Assembly (NCBI GenBank): GCA_949752735.1
Contig: OX457047.1
Location: forward strand, 3,781,282-3,845,281
Length of the DNA stretch: 64,000 nucleotides
DNA from: Lumbricus terrestris
Lineage: Eukaryota; Annelida; Clitellata; Crassiclitellata; Lumbricidae
Direction of reading: 5' to 3'
Part shown: piece after piece, positions 1 to 64,000 of the stretch
Layout of the letters: each line of letters starts with the position of its first letter
Numbering within the stretch: position 1 is the stretch's first letter
The notes under the pieces: model-generated
What the model was told of the DNA's origin: nothing
What the model saw: only the letters and a program-made list of their open reading frames with translations
The model's database searches: none
Position numbers and translations under genes: made by a program

Positions 1-30
1 GGCACGGCAGATCTGAGTACCGACGTATCT

Positions 31-70
31 CTTTATTTATCAGAAAAGAAACCGTAAAACAGGTGTGCAG
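31..70 (-). promoter_or_regulatory. Candidate snRNA-type promoter (weak)
   Basis: On the minus strand CTGCACACCTGTTTTACG is followed 31 bp from its start by TAAATAAA. The box departs from the window consensus at three positions, but the spacing is right. Predicted start is near position 8, so any transcript leaves the window. Confidence 0.3.
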
Positions 71-279
71 CGAATGATTGTATCGTGCGTTCTTTTCTTA
101 CCAATAAGCATAATGGTCGATAATTGTGTTGAATCGGTCGGTTAGTTCACCTCCACAGTTTGTATCTTTAAACCAGCACCAAATGATTGAACTTTAAAAT
201 CCTCATTTTGGTCTCTAAAGCACAGCGGGGTTTTGCCCCAAAATATCTAACCAATGAAATTCACAGCCAGTTTCAGCCT

Positions 280-475
280 CCTCGCATCAATTGGCCCCTC
301 TCTTTGGAATACGCTCTCTCCTTCCACTCGATCTCAACTTCTGACTGGTAATCCCTCCACCTCGTTTTATTTTCTCAAAACCTATTTATTCTCTCGTGGA
401 CTTGCGCACTGGGAGCGCCTCTGAACGTTTCACCCTAGTAGAGGCGCTTTATAAATGTTTATATAGAATACAATA
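280..475 (+). mobile_element. LINE 3'-end fragment (CR1/L2-like)
   Basis: The plus strand encodes a decayed version of the conserved LINE C-terminus (GPSLWNTL followed by FLKTYLFSRGL). It is followed by GGGAGCGCCTCTGA and a GGCGCTTTATAAAT tail, the 3' end signature shared by the commonest LINE family in this window. It is 5'-truncated and not translatable as one frame. Confidence 0.6.
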
Positions 476-557
476 CAATTCATGCCGTACGCAGAATGTC
501 GTTGCACAGTGAAAACACCCTTGTTCGATGTGTATTACTGAATAGCTTTATTGGCAA

Positions 558-598
558 TTATACACCTCTTATATATTGATGAACTAAATTATATATTT
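558..598 (+). promoter_or_regulatory. Candidate snRNA-type promoter
   Basis: TTATACACCTCTTATAT starts at 558 and TTATATAT starts 31 bp later. Predicted start is about 620. No known RNA is recognisable downstream. Confidence 0.45.
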
Positions 599-853
599 AA
601 GGCAGAAAATTTATGACTTGACTTACACTAGAACATATGCTGATGCTCATCAAGTAATAATTGCATGATTATTTGAGCTGATCGATCCACACCATAGATT
701 CTGGTCTCCACAGGATTAACTTCGCGAGACCCTACCGATCAGGCTTCTAATAATTATGCGCAATCGTTGCATAAATAAAATGAAATTAAAAATTATTATG
801 ATTATTAAGTTTGAGCGAGCGTGCCGATATCTCAGCCACTTTATCGTCTTAAG

Positions 854-1028
854 ATGATGCCAGTCCAGAGTCAAACGTGGCGAAAGAAGGAGGGCGACAC
901 AATCATCGTCATCAATGGAGCAGCAGCTGAGCATCATTAAACCTGATGATCGAATTCGTAGCCAAGTATTTATGTCCGCACTCAGGTAGCGCCAATCCAA
1001 CAAAATCCGAAGAGAAGGAGGGCAACAT
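854..1028 (+). repeat. Two copies of a dispersed GCCAGTCC...GGAGGG motif
   Basis: GATGCCAGTCC leading to GGAGGGCGACAC (854-900) is followed by a second, more diverged copy (985-1028). Related copies occur near 14494, 20630, 21020, 32260, 39150 and 50690. The family shares CCAGTCCCAAGCCTGGATAAA and GGAGGAGGG blocks. Function unknown; probably an old dispersed repeat. Confidence 0.4.
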
Positions 1029-1499
1029 CAACCCCCACCCACACTTAGTCATTGGTTAGAATTATTCTGTCTTAAGCTTGGCATTTGACGACGTTAGTTC
1101 ATAGAAACCACCTAAAAATCAAGCAGAATGTTAAACACCGTTAAAACGTTTCCAATCTGTGCTATATTAATTTCGATTGATTTTTGTGTCTTACAATGTT
1201 GCTGTCACAAATAGTTTTTCCTGTCGCTGGTAACGTCTTTTCCTTTGTTACAATGACCTTGCGTGTAACTCTGGAATCAGCGTCTGTATTAGTCTGAATT
1301 TTGTCTTTGTCATAAGATGTCAAGTTCAATGGAAGCTGAATCTAAAGAGGAAACTATGCTACGACGTTCCAACTAATTCCTTAAATAATATCATTGCAAT
1401 TTTGAATAGATGTAATTAATCACCGAATTGATAGGGCTGTTGGCCATGATATCAAACGTTGTAAAAAATCCATTTACAAAACCCTTTAGAACAAAAAAA

Positions 1500-1593
1500 A
1501 GAGCTGTAGTAATTATGCCAAACAAATTGCTTTAGGGACTACGGCCTCTGCAGTTGTCATAGTCCCTCGTCAAATCTCGGTCCATCCATCCTA
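1500..1593 (+). repeat. Conserved-loop hairpin family member
   Basis: Stem arms AGGGACT (1534-1540) and AGTCCCT (1561-1567) enclose ACGGCCTCTG and GTTGTCAT. GTCAAATC and GGTCCATCCATCC follow. The stem differs from the consensus CCAGGGT/ACCCTGG on both sides but remains fully complementary. No clear promoter box is seen upstream of this copy. Confidence 0.55.
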
Positions 1594-2225
1594 GAATTCG
1601 TGTCATATATAACTAATTATTCATTTGTTCATTTGTTTGGGGCAGTTATTCAGCTCCTCTTAATCTATTATACTCAGATGCACCTCCGGTCCAGATTCGA
1701 CTAAATAGGACAATCTTACGGCTGGCTGCTACTAACGTAGGCTATCTGTTATCATTGTAGGTGAGAGAAGGGTGAAAGATATATATTGTTATTAACAAAT
1801 GCAGTAATGAAGATATTGGTGTAATAATTAACAAATGAAGCAATGTTTATGTTGAAATTGGTCTCATTCAATCTGATCTAGATAGAACGGCTTTTAGAAT
1901 GTCAACTTAAACTGTCACCACTTTGTATGATTTGTTCCAATTGTGAACTAACGAAAACTAGAAATTGCGCCGTATTTGAGATTGCAAGCTTATTTATGCA
2001 AGCCGGAACACCAAGCAAAGTTTGATAAGTTTGGAAGACACGGGTGAGTTTAAGAACGACGTTCCATAGCAAAAGAAACAAACCCTGCTTATTATCACCA
2101 ACCAGGAATTCTACAGAATTATTATAGTAATAATAATAATAATAATAATAATTATAATAATTATTATTATTTTTTTTTTATTTTTTATTTTTTTTAAATT
2201 TTGATTAAAAACTAGTCCGGAATTG

Positions 2226-2488
2226 TCAGGCCTCGTCTTGAGGGTTTGAAGAGAAAGTTCCTTTAAAAGCGACCAAGTTATAGCGCTGAATGTTGACAGA
2301 TAGACGCTGGAAAAGAAAAGTTGCTTCGCGTCTGTCACCAGTAATGGACGATATGCGCTTGCCGATTTCGTTGATGATGGCTGATGGATTAAGCGGGCCT
2401 AGGGTCTCTATGGCCACTGGTTGGAAGATGTAAGAAGCGGGAAGACCTGCATATTTCTGGGTTTTACGGTTGGCCGCCTGCACTGATG
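2226..2488 (-). pseudogene. C-terminal piece of the R2-type LINE ORF
   Basis: Eighty-odd residues in one frame (QAANRKTQKYAGLP, then FQRLSVNIQRYN). They continue the reading frame broken at 4090. Removing the intervening element together with one CCGG leaves the flanks in the same frame, reading LVGPASVQAANRK across the joint. It ends in a normal stop before the tail. It is a fossil with no independent function expected. Confidence 0.6.
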
Positions 2489-2492
2489 CCGG

Positions 2493-4085
2493 CGTGGCAT
2501 GAAATTATGCCCGGCATGAAATACTGTCCGACTCCGCCCACTTCCGTTGTCAGGACAGTATTTCATACGGTAGGTATGAAATCTTGTCCGGCATGAAATC
2601 ATGTCCGGGTCCGGCCACTTTCGTTGTGGAAACAGTATTTACTATTACAAACGTGAGATATTGTCCGCGTTGGAGTTTCGTCTCAACGTAATATCAATAA
2701 GATATGCGAAATAATGTTTGTTGAAGCAGATGAGAAAACAATGGTGTGAGCATTGGAATCACACAGCTTGTAGTCGGGGTCCCGATGGCGCTTGTTCTAT
2801 TTTTAGAAGGAAATTCCCATCGTGGAAAGAGGCTAACGGGCGATATGTTGAGACGTAGGCTATGTAAACAAGTCTTAGAGTTGCACACAAATACGAAATT
2901 TTGGCTTTCATTTGTTCATATCTATCTTTTCTTGTCTACTCCAGTCATCGAGACAAAGCAAAAGGGCTTTTGGCCAACACAAATACCTCAGCCGAGTTAG
3001 CTGCGTTAGGTTTTGGTCTGTTTATTTTCCCCGTTACATATCGGTCATTATAGGAAGATGCTTAGTTTTTACAAAGCACAATTTGACCTGTTGGCGCTGC
3101 GTCCTGGTTCAAGCTCCACCCTACCTGTGCGGGCTTTTTACTCCAGTCTCCGTTTCTGAAAATAAAGAAAGTAAACAGTCCAACGCCCAGAAACCCTGCG
3201 GCATATTCGTATTCATATTCGTATCCCGTTTCTCTGGGCCGTCGTTCGCTGCGGTCAGCTGCCCGCGGTGACTAGGCCTACCTTGTCCCTTTTTGTCGTA
3301 CCGCTACTATGCAGCGAAGAACATTTTCTGTGGTGGGTTATCTGGAATCTGGCTATCTGGAATGGCCTCCCTGCGGCTCTCCGTTCGCTTCCCCGTGACT
3401 CTGGTGGCTCTTTCTACCGTCTTCTCAAGACTTTTCTCTTTGACCAGGCCAGGGTTGGGAGCGCCTCTGAGTAGCGATCTTGAAGGGGTGCTATATAAAT
3501 TTATGTGATTGATTGATTGAATAATAATAGTGAGATAATAATACCCAATGCAATGCAAGACATGTATAATGTAGCGGAATCCAAATATGCGTACGTAGTT
3601 GACTTGCAGTTCTCCTTTTGTCAGCTATCGCTTTTGACAAATATTGATGCTGTTAGTAGCCTAAATGCAAACTTATAGGTCTACTATAGATAATAGATTC
3701 GACTTTATCTGACTGTAATAGACCATTAATTTTATAAATTCATCTAAAAGGAAAAATATTCCGTAAGCGCAGCAAATTGCTTCTGTTTGCTATCATAATT
3801 TAAGTACTTAAAGCATAATTTTTCGGTAGTATCGGAAATCGTAGGCCTGCATAATTACACTTCGTATCTTAGTCATTGATCTATATTTTTTACTGTTATA
3901 TGTACCTAATCATAGAGTTCGATGCCTCAGTACGTCGTATAATTATCTTGAATATTTTGTGTCTTTCCCGGACAAGATTTCACGATGCTTTAGCTTGACA
4001 GTTGCTATCTGATGTCATCGGTCACATGAACCAATGACAGCGCTTTCCGGACACAATTTCATGCCGGACAACATTTCATGCCACA
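2493..4085. mobile_element. DNA transposon with terminal inverted repeats and CCGG target duplication
   Basis: Both ends carry GTGGCATGAAAT followed by a second CATGAAAT-nTGTCCG unit in inverted orientation (2494-2535 and 4040-4084). CCGG flanks both sides (2489-2492 and 4086-4089). The insertion interrupts the R2-type LINE frame precisely. Further CATGAAATC-TTGTCCGG sub-repeats lie inside the left end (2575-2610). The 1.6-kb interior has no transposase ORF that I recognise and holds a LINE 3' fragment, so it is non-autonomous. I cannot place the superfamily. Confidence 0.65.
3185..3525 (+). mobile_element. LINE 3'-end fragment inside the DNA transposon
   Basis: The C-terminal signature WNGLPAALRSL followed by FYRLLKTFLFDQA is readable at 3350-3450. 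GGGAGCGCCTCTGAGTAG, GGTGCTATATAAAT and a GATTGATTGATT tail follow. It is the same family as the copies at 280, 6850, 28920 and 31557. Confidence 0.6.
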
Positions 4086-4240
4086 CCGGTCCGACCAGAT
4101 TGGCCGGTGGAGTAATGTAAGAGGCGGCACAAGTATGCACAATTGTGGCGTCCCATGCAAGGTACTTCCCCTCTGACCAGGGTATTAGGGTTGCACCGTC
4201 GGGCCTTTTGCCGTCAGATCTAAATAGGCCCGCGGGTTCC

Positions 4241-5401
<1,161 letters not shown>

Positions 5402-5479
5402 ATGACGATAATTTATATGGGGCCATAAAACAGCACACGCCCTTATTACAAAGGCGTCTCTACAAACAAACAAAATCAG

Positions 5480-5960
5480 TCAAAGGTACGTCTTAGAAGA
5501 TATTTTTGTCTTCAGTCGAGATTTGAAAGCCTCAACTGAGTTGGCAGAACGAACTGTGGTAGGCAGACTGTTCCAGAAGCGGGGACCAGCAGTTGAAAAA
5601 GCACGCTCCCAAAAGCGTGTCCTCGTCCTCTGTACACACAGATCTCCTTTCACACTGGATCTCAGCGGGATACGCCTTAGCAAACAGATAAGTTTTAAGC
5701 TTTGTTTTAAAAGAGTCCACTGAGGCGGCCAATCTAATGTCCGGTAGAGGACTGTTCCAGCATCTGGGACCAGCAACCGAGAATGCGCGGTCGCCGAAAC
5801 GTGATGTCGTGATCGACAGTGTTGAACGCAGTCGAGAGATCAAGAAGGCCCAGCAACGCATGGTCACCATTGTCAGCCGCCTCAATCAAGTCTGTAAAGA
5901 CCTTCAGCAACGCCGTTTCTATTGAGTGGAATTTCCGATACGCCGTCATTATTCAACGCT
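5480..5960 (-). mobile_element. Collapsed LINE fragments (CR1/L2-like)
   Basis: Two related LINE C-termini lie head to tail on the minus strand: ERAFSTAGPRFWNSLP at about 5560-5610 and DRAFSVAGPRCWNS at about 5740-5790. Upstream is a reverse transcriptase core piece (YRKFHSIETALLKVFTDLI, then LLDLSTAFNTVDHD) at 5800-5945. The AF-TVDH block is normally several hundred residues away, so an internal deletion joined them. Confidence 0.7.
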
Positions 5961-6243
5961 TTTCGTCATTGAAACCGCTATTATAATAATAATGGTTTCC
6001 AATGACAACGGGCGACGCTTCAAGTCCGCTGCTACAGTGTAGGCTTAAAATGGCGCCAGTATCGCGTAATTTTAACACAGATTAGATAGGCGACATTCTA
6101 CTTCGAATAGCATGTTCTTTCTTCATTTTAAATAATTTAGATATAACGCGTTATTTAGGAAAAATTCCAAAGGACGTATAAAGTCAAATTCAAAGTTTCT
6201 AGCTGTCGTAAATTTTGCTAAACACGTTAATATTATGACCGCG

Positions 6244-6283
6244 TTAGACACTTTTTTAATGTGTCTGACCGACCCTTTATAAG
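6244..6283 (+). promoter_or_regulatory. snRNA-type promoter (PSE-like box plus TATA) of the U2-like gene
   Basis: TTAGACACTTTTTTAATG starts at 6244 and TTTATAAG starts 32 bp later. The U2-like 5' end is at 6306, 62 bp from the box start and about 28 bp from the TATA. PSE near -60 and TATA near -30 is the classical snRNA promoter layout. This copy calibrates the other sites in the window. Confidence 0.75.
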
Positions 6284-6305
6284 CTTCAGAAATGTCTGAA
6301 CTGTT

Positions 6306-6480
6306 ATCGCTTCTCGACCTTTTGGTCCAGATCAAAGTGAAACTATATACTCTAGGAGTATTACACCTGACTTCGTATCCGTACGATGATAGTCAGTCCT
6401 CTTAGTCCCAAGAGTATAATTATATCCTGCTGCAATGGCCACTGACACCAGCTAACCCTCTGTAAGCCCTTGCAGCAGGA
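6306..6480 (+). ncRNA. U2 snRNA-like RNA gene or pseudogene (variant body)
   Basis: The first 34 nt match the 5' domain of U2 snRNA with few changes, starting ATCGCTTCTCG. U2 stem I is kept by paired changes: GACC (6316-6319) pairs with GGTC (6324-6327) around TTTT, and TCT (6312-6314) pairs with AGA (6329-6331). After AGATCAAAGTG the sequence departs from U2. The branch-site-pairing GTAGTA is absent and I see no good Sm site. Further complementary pairs follow, including CTCTT/AAGAG and CCTGCTGCAA (6426-6435) with TTGCAGCAGG (6470-6479). The 3' end is uncertain. It may be a divergent RNA, a U2-derived SINE-like element or a U2 5'-end pseudogene with an intact promoter. Confidence 0.55.
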
Positions 6481-6569
6481 GGGACCGTTTAAATACGGTC
6501 AAACTTTCACTTTGAAAGAAGAAGCAGGAGGGACCGTTTAAATACGGTCAAACCTTCAATTTGAAAAAA
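6475..6569. repeat. 49-bp tandem duplication with internal palindromes
   Basis: GCAGGAGGGACCG at 6475 recurs at 6524 with the following 35 bases nearly unchanged. Each copy contains GACCGTTTAAATACGGTC, a near-palindrome. It lies at the presumed 3' end of the U2-like transcript. Confidence 0.75.
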
Positions 6570-6849
6570 AATTAAAGAACGCTACGTAGAGTGCCGCACA
6601 CGGGTCGAAGCAAAGGGCGCACATCAGTTCAACAAATCTGTGCTCAATGCTGCTGATATTATTCGCCGATTGATGTTTAGGTAGAAGCTCGGCCGATATA
6701 AGATATTCCACTAGCTGTCTGCAAAACACCCTTTCGAGCAGCTATGACAGTGTTGGTAATTGTAATTGTAAATTGTAATCAATAGATTTGACACTGACCG
6801 GTATATAGCTTGATAGCTCCTCACACGGAAGTGTCGGCTTTTTAAGACA

Positions 6850-7235
6850 TGGATTTATATAGCGCCCCTTGAAAAATTCTACTCAAAGGTGCTCCTAGCC
6901 CAGCCACGGCGAAAGAAAAAAACACTTGAACGATTTCTAAATAAAGTTTGACTGGTCAGATGCTATAAATGCAGCTTTGAATTAAGGAAGGTCATTCCAG
7001 ATTGACGGCCCTACAAACGAGAAAGCTTGGCGTTGTCTGGTAGCTAAGCGTGCCCGTGGAACAAGGACTTGTCCTCTCATAGCAGAGCGAAATGCCCGAC
7101 GCGCTTCAACGTCAGACACTGGGCGACTTGATATCGTGTAGGTAAGATGGAGCCCAACCAAAGATGCAGCGTGAAACAAGAGCAGAAAAATCGATAATAT
7201 AACATACGTTGGGCTATCTATTAAGGACACCAGTG
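6850..7235 (-). mobile_element. LINE 3'-end fragment
   Basis: On the minus strand the conserved run RPVSDVEARRAFRSAM, then LVPRARLATRQRQAFSF, then GPSIWNDLP reads at 6982-7150. Frame decay follows, then the family 3' tail (complement of GGATTTATATAGCGCCCC at 6851). It is 5'-truncated. Confidence 0.65.
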
Positions 7236-7239
7236 CAAC

Positions 7240-8100
7240 ACATCACTCACGTTACGGTAGGCAGCGACAGAGGAAAATTTTTGAATTCGTCCAATCAGCC
7301 GAGCAGCGAAGCACAGAACCCGATCTTATCGTTCCAGAACCCAAGTGGAGGCCAGCTAGAATCGAGCAATAATGCTCGATTCGAATATTGACAAAGGCAC
7401 GCACAACTCGGCACAAGAACAACTAGAGCGTCATGAGAAAGAGAGCGAGCAACCACTCGAAGCTGGCGAAGCGGATAGTAACAGCTTCAAGCGAATAAAT
7501 TAACATTTTGAGAGAGACAAAGTTCACGGTCACGGGTGACACTCAGGTCACGGACCGTGAGAAAGAAACTAGCGCGAGGAAAAGTTGAGCAAGCTGGATG
7601 CAATCAATATTCTCAAGTTGCCGGGGGCCATTCAGTCAAATGAATTGAGTTTTCCAGGGATTCATGACAAGCCGTTTTGACGCCATTCAAGAGGAAAGGA
7701 CGTCAACAGTCAGGCTCAATTTACGCACAGTATTAACTGCGTCTGATGGGTGTGATTGGATATAAACTTGGTCATCATCAGCAAAGATTTGGTGAAGGAG
7801 TCCCTGTGACTTCAGTTACTGTAGAGGACAGAGATCAGCCGTGTATAGAAGATATAATAAAGGACAGAGGACGGAACCATGCACGAGGTACACAAAAAGG
7901 TGCAGGGACCCAGAGGGAACTATAGAGGATGCAATGACCATACAGTTCGATCGGTCAGACCAGAATGAATTAAGTCATTTGAGGCTGGCCAACCAGCCCA
8001 GGGGATGCACAAAGCCGCTGAAGAAGGATGGAAAGACCCACAGAGTCAAATTCAGAGGAAACATCAAAAGAGCTAAGAGAGTATCCTGGCCATGGTCCAT
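7240..8100. other. Unassigned stretch
   Basis: No recognisable gene. A 148-codon frame at 7841-8287 is rich in Lys and Arg. Part of it translates the minisatellite at 8108 and it matches no family I know, so I do not call it coding. Confidence 0.4.
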
Positions 8101-8107
8101 AGCGATG

Positions 8108-8182
8108 ACCCGTCAAAAGGGCGCCGACAAAAGGGCACCGACAAAAGGGCGCCCGACAAAAAGACGCCGACATAAGGGCGGC
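8108..8182. repeat. Short GC-rich minisatellite
   Basis: About five imperfect 13-15 bp units of the type AAAAGGGCGCCGAC. Confidence 0.7.
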
Positions 8183-8886
8183 GCTCTTAAAAGAAATAGC
8201 ATCGTGAAAGATATAGCGGATGAGATAAATGATTTGAAAACGACAAATGAGCCACCACTACATAGGTTATATGACTTTAAGTTTTAACGAGATTTAGAAG
8301 GCAAGAAATTATTTGAGAAATACAAACAAGCAATTTATTGAGAAGTTGAAAAGTTGTTAAAACTAGGAATCTGATGAAAAGTTAAAACTACTGTAGTCTA
8401 CGGCAAATAATTAGAAGACTGCAGAAACCGATCATTTGCTAATTTATTTCGCTAAAAGAAATATCTTTTGAACCGTTTAATTACAAGAGTAATTACAAGA
8501 GCCGAACATTTCAAAAATAAATTTCGAGAGTCGCTAACTGACAGAAAACCAGTAACTTAATTCATTGGGCTTCGTTACAACTTGAAATAATTTTAACCAT
8601 TACATACATTCATGACATGCTTCCGTCTTTGCGTTCTGTATCCTTTCGATATCTGTATCCGCCAGCAAGTATAATGGCCTTTCCCTTCTGCGAAGCGATC
8701 TCCTCCATGTTAACGATTTCCAAACGGTAGACCCGCCCTGCTTCCTTTGCTTTTATATGAAGCTCATATCACGTGGTAACGAACTTTTCAACCTCTCATG
8801 TTACCGCTTTCTGCACCTGATTTGTTTATTTTAGCACCTCTTCCAGGTCCTCGGAGCATATTGGGTTTCAACAAACATCATAATAT

Positions 8887-9044
8887 GCTGCGATCTAATT
8901 TGCATTGCCGCGTACGGTCCCGACTAAATTGTATGCGCCATAATGGTGTCGTTAAACTAAAACTACTACAGAGATTTGCATTACGCTCGTAGGCGCATGC
9001 GATGTAGTCGGGACCGTACGCGCCAATGCAAATTAGATCGCAGC
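8887..9044. repeat. Long perfect-looking inverted repeat (foldback)
   Basis: Arms at 8887-8940 and 8992-9044 are complementary over about 50 bp with few mismatches. Both contain the octamer ATGCAAAT and the block GTACGGTCCCGACTA. The loop is about 51 bp. It could be a small foldback transposable element or could transcribe to a long hairpin. There is no clear target duplication. Confidence 0.8.
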
Positions 9045-9819
9045 AACTTTCAAAAGCATTGGCATTATGTATAGGGAGTAGCGCATAATCTAACGGAAGT
9101 CCATGCCAGGTGATTGGGGTAACTGTCTAGAATGCTCGGCGCGGCTTATATTTATGGTATTCTATTATTTTCTGGTTGATCACTGGTGTAGCTTAAAAAT
9201 GCAGTTATGTCCTGACCATGCTGCGTAAAAAATTCACCTATAGACGCCGCAAAATCTTTTCCTTTCATTGTTATAATTATTTTATGGTAGCCTAACTGTG
9301 CGAAATTTACTTTTAGTACATTGCATGGGCGGAGACTTAGGGGGGAGATAGTTATTGCAAGATATTAAACCCCAATGCTTCTTTAAGAGAAATAATAATA
9401 ACAATAAATTTAGTTTAAATTCAGCAATCCGGTTGACTGACCGCAACCGGCAACAGTAAGCTAAGCGGTCACGCAGCTGAAAGAATTCACCAGAACGCAT
9501 ATCACAGACGACATAAATGACAAGTTTCAGGCCGTGCTAGTGGCAAGCGCAATGCACTTCAGACGCCACCTAGGAAGAGACCCAGAGGCCATATGGGATT
9601 CGAACCGCGCACCGTGAGCACATCCGACTGTACTCCAGAGTGTGCTGTATGTGTGCTTCAAGCAGAAATGGGGTGACCATTCCAACGCGTTTCTGTCGAC
9701 GAATGTTCAACGAGGCGCACGTAACGCAGACGCGATTTCAAAAGTATAATATTATAATGATTGTCAATGCGAATTGCTCAATGCCGCAAGCGATCTTTCT
9801 GTCTTGCGCACATATAATT

Positions 9820-9860
9820 TTAGACACCACTAAAACGTGAGACATCGTGGCTATTTTAAT
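9820..9860 (+). promoter_or_regulatory. Candidate snRNA-type promoter
   Basis: TTAGACACCACTAAAACG at 9820 and TATTTTAA at 9852, 32 bp apart. Predicted start is about 9882. Downstream, a SINE copy begins at 9959. Confidence 0.6.
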
Positions 9861-9958
9861 CATGCGTCATTTACGACATTGTTCAAATGTAGGCGCAGCC
9901 ATCATTCCTAACACACACTAAACTGATGTATGCATGCATTTGTACACAATAATGTGGT

Positions 9959-10100
9959 CACTTGTTATAACGCCCCTTCGAGATTGCTACTGATAGGTGC
10001 TCCCAACTACAGCGAGGACACTGATTTGGAGTTCCACGCCTATGTCCAAGAGCAATTGCAAGTGAAAGACTTGTACATGGTTCATACGCGGCGGCTTGAG
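9959..10100 (-). mobile_element. tRNA-derived SINE, tail half
   Basis: On the minus strand the SINE body (CAAGTCTTTCACTTGCAATTG type) and the 3' tail ending GCGCTATAACAAGTG type are present. The tRNA-like head is missing. Confidence 0.6.
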
Positions 10101-10121
10101 GTGTTTGTATGTCTGAATGTG

Positions 10122-10304
10122 CACTTGTTATAGAGCCCTCCAATTTTCCACTCAGAGTCACTCCCAACTACAGTGCGGACACTGCATCGGTGAGAAATTG
10201 CGAATGAAGGACTTGCCAAAGGTCCCTACGCGGGGACTTGAGGTGGATTCGAACCTGCAACCCTTCGGCTGCAAAGCGACGAGCATATCCAATACGCCAC
10301 CCCG
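10122..10304 (-). mobile_element. tRNA-derived SINE
   Basis: The minus strand carries a tRNA-like head with box B GGTTCGAATCC (about 10240-10252), a body, and the LINE-like tail near 10122. It lies immediately beside another copy. Confidence 0.75.
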
Positions 10305-10712
10305 CTGTAACTTAAACATTTGCATCGACTCCCGTTCTTGCCATTTAAAAAAATTATTTTCATTTCGGGGATACGTTGAAATTAAGTTGAGGTCTTGATT
10401 GGCGTGTCACCTGAAAACTGAAAATTATAAAACATTTTCTTTAAATAGCATTGCCTGAAACCATCTTGAAGGTGTTTAATAAGAAATAACGCTGTCCGAC
10501 GTCCGATGGTTAAGCGACATCTAACGGCTTTTACCAGTTTTAAGGGCGACCTAAATTACCTCGGCAATGGCTGCATTGATCGTAGCTTTCACTCTTAGGT
10601 TAACTTAAACATCTGCATCGACTGCCATTCTTGCCATTAAATAAATATATTTTCGTTTCGTGGATATATTGAAATTCAGTTAAGGTCTTAATTAGCGTGT
10701 CAGATAGGACTG
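10305..10712. repeat. 110-bp direct duplication around a promoter
   Basis: 10305-10420 (TAACTTAAACATTTGCATCG onward) recurs at 10600-10712 at roughly 85 percent identity by eye. The promoter at 10440-10479 lies between the copies, which suggests a former tandem array of about 295-bp units. Confidence 0.65.
10440..10479 (-). promoter_or_regulatory. Candidate snRNA-type promoter
   Basis: Minus strand TTAAACACCTTCAAGATG at 10479 and TATTTAAA at 10447, 32 bp apart. Predicted start is about 10417. The region between box and TATA resembles that of the site at 38745. Confidence 0.6.
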
Positions 10713-10769
10713 AGAACCGATAGGTCGTCTGTTTATTATAGTGTTTAATGATTTCTGCAGATTTGATGT

Positions 10770-10840
10770 GCGAGCGACTTCATTTTCGGGAGCATCTCTG
10801 TGTAGTTTCTTGAAGAAGTGCTATATAAATAGTTGAATCA
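10770..10840 (+). mobile_element. LINE 3' tail only
   Basis: CGGGAGCATCTCTGTGTAG, then GAAGTGCTATATAAAT, then a GAATCAATCATT end. Only the 3' UTR of the common LINE family remains. Confidence 0.45.
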
Positions 10841-11345
10841 ATCATTATTGTTAATTGTGACGTCAGTAAACGTGAGGCCGATGCTAACATTTGTGAAATA
10901 CTCAAGATGAGCGCTCAATGCCAGAAGAATTTTAGAATTCTGCTTAGACAACTGAAAATCTTTATTTATTTAACTATAGATACCGGTAAACCATTTCATT
11001 TTTGTCCCTTACAAACGGAGCTTTTTAAATCGATTCAAAAGTTTAAAGACACCATCCACCCACTGATTTCGATCTCTACACACAAGTCACATTCCGAAAA
11101 CTGAAAGCGCTGCTGATTCCACAAAATGCAACCAGGATTTCCCCAACCACCTTTCTTGTTACTTCAATTCGGAGAACCATGTGAATGTCTCTTGGTCTTT
11201 TGGATCATATTGTCTGAAACCGCTATTAAACACGCGGCCTGTTCATTGAGTTTGTTTTGACTGAGCGCCTGCTGCGAATGAGTTCGGTTGATGCATAAAT
11301 CGGTAGATTACGAGTTACATCAAAGCTTCTTTTCCTTCTCTGTCC

Positions 11346-11580
11346 TTAGGCAGGTTCGAATGTTTGACGTCTCCATTCTTCTATGTGCTGTGCTTTTCTT
11401 TTCACCTTCTGAAAACCGTCTTTCATCATCCAGTTCAACAGTCTTTGTCTTGGTCTACCTCTCGTTCTTCTTGCCTTCATTTTACCCTCTATGACTGTTC
11501 GTAGCATCGAGTCTCCTCTGAGTGTATGCCCGATCCATCTTCTTTGTATTTCTATAATTGTGTGTATCATCGATCTCTTT
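11346..11580 (-). mobile_element. RTE-type LINE C-terminal fragment
   Basis: Minus-strand frame with RRWIGHTLRGD, then VIEGKMKARRTRGRPRQR. This is the conserved basic block at the C-terminus of RTE/BovB-type ORFs. It is severely 5'-truncated. Confidence 0.65.
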
Positions 11581-11847
11581 TATATCAAAGCCATCATTTA
11601 TGAAAGCCCAACCACGACGCATACAACAAACGGATATACGAACGTCTGCACAGCCATTGTGCTCTTGCTTTGTTTCAATTTCAGATTGCAGATGAATAAT
11701 TGCTTTAGGTTTCTTTTAATGACCGACCTGGATATTAATAAGTCTAATATTCGATGGTAATTGCAACGTTTCAATAATATTGCTTATACTGTGAAATGCC
11801 ATCTACACAAGTAAAATTCCAATTATTCATCCATTTTACACTTCAAT

Positions 11848-11886
11848 TATTTATAGCACTGATGAATATGATTTAAAGGTGTCTAG
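11848..11886 (-). promoter_or_regulatory. Candidate snRNA-type promoter
   Basis: Minus strand CTAGACACCTTTAAATC at 11886 and TATAAATA at 11855, 31 bp apart. Predicted start is about 11824. Confidence 0.65.
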
Positions 11887-11929
11887 AGCAGATGGGAAGA
11901 AGGAGGAATGCTGATTAATATGGATGTTT

Positions 11930-12530
11930 AAAAACCAAAGTTACGGCTTTAAAAGGTGGAACATGCAACATATTCGTCAGAGGAAATAGATTGGAATAGG
12001 TCAACGTAATTCATTATCTTGGATCGCTGACAATCGAAAAATACCAAATGTTTCAGAGATATTCGTTAAAAACTGGCAAGTGGACAGAACATAGAGGCAG
12101 TGTTAAAACAAATATACAAAAGTAATAGCACAAAATTAGCTACCGAGGTTCGACTTATGAAGGCCCTCGTCTGGCCAGTGGAATCGTATGGCTGTGAAAG
12201 ATGAACCATCAAGAAAAGAGATGAAGAAAGAATATAGAGGCACTCGAGATGAAATCTCTAAGGCAGATTCTAAGAGTGTGACATGGACAGAAAATAAAGC
12301 AAGCGAATGTGTGCTGGAGTCGTCGGAGTGAAAAGAATTCTATTCAAGTCCATCAAAAGAAGAAAACTCTCTCACGTCGGACACGTGATAAGAAATGAGG
12401 GAGAGTGCTTGAAAAAAGAAATATTGCATAGTGCAGTGCCAGGAACAAGAACGCAGGTGTGGACCGAGGATGAGATGGATCGACGACGTCTAGTGATTAT
12501 CTTTACAGTTGTAGATATCCGATAAGTTAA
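11930..12530 (+). mobile_element. Decayed RTE-type LINE C-terminal fragment
   Basis: Across frames the thumb and C-terminal region is recognisable: VRLMKALVWPVESYGCER near 12150, then VKRILFKSIKRRKLSHVGHV near 12325-12390. Many stops and shifts; a fossil. Confidence 0.6.
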
Positions 12531-12748
12531 GTTCAACCCTGTTCTTGATCGACTGCTGCATGGCCAAAAAGAAATCCAACATCCGATGATAAATTACCAA
12601 AAAGTTATTCCTTTAAACGACAGTCGGTTTATTTGGTATGATAAGCGATATAATTATGGAGCCCGTCCCATTGTATGACTATAATCTTTGTTGCTACCTG
12701 GACTTCAACCATAGCATCAAAATTCAAAATTTTCGTGAGAATGGTGAA

Positions 12749-12788
12749 TTTATATAGTGCATTAAACAAGTGATTTAGAGGTGTATAA
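12749..12788 (-). promoter_or_regulatory. Candidate snRNA-type promoter
   Basis: Minus strand TTATACACCTCTAAATC at 12788 and TATATAAA at 12756, 32 bp apart. Predicted start is about 12726. The downstream minus strand has a possible distant hairpin-family relative around 12660-12700 (GTCC...TAGTCATA...GGAC). Confidence 0.65.
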
Positions 12789-12882
12789 TTTAATGCAGAT
12801 CGCAAAATTTCTGTAATAAACGATATGAAGTCGCACGTAACTAACGAAAGGGCTGAATGTAATCGATTTTAATGAAGGGATC

Positions 12883-12921
12883 TTTTATAATATTTTTATG
12901 ATAACGTTAAGAGGTGTCCAC
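12883..12921 (-). promoter_or_regulatory. Candidate snRNA-type promoter (decayed)
   Basis: Minus strand GTGGACACCTCTTAACG at 12921 and TTATAAAA at 12890, 31 bp apart. The surrounding sequence is paralogous to the site at 13421. Confidence 0.45.
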
Positions 12922-13382
12922 ACTGTCTTTATATAATTCATAGCATGAAGTTTATTTGACATTATTTATTTTTGAGGCTGCCACAACCTTTTATTTCGAG
13001 TTCGCAATATCTTGTGAGATGTTTAATTGTTGCTTAACGACACTTAGCCATGCTCAACCATACCCCAGTGTGTGATCTCCATGGCTCATCTGGAAGGGGG
13101 TCAATGTTTCTAGTGAGAAAACTTTAGTGCCAGGCGACGAACCCTGAAGCTCCTAGCGCCGATGATGGGAATGGTCTGGGGAGATGGATGCCCCCATTCA
13201 CAAATTGTTTTGAATTTACACACTGCAATATAATATCTTTGAGGTGTCACCTAAAAAAATTGTTCTACGCCTACTATTTCAATGCTGATAATGAGTGTGT
13301 ATGAATTAAATGAATATAATTGTGATTACAATAATAATATCTTTATGAATGAATTTCAACAACTCAGTAATGAACGTATCAA

Positions 13383-13421
13383 TTATAATATTTTTTATTA
13401 TAACGTTTAAGATGTGTCTAA
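13383..13421 (-). promoter_or_regulatory. Candidate snRNA-type promoter (decayed)
   Basis: Minus strand TTAGACACATCTTAAACG at 13421 and TATTATAA at 13390, 31 bp apart. Its upstream side shares TGTGATCTCC and TATCTGGAAG blocks with the unit at 12921. Confidence 0.45.
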
Positions 13422-13473
13422 ACTGTCTTTATTATTATTATTCATTGCATGAAGTTGTGTGATCTCCCCCGCT

Positions 13474-13700
13474 CAAGGCCGTAGCCAGGATTTGATCTCG
13501 GGGGGTGTTTCATTCACCAATTTCCGTTCCTAAAAAACTGATGACTTTTTTTAGTCATCCGGCATATTTCGGGGGGTGTTTTCATAGTTTTATTCCATGG
13601 TTTTTACATCATGTGCACGTAAATGCATTATATTATTTTTCACATTTTCCATTTCGGGGGGTGTTCAAACACCCAAAACACCCCTCTAGCTACGGCCTTG
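13474..13700. mobile_element. hAT-type MITE (227 bp)
   Basis: Ends CAAGGCCGTAGC and GCTACGGCCTTG form terminal inverted repeats. The perfect 8-bp duplication CCCCCGCT flanks the element (13466-13473 and 13701-13708). CA...TG ends with an 8-bp duplication fit the hAT superfamily. No transposase. It contains repeated GGGGGGTGTT motifs. Confidence 0.88.
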
Positions 13701-14179
13701 CCCCCGCTTATCTGGAAGAGGTCAAGGTTTCTAGTAGTTATCCTGCTGTAAGACTACTATTATAATGAATAAATGTTCTTTCAATAACGCAGCACCGTTG
13801 GACAGTGTATCTTTATTGGTTTCATGTTTATTTTTATGGAAGAGTCATTGATCTCTTTTTTAGACCAGGAAACGAAGTGATTGCAACTAAAATATTAACA
13901 GACCCACGCTGCATCGAATGCTCGCTATTGACCGAAGAAACTGTGGAAAAAATTCCACACAGGAATGGAAGATGAATGGTTCTGAATAAATTAAACGGAA
14001 GATTAAGCTGAACAACAGGCAGACTAAAATTATAAAAATACGACTGACGAAGAAACTAAAGTCCAAATTTAATTACATGCTTGAATTCTCGAAAGTTTGA
14101 CAGAATCTTAATAGGTTTAGTTGGTTTAACCAGTTGACAGCATTGTAATTCTTATAACTATGTCCATCTTTTTTTAGCA

Positions 14180-14258
14180 TGTTGCGAATGCAAACAAATT
14201 TTTGTCGAGGGCAACGGCCTCTTTTGTCATAAGCCCTCGTCAAATCTGGATCCATCCA
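14180..14258 (+). repeat. Conserved-loop hairpin family member
   Basis: CGAGGGC (14206-14212) pairs with GCCCTCG (14233-14239) around AACGGCCTCTTTTGTCATAA. GTCAAATCTGGATCCATCC follows. The stem sequence is different from other copies yet perfectly paired. Confidence 0.55.
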
Positions 14259-14821
14259 ATTCCTAAAAAAATCATTGGGCATTTCTTTTTCACTGGCGTT
14301 AGACATAACCTTGAGAGTTGAAGGCAACGTTTCTATACGTTGCAAAACGCTGTTAGGCACTGGAACAAAAACAATGATAAGTGTGACAAATTGTACACCC
14401 CTAAATTCTTGTCTAATGCCAAATAAGAACCGTTTTTACCTTCAATCTGTTATTCGTAAGCAAATACATTCTGCAAATGCCAGTTCCAACTCCCAAGCCT
14501 AGGTAAAGAGGAGAGCGATACTATTCATCATTGATATGGCAGCGTCGTTAAACACGTAACAAGTTATCTCTTACGTCAATCGTTTCCGCAATGTCTTTTT
14601 TTTGTATTGTGGTTAACCTGGAACTACTGTCACTCCAACGGAATGCCTCGCAAGATAACGAAGTCAATGTTTTTGAGGCTATGATATGAAAAAGACACTG
14701 TAAGCTATCTCTGATATACATGTATATACATATATGGGTTTGAAGTGTTAGCGACTTCATTTGCACAGCCTCAGCATATGATTTCAATAATGACGGTGGA
14801 TGGTCAATCCTCTCTGTCTCT

Positions 14822-14822
14822 T

Positions 14823-14864
<42 letters not shown>

Positions 14865-14865
14865 A
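14822..14865. repeat. (CTGT)n(CT)n microsatellite
   Basis: About six CTGT units grade into CT units. Confidence 0.9.
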
Positions 14866-15439
14866 CCTCTTAGGCTTCCAGCCGACAGCGTAGACCTACG
14901 TCATACAGTCATCGTTGTCAATGGGTGCATGTGGAGCATATGTAGGGTGCGCAAAAAATAACCCCCTACGATGTTTCCCAATATCTTGGCCAAAACAACT
15001 AAACTTTCAAATCAAGTATTACCTGCATAAAGGTAATTCATATCTGCGTGCAATAGCCAAATTTCATCGAATTATTTGGAACTGAACAAAAATTATTCCA
15101 ATTCTAGTGAGCGCTCCTACTGTTTTTTGACGATCCAAAAGCGTAACGCAAAAAAATTGCAAAATGATTTTATTATGTTTCATCTCAAAGAATTGACTCT
15201 TAACAAAGTCCATTGACAAAGAAGAGAATGCTACTAAGGGAACAAACGGTGAAGCGAATATAGCGTCTACATATTGTCCTGGAAAATAAACAAGTGGTGT
15301 CTAATAATTATTATACAATGTTGTGCTAGTTTCCACGGTGGAAACATGACTCAAAGGCTTCAAGAGCATTGACATCAACCTTGTCTGCATACATTAGCCT
15401 GTCAGAAAGGCATTTATGCAGTATTATCGTATCAACACA

Positions 15440-15777
<338 letters not shown>

Positions 15778-15933
15778 ATTCAATACGATGTCATATTCAG
15801 CTCAATGCTTACTCTCAAACCGTAGTCATTTTATACCTTAAGACATTTTATCTTGACTGTTGATGTCATCTAAACGATTAGAAAATTTATTGTTTGGGGA
15901 GAAGCAATTGAATTCGCGATTGTGTTAATTGAG

Positions 15934-15976
15934 GCTATAATATGAGATCAGTGTAACATAAGTAAAAGGTGTCTAA
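15934..15976 (-). promoter_or_regulatory. Candidate snRNA-type promoter
   Basis: Minus strand TTAGACACCTTTTACTTATG at 15976 and CATATTATAG at 15944, 32 bp apart. It is paralogous to the site at 39495, and the box is identical in both copies. Confidence 0.6.
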
Positions 15977-16223
15977 TGGAACGACATGATTTTTCTAAAC
16001 GATCCTGGCTTATTTCAGTGATTAAAGTCTTGGTCTGGCAATTTGATATCGTGGAATCCACTCAAGATGGTGAGCGATGGTGAAGATTTCACCAGATCAT
16101 TAAATTGAAAATGACGGAGGTTATGGCCACAAATTAATACGGGTCAATGCAAACCGCGAAAATTCTCCTTTACTTTGACAACCTCTTTCACATTTGCAAT
16201 TAGCTTTTCCACCAAGCCAATTG

Positions 16224-16647
16224 GATGCGAAGCATGGACTCTGAAGAAGGATGAAGAAAAGCGAATTAAGGCATTTGAGAGCAAGTGTATCAGAAAGCTG
16301 CTGAGAATTCCATGGACAAAAATGAAGACCAACGAACAGGTGTATAAGTCAGCGGGATCCAGAAGAGGACTACTGGCACACCCCAAAATTTGAAAACTAC
16401 GATATTTTGGTCATAGCATGAGACAGCAAAATAATAGCAACAAAAGCAGCATCATGACGGGTTTTGTGGAGGGCAACTGAGGACGAGGAAGGCCGAGGAT
16501 ATCTTGGATCGACAACGTTCTGAACTGGACAGGACTTGTAGGCTCTGACTTAATGAGCGCGACAAGGGACAGAAGACTCTGGGCAATAAAGATCCATTCA
16601 TGTAGCCAACCATCGCGATGCGACGATGGCGACATGACATGACATTA
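16224..16647 (+). mobile_element. 5'-truncated RTE-type LINE insertion
   Basis: The C-terminal domain is readable: GCEAWTLKKDEEKRIKAFES, then KCIRKLLRIPWT. GRGRPRISWIDN follows in a second frame, then a (GACAT)n tail. It is flanked by CCAATTG (16217-16223) and CCAATCG (16648-16654). The paralogous empty site near 39735 confirms the boundaries. Confidence 0.82.
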
Positions 16648-16910
16648 CCAATCGAGTCCACGCAAGAGCCTCGCTCTGGATAAGCAGATCACCCGTACAC
16701 TGAACAAAGTCTGTCAGTATATATAAAGCCATCTTTTCAACGCACAATTAGCTGTTCAATTTCAGCAATATAGTAATTGGGGAGGTGGTTCAGTACGTCC
16801 TCGTCGTCTCTCCCGGGCAACAGGGAACAACCCTGGCTAAATCTGAACCGAGGACAGGGGAGAGACCTGATCAGTCGCCCTACATTCCCAAAGGATCATG
16901 AAACTTAACC

Positions 16911-19319
16911 ATGGCAAGCACACCAAATAACACTCGGGTTAAAGTCCCGATCAAAACCGCCGGATTACCAACGGGGTCTGGAAACAGAACAAATGACACA
17001 TTGCCTCTAAAGCCAAACTTGTTCAGCAAGGGAGGAGGAGGTGATGCCGATAACTCCAGAGGGAAAGGGCACTTATTTACAGCAGGGAAAGTTACCACTG
17101 TCGGAACTTGGAATGTGAGATCGTTGAGGGCGACAGGGGCGCTGACTGGGTTGATAAAGGAGTTGGAGAGGATGAGATGGGACGTCATGGGGATAGCAGA
17201 GACGCACTGGACGGGAGTGCAGGAGAGTTCGGTGCAGGGATACAAGATCATCAGTTCCGGAAGAGAGGAGGGACACAGAGCAGGGGTCGCGATCATCATG
17301 ACAAAAGTGGCACAAAGGGCGCTGTTGAGTTACAGGCCGGTGAATGAACGAGTCATTTCGGCCAGATTCAGGACGGCATTCGGAGCGGTGACGATATGCC
17401 AGGTCTATGCACCGACGGCGGATGCGGATGATGCAAGTGTTGACTGTTTCTACGAGACCTTGCAACAGGAAATAAGCAGAACACCGAGAGGAGATGCAAT
17501 AATCATTATGGGAGACTGCAATGCAAAGGTGGGGAAGGGCGAGGAGGAGACGAAAGGGATCATGGGAAACAATGGCATTGGGGAGAGAAACGAACGAGGG
17601 GAAAGGCTGATAGACTTCTGCTGTGCGAACAACTTAGTGATAACCAACACAAGGTTCATGCAAGCGAAGATAAGCAGACAATGGACATGGGAGGCACCTG
17701 GTGGAGGTGTGCACAACCTCATTGATTACATCATCGTAAGTAGGAGATTACTGAGCAGTGTTAGAAATAGTAGAGCTTACCCAAGTGCTGATGTGGGATC
17801 AGATCACCAGCTGGTCATGGCAAACATACGTCTCAAGTTTAGGGTAAACAGGGTAGTGGCAGGAAACAGAAAAATCAACGTGGACATTCTCAGGAACGAA
17901 GATGTAAGGGACGAATATCATAGAGAGATAAACATAAGATGGGAAGCAGTACTGAAGGAGGATGAGAGAGGTGTGGAAGAAGACTGGACAAATATAAAGC
18001 ACGCAATACAGGAAACATCCAAAGAAACGCTGGGATACAGGAAAGGGCATGGGTGCACACAATGGCTGACGGAGAAAACGATCAAACTCATGGAGGAGAG
18101 GAGGAATTACAAGTCGCGGAGAAGAGAGGGAACTGATATGGCAAAGCATCATAACTACCTTTGCAGAATGGTCAAGAAAAGCGTAAGAGAAGACAAAGAA
18201 GAGTACATAAAAGAAATATGCAACAGCATAGAGGATAATCGTACTGGAAACAGAACAAGAGCAGTGTACGAGGGAGTAAGAAAAATCACAGGAACACACG
18301 CACCGAGGGTAAGGACAGTCAAGGATGAAAACGGTATACTGCTGACAGATCCTGAAGAGGTCAAAGCAAGATGGAAAGAATATTTTGACAAGTTGTACAA
18401 TGATCCCATCGAGACGGAGGAGGGATGCTTGGAAGGGATGGCGGAGGAGGGAAGTATGGAAGATCCACCGGCATTGGAAGAGGATGAGATAAAGGCTGCA
18501 ATTAATAAAATGAAGAGTGGCAAAGCACCGGGAATAGACAACATTACTGCAGAAGAATTACAGGCAGGAACGGATGGGTTGGGAATCAAGGTCATGCATA
18601 GACTCTGCCAGAGTATATGGGACAGTGAAGAGATCCCGGAGGAGTGGAAAAGATCAATTGTCATACCTATTTACAAGAAAAAAGATAGGTTGGAGTGCAC
18701 AAACTACATAGGGATAAGCCTACTATGTCATAGTAGCAAAGTGTTCTCAACTGTCATCTTGCAGAGAATCAAAAGAAGGACAGAAGAAATACTATCTGAG
18801 GCGCAGGCAGGATTCAGAGTAAATAGGAGTACAATTGATCAGATTTTCACACTGAGACAATTGGCGGAGAAGTATGAAGAATTCGGAAAGGAACTATATA
18901 TATATATATGCTATATAGATTTCAGAAAAGCTTTTGATAGTATATGGAGGAGAGGATTGTGGAGAGTCATGCGACAGTATGGATATCCGGAAAAAATTGT
19001 AAGAATACTGGAAAAGGCATATAAGGACACCTTCAGTGCGGTAAGGGTGGACGGGCAGTTGACGGACTGGTTTGAGACAATAGTTGGGGTATTACAAGGA
19101 TGTGTTCTGTCACCATTGCTGTTTAGCATATTTCTGGAGCTAGTTATGGCAAGGGCGCTGGATGGATCTGAAGAGGGAGCTGTAATTGGAGGAGAGGTGA
19201 TAAAAGATCTGAGATTTGCAGATGACATTGCCCTCATGGCAGAACGAGCAGAGGGGTTACAAGAAGCGTTAAACAAGGTCACAGAGAAGAGCATGGAAAT
19301 GGGTATGAGAATAAAATGA
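16911..19319 (+). CDS. RTE-type LINE ORF: APE endonuclease plus reverse transcriptase (802 codons, truncated by frameshift)
   Basis: Endonuclease-reverse transcriptase for target-primed reverse transcription. The N-terminal leader of about 60 residues is Gly-rich. The endonuclease starts at VGTWNVRSL (about residue 64), with the catalytic Glu in AETHWTG, then YAPT, GDCNAKVG and SDHQLV (about residue 295). The reverse transcriptase runs from about residue 540 with IPIYKKKDRLECTNY, then AGFRVNRST, YIDFRKAFDSIW, LQGCVLSPLLF and the catalytic FADD (about residue 770). A TA dinucleotide run at 18896-18908 expands the strand before the first catalytic Asp (YIYICYIDF). NYIGISLL replaces the usual NYRGISLL. 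The frame ends at a frameshift near 19313. The start Met follows a plausible leader. Confidence 0.85.
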   Translation: MASTPNNTRVKVPIKTAGLPTGSGNRTNDTLPLKPNLFSKGGGGDADNSRGKGHLFTAGKVTTVGTWNVRSLRATGALTGLIKELERMRWDVMGIAETHWTGVQESSVQGYKIISSGREEGHRAGVAIIMTKVAQRALLSYRPVNERVISARFRTAFGAVTICQVYAPTADADDASVDCFYETLQQEISRTPRGDAIIIMGDCNAKVGKGEEETKGIMGNNGIGERNERGERLIDFCCANNLVITNTRFMQAKISRQWTWEAPGGGVHNLIDYIIVSRRLLSSVRNSRAYPSADVGSDHQLVMANIRLKFRVNRVVAGNRKINVDILRNEDVRDEYHREINIRWEAVLKEDERGVEEDWTNIKHAIQETSKETLGYRKGHGCTQWLTEKTIKLMEERRNYKSRRREGTDMAKHHNYLCRMVKKSVREDKEEYIKEICNSIEDNRTGNRTRAVYEGVRKITGTHAPRVRTVKDENGILLTDPEEVKARWKEYFDKLYNDPIETEEGCLEGMAEEGSMEDPPALEEDEIKAAINKMKSGKAPGIDNITAEELQAGTDGLGIKVMHRLCQSIWDSEEIPEEWKRSIVIPIYKKKDRLECTNYIGISLLCHSSKVFSTVILQRIKRRTEEILSEAQAGFRVNRSTIDQIFTLRQLAEKYEEFGKELYIYICYIDFRKAFDSIWRRGLWRVMRQYGYPEKIVRILEKAYKDTFSAVRVDGQLTDWFETIVGVLQGCVLSPLLFSIFLELVMARALDGSEEGAVIGGEVIKDLRFADDIALMAERAEGLQEALNKVTEKSMEMGMRIK

Positions 19320-19996
19320 GCAAAAAACTGAATGCCAGTACCTTGGAAAAGGGAATACGAAATTTCAGATAGAGGTAAACGGTCACCAATTGGGACAAAC
19401 AGAGAATTTCGTGTATCTGGGGGGAAGCATGAGTACACAAAAAGACTCAACGGAGGATGTAGTGAGAAGAATAGGGTTGGCAAGAGGGATACTGCAGGCA
19501 ATGGGAAAGGTGTGGAGTTCAAGGGAAATAGGGAGAGCAACAAAAGTGCAGATGTATGAAACACTGGTGCAGAGCGTGTTGCTATACAACGCAGAAACAG
19601 GGACGCTGAGAGAAGAGCAGAAACGACGGCTGAGAGTCTTCGAAATGACTTGCCTGCGGAAGATTGAAGGTGTCACACGGAAAGACAGAATAAGAAACAC
19701 AGTAATTTATGATAGATTGAACATCAAACAGGATATAGTTGACAAATAGAAGAATGCGATACTTTGGACATGTGTCAAGAATGGGGAACGAAAGATATCC
19801 AAAGATAGCGCTCAACGGATATGTACATGGGAAAAGATCAAGGGGGAGACCAAAGAAAAGATGGATCGACACGATAAGAGATGACTGCGAAGCAATAGGA
19901 ATGACGATACAGGAGGCGACGCATGTGGCGCAGGAGAGACAAAAGTGGAGAGCTACCATGGGAAAGCGACTGACGCGTGCTGACGACATCGCCTGA
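19313..19996 (+). pseudogene. C-terminal continuation of the RTE-type ORF
   Basis: After a shift the frame continues with NEQKTECQYLGKGNTKFQ, then NFVYLGGSMS, to a stop at 19749. A second shift leads into RRMRYFGHVSRM and SRGRPKKRWIDTIRDDC, ending at 19996. These are the conserved thumb and basic C-terminal blocks, so the two indels postdate insertion. Confidence 0.8.
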
Positions 19997-20136
19997 CGGC
20001 CATAAGTCAAGTCAAGTAAGTATCATTGCTTAGCGACGTCTTTGACCGCCATACAAGAGCTATAATTGACACCCATCTCTATGTAAGTTTTGGAATAGGC
20101 AAATCCCAGACAATTGGGGAAAAAACTGACTAATAG

Positions 20137-20176
20137 TTCTATATTGCACCGGTAAATACGAAATAAAGGTATCTAA
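20137..20176 (-). promoter_or_regulatory. Candidate snRNA-type promoter
   Basis: Minus strand TTAGATACCTTTATTTCG at 20176 and ATATAGAA at 20144, 32 bp apart. Predicted start is about 20114. The RTE LINE ends about 100 bp further on, so its insertion may have cut the transcript. Confidence 0.5.
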
Positions 20177-20275
20177 GCAGCTGAAAAAATGCATTGAAAA
20201 TTATCATGTAGAAGCCGTTTGCGTTTCCTCCCTGTACATCTTAGAAGTCCTATAGCGGAATGTGGGACTAGCCTA

Positions 20276-20448
20276 TGGATGGATCCGATTTGACCAGGGT
20301 CTATGACAACAGAGGCCGTTACCCTGGACAGAAATTTGCTCGGCATATTACAGCACTTAAAAGCAAGGTATTATATTTTGCTCGGCATATTACAGTACTT
20401 ACGAGCAAGGTATTATATTTTGCTCGGCATATTACAGCACTTACAATG
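20276..20448 (-). ncRNA. Hairpin-family RNA candidate with triplicated 5' block
   Basis: The minus strand reads AAGTGCTGTAATATGCCGAGC three times (about 44-bp period, 20331-20448). It then has the hairpin ACGGCC loop with arms CCAGGGT and ACCCTGG (plus coordinates 20294-20300 and 20321-20327) and GGATCCATCC. The first unit begins at the start predicted by the promoter at 20509 (about 20447). Confidence 0.5.
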
Positions 20449-20470
20449 TAACTGTTAGTTGATCTGTAGA

Positions 20471-20509
20471 ATTAAATAATGTGATACGCAGAAATAAAAA
20501 GGTGTATTC
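20471..20509 (-). promoter_or_regulatory. Candidate snRNA-type promoter of the hairpin RNA
   Basis: Minus strand GAATACACCTTTTTATTTC at 20509 and TATTTAAT at 20478, 31 bp apart. The first base of the hairpin repeat lies at the predicted start. Confidence 0.5.
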
Positions 20510-20640
20510 AAACACAATAATGTTATTCGACGCATGCCATCATAGGCTTATTTCAATAAAAAAATAATGCCGTTTTAAGATGCTTCGTCATAATAAAGAT
20601 TAGCGTTTCCCTCCTCATGCAATACGTTTTGGACTGGCAC

Positions 20641-20830
20641 CACCTGAATATGCCAGTGGTGGAGTCATCCTATAAAACTTCAAATATTTTAAACGACGCT
20701 GAGTCGTAACACAACAGGCTATGATTATCTTGGCCTTCCTTCTGAACGTGCCAGTGGTGGAGTTAAAATATAAAAAAATGTAAATATAAAAAAACCACTG
20801 AGTCATAGCACAATTGTCTGAACCATAGAA
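20641..20830. repeat. 98-bp tandem duplication
   Basis: TGCCAGTGGTGGAGT at 20651 recurs at 20749 with a shared CTGAGTCRTA block downstream. Next to it is a GGACTGGCACCACC motif of the dispersed family. Confidence 0.6.
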
Positions 20831-20861
20831 AGTTCCGAACATAATTTTGAAAGACTTGTCA

Positions 20862-20900
20862 TTTATATAGTGCTTAGTGCCTGCATTTTACGGTGTCGAA
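20862..20900 (-). promoter_or_regulatory. Candidate snRNA-type promoter
   Basis: Minus strand TTCGACACCGTAAAATG at 20900 and TATATAAA at 20869, 31 bp apart. Predicted start is about 20838, so the duplicated block at 20641-20830 would be its transcript. Confidence 0.62.
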
Positions 20901-21456
20901 CAAGAGCATCAATGTTATTTACTGCTTCGTATGTCTAGTAGTATCTTGTCGCTGATACGTTCAGCTTAGTGACCCTGTGGCATAGTGAAGCTGACTATCG
21001 GTTGTCCTCCTTCTTTATCCAGACTTGGGACTGGCACCACCAAAATGGGGACAGATGCGGTGCGTATACTCTGAACTCTGTATGACGTCATTGCCTATAA
21101 TATAACGACTCAGAACCAAGTAGATAACCCGATGAAATAGATTTTTCGACATGGCATTTTAAAAGGGGAACCCGACATATAATAGAGGGCATTACAATTA
21201 TTATAGTCGAGCCGAGAGACCACAAAGTCAGGGACAAGGGAGACAGCAGTAGTTACATAACGACTCAGCAGCACGCAGATTATAACCACCGCGTTACAAT
21301 GTCGTTAAACTTAAACTGTTCTACTAATTGTGTGTGAAGATCTTCCTCAATGCCATACAATTTCTGTATAAGAGTAGTAGTTTCGAATCCGTCATGTCAT
21401 TGTTGCAACGCCTTTTGATTTCTGCTCAGCAATTTAAACCCACCGCCTTTGCGTTG

Positions 21457-21495
21457 TTTATATAGAATTCTGGATAGTGTGTTAAAGGTGTCGAA
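21457..21495 (-). promoter_or_regulatory. Candidate snRNA-type promoter
   Basis: Minus strand TTCGACACCTTTAACAC at 21495 and TATATAAA at 21464, 31 bp apart. Predicted start is about 21433. Nearby CAACGC and GCGTTG on the minus strand could pair. Confidence 0.68.
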
Positions 21496-22385
21496 GGAAA
21501 GTTCGCAAAACAAAACTAATAGGAAGAGTGTCACATAATAAATTATATATGGATGTAGATCCAACACAGGTTTCTGAATAATTATTATAATAATGTCTAT
21601 TTAAACGTGTAATTAAGCCTAGACGGACACAATCATGCAAGTACGTGAGGCATAGATTGGTCAACATTCATTGCCGATTGAAACGTATTTCGACGCATCC
21701 ATTAATTTAATGTCATTGTTTGATACGTTTTTTGAGATAATTGCATCAGCGCAAAGAGACTTGCGATTCAATTTCCTTGAACGATAGTAATCAGGTGATG
21801 AGAATAGCGAGGAGGGGCAGAGGGTTCAACCACCAGTCTTTCTTATCACTCCATAGTAAAGTCTGCTTTCCACACCCCATCACCACGCGGGTCAAGGTCC
21901 GACTCCTCAGTAATTTTACCACAATACTCAAACTGACAATAATGATTCGTCCGTTGCAAACGTCGCAAGTTTGTGATTACATCGTCACTCAGAGTGGCTC
22001 GAACACAGCGGCCATCTAGCGATCGGCAAGTGACTTTTTGCATACATTGTTTAATGGCAGTTGGATGTTCTGCGTATTTCTATCGTCATCCCTGGCCGCA
22101 CTGTATTGCATTTATAAAAGGGAAACATTTCTTGTAATGTAAAATACATCTTCTTGAATTTGTAAACCAGAGTATGTTTTGCAGCTGGTATATTAAAGAA
22201 TATGGTTACTTACTTACTTACTTTTAAAATATGCTGACGTCTTTGGAGTTTTTCGATGAATCGGTTGGCTACAGTAGTGTGAAAATTGTAAAAAAAGACA
22301 GGTGAGTCAGATGTTGATTTATGTGGGCTTAGGATGTGCAATTATGATTTTACTACAACCTACTGGCAATTCTCACCCTGGGTCA

Positions 22386-22470
22386 CTGAGTTTAACGACA
22401 GCTTGTGACAACAGAAGTCGTTGCCGTAAACATAATTTTTTGGCTTATTACAACCCTTTAATTATTTCAA
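22386..22470 (-). repeat. Hairpin family member with alternative stem
   Basis: Minus strand AACGAC pairs with GTCGTT (plus 22417-22422 and 22394-22399) around TTCTGTTGTCACAAG. It is diverged overall but keeps the loop. It lies about 55 bp downstream of the start predicted by the promoter at 22586, in sense orientation. Confidence 0.45.
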
Positions 22471-22546
22471 TAATGACCATTCGACTTCCGTCTGTGTATC
22501 GAGTCCTATCGTCCAACAGCCAAGTAATGGCCCAGAACTCGGTGAT

Positions 22547-22586
22547 CAATTATACTTATGCTAAAATTTGTTTTAAAGGTGTCTAA
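22547..22586 (-). promoter_or_regulatory. Candidate snRNA-type promoter
   Basis: Minus strand TTAGACACCTTTAAAACA at 22586 and TATAATTG at 22554, 32 bp apart. Predicted start is about 22524. Confidence 0.62.
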
Positions 22587-23104
22587 GAGCTTTGTGGTGG
22601 TCAAACTGTTGATAATAATAATAAATTATAGACTGATACAAGTCACAGCGTTCAATAACTTTCGCAACTCTAAACCAAGGCTTTTTTAACGTGCAGTTGT
22701 ACACAAAATGGGCAGTTCTAAATGTATTTGTGCAGTTGTAGAAACACTTATGTACAGTGAAAGCTAGGGGAAAATGTGTGTGTGCCCCGATTGGAAGTAA
22801 TTTGCCATGGAGGATGGGAAGGGAAAGAAGAAGTTGTGCAGTTCTAAAATTCCCTTAAAACTTAAAACAGCCCTGCTATAAATAATATCAATCTTCTTAT
22901 ATTTATTTTCATCATCGCATGGGCGGAGACTTAGGAGGGATAGGAAGGACGGTCCCATCCGTAAGTGCTATGACATGCACAGTTGACGAATATGTTGGTG
23001 ACGTTAGAACGTTGAAAGAAGACATTTTCGAGCAAATGACCAAATGACTAAAAAAGGTCAACAGCTTTATGGGAGGGGAAAATGGTATGTTTTTCTGGTT
23101 TCAT

Positions 23105-23262
23105 CGTCATCGTAATCATCATAATCATCATCATAATAATCATCATAATCATCATCATAATCATAATTGCAATCATCATCGTCGTCAGACATCGTCATCG
23201 TCATCGTCGTCGTCACCGTCATCGTCAGACATCGTCATCGTCATCGTCATCATCATTGAAGT
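23105..23262. repeat. (ATC)/(GTC)-rich microsatellite
   Basis: An imperfect mixture of CAT, AAT and CGT trinucleotides. Confidence 0.85.
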
Positions 23263-23344
23263 GTGACGCGCAGAAATGCTTTTCAAAAACATGCTTCATT
23301 CTAACCATTAATTTTGGAAAATGCACCCACAGCCCGCTCCCTCT

Positions 23345-23380
23345 GATGACACCTTTAAAACGCTATTCACTATAATTTTA
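23345..23380 (+). promoter_or_regulatory. Possible snRNA-type promoter
   Basis: GATGACACCTTTAAAACG is a strong box, but the TATAATTTTATA element starts only 26 bp away. It is the one site with clearly shorter spacing. Confidence 0.35.
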
Positions 23381-24395
23381 TATTTGAAATTTTGTCAGAT
23401 TTGATTAATTAGAAGGGTTACATTTACATACAATAAATTAGAGAGCGGCAGTCTCAAATCTCGATAAAGGAGGAGGGCCACCTTATTCATCTTTGTTGCA
23501 ACACATCACCGCGGATGTAAGGGCAGTCTCAGTGGAATAGCCTTCACCATAAGCTGACTGAAAAAGACTGAAGTTGGGAGAACACATTTTATATGTTAAG
23601 TTCACAAAATAATGGAGGACTGTGCTAACCGTATTGCATGGCTAGCCGAATTCTGATAAACACGCCACAGCACTATAATTAATGTGCAGTGACATCTTGT
23701 TGTGAAAACGTCATTTATTAATCAGGAGTTTAACGACATTTTATAGCTACAAAGGTTGTTGACGTCTTTAAAGATTTTAACGTATTTCCATTCACTTTTG
23801 TTCAACTGTTCAGCAGTTTTTGTCCTTTTTCTCTCTTTTTCTTTTTCTTTTCCGAAGTTTGATGACAATATTATTATACATTTGCACATGTCATGATGGT
23901 CGCATAATACAACATCCAGGCTATTTAGTTAGATTAACATCAAATATTTATCGCATGTTTACAAGCAATTTTGAACATTCATTGACCAACAATAAAATTA
24001 TTCGCAGATTTGATATTCAACATTAAAATAAAAATCAAGGTATTCACCCATCATTTAGAGCCATGAACAATAATAGCAAGAGCAAAATTTGTCAATGCCT
24101 GTTTCGTCTATTACATAATTATTTAGAAGAAAAAAATACGTTTCAGGGATGCATTTATGTCCATGCTGTTAAAGAGCCAACAGCATTACAGAATAATTGG
24201 AATAATCATTCTGCATGAAAACTTCATAATTTATATTATAGTTATTTGTGGCGCCACACACCGAAATGAGCATTAAGGTTATTGTCAAACATATTGCGTT
24301 CGATGCATCATTTCAAAGGCTTTGTCTCAGGCGTCAAAATGACACAAAAAAGCTTAATTCTAGCCGAAGATACAAGTAAAAAAGTGATCCAAATA

Positions 24396-25344
24396 CCTTG
24401 TTACCTTGTGCTGTCAACTCGTAGAGTTCTAGCGATCGTCTTTACACACATTCTCCATTGTTCTCTGTTCGCAGTCAAGTCCCTCAGTTCTTCCAAATTC
24501 ATGCCAGTTATGTCGTGTATCTCGTCCATCCATTTCGTCCTTGGTCTGCCGAGTCTTCTCCTTCCCTCACCACAAGCCAGCATCATTTCCTTCTCCAGAC
24601 CATCAGATCGCATTACATGTCCGAAGAATCTTAGCTTCAATCTTGTCGCGAATTGTTTTAACGACTCTTCGTTTTCCAATCCAATTTCCATTCTTATAGA
24701 ATCGTTCGTTCTTTTCTCTGTCCAAGATATTCTCAACATCTTCCTCCAAATCCACATTTCGCATGCGTTAATCTTTTTCTCCATATTCTTTGTCTTTGTC
24801 CATGTCTCGCAGCCATATAATATCGTAGGAAAGATTAGTGCTCTCACGAGCCTCTTCTTAGTATCTAAACTTACATGTTTGTCCTTCCATATCTTTTCCA
24901 GTCCAATCATTGCGTTTTTCCCTATCGCTATCCTTCGTTTTATTTCTGGATCACATTTTCCCTCTTTTTCGATCAGTGATCCTAAGAATGTAAAGCTTTT
25001 TACCACCTCTATTTCCTCTCCATCTATCTCAAAACTAACCCAATTTGCTGTTGTCATGACCTTTGTCTTGCTTATGTTGAAGTATAAGCCGGCTTTTTCA
25101 CTTTCTCTCCTCATCCTTCTTATCAGTTCTACCAGATCAACTTTCTTTTTTGCCATTAATGTTGTGTCGTCCGCATATCTAAGATTATTCAGTGTTTTCC
25201 CAGCAATTTTTACTCCCTCAGTTGCCCCTTCTAATTCCGCCTTTCTCATTATTCTTTCCGCATACAAATTAAATGAATTATATTTATTATGAAATATTAT
25301 AATATTATTATAAAAAGGAAGAAATATCACATAAAACAATATTT
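24396..25344 (-). mobile_element. Young 5'-truncated RTE-type LINE
   Basis: Flanked by the perfect 11-bp duplication TGATCCAAATA (24385-24395 and 25345-25355). The 3' tail ends in a GGTAACAAGG type sequence. The coding region is open from about 25282 to the stop at 24401, with no frameshift. Perfect flanks and an open frame imply a recent insertion. Confidence 0.85.
24401..25282 (-). CDS. RTE-type LINE ORF, C-terminal third (partial)
   Basis: About 294 residues homologous to the end of RTE ORFs. It begins at LYAERIMRKAEL, with the catalytic YADD in LRYADDTTLMA. It continues through the thumb (FTFLGSLIEKEGKCDPEIKR, then LYGCETWT) to the basic C-terminus (RISWTEKRTNDSIR, RLGRPRTKWMDEI). The open frame runs upstream by chance into the A/T-rich flank, so the Met at 25402 is not a genuine start. 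Endonuclease and most of the fingers are missing. It cannot act alone. Confidence 0.8.
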   Translation of the reverse strand, partial: YNSFNLYAERIMRKAELEGATEGVKIAGKTLNNLRYADDTTLMAKKKVDLVELIRRMRRESEKAGLYFNISKTKVMTTANWVSFEIDGEEIEVVKSFTFLGSLIEKEGKCDPEIKRRIAIGKNAMIGLEKIWKDKHVSLDTKKRLVRALIFPTILYGCETWTKTKNMEKKINACEMWIWRKMLRISWTEKRTNDSIRMEIGLENEESLKQFATRLKLRFFGHVMRSDGLEKEMMLACGEGRRRLGRPRTKWMDEIHDITGMNLEELRDLTANREQWRMCVKTIARTLRVDSTR

Positions 25345-25726
25345 TGATCCAAATAACTAAATATTTTATATGTAATATTTTATATGTAATATTTTGATCC
25401 AAATAACTAAATTAATTAATTAAATTTAATTAATAAAAAATGATAATTTGCATGTCAAGAGCATTACAATCGCTTGGCTACTTGTCTTTTAAAAAAGTTC
25501 AAATTAAAAAAAAAATCTTTTTGGTTAAATTTTTAAAAAAAATCGTGCACCGTGAAGATTATTTATAAAATTGGTATTTCACTTAAAAGAGGTATGTTAA
25601 CTATTCAGTTTTTGCTGTTTAATGGGCTGCTTAATTGCAATTCCTATTGGCGTTGTTTTAAGCATCTTAAGCCGGACTTTGAATGTGTGTAATTTCATTG
25701 ATAGATAAATAGCTTGCTGGGCAGAC

Positions 25727-25866
25727 TGACGGACGGACGGACGGACGGACGAAGGACTACAGACGGACGGACGGACGGACGCATGCATGGACTGACGGAC
25801 AGACGGACGCACGTACGCACGCACGCACGCACAAACTGACAACAGACGGACGGACGGACGGACGGA
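25727..25866. repeat. (ACGG)n microsatellite cluster
   Basis: ACGG and ACGC tetranucleotide tracts, interrupted. Source of the spurious RPSV-repeat frames. Confidence 0.92.
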
Positions 25867-26275
25867 CATTCTGAGAGATTAAAGACGAGTCCTTGTTTTC
25901 TCTGCATTTCTGATGACAGTCCGCGTGTTGCCATTGCTGCTCTAAGGCTAGTCTGTCTGAGATGGGAGATATTACAATCCAATTAGGGGTCACGGAACCA
26001 CTTCCAACACATAAAGGTTTTCCGAGTGGCAAATCCCCGCCATGGATATTAGGCATCTTCTAAATTCTCGCTGGGATACAAGTTGCTGCTGAAGGAAACG
26101 GTGTTGGTATTATTTAATGAATTATTACTACTGAATATCATTATCTGGATTCCGGTCAGGTTTAAATATATGGAAAATCTACGCTGAAAATATGAAAGAT
26201 GTTCTAATACTGACTCTAATAGCTGGCAAATAATGGCTGCATAATTATTCTCTCAGTCGAATCAATCCATGCCTT

Positions 26276-26687
26276 GTGGGGCGCGGTGGTGTAGTGGTGG
26301 CGTCATTGATTTGAAGCCGGAAGGTTCGAGGTTCGAATCCACCTCGCCGCGTAAGGACCTTGGGCAAGTCCTTCACTCACAATTGCTCAGCGCTTCGGCG
26401 TGAAACTCCGATGCAGTGTCCGCTCTGCATTCGGGAGCGCCTCTGAGCCTTGTGGGGCGCGGTGGTGTAGTGGTGGCGTCATTGATTTGAAGCCGGAAGG
26501 TTCGAGGTTCGAATCCACCTCGCCGCGTAAGGACCTTTTGCAAGTCCTTCACTCACAATTGCTCAGCGCTTCGGCGTGAAACTCCGATGCAGTGTCCGCT
26601 CTGCATTCGGGAGCGCCTCTGAGCAGTTGAGAGCTTGAAGGAGCGCTATAACAAGTGCACATACATACATACATACATACATACATA
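26276..26687 (+). mobile_element. tRNA-SINE tandem dimer
   Basis: Two nearly identical 176-bp units (starting 26271 and 26447). Each has a tRNA-like head with box A TGGTGTAGTGG and box B GGTTCGAATCC and a shared body. Only the second has the full tail (GAGCGCCTCTGAG, then GGAGCGCTATAACAAGTG) and a (CATA)n end. CATGCCTT flanks the dimer (26268-26275 and 26688-26695), so it behaves as one insertion or was duplicated afterwards. Confidence 0.87.
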
Positions 26688-26723
26688 CATGCCTTACATA
26701 ACTCATGAGAGCTACGGGAAATA

Positions 26724-26762
26724 TTAGACACCTTTTTTGCAAGCTTATTATGCTGATAAAAG
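26724..26762 (+). promoter_or_regulatory. Candidate snRNA-type promoter
   Basis: TTAGACACCTTTTTTGC at 26724 and GATAAAAG at 26755, 31 bp apart. Predicted start is about 26786. Confidence 0.48.
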
Positions 26763-26972
26763 CAAGATTGCCAAGGTACTTTAATCAAATACGTCAACGT
26801 GGGCCCATTATTAGTTATACCATTCAAATTGGGAAGCTATGATGAGATAAAGATAAGATAAGAATATTCTTTAATTCACCAATTGCTAACCACATTTTGG
26901 TTTACAGATATGGTACAATTAAATGAAATATACATGACATGTAATAGGCAGATACATATTAACGGAGTAATG

Positions 26973-27610
26973 GATAACAGAGTCCAGTTGATTTCCATGT
27001 TTTCCGACGAATTTATATTGTTGGAAGTCCGTGAAGAAGATTTCAAAAAGTATTATTAATTTGATTCCGATGTACATCCAGTTGAGAAGAGCATGGTCTG
27101 AAAAACACGTGTATCCACAGGATACATGATAATTGTCCGAGAGAGGACCCAAGATTCATTACAAAAGTTGTAACGTTTTGAAAAGTAGATACAACACAGT
27201 GACTGTAGATCGATCATGGATCGATAACGTGGCATTCATCTTTGCTTTATAGTCCGATTAATTCCCTCCTCTTCGCCAGGAGACCAATGTTGCAGCACAA
27301 GGCTGTTTAACGTTATGCAGACAGTCACCGGAACTACTTTTGAAAATGGCGATGCTTGTAAGTGACGTATAAACTCGATGTCATACAGCAGACGCGAGCG
27401 CGTAACGCGTAAAAGAGTCCAGTTAATTTTCATTTTAAAGACGAATTTAAATTGTTGAAAGTCAATGAAGTATGTTTCAAAATGCATTATTGGCATTTGA
27501 TTCCGATGGACGTCCAGTTAAGAACTGCATGGACTGAAATACACGAGGATCAGCAATAACGATATACCACGGTGACGGTCCGAGAGAAGACGAAAGATCC
27601 AGAATGAAAA
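26973..27610. repeat. Tandem duplication of about 200 bp, period about 438 bp
   Basis: 26973-27165 and 27411-27610 share blocks such as AGAGTCCAGTT, TTTGATTCCGATG and GTCCGAGAGA. Frames are not conserved between copies, which argues against protein coding. The pair lies downstream of the minus-strand promoter at 27952. Confidence 0.65.
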
Positions 27611-27912
27611 TTATCCATTAATGAACAGTAAATGCAACTGTAGATCTGCGGCTACTTTATACTCTTGAACAGCAATTTAAAACGAAACCGTACGATCCAT
27701 TGCATAAGCCACATTATGAAGAGGATCAACAAAAAACGATTTCAACTTGAGAACTGGTACACGAGGCAGCCAACACGCAGCGCCATGATACCAAAACGTT
27801 AAATCACTGCCTTCGACACCGGTTCGATTCCAAAATTTCAGAGATATGGATTTTTACTTCGACCTTGTGGAATTTTTGATTTCTCTACACTAGCGTTAAA
27901 ACGAGAATTGCT

Positions 27913-27952
27913 TTTATATACATTGTTTGGACGGGCATTTAAAGGTGTCTAA
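27913..27952 (-). promoter_or_regulatory. snRNA-type promoter candidate (near consensus)
   Basis: Minus strand TTAGACACCTTTAAATGC at 27952 and TATATAAA at 27920, 32 bp apart. Predicted start is about 27890. One of the best matches in the window. Confidence 0.75.
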
Positions 27953-27974
27953 TCAGAAGCGAATGATTGTAATC

Positions 27975-28323
27975 TGTAATTGTAATCGTACATACATCTC
28001 ATAGGCGCTCCCGACCTGACACCAAACCACAGTCAAAGAGAATGGTTTTCAAACTCTTGCGGAAAAGGGGTAAAGAAAGACAAAGAAGTTCATTACGGAG
28101 ACTAATAGGTAACTTATTCCAGAAAGTCCATAGCAAAGCGTCTGTGCAGCACTGTGGAAGATCGACCCATAGGTACAACCAGGTCACCATGCGTAGCAGA
28201 GCGAAGGAATCTAAGGCACAGATACACAGAGTTCCATAAGATAGGTCGGAGCTTGGCCTACTAAGCAATTGCGCATGAACATTAGAATCTTAAATTCAAT
28301 ACGTTTTTGCATAGGCAACCAGT
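27975..28323 (-). mobile_element. LINE 3'-end fragment (host of the hAT insertion)
   Basis: Minus strand WLPMQKRIEFKIL is readable beside the hAT edge, then FWNKLPISLRNE and FRKSLKTILFDCG, then a GGGAGCGCCTATGAG tail. The few bases beyond the hAT element (28843-28865) restore the His before Trp expected in this block. Confidence 0.65.
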
Positions 28324-28834
28324 CAGGGCTTAAAGTGTGCCAGGACGGTCATGGACGGCGTCCTGGCACTTATTTTCGAGGCAGGACGCCGTCCTATGAC
28401 TTATTTGGCCAGCACTGCCAGGACGGTCGTCCATGACTGCCAGGACGGCGTCCATGCAGTTCACAAATAGCTGGCCAACAAGAGCCTAAAATGGCTCCAT
28501 TTGAGGTCGACACAGCTAAAAATGCGCCGGACGCTGGGGCGGAGCCCCAGACCCCGCTGTCTTAGCTTCTTAATTACCTAAACTTTTCACTGTTGTGATT
28601 ATGGTAAAGACAAAACCTTTATCTTTTACAATAAAACTTTTATTTTTTGGTTATCCTGGTAGCTTGCAACACTGAAAAACGACTTATTCTTGAAGTTTTC
28701 GCGACTTTATTGTTCACAAATAGCTGGCAAACAAGAGTCTAAAATGGCTCTATTTGAGGTCGACACAGCTAAAAATGACGACCAATTATACAATTCAGCG
28801 TCCTGGCACTTCTTTTTTTACACTTTAAGCACTG
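28324..28834. mobile_element. hAT-type non-autonomous element (511 bp)
   Basis: Ends CAGGGCTTAAAGTG and CACTTTAAGCACTG are inverted repeats with one mismatch. The perfect 8-bp duplication CAACCAGT flanks it (28316-28323 and 28835-28842). The left end carries repeated CCAGGACGG and GGCGTCC motifs. No transposase frame. Confidence 0.88.
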
Positions 28835-28919
28835 CAACCAGTGATAGAATTAGTTTCCGGCGTTTAACAACATCGCTTTAAAGCCGTTGACGTTTACCTT
28901 ACCTTTAAATACACAATGA

Positions 28920-29475
28920 AAGTTGATTTATTTCATCATTGACCTTAACTGTTGCCCCTTACTTGCTGGTCTTCCCCTTTGGGTCCTGGGGCGACTTGAT
29001 CGCGTCTTGCGCTCGGCTGCCCGCCTTGTTGGGCGGCTTCCTAAATTTGCTCCTGTCTCTGTTTATATGCGCGATGTGCTGCCCTGGCTGCCTGTGTCCC
29101 AGCGGATGTCATACCGCATTGCTGCTGTGGTCTCTCGCTGTGTCCTTGGCTGTGCTCCGTCATACTTGCGTGATCTATGCTGTCCAGTCTCTGACGTTGC
29201 AGCGCGTCGTGTACTTCGCGCTTCGGCTATGGATGAGCTTCTGGTCCCGCGGGCTCGCTTGGCTATTAAGCAGCACCGTGCTCTCTCGGTCGTGGGGCCT
29301 ACTGTCTGGAACGACCTCCCGGTTACGCTTCGCTCTCTACTTGTGGTCCATCCGACTGAGTTCTAAAAGTATCTCAAGTCTTTTTTTCTGTGTTCGTGGT
29401 TGGGCTGGGAGCGCCTCTGAGTAGTTTCTTGAAGGGGCGCTATATAAATGCTCTGAATGAATGAATGAATGATAT
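28920..29475 (+). mobile_element. LINE 3'-end fragment with readable C-terminal ORF
   Basis: An open frame of 147 codons (28923-29366) holds the C-terminal domain: KFAPVSVYMRDVLPWLPVSQ, RRVLRASAMDELLVPRAR, then ALSVVGPTVWNDLPVTLRSL. The 3' UTR runs GGGAGCGCCTCTGAGTAG to GGCGCTATATAAATG and ends in (GAAT)n. It is the best-preserved copy of the common LINE family and reference for its tail. Confidence 0.82.
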
Positions 29476-29630
29476 ATAATCTACTAAATAGAAGGGCGAC
29501 GGTATACTTACTGTTACAGTAGTCCTTGTATTGTCACAGTATCGTTAATAGCAGTTTAGCCAACCAATGAGTTGACATTTTGGGAGATGTTGATGTAATT
29601 ATTTTTATAACAGGATATCATCTCCAACGA

Positions 29631-29648
29631 TTAGACACCTCTAAATCA
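29631..29648 (+). promoter_or_regulatory. PSE-like box without TATA
   Basis: TTAGACACCTCTAAATC at 29631, but no TATA-like sequence 31 bp on. Two sense hairpin copies follow from 29742. Confidence 0.35.
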
Positions 29649-29741
29649 TTGTCTATGAGTGTTCCATTTTCGCTGTTTTGACGTTGTATTATAATTATTA
29701 TAGTACAATGATCTTACATCGAGGCTATGTCGACCTATCCA

Positions 29742-30004
29742 ATTTATGTAAAAGCTCTTAAGTGCTGTAATAATGCCGAGCAAATTTCTGTCCAGGGTAA
29801 CGACCTCTGTTGTCATAGACCATGGCCATATCGGATCCATCCATATCTGGAACTGTAATCTTTCTCCAACTATCTGAAAGTGCTGCTCATTCACCTAGTT
29901 GGATAAAATTAATGCTCTTAAGTGCTGTAATACGCCGAGCAAATTTCTGTCCAGGGTATCGGCCTCTGTTGTCATAGACCCTGGTCAAATCGGATCCATC
30001 CATC
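29742..30004 (+). repeat. Two tandem hairpin family members
   Basis: Copy 1 (29742-29860) has CCAGGGTAACGACC and a damaged right arm (ACCATGG). Copy 2 (29908-30004) has intact CCAGGGT (29951-29957) and ACCCTGG (29978-29984). Both begin with CTCTTAAGTGCTGTAAT and end with GGATCCATCCAT. Confidence 0.65.
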
Positions 30005-30009
30005 CTATC

Positions 30010-31000
30010 TGGAACTGCCAAAAAAATTCAATTATAAAATTGTATGTAATTGACAAGTGGCAGAGCTACTATGATAGTGTCCATTGCCCATTGGTGAACA
30101 TAAACCTGAAATTTACTGGCCTTAATACAAAGATAGAGGCTCAGAACTTCAGATTTCAAGTTTAAGATTTTGGAAAAGTAAATTTCTTATGAGGAAGCAT
30201 GGATGTGGTTTTTGTTGTTTATGTAAAGTCACAGAGAACATAAGTCATTAATTATTAACTTGTAAAAAATGGTTATATCTAACGTACTAAGAAATGCATG
30301 TGTTTCATTTAATTTAGACTTCAATAATAAGAATTTACTTGATGACGGTAATATGCAAAGGGTAGTTTATAGGCTTCTAAACCAAATAAATATAAAAAAA
30401 TGCGTAAATGCAATCGCTTATAAACAAGTGTAAGAAGTTTATACATTGCTATTAGCTTATTAAAATTGTGCATATGCCATGGGCTTGGAAGCTCTGCTTT
30501 GCTTCTGAGTGTGTGTTTATATTTTTTTTTAAATTTTCTCATTAATTATATGTATTAATTATACACCGTTATTCAAAAACGCAAGTCACATTGATTTTCC
30601 TATAGCCTATCTCCAATGCCTGAAAACATATCAAGCTAACATTTTCCAGATAATTAGATAATAATTATTGGACCAAGAATATGATTCCAAAATTTCATGA
30701 CATAAAGTTGAACGGATAAAAAGTTATGAATCTTTCAACTTCATATGAAATTTTAGTTTAGGCTACAAGCAATTTTCTGTTGGATTCGATAAAGAGGAGG
30801 TCAAGCTTTGACTACCTATTTTTACTATGATTTTAAAAAAATGCTTGAAACAACTCAAATTATCGCGATGTTCTGCTGTCACAACATCTCCGAATCATCG
30901 AATTATCTTACTTAAATATTTCAACTCTTCTTCTGCAGATTTTCTGTTGAATATCTTTATTGAATCGATGATTTTCAATTCGTCTGATACGTTTCTCGTT
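30010..31000. other. A/T-rich stretch without recognised features
   Basis: I see no RNA gene, conserved ORF or transposon end. Short open frames here resemble nothing known to me. Confidence 0.4.
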
Positions 31001-31470
31001 TTTGAATCAACTCACTTAATCGCAACTGCGAGACACTCCCTGCTTCATTGCAACAACATTGAACTTGCTCGAGAAACTCGAGTCCCGTAATTATTATTGG
31101 GTTTACTGTAGACACCTTTGAATCTATGCTTTGATGCAATATATTATATAAGCTTGAAACTAAGCAAGCAGTAATCTTCAGATCTACATAATAATTGATT
31201 TTACCGACTTATTATAGGTCGATCAATAATATAATTAGATCACATGACATGAAACAGATCCCCAACCAGTCTGTCTGCAGACGTTGAAACATCACATCAA
31301 GTTGAGAAACACAGATCTGATAGGATAACATACGAATCAATCGATAGCGAGTCATCTAATATGACTGTGATAATAAATATTGCTTTGATGTGGGTTGCAA
31401 CCGATGACTAAAATAGATGCACAGCTCACGTTATATTCTGTCCATCAATAGTTTCAGTGGTTCATCACAT
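31000..31470 (+). repeat. Promoter-containing paralogous unit, copy 1
   Basis: Paralogous to 47735-48015 and 48265-48650 across about 450 bp. Shared blocks include CTTGCTCGAGAAACTCG upstream of the promoter, and AAACATCACATCA and TTGCTTTGATGTG downstream. Confidence 0.8.
31108..31152 (+). promoter_or_regulatory. Candidate snRNA-type promoter
   Basis: GTAGACACCTTTGAATC at 31108; ATATATTA begins 31 bp on and TATATAAG at 31145. Predicted start is about 31170. Confidence 0.6.
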
Positions 31471-31491
31471 GATGAACCACGGTAGGTATTC

Positions 31492-31494
<3 letters not shown>

Positions 31495-31525
<31 letters not shown>

Positions 31526-31572
31526 ATTATTATTATTATTGTTCATTCATTCATTCATTCATTCATTCATTC
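31495..31572. repeat. (TTG)n, (TTA)n and (TTCA)n microsatellites
   Basis: Adjacent tracts. The TTCA part is the terminal simple repeat of the minus-strand LINE that follows. Confidence 0.92.
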
Positions 31573-31860
31573 CGAAAATTTATATAGCGCCCCTTCAAGA
31601 AGCCTACTTAGAGGCGCTCCCAGTCCAGCCGCAACTTGTAGAAAGCAGGCAAATTATTCTGAGGTAGCGAGCGTAGTGCAAGCGGAAGCCCATTCCATGT
31701 GGACGGGCCAACAGCCTAGAAGGCTCGACGCTGTCTGGTAGCTGAGCGGGTTCGGGGGACCAGCATCTCCCCATTGGCCGAAGAGCGCAAAGTTCTACGG
31801 GAGGCTACAGCAGAGACAGGACGACAGAGATCAGATAAGTAGGAAGGAGCACAGCCAATT
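31557..31860 (-). mobile_element. LINE 3'-end fragment
   Basis: Minus strand tail GGGAGCGCCTCTAAGTAG, GGCGCTATATAAAT, then (GAAT)n. Upstream is a frame-shifted version of the VPR-R-QRRAF-VGP-WNGLPL block. Confidence 0.7.
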
Positions 31861-31901
31861 ATTGTTGTTGTTGTTGTGGTGGTGGTGGCGGTGGCGGTGG
31901 C

Positions 31902-31932
<31 letters not shown>
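31861..31932. repeat. (TTG)n / (GGTGGC)n microsatellite
   Basis: TTG units switch to GGTGGC hexamers. Confidence 0.93.
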
Positions 31933-31934
<2 letters not shown>

Positions 31935-32122
31935 CTCTTAAGTCATTGGCTTTGATTTCCGTTTCACGTCAGAATAAATTGTTGGGCGCAGCAGAAACCA
32001 CTCGATTCGATTAAAAGACATTTATTTACATCGAGGCTCCACCAATGGTTCCATAATAAAATAGCACGTATTCAAATCCAGACGAAATAATTAATGTAAA
32101 GTCGCATATTACTCGGTGATCT

Positions 32123-32161
32123 TTAGACACCCGAATGAATTATCTCTTTACTTAATAAATA
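32123..32161 (+). promoter_or_regulatory. Candidate snRNA-type promoter
   Basis: TTAGACACCCGAATGAA at 32123 and AATAAATA at 32154, 31 bp apart. Predicted start is about 32185. A CTGGCACC motif copy (32255-32292) lies downstream. Confidence 0.5.
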
Positions 32162-32299
32162 CCGGCACGTCCTATTTCAGAGCAAATAAGTTGTATAATT
32201 GAAACTATTACTTCTAGTTAAAAGATATCGTGTGATAGGAAAGATCATTAACGTTACCCTCCTCATTTATCCAGGCTAGGAACTGGCACCGTAAGAGTT

Positions 32300-33280
32300 A
32301 CTCGATATTTATCGCCTTTTGTGTCGGCTCAACCAATGACATTAAGCGCTAAAGCGCGTCTAACAATGTAGTTCTCGATGGCCGATAGATTTTAGATCAG
32401 ATATCATGGATCTTCCTTTCATAAGACTTGCCATTCTTTGCAATACACGCACCACGACACATGATAATCATAAGGGTTTTATCCCACACAGTTTTAACGC
32501 CTTGCAAAAGAAATTTCTATTATGAGAATGCTTATGAGTGACTTTGCATAATTGTTTCTATTATGTTTGTATACGTACATTTCTGCCTCATTTAGATTTA
32601 TCATTAGTTCTTATCCAAATTGAACTGGACAACATTACCAACCAAACAACGTTCTCAGACGATGCTATAGAACCCTTCAGAGGTGAGGCAAAGCATTGGA
32701 ACGTTAAAGGTGAGGTGGGGATAACATACCCTAACGCATTTTTTTGCAAGTGCATATGAACAACATTAATTGTGAACTAAATTTATGAACAAGTATCAGC
32801 TAATTTGGCGATTATCCTATCCCGAACAAATATTTGTTTTCTATCATCATTAAATGGCCAGCAGATGAACCATCCAATATGTCCTCAACCCGTGCAAGCT
32901 TGAGTCCTCGTGCGAACATTATCAAATGCACGAATAGTCAATATTTTTGGTGCAACATAAAAATGCTGTCGTCATCATTCTCTTCAGCGTTCTCAATGCC
33001 ATGTAGTATAGACAGTATAGACGTGTTCAAGGCACACTCGCACGTTAAAGCAATTTATATGGTTTGCATTCGAAAAAATACTAATTTCAATATGAAACAA
33101 GATTTTAAAAAAGGTTCGTTCAAAGCACCTGAAATTGTGGTAATTTGTGTGTATTTCATTTTTTAGAAAGTAGAAAATGTAATCCATTCTGAATCCACGA
33201 TTTCGGCTCAAAGTGTAAAGTAGAATAGCTCTGCAGTGTCATGCCCACCTCACCTCTGACGGGTTACACATCACTTTATT
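32300..33280. other. Stretch without recognised features
   Basis: Small open frames only, none with recognisable domains. Confidence 0.4.
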
Positions 33281-33282
33281 TG

Positions 33283-33372
33283 AATTGAAGCTCTCAAGTG
33301 GTGTAATACGCCAAGCAAATTTCTGTCCAGGGTAACGGCCTAGACCCTGGTCAAATCGGATCCATCCATCCG
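33283..33372 (+). repeat. Hairpin family member lacking part of the loop
   Basis: CCAGGGTAACGGCCT is followed directly by AGACCCTGG, so about 10 loop bases (CTGTTGTCAT) are deleted while the arms stay intact. Confidence 0.6.
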
Positions 33373-33397
33373 ATACCCGGCAATATACAAATTCAGA

Positions 33398-33436
33398 TAA
33401 GACACCCGAATAATTATGAAAATGGCTCAATAAACT
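33398..33436 (+). promoter_or_regulatory. Weak snRNA-type promoter candidate
   Basis: TAAGACACCCGAATAATT at 33398 and AATAAACT 31 bp on. Predicted start is about 33460. Confidence 0.35.
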
Positions 33437-33514
33437 TGACAAAGGCTTAACGAAAAATTACTCATATCATGACATTAATAGCGTTGATGCATGTTCCAAA
33501 AATAATTATGCATT

Positions 33515-33720
33515 ATGTGCAGTGATTCCGTTAGTTGTGCGTCCGTGCGTCCGGGACGCACACATTTTGACGCCGAACGCACAAAAATAAACGTGGTGCG
33601 TCTATGGACGCACCGAATTTGTGGATGGACGCACAAATAAATTAACGATGCGTCCATAAGACTCCAATAAAAAATACAGTGGGGTCCGTATTTGTGCCAC
33701 TGTCTCAGTTAATGCATTGC
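33515..33720. repeat. GACGCAC-rich repeat, possible hAT remnant
   Basis: Begins CAGTGATTCCGTTAG and contains many GGACGCAC and GTGCGTCC units in both orientations. No matching right end or target duplication was found. Confidence 0.4.
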
Positions 33721-34334
33721 GTCTTTGAGTATACATGTACATAGGTGTGATTTAAAGAAATAAAATCAAGCTTAGTGAATACGATGCACTTCTTTCAAGT
33801 ATAATTATTTATGCCTAAAAGAATGCTAGCGTTAGAGATTTCGAAATTTACCTTAACCGCGCATCCACTATCAATCGTCTATTATATTACATCGGAAATT
33901 TAAATTGACCATCGAGACTGACTTGTGGACTTTGAAGATGTCTTGCATGGTATGAGGCAGATAGACTACACTTGCAATGGTGAAAGACGAATCATGGAGA
34001 AGATGCGTTGCCAGATCTGCAGACCTACATGAGAATGACTAAACATTAAGTTAGTAAGTGATCGCGATCATAAAATTGGTTTCGCATACAGAAAAGTTAA
34101 GTAAGTCGTAGGAAGCAGTTTGCTTTGAGAAAATAATTAGCCTATGTGTTCAGTCAAAGAGAAAATCGTATGGCGAGTTAAAACTGGCTACGACGCATTT
34201 CGAGATTGTTGCTGTAATTGTAATCACAAAATTAATTTATAGATTGACTGCAATAAATAGGCCTACTGTAAACGTATGAAAGTAACGTATTTGGAATGAT
34301 CTGCCTTCTGAATTTTTCGTGGCATGCGGTGTCA

Positions 34335-34378
34335 TTAGACACCCATTAAACGTTATCACCATACAAAATATATAAATA
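34335..34378 (+). promoter_or_regulatory. Candidate snRNA-type promoter
   Basis: TTAGACACCCATTAAACG at 34335 and TATATAAA at 34369, 34 bp apart. Predicted start is about 34397. Confidence 0.65.
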
Positions 34379-35418
34379 TGGGACGCAGTTCCTCAAAATG
34401 TCTGCTGTCCTATGTCTTTGGAATAATCTACCTTCTGCAGGGATGCCACTCATAGCTTTTTCCACCTAGATCTAGGTATTTTCGGTCTTGTCTAGGTTTC
34501 TAGGTTTTTTTTGGTAAGGATCTAGCCTTTTCGTCTCACGACGGCTGTTTCGACACTTTACAAACAAATTTATTTTTTAAAACTGAAATTGCACAAAAGA
34601 CGTGAAAAAATCGAAATTTTGGGAATTTGGACCAAAAATTGCAAATTTTTGAGCGAAAGACTAAAAGAGAAGGTCACATAAATTTTTTGGGAAGGAAAAG
34701 AGACAGCAGATTTTTAATCATTGGACAACTAAATAAAGGTCGTCAGAAATTTCAAGCCGGAGAATTGGACAATTCTATGTATTTTACAGGGAAATCGTCA
34801 ATCTAGCATTTTCTAGCCTTTTTTCGACCGGATCTGAGAGTGCCTGGATTCAATCTTCATTGATAGTAGCCGAAATATCCTATTTATAGCATTACTGTAA
34901 AGTTACTTGCAGGTATCTATCTAATAAAATTAGAATATTCTTTAATTTACCAATTGCAATTCGAATTTTTTTGCACGCAGCTATAATAGCATAGCTAATG
35001 TTGAGCCTCAGTTAAATCGAAACTACTTCTGATCCTCCATGCTACTTCGCAATATGGAAAAGAATATTTGCAGCCATCTTCCAGCTAGTAAAGGTTTCAA
35101 TGACGAAGATTGTCTGCTCATTACTTTGGTTAAGGAAGTTTTTTCTGCAATTGTTTTTTTTTATTTCTAGAGGGCTTTGTATTGAAATAGTCGATGAGTT
35201 GGCTATTGTTTTCGCGACACTAATGTCACTTTGCTCTGTTCCCAATGGTTGACACTGACACTGTCAGAGTAGTCTTACATGTACTAATAATGCACATGTG
35301 TACTGAAGATTAGACGTAATGAGCCACAAAATAAAACGAATATTAATCAAACTCCGTTTCATTATCACGATCCATAGTCAGAAACGCGTAGGAGTCCAGT
35401 GCACACTGCACCGTCGAC

Positions 35419-35458
35419 TTAGACACCTTTATATCGGAATTCCCAGTGGTATATAAAT
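35419..35458 (+). promoter_or_regulatory. snRNA-type promoter candidate (near consensus)
   Basis: TTAGACACCTTTATATCG at 35419 and TATATAAA at 35450, 31 bp apart. Predicted start is about 35481. A SINE lies 70 bp further on. Confidence 0.75.
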
Positions 35459-35550
35459 TATTTCCCCAATAATATTGCTGGTTCGTTTTCATCAAAGTGT
35501 ATTGTGCTTCGGTTTTACGAATTCAACGTATAATTTTCACTTGCTTGTAT

Positions 35551-35755
35551 GTACACTTGTAATAGTGCCCCTTAAAGCTCTACTACTCAAAGGCGCTCAC
35601 ATGTACAGCGCGGACACTGCATCGGGGTTCCACGCCGAAGCGTAGAGCAATTGTGAGTGAAGGGCTTGCCAAAGGTTCCTACGACTTGAGCTGGTTTCGA
35701 ACATGCAACCATTCGGCTGCAAGGCAACGAACATACCCACTACACCATCGCCCCC
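35551..35755 (-). mobile_element. tRNA-derived SINE
   Basis: Minus strand head with box A-like GGTGTAGTGGGTATG and a degraded box B. The body ends in the LINE-like tail at 35551-35600. Confidence 0.75.
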
Positions 35756-36241
35756 CACTGACAGCCGAACGCTTCTTACCTTTCACGGTAGGCTACTGTC
35801 ACGCATAGACGTCCTTAACGTGTTCGACGCGGATTGGTCAATCTCTAGCGTTAAAAAATGCATAGCAGCAGCTGTCAAGCAAAAGTATTAGTCTAATTGC
35901 AACGTGAGATCTTTTGTGCAATATTAAGGCTATGATAAAGATTTTCACTCTTGTTTACATATGCCTAGACTGAACGCCAAGTTGCATCGTTCAACAAAGA
36001 TTTGCATTTACAATGCACTAAGTGGCTTAGAAACGCTGGGCTTAAAACGGATTACAACGATTCAAATGATGACATCCATGTTTTCTCGTCTCCTATAAAA
36101 AATAATATGTTTTATCTGCATGTTTACCTGTGATAAAACTAAGCATCTCTTCATAGACAAACAGATGTACGAGAAATAAATTAAAATACTGACGGGCTTT
36201 TCCCCCGCCCACACATCTATTCGAACATGTATGATTGTAGG

Positions 36242-36291
<50 letters not shown>
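36242..36291. repeat. (TA)n microsatellite
   Basis: About 25 TA units adjoining the inverted-repeat element. Confidence 0.97.
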
Positions 36292-36294
<3 letters not shown>

Positions 36295-36298
36295 TTAA

Positions 36299-37221
36299 AT
36301 GTTCTTATATGGCCATGTGGGATAGGCAGCACAGTTATGAGCAGCACACCATTAAAAAGGGCTTGAAAAGTACTTTGATAAGATCCAAACATCATTTTGC
36401 TTCTGTTATGCCTTCTATTACAAAATTCCAGTTGCAACACACGTTTTTACATTCTGAGATATTCATATACATGTTCGAATAGATGTAAATTGGCATTTGT
36501 GCAATATTTACAAATTTAAAAATTAAACACCACCAATGATACCACCAAGATTCTTACATATTTGAAAAGAGTACAACAAACTGATCACATGAAAAAATAA
36601 TCAGTCCTCTGGTTCATTTCCTGGCCTAAATAGGGCAGTCCAAACTATGCGGATCATGTTGTTTTCTCGCGATTTATTCCCGAATGTGTAAAAACTCGTT
36701 TTTCAACTGGCATTTTTTAATGGAAGGCATCATGGAAGCAAAATTATATTAGCATCTTTTGAAAGTACTTTTCAAATCCTTTTCAATGGTATGCAGCACA
36801 TAACTGTGCTACCTATCCCACATGGCCATATAAGAACATATATCTTAGATACATGTCCAATCATACATGTCCGAATAGATGAAAATTGGCATTTGTGCAA
36901 TATTTACACATTCATAAATTAAAAACAACCGATAATACCACCAATGTTTTTGTATATTTGGAAAAAGTACAACAAACTGAATAAATGAAAGAAATATAAG
37001 TCCTCTGGTTCATTTCCTGGCCTAGATATGATTGACAGTCCAAACTTTGCAGATCATGTCGTTTTCTCTCGAATGTAAAAAAACCTCGTTTTTCAACTGG
37101 AATTTTGAAACGAAAGGCATCACGGAAGCAAAATGAAATTGGTATCCTATGAAAGTACTTTTCAAGCCCTTTTTAATGGTGTGTAGCACATAACTGTGCT
37201 ACCTATCCCACATGGCCATAT
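36299..37221. mobile_element. Long-TIR element with a tandem partial copy
   Basis: 36299-36420 and 36720-36838 are inverted repeats of about 120 bp, ending in TTATATGGCCATGTGGGATA. The interior (36475-36720) plus the right arm is repeated in direct orientation at 36850-37221. The arrangement is arm, interior, arm, interior, arm, which fits template switching or unequal exchange. No transposase. Confidence 0.78.
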
Positions 37222-37599
37222 TTCAATCGGCAGATGACCTACTTTTCACTTTGTGCAGTTTTCAGGAGGTCTAACACATCAAGTTAGCATTTAAAATACC
37301 TCAGAATTTGCCAGGTTATTCATCACAAGGCCCATTAGAAACCCAAAAAGTTCTGGGACTTTATATTTAATACCAATGAAGTAGTGGTTGTCCAAATATC
37401 ACTTTTCATACTGTCGAAATTAACAAAATGTCATTTTCAGACTGAGCTGGGCTCACGAGTAATGGTTCAAACTGTAAAATTTTACAATTTTCAGAATCTA
37501 CTCATAAGACTGTTAATGTTTTGAAAATTTTATAGAAGTGTCTGGCATACTTCCTGAGTTATTAGTGATCAAAAACGCCTCAGAATTAAGTCGTTCGCG

Positions 37600-37870
37600 A
37601 GCTGTCACTACCCCCCCCCACTATAAAAATGGTCATATCTCAAAGACCATTCAACATTTTGAGCTAATATTTTGCATAGTTTCCTAAGATATGTTGGTTT
37701 ACAAACTGACAAAATATAATCAAATTCTGAGATGGTGTGGTGGGGATGTTTCTGAATTTTGGTTGATTTGACATGGAATGACCCTCGTTTGATATCTCTG
37801 AACTCCCCCCCCCATAATAAATTCCTGGCTACGCCACTGACTCGTTTGATATCTCTGGACAATCCATCTG
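37600..37870. repeat. Solo transposon end between 17-bp direct repeats
   Basis: CTCGTTTGATATCTCTG occurs at about 37792 and 37845. Between the copies lies a C-run and CCTGGCTACGCCACTG, a typical MITE terminus. The matching left end is not visible, so this looks like a deletion remnant. Confidence 0.4.
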
Positions 37871-38006
37871 ACTAGATGTAGCCCTCGTGAATAAGCTCGA
37901 GCATGCTATTAGCTTTTATGTAGCGTTTTTTAAATTTGTGTTTTACGATTATGATGACAAATTACTAATAATTCGTTTCGACTTAAAAAAATAGCCGCTG
38001 ACATAT

Positions 38007-38046
38007 TAAGACACCAATAAAACTTTTCTGGCTGTGTTTATTTAAC
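38007..38046 (+). promoter_or_regulatory. Weak snRNA-type promoter candidate
   Basis: TAAGACACCAATAAAAC at 38007 and TTTATTTAA 31 bp on. Predicted start is about 38069. Confidence 0.4.
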
Positions 38047-38706
38047 GAACGCGTTTGATTTTTGAATGATAAAACTTTCGTGTCATAATAATATAGGCCC
38101 TATTATAATACTACGTTAATATCATGCAGAAATAAATAAATACAATATCTTTGAATTGACTTCAGATAAATTTATTTTCAGAACAAGGGCTTAATTTTGT
38201 TTGTGTTCCACAGTTGGAATTCTGACTCAATCCAAGTCCAATAATTTGATCTCAGATTGGGAAAAGTACAAAAAAACTTATAAGCAAACAGACACGCATT
38301 CAACGAAGTACAGACACACACAGATACATTGAAAGAGACAATAATTATAGACACATCAATTATAGCGTCGAGAAAAGACCGACACACAAACTGCGATTCA
38401 GACAGACGAAGAAAGACACGCAGAGACCGACAGAGAGACAGCAGGACAGACAGAGACACATACACAGAAACTCTCACACCACTCAGGCAGGCAAAGACGC
38501 AAAAGACGAACATTGGGGGAACGAAGAGGAATCAGTATCACAACGAAATTCCGCACTCTTCAGAAGACAATGGGTCTTGGCATTCTCCCAATTATAATTC
38601 CATTCTCAACTTTGGGGCAAGGTCGGAGGTCAACAGTTACTGGTCAGTGATCTGGAATGTCATTCGATGTGTATGTTAGCTTGAACCCATCTGGAGAAAA
38701 TTTCAG

Positions 38707-38745
38707 ATGCATAGCATTTCAAGAAACCATTTTAAAGGTGTTCAA
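38707..38745 (-). promoter_or_regulatory. Weak snRNA-type promoter candidate
   Basis: Minus strand TTGAACACCTTTAAAATG at 38745; the TATA position holds only CTATGCAT. The flanks resemble the site at 10479. Confidence 0.35.
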
Positions 38746-39317
38746 GCAGTGGCAAAAATAAGCCGTAATTTCGAATGTCTAGCTAACTCGGGTGCAACAG
38801 ATCTGTATTTAACCCATTTACCGCCGACGTTGCTTAGAGGTTTTGTTCAATAATTTTTTTTCTCTCATAACACTTTAATATTTCCGGGAAGCGAAGCTGT
38901 CCGATAGGAATACTAATGTGAATAATTAACGTCATTTGTTTATTAAATGTATATCTCATTGTATGCTGAAACCTTAATCTGCGAAAGTTTAATGTTGCGT
39001 TTTCGCAGCATCGGCGGAATGCGCTATACGAATTATGCTGCGTCATCATCATCACCATCATCATCACCGTCATCAACATCAATTCAATTCAATACGATGC
39101 CATGTACATTATACAGCGCAATGCATACTCGCAAGCCATCAGGTAGTGCCAAGCCCTAGCCTGGACAAATGAGGAGAGCGACGCTGTTCACTGTTTGCTG
39201 TGACACAGCATCTTTAAGACGATGTAGCCATTTTACACCTAAAGACATTTTATCTTCATTATTGATCTCATCTAAACGCTTAGCAAAAGCATTTTCTGGA
39301 TTATGCAATGTTATTAG

Positions 39318-39414
39318 CGATTGATGGATGGATCCGATTTGACCAGGGTCTATGACAACAGAGGCCGTTACCCTGGACAGAAATTTGCTTGGCATATTAC
39401 AGCACTTAAGAGCA
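39318..39414 (-). ncRNA. Hairpin-family RNA candidate
   Basis: Minus strand CTCTTAAGTGCTGTAATATG, then CCAGGGT, AACGGCCTCTGTTGTCATAG, ACCCTGG and GGATCCATCC. It begins about 20 bp downstream of the start predicted by the promoter at 39495, in sense orientation. Confidence 0.5.
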
Positions 39415-39455
39415 AGTTACTGAATTCAGTAAAGCGATTGAGGTCAATTGAGGCC

Positions 39456-39495
39456 TTCATATAGAATTATAGTAATAAAAGTAAAAGGTGTCTAA
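39456..39495 (-). promoter_or_regulatory. Candidate snRNA-type promoter
   Basis: Minus strand TTAGACACCTTTTACTTTT at 39495 and TATATGAA at 39463, 32 bp apart. Predicted start is about 39433. Confidence 0.62.
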
Positions 39496-40639
39496 TGGAA
39501 CGACATGATTTTGCTTAACCAACCTGGTTTATTTTCAGTGATTCATCTCTTGGTCTGGCAATTTAATATCGTCGAATCCACTCAAGTTGGTGAGCGATGG
39601 TGAGGATTTCAGAAGATCAAATATTGAAAAATGACGAAGGTTATGGCCAAATATTACTACGGGTCAATGCAAACCGCGAAAATTCTTCTTTACTTTGAAA
39701 ACCGCTTTCACATTTTGCAATTAGCTTTTCCATCAATCCCGCCAGCGCACGAACCTCGCTCTGGATAAGTAGATCACCCACACACTGAACAAAAATCTCT
39801 CAGACAATCGGCCATAACGAGGCACATATGGATGTAGAGGAAGAACGAAACAATAATTGTTTGATTTCCATCACGCTCGAAATTCTTCTGTACGCGTTCC
39901 CTCTCACGTGATTTCCTGTTTGGAAGCAGAGATCCGTCGAAAGAGGAAAGAATTGGTTCTCTTTGATAATAATAATAATAATGGTGACATTTCAATTAAG
40001 TTGGAGGAAATTGAGACGGTTAGATTAAGGCCCAACAGCCCGCCGATTGTATGTATGGCTTGACGGTATTATTTATAGATAGTAATAAAACATTAAAACG
40101 GTATGCAAATATTATTATATTTACAGTACAATGAAACAACGTTAACAGATGAGTCTAAAATGCTATTTTTTCGTTTTAGTGTATTAATATTTCCAATAAA
40201 CAAACCTCAGATATAAAATTATATTGAAACATTCTAGGAGAAATATACCTTTCGAAAATTAAAATCTTGGTTCTTTGCTAGAAATTTTCCACGTGGGGAC
40301 GTAATCGGTTTCAACATCGTCCATGAGTACCACCCGTCAATTCATCGACGTAAAACTTCCTCATATGTTGTAATTTCGGTTCTGTAATGTACTAAACATT
40401 ATTCTATCGAAGTTAACGGTTTCTGATGCCATAAAGTCATAAACTGTCGTTGAACTCCAGATGCATGAATAAGTTTTGCTATGTCACTGCATAGGTTTCA
40501 TACAGAGGACTCTCAATGATAACAGATACGATGCAGCTCATTTTATTTGGCTCTCGCCTTCGCCAGCAGTTTCTTAAGCTCGTTTTTCTCTTGTTTCTAT
40601 TATTATTATTGCAAGTGTGAATCTGAGGCGTGGATAGTC

Positions 40640-40910
40640 AGCCTCCAGAGGAAGATGCAGTTAAAGTTCCATGTGCCTGAAAGTCAAAGAGAAATACTGA
40701 GTTTTGAGCCGTTTTCTTGAAGGTAGGGAATGAATTTGAGCAACTAAGAGACAGTGGAAGTAGATTCCATTCCTTGGGAGCAGAAGCATGGAATGCACGC
40801 GAGCCTATAACAGTTACAGATACATGTCCATCCTTTACTTTCCGCTCCAGTGTTAGAGACCCAGGCTTAGCCGTGGACAGCACGCACACTTTTTCTGAAG
40901 ACAATTCTCC
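40640..40910 (-). mobile_element. LINE C-terminal fragment
   Basis: Minus strand SRAFHASAPKEWNLLPLSL, then FPTFKKTAQNSVFLFDF. It is a CR1/L2-like C-terminus without the rest of the RT. Confidence 0.58.
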
Positions 40911-41334
40911 TGCTCTAATCTGATCTTTCCGTCAAATTGACTGCTCACTAAGCCGGTTTCGCGTGACAGAGTATCTGCTCTAAAAAAGACTCCCACCGGA
41001 GAATTTATTTTGAAACAGATTCTCCCTCGACGGATCTGTCCCAGAATAAATTCCCCACTCGAGAATATATTCTGAAATAAAGAGTATATTCGTCTAATTG
41101 GAAATCAGACAAATCCTGATGACATACAGCACACGGCTGAATGTAAAAAATGTAAAATTGAACACACAAATAATAATACAGTGTAGTAATAATAATGTAG
41201 AATCTAAAGTAGCGGCAGCCATAGATGGTTGCTGATGTCAAATGTTAGAGGAAAATGGTTCTTGAGTAACCATTATGTCCTGCTAAAGATGTACTCGGAA
41301 GGCGGGAAGGATAAATGCCAATGTTACACTCCTG

Positions 41335-41545
41335 CAAGGGCGGATACAGGAATTTTCGAAGGGGGGGCCAAAATTTTTGGTATTGTGAGACAGTAGAAAA
41401 AATTTTTAGTCATCGACCAAATTTTCCGGGAAAAAGATACCAACTTATCCGCCAAAAAAGTTGATGACCTTTTTTTTTTTTTTTAGTCATCGACCAATTT
41501 TCCGGGAAAAAGATACCAACTCTTATCCGCCAAAAAAGTTGATGA

Positions 41546-41579
<34 letters not shown>

Positions 41580-41620
41580 CGGGAAAAAGATACCAACTTA
41601 TCCGCCAAAAAAGTTGATGA

Positions 41621-41653
<33 letters not shown>

Positions 41654-41853
41654 TCATCAACCAATTTTTCGGGAAAAGGAGATGCCATTTCCGAACGGGG
41701 GGGCCACGTCCCGTACGATTTTCTAATAGGGGGGCCAGATGTCCTGTTTTTCTCTCCCACTACATGTTTTTGAAACCAAATGGGGGGGGCCACGTTCCAT
41801 GCAATTTTTAAATGGGGGGCCATGGCCGGATTGGCCCCCTGGATCCGCCCCTG
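41335..41853. mobile_element. hAT-type MITE (519 bp) with internal tandem repeats
   Basis: Ends CAAGGGCGGATACAGG and CCTGGATCCGCCCCTG are inverted repeats (14 of 16). The perfect 8-bp duplication CACTCCTG flanks it (41327-41334 and 41854-41861). The interior has about four units of GGGAAAAAGATACCAACTT, then CCGCCAAAAAAGTTGATGAC, each followed by a long T run. Confidence 0.92.
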
Positions 41854-42151
41854 CACTCCTGTCATGATATTCGTACTAAAAAATGATGAATGTTGAAATA
41901 TGCGTATGGACTTGTCCAAAGCTGCAGCCCGACAGCGAAACTCTTGGATGACGCGGTTGCTCATTGTTAACACACAAGCGAATCTGTAGCAGATGAGAGC
42001 AACCATTAGTGCACAAACATCTTGTGTATTAAGTGATCGACGAAAAGCACGGAGCTGACGAACAGAGACAACATAATTATGTTGTTAACATGACAGTGTC
42101 TAGCGACGTCTTGCGACAAGTGGGACAGTTAACGGCGCCAGAAATCAAAAT

Positions 42152-42593
42152 CCGACATATGAAAAGGTACCATAAGTCGGCGTACGGTTTCACGAGAAAT
42201 CGCGCATAATGACGTCGAGGGAATATATTATCAAATTTTTTTTTAATGAAAATCAGTCTTATGGATTTGGGTTCAATTGTGACACATAGACCAGCTATAT
42301 TGGCTGAACCTGAGTTATATTTGATTGCCTCCATTACGAGGTACTCGTAAATTGTGCCCATTGAATAACAGTTAAGTATTTCTGTGCGAATTGTCTAGAC
42401 AAAATGTGTCGTGTTTTAAAAACAAATTTCCCGAAAATGTCCAGTTCTCGTGTTAAGCCATGTTTTATCTTATAAGTCGGTCATTTATCATCCAATTTTT
42501 ATCTGGTTTTCAGCAAAATGTTCAGCTCACTTAGATGGTTTATGAAGGCATAATAACTCCAAACCCGACTTATGGTACCTTTTCATATGTCGG
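42152..42593. mobile_element. MITE with perfect 29-bp terminal inverted repeats
   Basis: 42152-42180 and 42565-42593 are exact reverse complements (outer end CCGACATATGAAAAGG, inner end ACCATAAGTCGG). Interior 384 bp, no transposase. The target duplication is unclear. Perfect arms suggest recent activity. Confidence 0.88.
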
Positions 42594-42824
42594 GATACAA
42601 ATAGATGCAACGACATAAGAAAGCAAATGCTTTTATTAAGTATTTATAAAACCATCTTTACAGCGCCCAATTAGCTGTTCCATTTAAGCAATTTGGCAAA
42701 CATCCTTTTCAATTGACAGTGCATTCAAATTTGAATCTCTTGTGTCACCATTTTATTACTTTTGTCATAATTATTGTTCTTGCAGGACTTTGGCCGATGA
42801 AAACGCAAAGCCGACAGCAATCGG

Positions 42825-42866
42825 TTTATAAAAAGCATATTTTGCCTGCGTTTTAAAGGTGTCTAA
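42825..42866 (-). promoter_or_regulatory. snRNA-type promoter candidate (near consensus)
   Basis: Minus strand TTAGACACCTTTAAAACG at 42866 and TTTATAAA at 42832, 34 bp apart. Predicted start is about 42804. CCGATTGCTGTCGG just upstream of it can fold. Confidence 0.72.
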
Positions 42867-43194
42867 CATTCGACTGGGAAACTCGTCGCTATGTTATTCC
42901 TTTCCAACTTTGAGTGGTTATTGCATTGCAACGCTTTGTGATTTGTAATTTCCAATATATAACGAAATCTTTTGACCGCCAGGGTTTTTGACGCACACCG
43001 AAACATTTCGCGTTATTTGGTGATCTAATTCTCCGTGAATTATTACAGAGTTTAATAAATATGAAATGTCAAAATACACCCATTTTTCTTTTCTTTATAA
43101 TAAGTATAAGGACACCAAAATCAGATTTTTGGCTAACTTGAAATCATTGCGGATTGCAACATCATGCGTATTGGCATTTACATGATTGTATGTA

Positions 43195-43245
43195 TATTCA
43201 CTTTTTTGAACGGCAGTAACTGTTGTTATCATAAGCCCTCGTCAA
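43195..43245 (+). repeat. Degenerate hairpin family member
   Basis: GTTGTTATCATAA, then GCCCTCGTCAAATC. The left arm is lost. Confidence 0.4.
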
Positions 43246-43254
43246 ATCTTCAAG

Positions 43255-43435
43255 GTTTGCTACTCAGAAGCGCTCCCCGCTACAGAGAAGACACTAAATT
43301 AGAGGTTCACGTTAAAGCGCCGATCAGTTACGAACGATGGACTTGACCAAGGTTTCTACTAGGCGGCTTTGGGTGGATTCGACCTCGCAACCCACCGGCT
43401 GCAAGGCGACGAACTATACTATACCACAGCGCCCA
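43255..43435 (-). mobile_element. tRNA-derived SINE, decayed
   Basis: Minus strand GGGCGCTGTGGTATAG head, a box B-like GCGAGGTCGAATCC, a body, and a tail fragment (GGAGCGCTTCTGAGTAG) at about 43258. Confidence 0.6.
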
Positions 43436-43612
43436 ACAACTAGCATATTCAAGCATTTCTTGAAATACTATACGAGTATGTGATACGCGATGGGATCCGC
43501 GACCAAATGAGTACTTCGAGAAAGGTTTCGTCGCTGAGAAAGGTTGAAAACCACTTGGATATATTGACAACCTATAGAAACGGCGATAACGTTTAAAAGA
43601 ATTATTAAATTA

Positions 43613-44420
43613 CTAGTTGGGGTACCCGGCGTTGCCCGGGAATTTTAGGATTCGGCCGTTCCCGGCCAATCCCTTCCTCTTTCCCTCCCTCCGTCCAGAA
43701 AATTGTTTCCCCTCCCCAACCCTGACCCATCGCCACCACATTCCGACCTCAACCGGAACGCAACTCGCGAAATTTTGATTTTCCGAAAAAATTCCTTCCC
43801 CGCCTCCACCCCTCCCCACATTCACGACACCCCACCAAACTCTGACCTCCACCGGTACGCCACCCGTGAAAAGTTGAATTTCGGAAAAAATTTCTATCAT
43901 AAACCCCCTCCCATCCCACCCCACGACACCCCACCACAATCCGACCTCCACCGGTACGCCACCAGTGAGTTTGGGTTTTCGGGACAAAATTTCTTCTCCC
44001 AACCCAGCACTACCCCACCACACTCTGACCTCCACCGGTACGCCGCCCGTGAAATTTAGATTTTCGGGGGAAATGTTTCCCCCCAACCGCCTTATCCCCC
44101 ACCCGAAACCACCACATCTCACGACACCCACCACACTCCACCGGTAACCCACCCGTGAAATTTGGGGTTACGGAAAAAATTCTTCTCCCACCCCAACCCT
44201 TATCCCACCCTTCCACTCCCACCACCACATCCCGCCACTCTCCGACCTCCTCCGTTAAGCCACCCGTGAAATTTTGATTTTCGGGAAAAAATTTCTTCTC
44301 CAGCACCCACTCCCAACCTCCCACCCCCACCACAACCCACGACACCCAATCACACTACGACCTCCGCCGGTAAGCCACCCTTGAAATTTTGATTTTCGGG
44401 AAAATTTTCTTTCCCCCCAC
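43613..44420 (-). mobile_element. Helitron-like element (3' end recognisable)
   Basis: The minus strand ends GGGCAACGCCGGGTACCCC, then AACTAG, followed by host T. A GC-rich hairpin before CTAG is the Helitron 3' signature. It matches the end at 61045. Most of the body is the minisatellite below. The other limit, where it meets the LINE at 44421, is inferred. Confidence 0.6.
43744..44402. repeat. Minisatellite, about seven units of 84-116 bp
   Basis: Each unit holds CGACCTCCACCGGTACGCC, then ACCCGTGAAATTTTGATTTT and CGGGAAAAAATT, with variable C-rich spacers. Unit starts are near 43744, 43838, 43940, 44024, 44125, 44240 and 44356. The unit has long open frames on both strands by chance (repeated NFTGGVPVEV on minus). 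Confidence 0.85.
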
Positions 44421-45260
<840 letters not shown>

Positions 45261-45456
45261 CATGTATACATGGCAGAGTCGCGAGGTTTGACGTTAAGGT
45301 CGATCACGATTGATGAAGACATCAAACCATCCGCCGCATTGATTGGTTGGGCTGTCAACGTGCTACACCAGACCGAATTACTCCATGATGTCACCGAACC
45401 CCACCACCGCATTCTGCAAACAGTTCAATATTGTACTATCTTTCGCACATGACATA

Positions 45457-45495
45457 TTTATATGATGGATGAAAAATATAATTAAAGGTGTGTAA
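45457..45495 (-). promoter_or_regulatory. Candidate snRNA-type promoter, duplicated unit A
   Basis: Minus strand TTACACACCTTTAATTAT at 45495 and CATATAAA at 45464, 31 bp apart. Predicted start is about 45433. Confidence 0.68.
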
Positions 45496-45915
45496 ATTGC
45501 AAGCAGAGTTTTTGTGGTTTCCATCGTTTATCGACGCATTATTGCATTCCCAAAACCGTAGTCTTGTGTTTCCCTTAGGGCCGATAATAATATTTATGTT
45601 TGATTAATTTAGATGCCATCCATGATGAGAGAGCATCAATGGCACTGGACATTCGACACCGTGAACAATGCATCAGCGCCAAAGCAGTGAGCATAATCAT
45701 GTAGAAATGGCAGAGTCGCGAGGTTTGACGTTAAGGTCGATCAGCGACGTATCTGTCATCACGAGTGATGAAGACATCAAACCATCCGCCGCATTGATTC
45801 GTTGGGCTGTCAACGTGCTACACCAGACCGAATTACTCCATGATAGATCTGAACTCCATTGCCCCGTGCTACAAATTTAACATTATACCACATACTTTCT
45901 CAGGCACATGACGAT

Positions 45916-45954
45916 TTTATATGATGGACTTAACATATAATTAAAGGTATGCAG
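45916..45954 (-). promoter_or_regulatory. Candidate snRNA-type promoter, duplicated unit B
   Basis: Minus strand CTGCATACCTTTAATTAT at 45954 and CATATAAA at 45923, 31 bp apart. Predicted start is about 45892. Confidence 0.62.
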
Positions 45955-46370
45955 TTCGCAAGCAGAGTAAATGTGGTTTTCATCGTTTATCGACGCATTA
46001 TTGCATTCGCAAAACCGTAGTCTTGTGTTTCATTACGGGCCGATATGTCGGAGAATGCTTTATTACCAGCAGTTTAGCGAAATCTTGCGTACTGTCAATT
46101 AATCAAAGCATTGGGGACTTTGCTTCATATTGCTCCTAAATCAGAAAACCGAGGTAGTAGGTTCCATGAACGAACACTGTCGGTTGGTGATTGAGACGAC
46201 AAAGGCAGATGACCGTGCTAATTAGTCAAGTGTGATAAATTGAAGACGTTTCTAATTCACACCCATGGCGCATCTGGGAATATGGTTTGGATTACGAAGT
46301 TGTTGTTGTTCTACGACTCAGAAATTGTGTTTTTTCCTGTATAGGGTGATTTGAAGTAATCTAATCACTG

Positions 46371-46388
46371 TGTTTAAGGTGTCTAATT
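46371..46388 (-). promoter_or_regulatory. PSE-like box without TATA
   Basis: Minus strand TTAGACACCTTAAACAC at 46386. No TATA-like sequence at the expected distance. Confidence 0.3.
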
Positions 46389-46499
46389 CGGGCTGCCTTT
46401 CTGGTGGCCCAACTTAAAAATGGTCACTCAGGAAATTGTCTCAATTGGTTGACTTCATAGGCACCTACCCTGTTTATATTGACCCAGGTCTCTGTCCTG

Positions 46500-46730
46500 G
46501 TTTACCGTTCACACACGATCTATACTGGAGCTATTCTTGGGTGACTCTTATTGGATAACCCAATCTTGAGTCAATCGTATGCTGATGACCTGCAGGCATG
46601 CGTTCACTGCCCAGCAGCTGCTGCTGCTGCGGTTAGAGAAATTTGCATGGTCATGAAACCCTGGAGGCCTGGGTGTCCTCGAACCGTTTGCGATTGAATT
46701 ACTGCTGTAGTAGAAGTAGACCATGACCGT
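46500..46730 (+). mobile_element. LINE reverse transcriptase fragment
   Basis: Plus strand QSYADDLQAYVHCPAAAAAA, then ICMVM and LEAWVSSNRLRLNY in shifted frames. YADD is the catalytic block. An expanded GCT run encodes extra Ala. Confidence 0.6.
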
Positions 46731-46972
46731 TCCTATTATTACTCATTCGATTATTTGTAAAGGATATGTTTTATTTTACTTCAGTTATATATAGTTAGTA
46801 GGAATTTGAATTCATATTTGGAGAGCCCTTACAAAATTTAATGTTGAGGTCGACGGACATATTTATAGAATTATTGAAAGCATTCTGGAGGTTTCTACTT
46901 TCTAAGTAAAAGTTCGAATCAACTGCCAAATCTGGACTCGATTTTGTAAGACGATTGGATGATATTTTATTT

Positions 46973-47178
46973 CTTACCGCATGTGCACGTGTAATACTTC
47001 TAATCTTACTGATTCAGGTATGTATAATTCATTTTAATATGTTTTGTCATCTGAGATCATCTGAAGGTTATAAGGTAATAGGTCAAGGTCATTGAGTTTC
47101 ATCTTTTCATTTATTACAGCGTATACATGTGTAATGCCTCTAATGTTACTGATCTATTACACGTGCATATGCTGTAAG
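46973..47178. mobile_element. Small foldback element
   Basis: Ends CTTACCGCATGTGCACGTG and its near-complement at 47155-47178 match at 22 of 24 positions. An internal direct repeat of CTAATGTTACTGAT type lies beside each arm. About 206 bp. Confidence 0.75.
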
Positions 47179-47286
47179 AAATTAATAATTAAGGAATTTA
47201 TAAGATGAATTTTTCAATATGGCCGGTAGCGGCCATAATGAATTTGGCTATTGCGTTGAATTCTGTAGTGTGCCTATAAAATATTA

Positions 47287-47391
47287 GTTACTTTAGCGTA
47301 TTCTCACAATTGATAGGTTGTATTTTTACCGCCTAAAATAATCATCAAATTAGTGCTACGTTACTTTAGCGTATTCTTACAATTGATAGAG
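47287..47391. repeat. 32-bp direct repeat, 72 bp apart
   Basis: GTTACTTTAGCGTATTCT, then ACAATTGATAG, at 47287 and 47359 with one difference. Confidence 0.75.
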
Positions 47392-47455
47392 TCAGATGTG
47401 CGTTGTGGTGCATCCAGAGTTAAACGACCTCTGTTTGTTTGTTTGTATTTGTTTG

Positions 47456-47607
47456 CATGTGCACTTGTTATAGCGCCCCTTCAAGCTCCGTACTCAGAGG
47501 CGCTCCCGACTGCAGAGCGGACAACTTCCGTTGGGCGGATTTGCTTTACTCGAACTTATCACCTCTCGCACTCTTGACCAGCGTGTTGACCACTGCTCTA
47601 CCGGGTC
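47456..47607 (-). mobile_element. tRNA-SINE variant with a different tRNA-like head
   Basis: Minus strand head GGGGACCCGGTAGAGCAGTG, then AAGTTCGAGTAAAGC, differs from the other copies. The tail (GGGAGCGCCTCTGAGTACGG, then GGGGCGCTATAACAAGTG) is the same. Confidence 0.65.
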
Positions 47608-47734
47608 CCCTATTAGGCTACGTTTAAATCACATGCATTGTAGGCCTATAAGTGATTATAGATGCTAAGGTTGGTCCCGCCGCCTCCCGCTATAAATATT
47701 GCGCGATCTGGCCCGTCTAAACGCAATAAGCGTT

Positions 47735-48015
47735 TTTGAATCAACTCACTTCATCGCAACTGCGAGACATTCTCTGCTTCGTCGCAACAACGTTGAACTT
47801 GCTCGAGAAACTCGGATCCCGTAGTTATTATTACACACCTTTGAATCGATATTTTGTACACTATATAAAAGCTTGAAAACTGCAAGAGCCAATTCTTCCC
47901 CGTTGACCTTGTTTCGTTTACGTCATAATAGGTCGATTTATAACTAGATCGCATGACATGAAACAGATCTCCAGATTTTGAAACATAGCATCAAATCGTT
48001 TCTCGTTTTTGAAAC
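47735..48015 (+). repeat. Promoter-containing paralogous unit, copy 2
   Basis: Matches 31010-31290. Head to tail with copy 3. Confidence 0.8.
47831..47870 (+). promoter_or_regulatory. Candidate snRNA-type promoter
   Basis: TTACACACCTTTGAATCG at 47831 and TATATAAA at 47862, 31 bp apart. Predicted start is about 47893. Confidence 0.7.
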
Positions 48016-48034
48016 AACTTTTTGTGTGTGTGTG

Positions 48035-48258
48035 TGTGTGGGGGGTGATTAGTGGATATGTTCGATGCCTTGCAGTCGGGTCGGAGGGTTGTATGTTCGA
48101 ATCCACCTCAAGTCGCCGCGTAGGGATCTTGTGCAAGTCCTTCACCCGCAATTGCTCAGCGATTCGGCGTGAAACTCCTATGCAGTGTCCGCGCTGTATT
48201 CGAGAGCGCCTCAGAGTAGTGTGTTTGAAGGGGCGCTATAACAAGTGCGCGGACAAAC
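48035..48258 (+). mobile_element. tRNA-derived SINE
   Basis: Head GTGATTAGTGGATATG with box B GTTCGAATCC, a full body, and the tail GAGAGCGCCTCAGAGTAG, then GGGGCGCTATAACAAGTG, ending (CAAA)n. It interrupts copy 3 of the promoter unit between TTTTTGAAACAAC and AACTCACTTC. Copies 1 and 2 show the empty site. Confidence 0.82.
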
Positions 48259-48264
48259 AAACAA

Positions 48265-48650
48265 ACTCACTTCATCGCAAGTCGCAACAACGTTGTGCTT
48301 GTTCGAGAAAGTCAGGTCCCGTAATCATTGGACTGACTTTAGACACCTTTATATCTAAGATTTTATGCCCTATATAAATGCTTTAAACTTTGCAAGCACT
48401 AAGTGCGCTTTCGAGATCGACTATTAATTAGATCACAGACTTTGAAACATCACATCAGGTTGAGAAACATTGCTCTGATCTATAGCGATGCTCTTGGGGT
48501 AACTTATGGATCGGTATATAGCGAGTCATCTCATGGGTGATAATAATTATTGCTTTGATGTGAGTTGCAGCCGATTACCAAAATAGATGCATAGTTCACG
48601 TTATATTCTGTATGTCTGTCAATAGTTTCAGTCGCTTATGACACAATGAC
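48265..48650 (+). repeat. Promoter-containing paralogous unit, copy 3
   Basis: Continues the unit after the SINE and matches 31050-31470 to its end (ACGTTATATTCTGT, then CAATAGTTTCAGT). Confidence 0.8.
48339..48379 (+). promoter_or_regulatory. snRNA-type promoter candidate (near consensus)
   Basis: TTAGACACCTTTATATC at 48339 and TATATAAA at 48371, 32 bp apart. Predicted start is about 48401. Confidence 0.72.
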
Positions 48651-49300
48651 CACAATGAAACATTTTGTTTGCGATCATGCTGGTGTTTCTTGGTCCTTTG
48701 CCAGAATATGGTGACAATTAGGGTGGATCGAAAGCACAGGTGAAACAAAATTCTGCATTGATAGTGCGGATAGTGCGCATTGATAGTGCGGAAAATTTGC
48801 CAACTGGTACCACAACCGCACAGTAAAAATTTGGGAATTGTTGTGCCAAATCTTGAGGGTCCCCAAAGGACTAACGTTTTGCTATATGGGACCTGTAATA
48901 GGACCACAGGCATTAGAAATCATATGCATGGTCGTGGATCATCGCAGGACTACATGACAGCGTGTTGCATTAAGAGTCGAGCATAAACAAATTATTCGAC
49001 ACATTTTGAATGCATAGCTGCACTATATGTTTTTCTTCATCAACGCTCAGGCAAAATGACACGATAATCAATTTGTTTTTAGTGTTGGTGGCACTATCAA
49101 TCGAGATTCTTGCCATGATAAGATAAAAACAACCATATCGCGATTTTGCGCCCATGGGCGTAACTTTCCTGTGAAAAGTGGTGGTGACTATGATATTCAT
49201 CTGCTCGCAACTTCTCCCTGAGATGTTTAAGAATATTCTAATGTTGTCTTATCTTACGTCAAGCACACTATCTTAGTTAAAAAATCAGCGCCCATACCTC

Positions 49301-49340
49301 TTATTATAGCACCTGTTAACTACGTTTTAAAGGTGTGTAA
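49301..49340 (-). promoter_or_regulatory. Candidate snRNA-type promoter
   Basis: Minus strand TTACACACCTTTAAAACG at 49340 and TATAATAA at 49308, 32 bp apart. Predicted start is about 49278. Confidence 0.66.
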
Positions 49341-49404
49341 CGCTCATATTTTTTTAATGGAAAGAAACAGGTAATTGACTGAAAGCGTTCCTTTTGAATT
49401 AGAC

Positions 49405-49480
49405 CAGTGGTTCTCAGAGTGGTGGTCCGCGGACCGGCGCCGGTCCGCGGAGACCTGATCACCGGTCCGTGAAGAAATCT
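49405..49480 (+). mobile_element. hAT terminus with internal palindrome
   Basis: CAGTGGTTCTCAGAGTGG, then GGTCCGCGGACC and a mirrored GGTCCGCGGA. The CAGTGGTTCTCA end is a common hAT terminus. No right end is found downstream. The stretch after it might hold a very decayed transposase, but I cannot confirm it. Confidence 0.5.
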
Positions 49481-51090
49481 GAGAGTGAAAATAAATCATA
49501 AATATTAATTGATATATGTTTCAAATTGTGAAATTATTTGAATTGTTATTCAAAATTTATTCAAACTTCTTTTTCGAATTTAAAATAATTCCTTACAAAT
49601 GCCTTATTTTAACTTGCCAACTGGCTTTTTAAACAATTTGCATTTTTAAAAATTAATTATCTACGTCTATTACTGCAGTCAGTTTCGTTTTATTTCTGTT
49701 GATTCTTTGGTGTGCAATAGTCGTGTAAGCGCTGATCATTGTGATCAATCATTAAGTTTTTTTCTTACTGGATGTAGGTCTTTTAGTTTTATAACATGAT
49801 ATAAAATTATGAATATAAACAAGTGCGTTTTTGTGATTTTAAAATTTGCAAAATGTAAACAAGCCTATCTGGGCATTTTTAAATTAATTTTTTTCTAAAT
49901 GAAGGAAGATTGCTAAAGCGTGGCCGCTCAGACATTCTGAGCGCATAAAATGATAATTCTGAACTGGTTTCCTATGCGAACATCCAAGCTATTGAGCTAA
50001 AAAGGAATCGACCATTCACACGAAAATATGATCCATTATATTTTAAATGTGGTGATATTCTGATTTCTGTGTTTTATTTCGAGCAGGTGTTTCCATCCTT
50101 AGCGCAAAATCTTAGTAATGTGTCATTATCTGCTTTTGCAGATCCTTTTATAGGCTAACATTAACAAACTTCTAATCTTGTTTGAAACTTTGAGTTCCAA
50201 TTTAAAAAATGCAATTAAATGACAATTAAATGGAGAACTAACTGAAATGCTATCAGGAATATGTTCTAATTAATGAAACAAATACCTAATTGCGAATAGC
50301 CCTGTAATAGTCTTTTTATAATAGGCCTTGAGTTGGTTTTTGTTTGCGCATGCCATTAACCCTCAGGGTACCAAGCTTTTTTGTAACATGGACAACAACC
50401 GGAGGGGGGGGGGGGTTACCACCCCCTGGATTTTGGGTTTGGTTTGGGATATCATCACTTGCAATACACCAATGGATAGAGCATTCATTTCTGCACAAAA
50501 TGATATATTTAGGTTTTAAAATATATTAATCTACCTCGAAATTATACAATTTTTCCCTGGGGACCCTATGATTCCACAAACGTGTACTTTTTCATGAGCA
50601 GAATATTAGCTTCTGTGTGTTTTGAGCATGTGTGTTAACAGTTATGTATGTTCGCCATAACTCTTTCGCTGCTCGCACTTTGGCTGTGCCAGTCCCAAGC
50701 CTGCAAAAAAGGAGGGTGATGCTGATTATTTATGTTAACACAGAGTGAAACTACTATTCGATGTTCCAATATGCCAAAAAATAACAGACGCTGACTTAAC
50801 GGCCTTTGTCTATTAATGCTCAAATGCTTTTCTCAAAGAGTTGCGTCTTGACAACAGAATATTGTGAAAATCTTTTCAAATAATTTCATGCCATACCTCG
50901 TTATTAAAATCTTGATTAATTCAAAGAGAATCCAATAAAAAAACAAATAAGTTAGAGTAAGCGTAAACAATCGCGGCGGTCAAAAGATGTCGTTACAGAT
51001 TGTAAATTGCTAACCACAAAGTAGGTTACTGCTATGCTAGAACCAATCGAAGTTTGAAGAAATGAGGTAGCAACGCGCTGCTTGGTCGAC
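49480..51090. other. A/T-rich stretch, no clear features
   Basis: Only a G-run at 50403-50415 and one GCCAGTCCCAAGCCTGC motif copy (50688-50730) stand out. Confidence 0.4.
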
Positions 51091-51092
51091 TA

Positions 51093-51131
51093 TTAGACAA
51101 CTTTTAAACGGATTGATCTGTTGTTATTTAA
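51093..51131 (+). promoter_or_regulatory. Weak snRNA-type promoter candidate
   Basis: TTAGACAACTTTTAAACG at 51093 and TTATTTAA 31 bp on. Predicted start is about 51155. Confidence 0.45.
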
Positions 51132-52078
51132 TATAATATTGTTATTTATCATGCTATTAATTGAAAGTTCTCTTCGACAATGTTTTTGAGATAACAATCT
51201 GACAAAAATGCATAAAATGTAAACGTGAGCGATTTAAGTTTAAGGGAACTGGCAATACTCCTAAAGTTAAAGAAGATGTTTGCTGAGATAGAGCAGTTAA
51301 TTGTATGTGGTTATCGAAGACTTTACAAATACTGCTTAGCGGCATTTTTGTAATGTCGCAGCATCTATTTGATTTCTGGCGCTTTTAACTGCCCCTCCTG
51401 TCGCAAGACGTCGCTAGACCTAGAATCTATAGGCTACAATGTCTACTATAGTTAACAATATAATGATGTCGTCCCAGTTAGTATCATCTTTGTCAGATCT
51501 GCTCTTTTCGACGATCACTTAATACAAATGATGATTCTACAAATCTGCGCTAATACGCGATTTAATTTCATTCTGAATCGATTTTGTAACTGCTTTTTTC
51601 TGGTTCACACTCCTCTCCTGCATTGAAATTGCATTATCAAGTCAAGTCAAGTTTATTGTTCCCACAAAAGAAAAATACAACAGTTACACATTTTGTTGTG
51701 CATATGTAGTGAAGAAAAAAAGTAGATAATTTTTATAATTACAAGTTATAGGATTAGTATTAGAGGGAAACAATAGGAGCCCCAGAAGGGAAGATCCCGC
51801 TAGGTAGGGGCCCTATGTGCATGATTATTCATTGCAAAGATGATGGATAAATGACGTTTGTTGATAGAACAGGTGGGAGACTTGGATGTAGTTGAGTGGG
51901 TCATGGTGGTGACACGAGGGAATAAACTATAACCACAACGAAACATAAAAGAGAAGACAGAAGAGGAAGAAGAAGAAGAAAAGAGAGAAAAGAAGAAGAA
52001 AAGAGAGAAAAGAATCAAAAAGCCACTATTTAACCAACAGCCAACATCAATAATTAGTTTATATAACATTATAACAAT

Positions 52079-52530
52079 TTATATAACATTTTCCCCTGCA
52101 TGCGCACGCATCAGACGTTTGAATTGAGTGAATGCCATGTCGATCTTCAGACAAGGAGGTAGACTGTTCCATATTAAGGGTCCTTGGTATTTGATAGAAA
52201 ATTTGCGTGTGTTGGTTCTGGGATAAATGCTTATGTAGTCCCGCTTATTTCTGGTTGCAATGGAATGCTCGGTTTTTTTAAAGTAGGATATAAAACAGGG
52301 TGGGAGGAGTCCATTATGGAATTTATACATAAATTCGGATGTTTGGGTAAATTTGATTTGACTGATGTTAAGTAGGTTAAGTTCTAAAAATAGAGGTTTA
52401 GTGTGGGCATTAATAGGCGATCTGGTTATGAGTCTGATGGCTTTCTTTTGGAGTATTTTCAAGCTAGTCATATGGGATTCGTAGGTTGAGGTCCAGATGA
52501 AATTACAATAAGTAAAATCAGAGTAAAGTA
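52079..52530 (-). pseudogene. C-terminal continuation of LINE ORF2
   Basis: A deletion-type frameshift near 52520 moves the frame. The new frame reads YCNFIWTSTYESHM, LKILQKKAIRLITRSP, then YQGPLIWNSLPPCL and ends at 52079. This is the standard CR1/L2 C-terminal domain, so ORF2 was about 1100 residues before the shift. Confidence 0.82.
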
Positions 52531-55386
52531 CAGGTTTTTTAGAATATAGGGCGGGAGTAAGTATGCTATACGTTTAATTATTCCAATGCTTTTAGAGACT
52601 TTTTTTGAGATTTCAGCTATGTGTATATTCCATTTCAGATGCTCGTCAACATGGACTCCAAGAAACTTTGAGGAGGAGACAGAAGGAATTGCCATGTCAT
52701 CTATTACTAGTTTCCGGCTCGAGACGGGAATTAATTTCTTACTGGATCTAAAATATATAATGCAATTAGTTTTGGATATGTTGAGTGATAGCTTGTTGGA
52801 TTTGAACCAGTCACTAGTTTTGATAAGCTCTTCATTTGCCATTGAGATCAGTTCGTCATAAGAAGCATTGGATAGGAATGCATTGGTATCATCTGCAAAT
52901 AGGATAAATCTTAGTATACTAGTCGAGTTGGGAAGGTCATTGATGTATATTAAAAATAGTAGGGGTCCTAGTATCGAGCCCTGGGGAACACCAAACATAA
53001 TTAGTTGGAAGGTAGATAATTTACCATTGCATAAGACTTGTTGGTAGCGGTTATTCAAGTAACTTTTAAACCAATTGAGAGCCGCATTTCTTACTCCGTA
53101 GTGCTCCAGCTTATGTAACAATATTTTGTGGTCCACGGTATCGAAGGCTTTAGCGAGATCCAAAAATATTCCCAACGAGAATTCTTTATTGTCCATAGCT
53201 TGAGATATTTTATCCTGTATGTCCAGTAGTGACATAGAGGTGGAATGGCCAGGCTGGAATCCGTGTTGAAGGGGGTACATAAGATTATTGTGGGTTATAA
53301 AAGAAAATAGTCGATCGTACATTATTTTTTCAAAAAATTTAGAGAAGAAAGGTAGGATTGAGATAGGTCTATAATTGGATATTTCAGTTCTGTTACCTTG
53401 TTTATGTATTGGTATTATTTTTGCTAATTTAATTTCAGAGGGTACCTCTCCATTTCTGAGAGAACAGTTTATTATTTCGGCAAGTGGAGAAGCCATAAGG
53501 TCCAGCAAGGGGGCCAGTATCTGGGGATTGAGGTCATCTGGTCCAGAGCTATAGGTTTTTTTGAGGGTTTTATTGATAGATAGTATTTCATGAGTATCCG
53601 TTGGTAGAATAACAAGAGAATTCAAGGTTGAAGGGGGCATGAAGCTGTGGAAGGAGTTGCTAGATGGCGGAATTTTTAGTGATAAGGATTTAGGTAAATT
53701 TACAAAGTAGGAGTTAAAGATTTCAGCTATTTGCTCTGGGTCATTAATTGGGTCCTCGTTAATAAGTATTTCTTTAATGTGTGAATTTCTGTCATCAACG
53801 TTAATAATGGTTTTGATTATTTGCCAAGTTTTCTTAACGTCACCACTGTGCCTGCTGAATTCACTTGCATAGTAATCTTGTTCTAGTCTGATGCGGATAT
53901 TTTTATATTTATTGCGATAATTAGTAAAAGTAAGTTTATTTTCAGGTGTGTGGTTCTTAATATAATTGATGTAGAGTTTTTCCTTTTTATTTATTGACCT
54001 TAGCAGGCCAGAGGTCATCCACGGGTGTTTAAAAGTGCATTTTTTGGAGGTTTTCTTAGGTTTTAAGGGGAAGGCCTGGGTATAATTAGATGTGATTTCA
54101 CTTAAGAAAGCTGTGTAAGCTAAGTTAGTGTTGTTTTCCTTGCAGTTAAGGTAGACCGTACTCCAGTCGACATTTGTGATCAGGTTTTTAAAGGTTAGAA
54201 TGTTCTCTGGCGTGGATGTCCTGGTCATATCAGCCAATCCTGGATAAGTAGTAGTATCAGTTATGTTATCTATCCAGGTGATAATTGGTAGATGGTCAGA
54301 GATGTCATTAATTAGGATTGCGGATTCAGTGACAAGATCAGGAGCATTAGTGAAAATGTTGTCAATAAGTGTACTAGTTGTAGCAGTGATCCTAGTCGGA
54401 CGTAGAATTAAAGGAAGAAAGTGATGAGTTGACAGGCAGTCCATAAAGTCTTGGGTGGCTACGTGGACAGTGGATGATAATAGGTTTATATTAAAGTCAC
54501 CAGTTAAAAATATCTTTTTATCCCTTTGTCTTCTATTAGTTAAGGAGTCAATTAGTAACTCGAAGTCGGAGTTAAATCGGTTCAGGTTGAAGCCAGGTGG
54601 ACGGTAGATAGTGCCGATTAAAATGTCCACGCTTTTCTTACATATTATATTTATAAATATAGATTCGAACTCTTTTGAAGAGCTGGCATTGGATACTAAT
54701 CTGAAGTCCAAGTCAGTTCTGATGAAAGCACCAACCCCTCCACCCCCACTCACTTCCCTGTTTACATAGACAAACTGGTATCCTGGGATGGTAACAGAAG
54801 CAGCCGTAATTTCAGTTAACCAAGTTTCAGTTACAGTCAGCACACTGACAGGTAGCTGCTGTAACAGCAGCTGTATCTCAAGCAGCTTAGGGATTAAACT
54901 TCTGCAATTGATATGCATAATTGTGAATGAAGTAGCGGCCTTGTTGAATTTATGAGAAAGTTGAGAGGGTCCGTAGTATTCACAGTCTTTTAAAAGGTTG
55001 GAAATATAATTAGTGTCAGGGTCAAGGTCAGCATTATTAGTGAGATGTCTATTGGTGTCTTCAGTCTCTATTATTTGAAGTCTTGGAAGTTTGTCAGCCC
55101 TGGGAGCCTCTGTAGGGGGTGAAGGTAGTTCAGTTACAGTTCCAGTTCCTGTGCTAAGCCTGGTGGGGTCTAAATGAGCAGTAGCATTTGTAGGTTTTAT
55201 AGGTAAGAGAGAGTTACATTCATGGCATAGCCAACTTGGAGGAGTGGGGTTGGGGAGGCCCACACAGCCTGCATGAAAAGATCTACCGCATTGGGTACAA
55301 TCACAGGGCCCATCCCCAGGATCTATCCGATGCGCGCACATGCAGCAAGCACAATAATGTTCATTCAGTTTAGCAGAGGTCATCAA
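52468..55386 (-). CDS. LINE ORF2: PHD-like finger, APE endonuclease, reverse transcriptase (972 codons)
   Basis: Enzyme for target-primed reverse transcription. Residues about 12-56 form a Cys/His-rich PHD-like finger (CACCMCAHR, CTQCGRSFHAGC, WLCHEC). The APE endonuclease follows: HINCRS (about 155), TETWL, IYRPPGF, GDFNIN (about 300) and SDHLPI (about 370). The reverse transcriptase spans about 640-900: NYRPISILPFFSK, HGFQPGHST, FLDLAKAFDTVDH, GVPQGSILGPLLF and catalytic FADD. A single intact frame to the shift at the thumb or C-terminus points to recent insertion. The start Met precedes the finger and is plausible. An N-terminal PHD-like finger is known in some CR1-group ORF proteins. Confidence 0.88.
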   Translation of the reverse strand: MMTSAKLNEHYCACCMCAHRIDPGDGPCDCTQCGRSFHAGCVGLPNPTPPSWLCHECNSLLPIKPTNATAHLDPTRLSTGTGTVTELPSPPTEAPRADKLPRLQIIETEDTNRHLTNNADLDPDTNYISNLLKDCEYYGPSQLSHKFNKAATSFTIMHINCRSLIPKLLEIQLLLQQLPVSVLTVTETWLTEITAASVTIPGYQFVYVNREVSGGGGVGAFIRTDLDFRLVSNASSSKEFESIFINIICKKSVDILIGTIYRPPGFNLNRFNSDFELLIDSLTNRRQRDKKIFLTGDFNINLLSSTVHVATQDFMDCLSTHHFLPLILRPTRITATTSTLIDNIFTNAPDLVTESAILINDISDHLPIITWIDNITDTTTYPGLADMTRTSTPENILTFKNLITNVDWSTVYLNCKENNTNLAYTAFLSEITSNYTQAFPLKPKKTSKKCTFKHPWMTSGLLRSINKKEKLYINYIKNHTPENKLTFTNYRNKYKNIRIRLEQDYYASEFSRHSGDVKKTWQIIKTIINVDDRNSHIKEILINEDPINDPEQIAEIFNSYFVNLPKSLSLKIPPSSNSFHSFMPPSTLNSLVILPTDTHEILSINKTLKKTYSSGPDDLNPQILAPLLDLMASPLAEIINCSLRNGEVPSEIKLAKIIPIHKQGNRTEISNYRPISILPFFSKFFEKIMYDRLFSFITHNNLMYPLQHGFQPGHSTSMSLLDIQDKISQAMDNKEFSLGIFLDLAKAFDTVDHKILLHKLEHYGVRNAALNWFKSYLNNRYQQVLCNGKLSTFQLIMFGVPQGSILGPLLFLIYINDLPNSTSILRFILFADDTNAFLSNASYDELISMANEELIKTSDWFKSNKLSLNISKTNCIIYFRSSKKLIPVSSRKLVIDDMAIPSVSSSKFLGVHVDEHLKWNIHIAEISKKVSKSIGIIKRIAYLLPPYILKNLYFTLILLIVISSGPQPTNPI

Positions 55387-55399
55387 CAGCTAAGGAACA

Positions 55400-56590
55400 A
55401 TCAACAGAGGGTAATTAAAGAGGCGAGAGAAGAAGAGAAACAGAAAGAGTAGCACAGATGAGTGAAGACAAGCCAAGAGAAGAGAGAGAAGAGAAAGGAG
55501 AAAGCTCCAATAAGATAGGAGAAGATGAAGTGAAACAATTCACAAAAATCCCCCAGATACAATCTCATATCCCACGGTCGAAACTGTCGACGATGCAAAA
55601 TAATCAACAGAAGAGAGTACTTTTATAAGACTAGGTAAAGTGTACACATCCAGTATATCATTTTTAAAAAGTTAGGCGGAACCTGGGCTATATGATAGTC
55701 AAAGATTGTTTAGTAAACAGATTGCATTCATGTAATCATGTTTATAGTTGATCAATAGATAAGCACTTCTCTTATCCAATGCATTAATGTTACTACGCAG
55801 CTAGTTACAAATACTATTGCACTAACATAGTTACATTGCACATTAGTTATGACATATTTTTTTAAATATGAGAATGATCGCAGATCCTGAGCTGTGAATT
55901 TACATAAAAAGACAATTGAGCATTATCGTCCACAGACAAATAAAAATTGAGCATTGTGATTTACTAATGCTAGTTCGTATAGGTTATTTACAATGCCTCT
56001 GAAGAGGCACAAGAATGTTCACTCAGTGCTAACAGTTTACAAGAAAGAATACGGATGGACATTTCGGTCCACTGATAGGTCATGCTAAGCACTATGAATT
56101 ACAACTGAGATAGGTTGTTCATCTAATGGTGAGTTGACTGAGAGTGAGTAACCGATTAACTCAACCTGAAATTGTAAAAGGACTGCAGTGCTGTGCATCG
56201 ATCACAAAATAAAGCAGCTGTAGCCTGCTTGCTATGCGTAATTCAAATAACATAAGAATTTAAAATGAAGAAAAAGTAAGAGATCTGCAGCATTTAGAGC
56301 AGCTGTAGCCTGTGTGCTATGCATAATGCAACTAACATAAGAGTTTAAAAGGAAAAAAGAAAGTAGGCAGTTTATGCTTACCCTGCATAATGCAGAACAG
56401 CATAAAAAAATTAGTTTTAAGATAAAATAAAAAGAAAAGACAAAAAAAGTAATGATAGAAGTGTGCGGGTTATGTAGAGCATAGGGTGTTTTGCTGAACA
56501 TTTGTTAGCAGGGGTGAATAGCGAAAATTGTACTCAGCTGTAGGGAGGTCATGCTAAAAGATCGATAAGTTGCATCGGAGGTGTGCGTGC
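55400..56590 (-). other. Long inter-ORF spacer of the LINE
   Basis: About 1.2 kb without coding potential between ORF1 stop and ORF2 start, unusually long for this group. At 56190-56400 a unit of about 87 bp (CAGCTGTAGCCTG, GCTATGC, CATAAGA, TTTAAAA) is repeated twice plus a partial. It may carry sequence for internal initiation, or be an insertion. Confidence 0.55.
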
Positions 56591-56591
56591 A

Positions 56592-57434
56592 CTATGGAAC
56601 AGTATAGGTGGCAAGGTCCTCTTGGGAGAGAATTTTCTTCGGTACTTCAGTTGATGCGTCTGTTTGCTTCACGAAGACCGTACCTCCGAAGGTCCAGGTT
56701 GAGCTAATCTTCTTATCTTTCAGGAGCTTTCTAGCGAGTGCGAAGATCTGTGCATTGCTCCTGGATAGGTGTTCGTTGATGTAGAGTTGACGAGTTAACT
56801 GATTCTGGGAGGATGAGGTATTCGCCCGTAACAACTTTCTTGCCTGGTACACCTCGTTCCGCACCCGTCTTGTTACAAAGCTGACAATGACTGGTTTGGT
56901 AAGCGACTTGCTGGAAGAAGGTAGCCGGTGGGATGTGGAGATGTCTTGTAGTGAAATCGCAAGATTGAGTCGATCCTTACAGATTTGTACAATTGACATG
57001 GTAAGTGACCGATCAGTCTCCGCTCCATATCCGTTAGATGAATCGTGCGAGGGTGATTCTGGAATCCCGTGAAATATTAGGTTGGAGAGTCTCTCGTGAC
57101 GATCCATATCTTCCACTTTCAGACGGAGGGATGCATTGGTGGTTTCTACTGATTTAAGTTTCTCTTGCAGTTCTGAAATATGTTCAGAGTTTTTGGCATT
57201 CACTTCTTGGACAAGATCCTCCATCTTAGCAGTAAGTGAGGAAGATAGCGAAGCAGTGAGTGAGATTGTGAGTGAGTTGGCTAGATCAGTCGAAACTTCT
57301 TGAGCCATTTGCTTGACCATATCTTGCATCATAGGTTTCAGTAGCGCAGTTAGTCGGGAGGTTATGGCGTTTAGAGATTTTTCGTCAAGAACCATGTCCG
57401 TCGTTTCGTCTGTTTTTGCAGATTTTTTTGACAT
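56592..57434 (-). CDS. LINE ORF1: coiled coil plus RNA-binding domain protein
   Basis: About 280 residues from the Met in MSKKSAKTD; a longer frame begins at 57479, but the second Met fits better. Residues about 15-110 are heptad-rich (KSLNAI, LQEKLKSVETTNASLRLKVE), predicting a trimeric or dimeric coiled coil. LSNLIFHGIPES then starts an RRM-like domain as in L1/CR1 ORF1 proteins. A basic C-terminal segment (RRVRNEVYQARKLLR, then INEHLSRSNAQIF) follows. The protein would bind the element RNA as a chaperone. The frame is intact. Confidence 0.82.
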   Translation of the reverse strand: MSKKSAKTDETTDMVLDEKSLNAITSRLTALLKPMMQDMVKQMAQEVSTDLANSLTISLTASLSSSLTAKMEDLVQEVNAKNSEHISELQEKLKSVETTNASLRLKVEDMDRHERLSNLIFHGIPESPSHDSSNGYGAETDRSLTMSIVQICKDRLNLAISLQDISTSHRLPSSSKSLTKPVIVSFVTRRVRNEVYQARKLLRANTSSSQNQLTRQLYINEHLSRSNAQIFALARKLLKDKKISSTWTFGGTVFVKQTDASTEVPKKILSQEDLATYTVP

Positions 57435-57479
57435 TTTGAAATGATTGCCAGTTCTTCTTCCAAATTTCCACTTGATCAA

Positions 57480-58120
57480 ACAGCGTATCCAATGACAGCG
57501 AGATTACTGTTTTTCCGATATCCACTTAGGTTTTATTTAAACAATGCGTTCAACGACAACGATGACCAAAACAATAGAGCATGTGCGTGCGTTGGCCAAC
57601 AGGTCCGATCGTAAAGATAGTAAATCCGTGTTCCTGGCTCGACCAGTTGCCGTAAGTCATTCCATTAATAGCACGGTTGCCTTTGTTCGTATCTGAGTTT
57701 AATTCAGCATTAGCTTTTATCTAAGGTTTAGTATAAGTGAATTATCGTCGACATTCCGACTTGGAATAAAATCACGCAGCCACCATCTTTGGGTGCGTTT
57801 TTTTTCTTTATATTCCTAATGTCGGTGCTGGTTTGATTTGTCGTGTTTCGAAGTATGGCCTAATATCTGCCTACATATACGCGAAACCTTGGGATACGAT
57901 CAATTGAGCTGTATGTATGTAGGTCCGGTAATCGCGAAGACAATGGTCATGTTCATGTAAGCAGTATGGGCGCCAAAGAAATCGCTAACATCATGAGCTG
58001 CATACCCTGATGTAGTCTTCACGATTACCGCACTCTCTACGATGCAAAACAAACTTCTGGCGATGTCATTAATCCGTCAATTCGATCGATAATATTTAAC
58101 CCACAGCTGCAATACATGTA
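57480..58120. other. Possible LINE 5' leader and flank
   Basis: No gene recognised. The part to about 57800 may be the LINE 5' UTR; nothing defines its edge. Confidence 0.35.
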
Positions 58121-58123
58121 GAT

Positions 58124-58214
58124 GCGATGGATGGATCCGATTTGACCAGGGTCTATGACAACAGAGGCCGTTACCCTGGACAGAAATTTGCTCGGCATAT
58201 TACAGCACTTATGA
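58124..58214 (-). repeat. Hairpin family member (consensus)
   Basis: Minus strand arms CCAGGGT and ACCCTGG, loop AACGGCCTCTGTTGTCATAG, GGATCCATCC end, all intact. No minus-strand promoter box is visible upstream. Confidence 0.65.
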
Positions 58215-58291
58215 GCTTTCTTCTTTCGAAGTTTTTTGATGCGATGTGAAGTCCACATGAAGGCATACGCATACAAATCTACGTTGTTTCG

Positions 58292-58330
58292 TTAAACACC
58301 TATAAATCGTTTTCATCCGGAATTATTAAA
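58292..58330 (+). promoter_or_regulatory. Candidate snRNA-type promoter
   Basis: TTAAACACCTATAAATCG at 58292 and TTATTAAA 31 bp on. Predicted start is about 58354. Confidence 0.48.
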
Positions 58331-59164
58331 ACCGTTTTCCCTCCAGTTGCAAGTCATCTTATTGCATGTATAATAAATTAATAATCTGGCGAACACGACG
58401 ACCACGTAATCATAGATTCATTATAATTATCATTGTGTCAAACACGAAGTGTAGCCAGAAACTTAAATATTTAATTAAACGATCACGTAAACAGTTGTTA
58501 AATTTGAAGGAGTAATGCATACTGCATATTGTTTCCATTTCTTGGGACGCTGATATTATTATTGAGCGACACAAAGTATTGTCGTATAGAATGTAGGAGT
58601 TCAGTTCTTTCTTTTCTTTCCCTCTCCACCTCCGCATCCTTCCTGCAATTGATTTTACATGATTTCTGCCGCCATGCATTGCGGGCGCTGATGGTAGAAG
58701 TTCTATAAGGAGAGAACTTACAGTAATTACACTGTGGCTTCTTTTTTACGCTTAGGCGGGGAAGATGCTGGGTCGTAATCTTGGAAGGCTATTATGTTAA
58801 ACACTCTTGTTGGCTGCTTCCTTATCGAAGTGAGTGCGGCTCGTTCATTTTAGCATAATCATAGGCCTACATGTATAATGTCGGCTGCGATGGTAAGTTT
58901 ACTCAATGTGGTTTTATCACTAGTTGATAAGCTATATAAGATAAGACTATCCTCGTGTTAGACCAAACCGGCAAGTATATAACCAGGTAATGTTCACTAG
59001 TCCATCCATCAATTCATTCATCCACCCGCGCATCTGTGCATGCACCCTTCCATCCACTATGTGGCGCGGTGGTATAGGTGTATGTTCGGTGTCTTCAAGC
59101 AGCAATAACTGTCTACATACGCGATACATTGATGATAAATATTGTATGTAGGTCTTACTATGCC

Positions 59165-59236
59165 AAACTATACTTTCAACAACGACAACGGTCTTTGTTG
59201 CCATAAAATGCCGTTAAACTCTGGATCCATCCATAT
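59165..59236 (+). repeat. Hairpin family member with alternative stem
   Basis: AACGG (59187-59191) pairs with CCGTT (59211-59215) around TCTTTGTTGCCATAA, then CTGGATCCATCCAT. A possible SINE head fragment (TGGCGCGGTGGTATAGGTG) lies at about 59062. Confidence 0.45.
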
Positions 59237-59345
59237 AATCGCTAATAACCCACAGCTGTAGGATTAATCGATGCGAGGTATAGTCATGCATGTCGACGTG
59301 AACCCATAAGGAATTGCAGAAAACATAAAATCTTCTTTGCTATTC

Positions 59346-59387
59346 CTAAACACCTTTACATCGCTCTTTCCAGCGGTTATTTTTATC
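59346..59387 (+). promoter_or_regulatory. Candidate snRNA-type promoter
   Basis: CTAAACACCTTTACATCG at 59346 and TTATTTTTAT 32 bp on. Predicted start is about 59408. Confidence 0.48.
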
Positions 59388-59419
59388 CGTTCAGTCGCAA
59401 ATATTTTCGGTCATCATTC

Positions 59420-60365
59420 TCGGTAAACGGTCTACGGTAAAATTATGTAGGACACAATGTTTCGTTGAAAACTCAAATTTGGATCCATCAGTTTCCTGAA
59501 AAATTGTTATTTTAAGGAGTAGGCCTGCATTTTAAAACTCTGTAATTAAATTCATCAATGTCAATGGATATGATAATTATCCACTCGTCGGTCGAGTGTG
59601 TGTAAGTCTGCCATCTCACAGCACAGACATGAAGATGGTTGACTCAATGGTTGCCCTGTTAATTACTCTATCCAGGGATCTCCTGGCTATATACTCAGCA
59701 TATTGAGCGGTTTCTTGCCACGTGCAGCAGCTCCCTCCATGACCTTGTGCTCCAGAGATCCCATGGCCTTCCTCAGGTGGCAATGCATGGCGTATCTATG
59801 GCAATAGTTATATTGCGAATTAATTAGTCTGCTCTTCCCTAGGCTATATTGTATTCTTGCATCTGCCAGTGATCGTAGCAAAGTTTAGCTCTACTTTTCC
59901 AAACTGCAACGGCTGAATTTCATGTCACCTTATGAAGGGTTTTTGAGTCATAAGTTGAGTGGCTTGTTTCAATGTTCTACATTTTGTTCCTTCCATGGTT
60001 CATTGCCCTTTTAACATGTACCGATGGCCGCATTTGTTCTAACTCAGTTACATAATGGGTCATATCTATGTTGCTGTTGTAGAGTTTATAGACAATAACT
60101 ACCGGCTAACTCTCATTTTTAGATTCTATGTTTGTAATTCATCTCTGATCAGTGATTTTAATTTTCAGTCGGATTTTAATAAACGAAGATCCTGCATTAT
60201 AATAGAACTCATGGTGTTTGTTCCAAAGTTTGACTATTATTGAGCATTGTATTATGCTGACATACTGTTCTCTTGGATCGGAATTTTGTGTTTGTTTTCA
60301 GAGCGAATGGCGGAATAGAAATTAATTGCGATCGCAATACACTTAAAGTCAAACGATATCGTTCC
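59420..60365. other. Stretch without recognised features
   Basis: No conserved ORF, repeat or RNA signature recognised. Confidence 0.4.
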
Positions 60366-60369
60366 TTTA

Positions 60370-61045
60370 TCTATATCTATAAGAAAGGATGTACGCATAT
60401 TTGTCAGTTATGCACGCTCACACTTTTGCAACTACTCACCTGAAACGTTGCATTTAGATAAACGTTCACCCAAGCCATCCAAGTACGCTTTTTTCAGCTC
60501 TTTAGGCACTTGAACTTTCAAAATATAGACATTTTAAATTTCGCCATGCTAATTACGCGATCACTGAAGTATACGACGCCATTTGTAATAATACACGTTG
60601 CCTTTGACGTCATTTTGACGTTCAAACGCTCTCACGCTCTCAGTGCAACAAGCACGGAGTATATATACTAACTAAGAGGAGCGGCGCCCCATGTCACATG
60701 AGCTTAACGAGTAAAATTACCATTTATAAACCCCATATGGGCGGCGAAGCCGCCCCGCAGGGACGTGTGGACCGCGGAAGACCTTCCAAGCAGAGCTATG
60801 GGCATAAAATTACCATTTATAAACCCCAAAATGGGCGGCGAAGCCGTCCCGCAGGGACGTGTGGACCTGGTTTTGGGGACGAAAAGTCTAAATTTCCCGT
60901 GCAACGCCGAGTGCCCCATCGTTCACTTTAAATTTCGCTGTATGCGCTATACTATAGGCTATTGACGCCGTATTTTAATTGTTTTTCAGTAGCGGCCAAG
61001 GAGTATATGCAATTTATCCAGGACAACGCTGGGTACCCCAGCTAG
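60370..61045 (+). mobile_element. Helitron-like non-autonomous element (676 bp)
   Basis: Begins TCTATATCTATAAG after host A (60369). It ends with the hairpin GCTGGGTACCCCAGC overlapping CTAG (61042-61045), followed by host T. TC start, CTAG end, terminal hairpin and A/T target fit Helitrons. Inside is a unit of about 65 bp (AATTACCATTTATAAACCCC, GGGCGGCGAAGCCG, GCAGGGACGTGTGGAC) present twice (60715-60776, 60808-60870). No Rep-helicase. Confidence 0.65.
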
Positions 61046-61049
61046 TAAG

Positions 61050-61855
61050 TTATAACTATGAGTCTCTCGTAGCATGATAAACCTGAGGAACCTTTTTACA
61101 CCTCTTGCAAAAACCACCTAAAACTTGCGACCTAGACCACATCCCTTTGTTCTACCAGTTAAAGATGTTAGAAACTTTATTCCGAGGGTTCTCTTTGACA
61201 ACCATTAATGACATTGTTATCTTCACATTATTTTGCTGTTTTCTTTTAAAGTGTATTAACACTAACTGGGTGCGGTGTGTCACCCTGATTTGTCTAATTA
61301 AACGAAGATTAACAATGATGTTCCTGTAGGATCCTTTACTGGAATGCCCACTGTAAGCTAGCCTCTGACTCACTTCTCTGTATTCGCTGCCAAATCTCAA
61401 TCTGTCTCATTGTTCTGTATTTCTGTACAATATATTATGCTAATCACCTACCTTGGTACTCTTAACTACTCTCAAACTCCCCAGTGTTTGGTTGTACTCT
61501 AACATTAGTGTACAACATGAGATTTAGTACCAAGGACACGTTTAAAACCAACCTTATACTAGTAACCATGCCGGGTATTAACAGGCTCCTTATTCGATTG
61601 ATATTGGGGAACCCCTGATAGCGGGACTTGTCCCTTTGGGGTCTCCATTTTAAGTGCACAAACGGATATGATCCCTTGTTTTACGATGTGCTGATAATTC
61701 TTTGCGCTATTTTAATCACTAATGCGGTTGTTTTGTTTGTGTTCAATGTGCAACGGTTGATGCTTTAATAAAAGGTTATTTGATTGGATGATTGATTAAG
61801 GTGGACGGACGGATGCATGGTCTTTCAATTATTTCCCGACAGCGGATTGATAGAT
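61050..61855. other. Stretch without recognised features
   Basis: Short open frames only. No family recognised. Confidence 0.4.
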
Positions 61856-61860
61856 ATGTG

Positions 61861-61903
61861 TTAGACACCTTTAAATTGTAGTCATCATATGTATGTATAA
61901 TTA
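61861..61903 (+). promoter_or_regulatory. Candidate snRNA-type promoter
   Basis: TTAGACACCTTTAAATTG at 61861 and TATGTATAATTA beginning 31 bp on. Predicted start is about 61923. Confidence 0.6.
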
Positions 61904-62555
61904 AAATTTGAAAAGAAAATATCTGTCTTGAAATAAATGGAATCTCCGTTGGATCAGTCGCTGCATCGCATCACACAGTATAATAATTATTATGATTAAG
62001 CTGCGTAATTTAAAAAAATCGGGACGTGATCTGAACTCCTCGATATTTGGGTAATTATAGATTAATGACAATACACTGTTTACAACTCGAATGACTAGGA
62101 AACCTCTTGTAGTGCTTTGCACGTGAGCCTTTATTGACATGGGTTCCAGAGGTCAGTTAAGTTTGCCTATACATGCAATTGTGCACATTAGTAAATTACA
62201 TGTAGTAAAGCTTTTGTCCTGTCGGAAACTTTACTCTTACACGCGAATTCTAACGTAAACTTCGATATTACCCAGAAATCGGACAAGCAGCATTGCCTCA
62301 ATTTTTCTGACGCCTATTATATGGTCGGTTGGACGCATGAAAGAAGTGTCCAACGAGATCATCAAATTAACGAGTGCTTGGCTAAATTTACGGCAGCTAG
62401 AACCTTTAAATTTGACCGTGAACGTGCCTTGCTGTGGCCTACAGCTACTTACACCAAGTGTTTTCTGGAACTTGTAATCCGTTACTTCTATAGCACTGGT
62501 GTCTAATGCACGAACCATTATTGATGGAGCATCACCAAAAATGGAAGTCAATAAA

Positions 62556-63017
62556 TGTGATGCGTTCTGAGATAAGGGCCCATAACTCTCTCCCCAGTTA
62601 CGGAGAAAACTGGCTCTAAAGCAAGCGTAGGTCTATTTTGGTTAGCCTATAGTATGAAAAAACTAATTAGCATCCCTCTTTGTCATCGATAATTTTTCAA
62701 AAAAATAATTATTTCTTATCTATAAGATTTTCAGGATTTTATCTTCTATACTTGCAGAACACAATAAAAGCATCAACTCCATAACTTATAACTAATATAT
62801 ATATATAGCATGCTTTCAAAGATTGCTGAAAGTTTAAATTGAAATATCTCGAAATTGTCATTTTCGCATGTTCTGTACTCGAAAAATTAAAAAATATACT
62901 TTGGATGGAGATATCAACTTCATTTTTTCTGTATTTTAATGAGATATTACTCAGGCATATGAACCAACACTTAACTCCATTTGAGACTTATGGGCCCTTA
63001 TCTCAGAACGCATCACA
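62556..63017. mobile_element. MITE with perfect 30-bp terminal inverted repeats (462 bp)
   Basis: 62556-62585 and 62988-63017 are exact reverse complements (outer TGTGATGCGTTCTGAG, inner GGGCCCATAA). No transposase and no clear target duplication. Confidence 0.88.
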
Positions 63018-63806
63018 AATATCCAGACAGCCAATCCTTTGAATAGTCGACTACAATAGGCGCTATAACAAGCTACGGAAATCATACGATTGGACTGAGA
63101 GACAGGCTCCCTTCATCTTGGACTTCGGTGTGTAGAGAAAATTGCCAAACCGTTTCAATTATTCACTAACTATTAGGCTACTTTTATTAACGACTTTCAG
63201 GAACGGCCTCCATGTCCTTCGAGGCAATTTCCCGCCAAAGAAAACCGTCGCCCAGGTCTCAGGGCCAGTAGGCTATGCACAATTTTGAACTTCCGAGCAA
63301 AGATGACCGGAACTTTGTTTCTAAATTTCTTTTCAAATATAATATTACTAAAGCATCATAGTCTAACTATCGATTCAATTTAACTCCAATAACTGATTGC
63401 TCCCTCTAATATTGCTAGTTCAATGTAATTTTTGTCTGTCTCAATGTGACAGGTTGCTGTTTGCCAACCTGTTTTTGCTCAATAAACGAATATGAATAAT
63501 ATTATATTATATTAATCATACAAGTAGGTTGCCTAACAACAACTACAGCTTTGTTAGCTACATGTGTGTTTTAAGGTCAGTGCTGTCTTGGAATTCGTAA
63601 TTTATTGCTTTAGCCTACGTTAACAGTCTATAATTATTTCCGATAGATGTACTGTAATAAAGAATATAAAGCCATGTCTATTTTCTCTTTACACCAAAGT
63701 CCGAAATGAACGAAGACTGACTCTCAGTCCAACCGTATTATTTCCAAAAAGTTGTCATAGCGCCTATCGTAGACGACTATTCAAAGGATTGATCGTCTGG
63801 ATATTG
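63018..63806. mobile_element. Long-TIR element (about 790 bp)
   Basis: 63018-63145 and 63672-63806 are inverted repeats of about 130 bp at roughly 80 percent identity by eye. Shared blocks include ATCCAGAC, CAATCCTTTGAATAGTCG and GGTTGGACTGAGAG. It abuts the preceding MITE with no gap. The interior holds no recognised gene. Confidence 0.75.
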
Positions 63807-63891
63807 GTTGACTTCCCTAATTCTCTTAAGTGCTAGCCACTTGTGGAAAATTACAGAAGTTTGATTGAACGATAGCAGAGCCGCGGTGGAT

Positions 63892-63930
63892 CAAGACACC
63901 TCTAAAACTTTACGATTACAAATTTTATAA
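63892..63930 (+). promoter_or_regulatory. Candidate snRNA-type promoter
   Basis: CAAGACACCTCTAAAAC at 63892 and TTTATAA at 63924, 32 bp apart. Predicted start is about 63954, so the transcript leaves the window. Confidence 0.52.
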
Positions 63931-64000
63931 CCTATGGATGAATTTTGTCTTCTTACTACTTCCTCCAGTTCCCTAAAAAAAGAATGGAAACGTGTGAACG

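Follow-up and report, generated by a model that had tools for sequence, protein, structure and literature searches.

The window, the 64-kb stretch of earthworm DNA analysed here, lies near one end of a chromosome and carries a TTAGACACCTTTAAAWCG box paired with a TATA box about 40 times on both strands (Table 1), the TATA starting 30-31 bp from the start of the box at array sites. This recurrence, claimed by the initial annotation, was confirmed, and the array in the window is real: a box-plus-TATA matrix, trained on these data, found 43 sites, whereas 10 shuffles averaged 0.8 (never more than 2) and a reversed box matrix gave 3. The 18-mer of the earlier reader, searched on two strands with up to three mismatches, occurs at 18 places in the window, while 30 order-3 Markov simulations averaged 0.1 such places and never gave more than 1, and all 19 distinct sites named at that time were recovered in our candidate list. 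The 40 non-redundant sites are divided between the plus (19) and minus (21) strands. Site 39495 is missing from this list because of the redundancy filter, and the matrix matches at 36342, 36796, and 37186, which are copies of one repeat, also stand outside it. A minus-strand match at 6268 is the other palindrome half of the 6244 box.

Table 1. Predicted promoter sites and a predicted structured RNA in the window; scores are those of the box-plus-TATA matrix unless another basis is named.
Feature	Position	Strand	Score or basis
Box, TATA 589, predicted start 620	558..620	+	25.2
Box, TATA 1162, predicted start 1193	1131..1193	+	32.6
Box with palindromic half (TTAGACAC..GTGTCTGA), TATA 6275, predicted start 6306	6244..6306	+	25.5
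Predicted structured RNA: U2-like 5' stem-loop I and 3' hairpin, end approximate	6306..6481	+	Rfam, fold z
Box, TATA 9851, predicted start 9882	9820..9882	+	30.9
Box 10479, TATA 10448, predicted start 10417	10417..10479	-	25.1
Weaker site, box, TATA-like 10974	10944..11005	+	19.1
Box 11886, TATA 11856, predicted start 11825	11825..11886	-	30.6
Box 12788, TATA 12757, predicted start 12726	12726..12788	-	33.8
Weaker site, paralogue of 13421	12859..12921	-	15.2; homology
Box 13421, TATA-like 13390	13359..13421	-	23.5
Box 15976, TATA-like 15945, paralogue of 39495	15914..15976	-	22.8
Box 20176, TATA-like 20146	20115..20176	-	22.2
Box 20900, TATA 20870	20839..20900	-	24.8
Box 21495, TATA 21465	21434..21495	-	32.1
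Box 22586, TATA-like 22557	22526..22586	-	28.4
Box, weak TATA-like 23376, alternative at offset 23	23345..23407	+	22.1
Weak site	25539..25599	-	15.7
Box, TATA-like 26754	26724..26785	+	21.5
Box 27952, TATA 27921	27890..27952	-	31.8
Good box (2 mismatches), no TATA at 30-31, best TATA-like at 20	29631..29648	+	box matrix 26.0
Box, TATA 31139 or 31144, paralogue of 47831 and 48339	31108..31170	+	24.8
Box, TATA 34368 (offset 33)	34335..34399	+	28.6
Box, TATA 35449	35419..35480	+	36.1
Box, TATA-like 38038	38007..38069	+	19.3
Box 39495, TATA offset 31, short repeat inserted right behind predicted start	39433..39495	-	TATA fit
Weaker site	40047..40108	-	16.9
Box 42866, TATA 42833 (offset 33), paralogue of 51093	42802..42866	-	34.9
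Box 45495, TATA 45465, paralogue of 45954	45434..45495	-	26.5
Diverged box, TATA 45924	45893..45954	-	15.4
Weak box, TATA 46868	46837..46898	-	14.5
Box, TATA 47861	47831..47892	+	33.3
Box, TATA 48370	48339..48401	+	36.6
Weaker site	48995..49054	+	16.7
Box 49340, TATA 49309	49278..49340	-	31.8
Box, TATA-like 51124	51093..51155	+	28.1
Box, TATA-like 58323	58292..58354	+	27.6
Box, TATA-like 59377	59346..59408	+	25.8
Box, TATA 61893	61861..61924	+	30.4
U2-type palindromic box, TATA 62324	62293..62353	-	15.6
Box, TATA 63923	63892..63954	+	23.1

A TATA element, fitted to these same sites, was found at an offset of 28-32 in 34 of 47 candidates, as compared to 94 of 2000 random places. When boxes were scanned without a spacing prior, 131 were detected (92 with a TATA, 39 with none above threshold), and the offset still peaked at 30-31 (61 of the 92), in line with the near-constant spacing reported before. 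Over 150 array sites, with 27-34 allowed, the offset was 31 in 74 and 30 in 39 (113 together), while exact strings from the genome had the TATA at 29-32 in 69 of 81 cases, against 29.5 if uniform. Among three sites described earlier as deviating, 34335 and 42866 are indeed off-peak, at 33, and the element of 23345, placed at either 23 or 31, is weak.

The sequences around most window sites are mutually unrelated, as the initial annotation held. Among 1176 site pairs, 92 upstream and 87 downstream comparisons exceeded the 95% level of random pairs, where about 59 were expected; extended transposon homology, looked for in these pairs, was absent at most sites. It is extremely improbable that transposition scattered the box and TATA as the conserved terminus of one transposon family: the three matches within repeats and the sites in duplicated blocks would fit such an origin, but flanks on either side are mostly unrelated, the letters between box and TATA vary while the length is kept, and the element is common to canonical U2 genes.

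Some sites are clearly duplicated, namely 31108/47831/48339, 42866/51093, 45495/45954, 15976/39495, 6244/62353, and 12921/13421. In 36 duplicated pairs, which are not independent of each other, the homologous block (upstream sequence and box) reaches no further than +66 in 18, and in 11 of these 18 it ends at +45 to +66, the start being at +62. Homology continues beyond the start in the other half, and past +150 in 13 of the 36; when gap costs were set leniently, only 3 of 7 pairs showed a difference at p<0.05 between the block behind the TATA and its flanks. That half of the pairs lose their homology by the start suggests that the start itself matters.

Judged by its letters and spacing, the array box is the genome's own snRNA promoter element, that of the dispersed U2 class. 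Of 12 dispersed canonical U2 genes, all except the mid-chromosome gene L018 reach at least 5 bits when scored with the box matrix of the array; the box lies 30-31 from a TATA-like element in 11 of the 12 and 59-62 from +1 in all 12. Genes L010-L017 and L019-L021 share the box core ACACCTTT and both distances with the array, while they differ in having TATAGA or TATGTA, an ATCG start instead of YRNT, and a 192-nt structured body. Array sites have no such body and mostly a stronger TATA, the elements of the U2 genes being weak by matrix (6.2 down to -0.6 bits). The snRNA-type promoter assignment of the initial annotation is therefore upheld by 11 of 12 dispersed U2 genes. The comparison with snRNA genes proposed there was borne out less evenly elsewhere: the matrix found the box in just one of three U6 genes, and the tandem U2 repeat on C9, of which 8 loci were fetched and one was scored, showed no array box.

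In the clearest U6 gene (L051), a Pol III gene, the box lies 36 from the TATA and 67 from the start. Since the array shares its spacing with U2 (31) rather than with this U6 gene (36), it looks Pol II-type. In vertebrates, Pol III promoters combine a PSE with a TATA, which would fit Pol III type 3 genes, such as U6, 7SK, or Y-like small RNAs. In plants, spacing also distinguishes the polymerases, though there it is in the Pol III genes that the two elements lie nearer to each other (PMC9845283). We consider such genes very unlikely here, since a spacing of 36, known from one U6 gene, occurs in only 3 of the 92 TATA-bearing boxes, T4 runs, as Pol III terminators, are not enriched over the 60-300 nt past the start, and the predicted RNAs are unstructured. 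T4 runs peak ahead of the start, not behind it; they occur within 30 nt of the start at 0.29, as compared to 0.19 in random places. The AT-rich stretch behind the start, which in nematode type-1 piRNA loci is a pausing signature, is slight (GC about 0.36 vs 0.39 at TATA+50 to +120). These last two values weigh against our best reading given below.

The initial annotation supposed a 64-kb cluster; instead, the window is part of genome-wide domains. The array runs on into both flanks, with 59 sites in the adjacent 80 kb, and the whole-genome scan suggested earlier, run with exact patterns, gave 866 box-plus-TATA matches (start-end pairs) compared with 5 for the reversed pattern, and 75 exact 18-mers compared with 0. 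Of the 84 box-plus-TATA matches listed, which come from C1, C4, C5, and C6 alone, 80 lie no more than 8.2 Mb from a chromosome end, and so, within about 8 Mb, do 45 of the 48 listed exact 18-mer places on contigs of known length. Other clusters, picked for containing an exact match, hold 37 sites in 90 kb, and a mid-chromosome region 1 site in 30 kb.

The predicted start, placed earlier at 62 from the box, agrees with site 6244, where a U2-like RNA begins downstream of the box at 6306. A T at TATA+34 occurs in 24 of 47 window sites; this feature alone was fixed beforehand from the window, and outside it was found in 45 of 97 sites (p 5e-4). YRNT stands at the predicted start of 33 of these 97 outside sites, whereas at 198 other offsets the number of sites averaged 14.1 and never exceeded 27; the exact offsets of YRNT were picked after viewing all sites. 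The signal is lacking from U2 and U6, is carried by a minority of array sites, and is also near the general Pol II initiator.

Downstream of the start, the sequences are mostly unrelated from copy to copy. The mean fold z was -0.01 at 136 sites and -0.26 at random places; of 37 folded window sites only 6244 stands out, with two more just below z -2. The sites being unstructured, the "small non-coding RNA genes" of the initial annotation are more likely very short, unstructured RNAs. The promoter half of that interpretation is supported; the 64-kb cluster and a likeness to structured snRNA-type genes are not. Predicted 5' ends matched elsewhere in the window gave no sign of guides against transposons; the matches were short chance ones, a repeat that had inserted into two of the sites, and, next to 10479, a single repeat of 33 nt at 88%. 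A downstream element, structure, or terminator common to the sites was sought and none was found, and thus the sequence does not demand a defined product. The promoters could be active for the sake of the act or the domain, with SNAPc and TBP coating chromosome-end chromatin or starting unstable long RNAs and no functional short product. We regard this as quite unlikely, as the spacing of the start and its initiator-like signal are kept among copies, and homology in half of the duplicated pairs ends by this start.

The 6244 locus combines a U2-type promoter with 34 U2-like nucleotides followed by a different body (fold z -6.2 over 200 nt). Its Rfam U2 match (26.2 bits, below the gathering threshold of 46) covers essentially 5' stem-loop I only, and a whole U2 snRNA at 6306 was rejected on this score. 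Site 62353 is paralogous to 6244, the similarity ending about 13 bp short of the start, and four related promoters stand before three different bodies. Around chromosome-end U2 genes (11 loci), 22 array sites were found in 35 kb, some of them the U2 promoters themselves. These observations, together with the many duplicated blocks, would fit a birth-and-death field, in which duplicated chromosome-end U2 loci scattered promoters whose bodies decayed or were replaced, leaving mostly relics or aimless short transcripts. Relics should lose box and spacing along with the body, but sites with no detectable flank homology still have the box, the 30-31 bp spacing, and YRNT; moreover, YRNT is not a U2 feature, and the 866 pairs of the exact core pattern outnumber the scored U2 copies (at least 46). 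We therefore hold such a field to be unlikely.

Our best reading is that the sites are individually promoted short-RNA mini-genes on U2-type promoters, transcribed by Pol II and probably yielding Piwi-type guides, to which we assign a probability of roughly 0.48. They would number thousands and most resemble nematode type-1 piRNA loci, with a TATA box added. The box and TATA would recruit SNAPc and TBP, Pol II would then start one short unstructured RNA per copy, and transcription would end early; the RNA would be loaded into a Piwi-type Argonaute and guide silencing, as in nematode type-1 loci. A few copies, for example 6244, would drive larger structured RNAs instead. In the genome, SNAPC3 is present at one locus and Piwi-domain exons at 7 places, Piwi and Ago not being told apart. 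A more far-reaching proposal, possible but rather doubtful, is that a U2-type promoter was independently made into a genome-wide library of fast-changing piRNA mini-genes in an animal with a large, many-chromosome genome, unlike the nematodes where such loci are known, with tens of thousands by extrapolation, mostly in chromosome-end domains. If true, snRNA promoters have given rise to libraries of small-RNA genes on two or more occasions, and box-to-box distance may again set the polymerase. Even should the short-RNA reading fail, our searches of open-licence papers showed no counterpart to a field of so many U2-type promoters near chromosome ends.

Sea urchin U2 genes likewise have a TATA within a Pol II snRNA promoter, and the TATA sequence is required; we know of no array of such promoters in sea urchins. 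Human SNAPc-bound genes also have PSE-type promoters, for both polymerases, whereas PMC3499247 gives some seventy bound loci in human cells, as compared to 43 predicted matrix sites in 64 kb here. The closest resemblance is with nematode type-1 (Ruby-motif) piRNA loci, which are transcribed individually by Pol II with SNAPc, as described in PMC6436959, PMC7917550, and PMC11262695. In these loci, the upstream motif is snRNA-derived, thousands of separate starts lie in megabase domains, and the products, starting at YRNT, are unrelated and unstructured. Capped precursors of about 28 nt that are loaded into Piwi, and the factor PRDE-1, are further marks of the nematode class. In the earthworm, dense clustering in large domains was likewise found, the YRNT initiator occurs in a minority of sites, the upstream SNAPc-type motif corresponds in kind but not in letters, being the genome's own PSE, and SNAPc and Piwi-domain proteins are also encoded. 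The nematode loci are described as lacking a TATA box in PMC6436959, whereas the earthworm array, known here from sequence, has a full PSE and a TATA at 30-31, and its domains are spread over many chromosomes, for the most part close to their ends.

The recurring box reported in the initial annotation is real and beyond chance: 18 places in the window lie within three mismatches of TTAGACACCTTTAAATCG, compared with a mean of 0.1 in simulations, and a matrix search found 43 sites with both box and TATA, compared with 0.8 in shuffled sequence. The fixed spacing claimed for the two elements was recovered by a scan that did not assume it, with TATA 30–31 bp from the box start in 61 of the 92 boxes that have one; in the same scan, 39 of 131 boxes lack TATA. 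The 40 non-redundant window sites fall on both strands (19 and 21), with a median distance of 1054 bp. From sequence, we suggest that the array consists of short-RNA genes, each with a Pol II snRNA-type promoter of its own, which would work like the nematode type-1 piRNA loci; we give this reading a probability of slightly under one half. A transposon end was rejected as an explanation, because the flanks of most sites are unrelated and canonical U2 genes carry the same element. None of the 40 sites lies within the non-LTR retrotransposon ORFs. A protein-coding family was also rejected, because Pfam scans and ORF lists, which small exons could escape, show no such family. Among 19 ORFs, Pfam gave endonuclease and reverse transcriptase domains only, in three ORFs, and the longest ORF, used as a protein query, matched unnamed relatives.

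The box was compared with the snRNA genes of the same genome, in which at least 46 U2 matches were scored and 20 U2 loci were fetched. The proposed snRNA-type promoter matches that of one of two U2 classes with different promoters: 11 of the 12 dispersed copies, 11 of which are near chromosome ends, carry a box scoring at least 5 bits (the sole exception, L018, is the mid-chromosome one), while the other eight loci, from the tandem repeat at C9:29.54-29.81 Mb, have another upstream region without the box. In dispersed U2, the box lies 59–62 from +1 in all 12 genes and 30–31 from a TATA-like element in 11 of 12. These elements (TATAGA, TATGTA) are weak by the matrix, at 6.2 to -0.6 bits; U2 promoters bearing TATA are reportedly found in sea urchin. 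The U6 gene L051 has the box, with TATA at 36 and the start at 67, while in U6 genes L050 and L052 the matrix chooses other places and comparable letters at 67 were seen by eye only. Because box match and distances agree with dispersed U2, and the distances differ from those of L051, the array has the geometry of U2 genes. Pol III genes were rejected, given the array spacing of 30–31 as compared with 36 in L051, and T4 runs that are not generally enriched (0.29 vs 0.19 in random places within 30 nt of the start, equal or lower at 60 to 200 nt). According to passages of PMC9845283, box-box spacing also separates Pol II from Pol III genes in plants, where the Pol III spacing is the closer one.

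The main rival, which we regard as less likely, explains the array as U2 promoters that have decayed or been put to other use. The promoter at 6244, which has a palindromic box, is followed at 6306, exactly box+62, by a predicted RNA whose first 34 nt are U2-like, with paired changes in stem-loop I; beyond these it has a different, strongly folded body (z -6.2), and its Rfam score of 26.2 bits is under gathering. Three promoters related to that at 6244 align with it until roughly 13 bp short of the start, and these promoters precede three kinds of body. The two relatives outside the window, L035 and L036, are U2-type promoters that precede a common folded body beginning GCACCACTGGGCCG, which has no Rfam match; most of the differences between the two fall in the interval from +17 to the start.

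The start signal counts against this rival. T is favoured 34 bases past the TATA start in the window (24/47), and this position, predicted from the window, was then checked on 97 outside sites, where T is present in 45 (p 5e-4). The start motif YRNT occurs at two adjacent starts, picked after counting over all sites, in 33 of the 97 outside sites, compared with 14.1 on average and 27 at most across 198 control offsets. It is found in 16/46 sites in the C13 flanks and 17/51 on other chromosomes; the window by itself shows it more weakly (10/40, control mean 6.2). Canonical genes start 29–31 past TATA in 14 of the 16 tabulated, with first letters ATCG in U2 and GTAC in U6; since neither makes YRNT, the signal is the array's own. 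A T-rich zone immediately precedes the start.

Downstream of the start, positional k-mer counts gave no trustworthy common motif, and on their basis a proposed 3' box (ATAATTATTAT) was abandoned. No RNA structure is present there on average, the 136 sites folded having a mean z of -0.01 and the control one of -0.26. In duplicated pairs, with offsets counted from the box start, the homologous block of upstream region and box stops at or before +66 in half (18/36, 11 of these at +45 to +66; narrower filters had first given 10/14 stopping at the start), and continues beyond +150 in 13/36; the pairs have members in common, and some are within local tandem repeats. The best local divergence is between 45495 and 45954, whose identity of 0.98 over +110 to +200 compares with 0.70 over +42 to +105 (p 1.6e-5); only three of seven pairs reached p<0.05 in this test.

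Coordinates of features in and near the window
Feature	Position	Strand	Remarks
Non-LTR retrotransposon ORF	16911-19319	+	endonuclease, reverse transcriptase domains
Non-LTR retrotransposon ORF	52468-55386	-	endonuclease, reverse transcriptase domains
Twister-P1 ribozyme, weak	50654-50720	+	match of 28.9 bits, below gathering (67.2)
Twister-P1 ribozyme, weak	32253-32304	-	match of 26.1 bits, below gathering (67.2)
Twister-P1 ribozyme, weak	21014-21062	-	match of 23.4 bits, below gathering (67.2)
SINE-like repeats	26271-26624, about 10.6 kb, 35.6 kb, 48.0 kb		tRNA-like B-box (GGTTCGAATCC), named by eye
Relative of 6244 promoter	62353		window
Relative of 6244 promoter (L035)	C13:3.859 Mb		about 13 kb past right end
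Relative of 6244 promoter (L036)	C13:3.867 Mb		about 21 kb past right end

At gathering score, Rfam gave nothing in the window or in any of the 15 fetched 10-kb stretches scanned, out of 20, and a tRNA scan and a repeat pattern search gave no match. Box and TATA patterns were absent from viral and prokaryote collections; a single viral contig matched a looser pattern and was discarded, as its site count does not exceed shuffles. A 42-bp tandem unit at 20335-20446 belongs to a short dispersed repeat, also seen near the predicted starts of promoters 39495, 20509, 29631, and 58292, perhaps via insertion into open chromatin. One SINE-like repeat lies within a 176-bp tandem.

The window occupies C13:3,781,282-3,845,281, and retrotransposons, SINE-like repeats, genome size and a TATA in U2-type promoters point to an animal other than a nematode. 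Across the 1.06 Gb assembly (331 contigs; the large contigs viewed measure 43.9 to 98.9 Mb), the exact pattern TTAGACACCTTTAAAN{10,20}TATAWA has 866 matches, overlapping ends included, compared with 5 for the reversed pattern. Among the matches listed on C1, C4, C5, and C6, 80/84 fall no more than 8.2 Mb from an end, a limit picked after the list had been viewed, compared with 17.9 if uniform. The full list for a gapless 18-mer has 75 places (0 reversed): by a hand count, 45 of the 48 on contigs of known size keep to the same 8.2 Mb limit, and the other 27 are on C7, C11, C14, C15, and C18. Several places on C14 and C15 are 9–18 Mb in from the left end, so the places are fairly described as mostly, not always, close to chromosome ends. 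In fetched DNA, the 80 kb adjoining the window hold 59 sites, clusters on C1, C4, C5, and C6 hold 37 sites in 90 kb (stretches picked for an exact match), and 30 kb of mid-chromosome DNA hold one.

The genome encodes SNAPC3 and has Piwi-domain exons at seven places. We tentatively propose that a U2-type promoter may have been independently turned into a genome-wide library of guide-RNA (piRNA) mini-genes, numbering tens of thousands by a rough extrapolation from 144 kb in which 86 sites include one exact-match start. In the portions available of the open-licence literature joining piRNA and SNAPc, no such loci were found outside nematodes, and, according to PMC7917550, extension to other organisms is still unknown. 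We do not assign the array to the nematode type-1 piRNA family, since its promoters contain a TATA box and its RNA is a prediction. In the piRNA loci of nematodes, according to passages of PMC6436959, the motif at the start is YRNT. This motif also resembles a general initiator.
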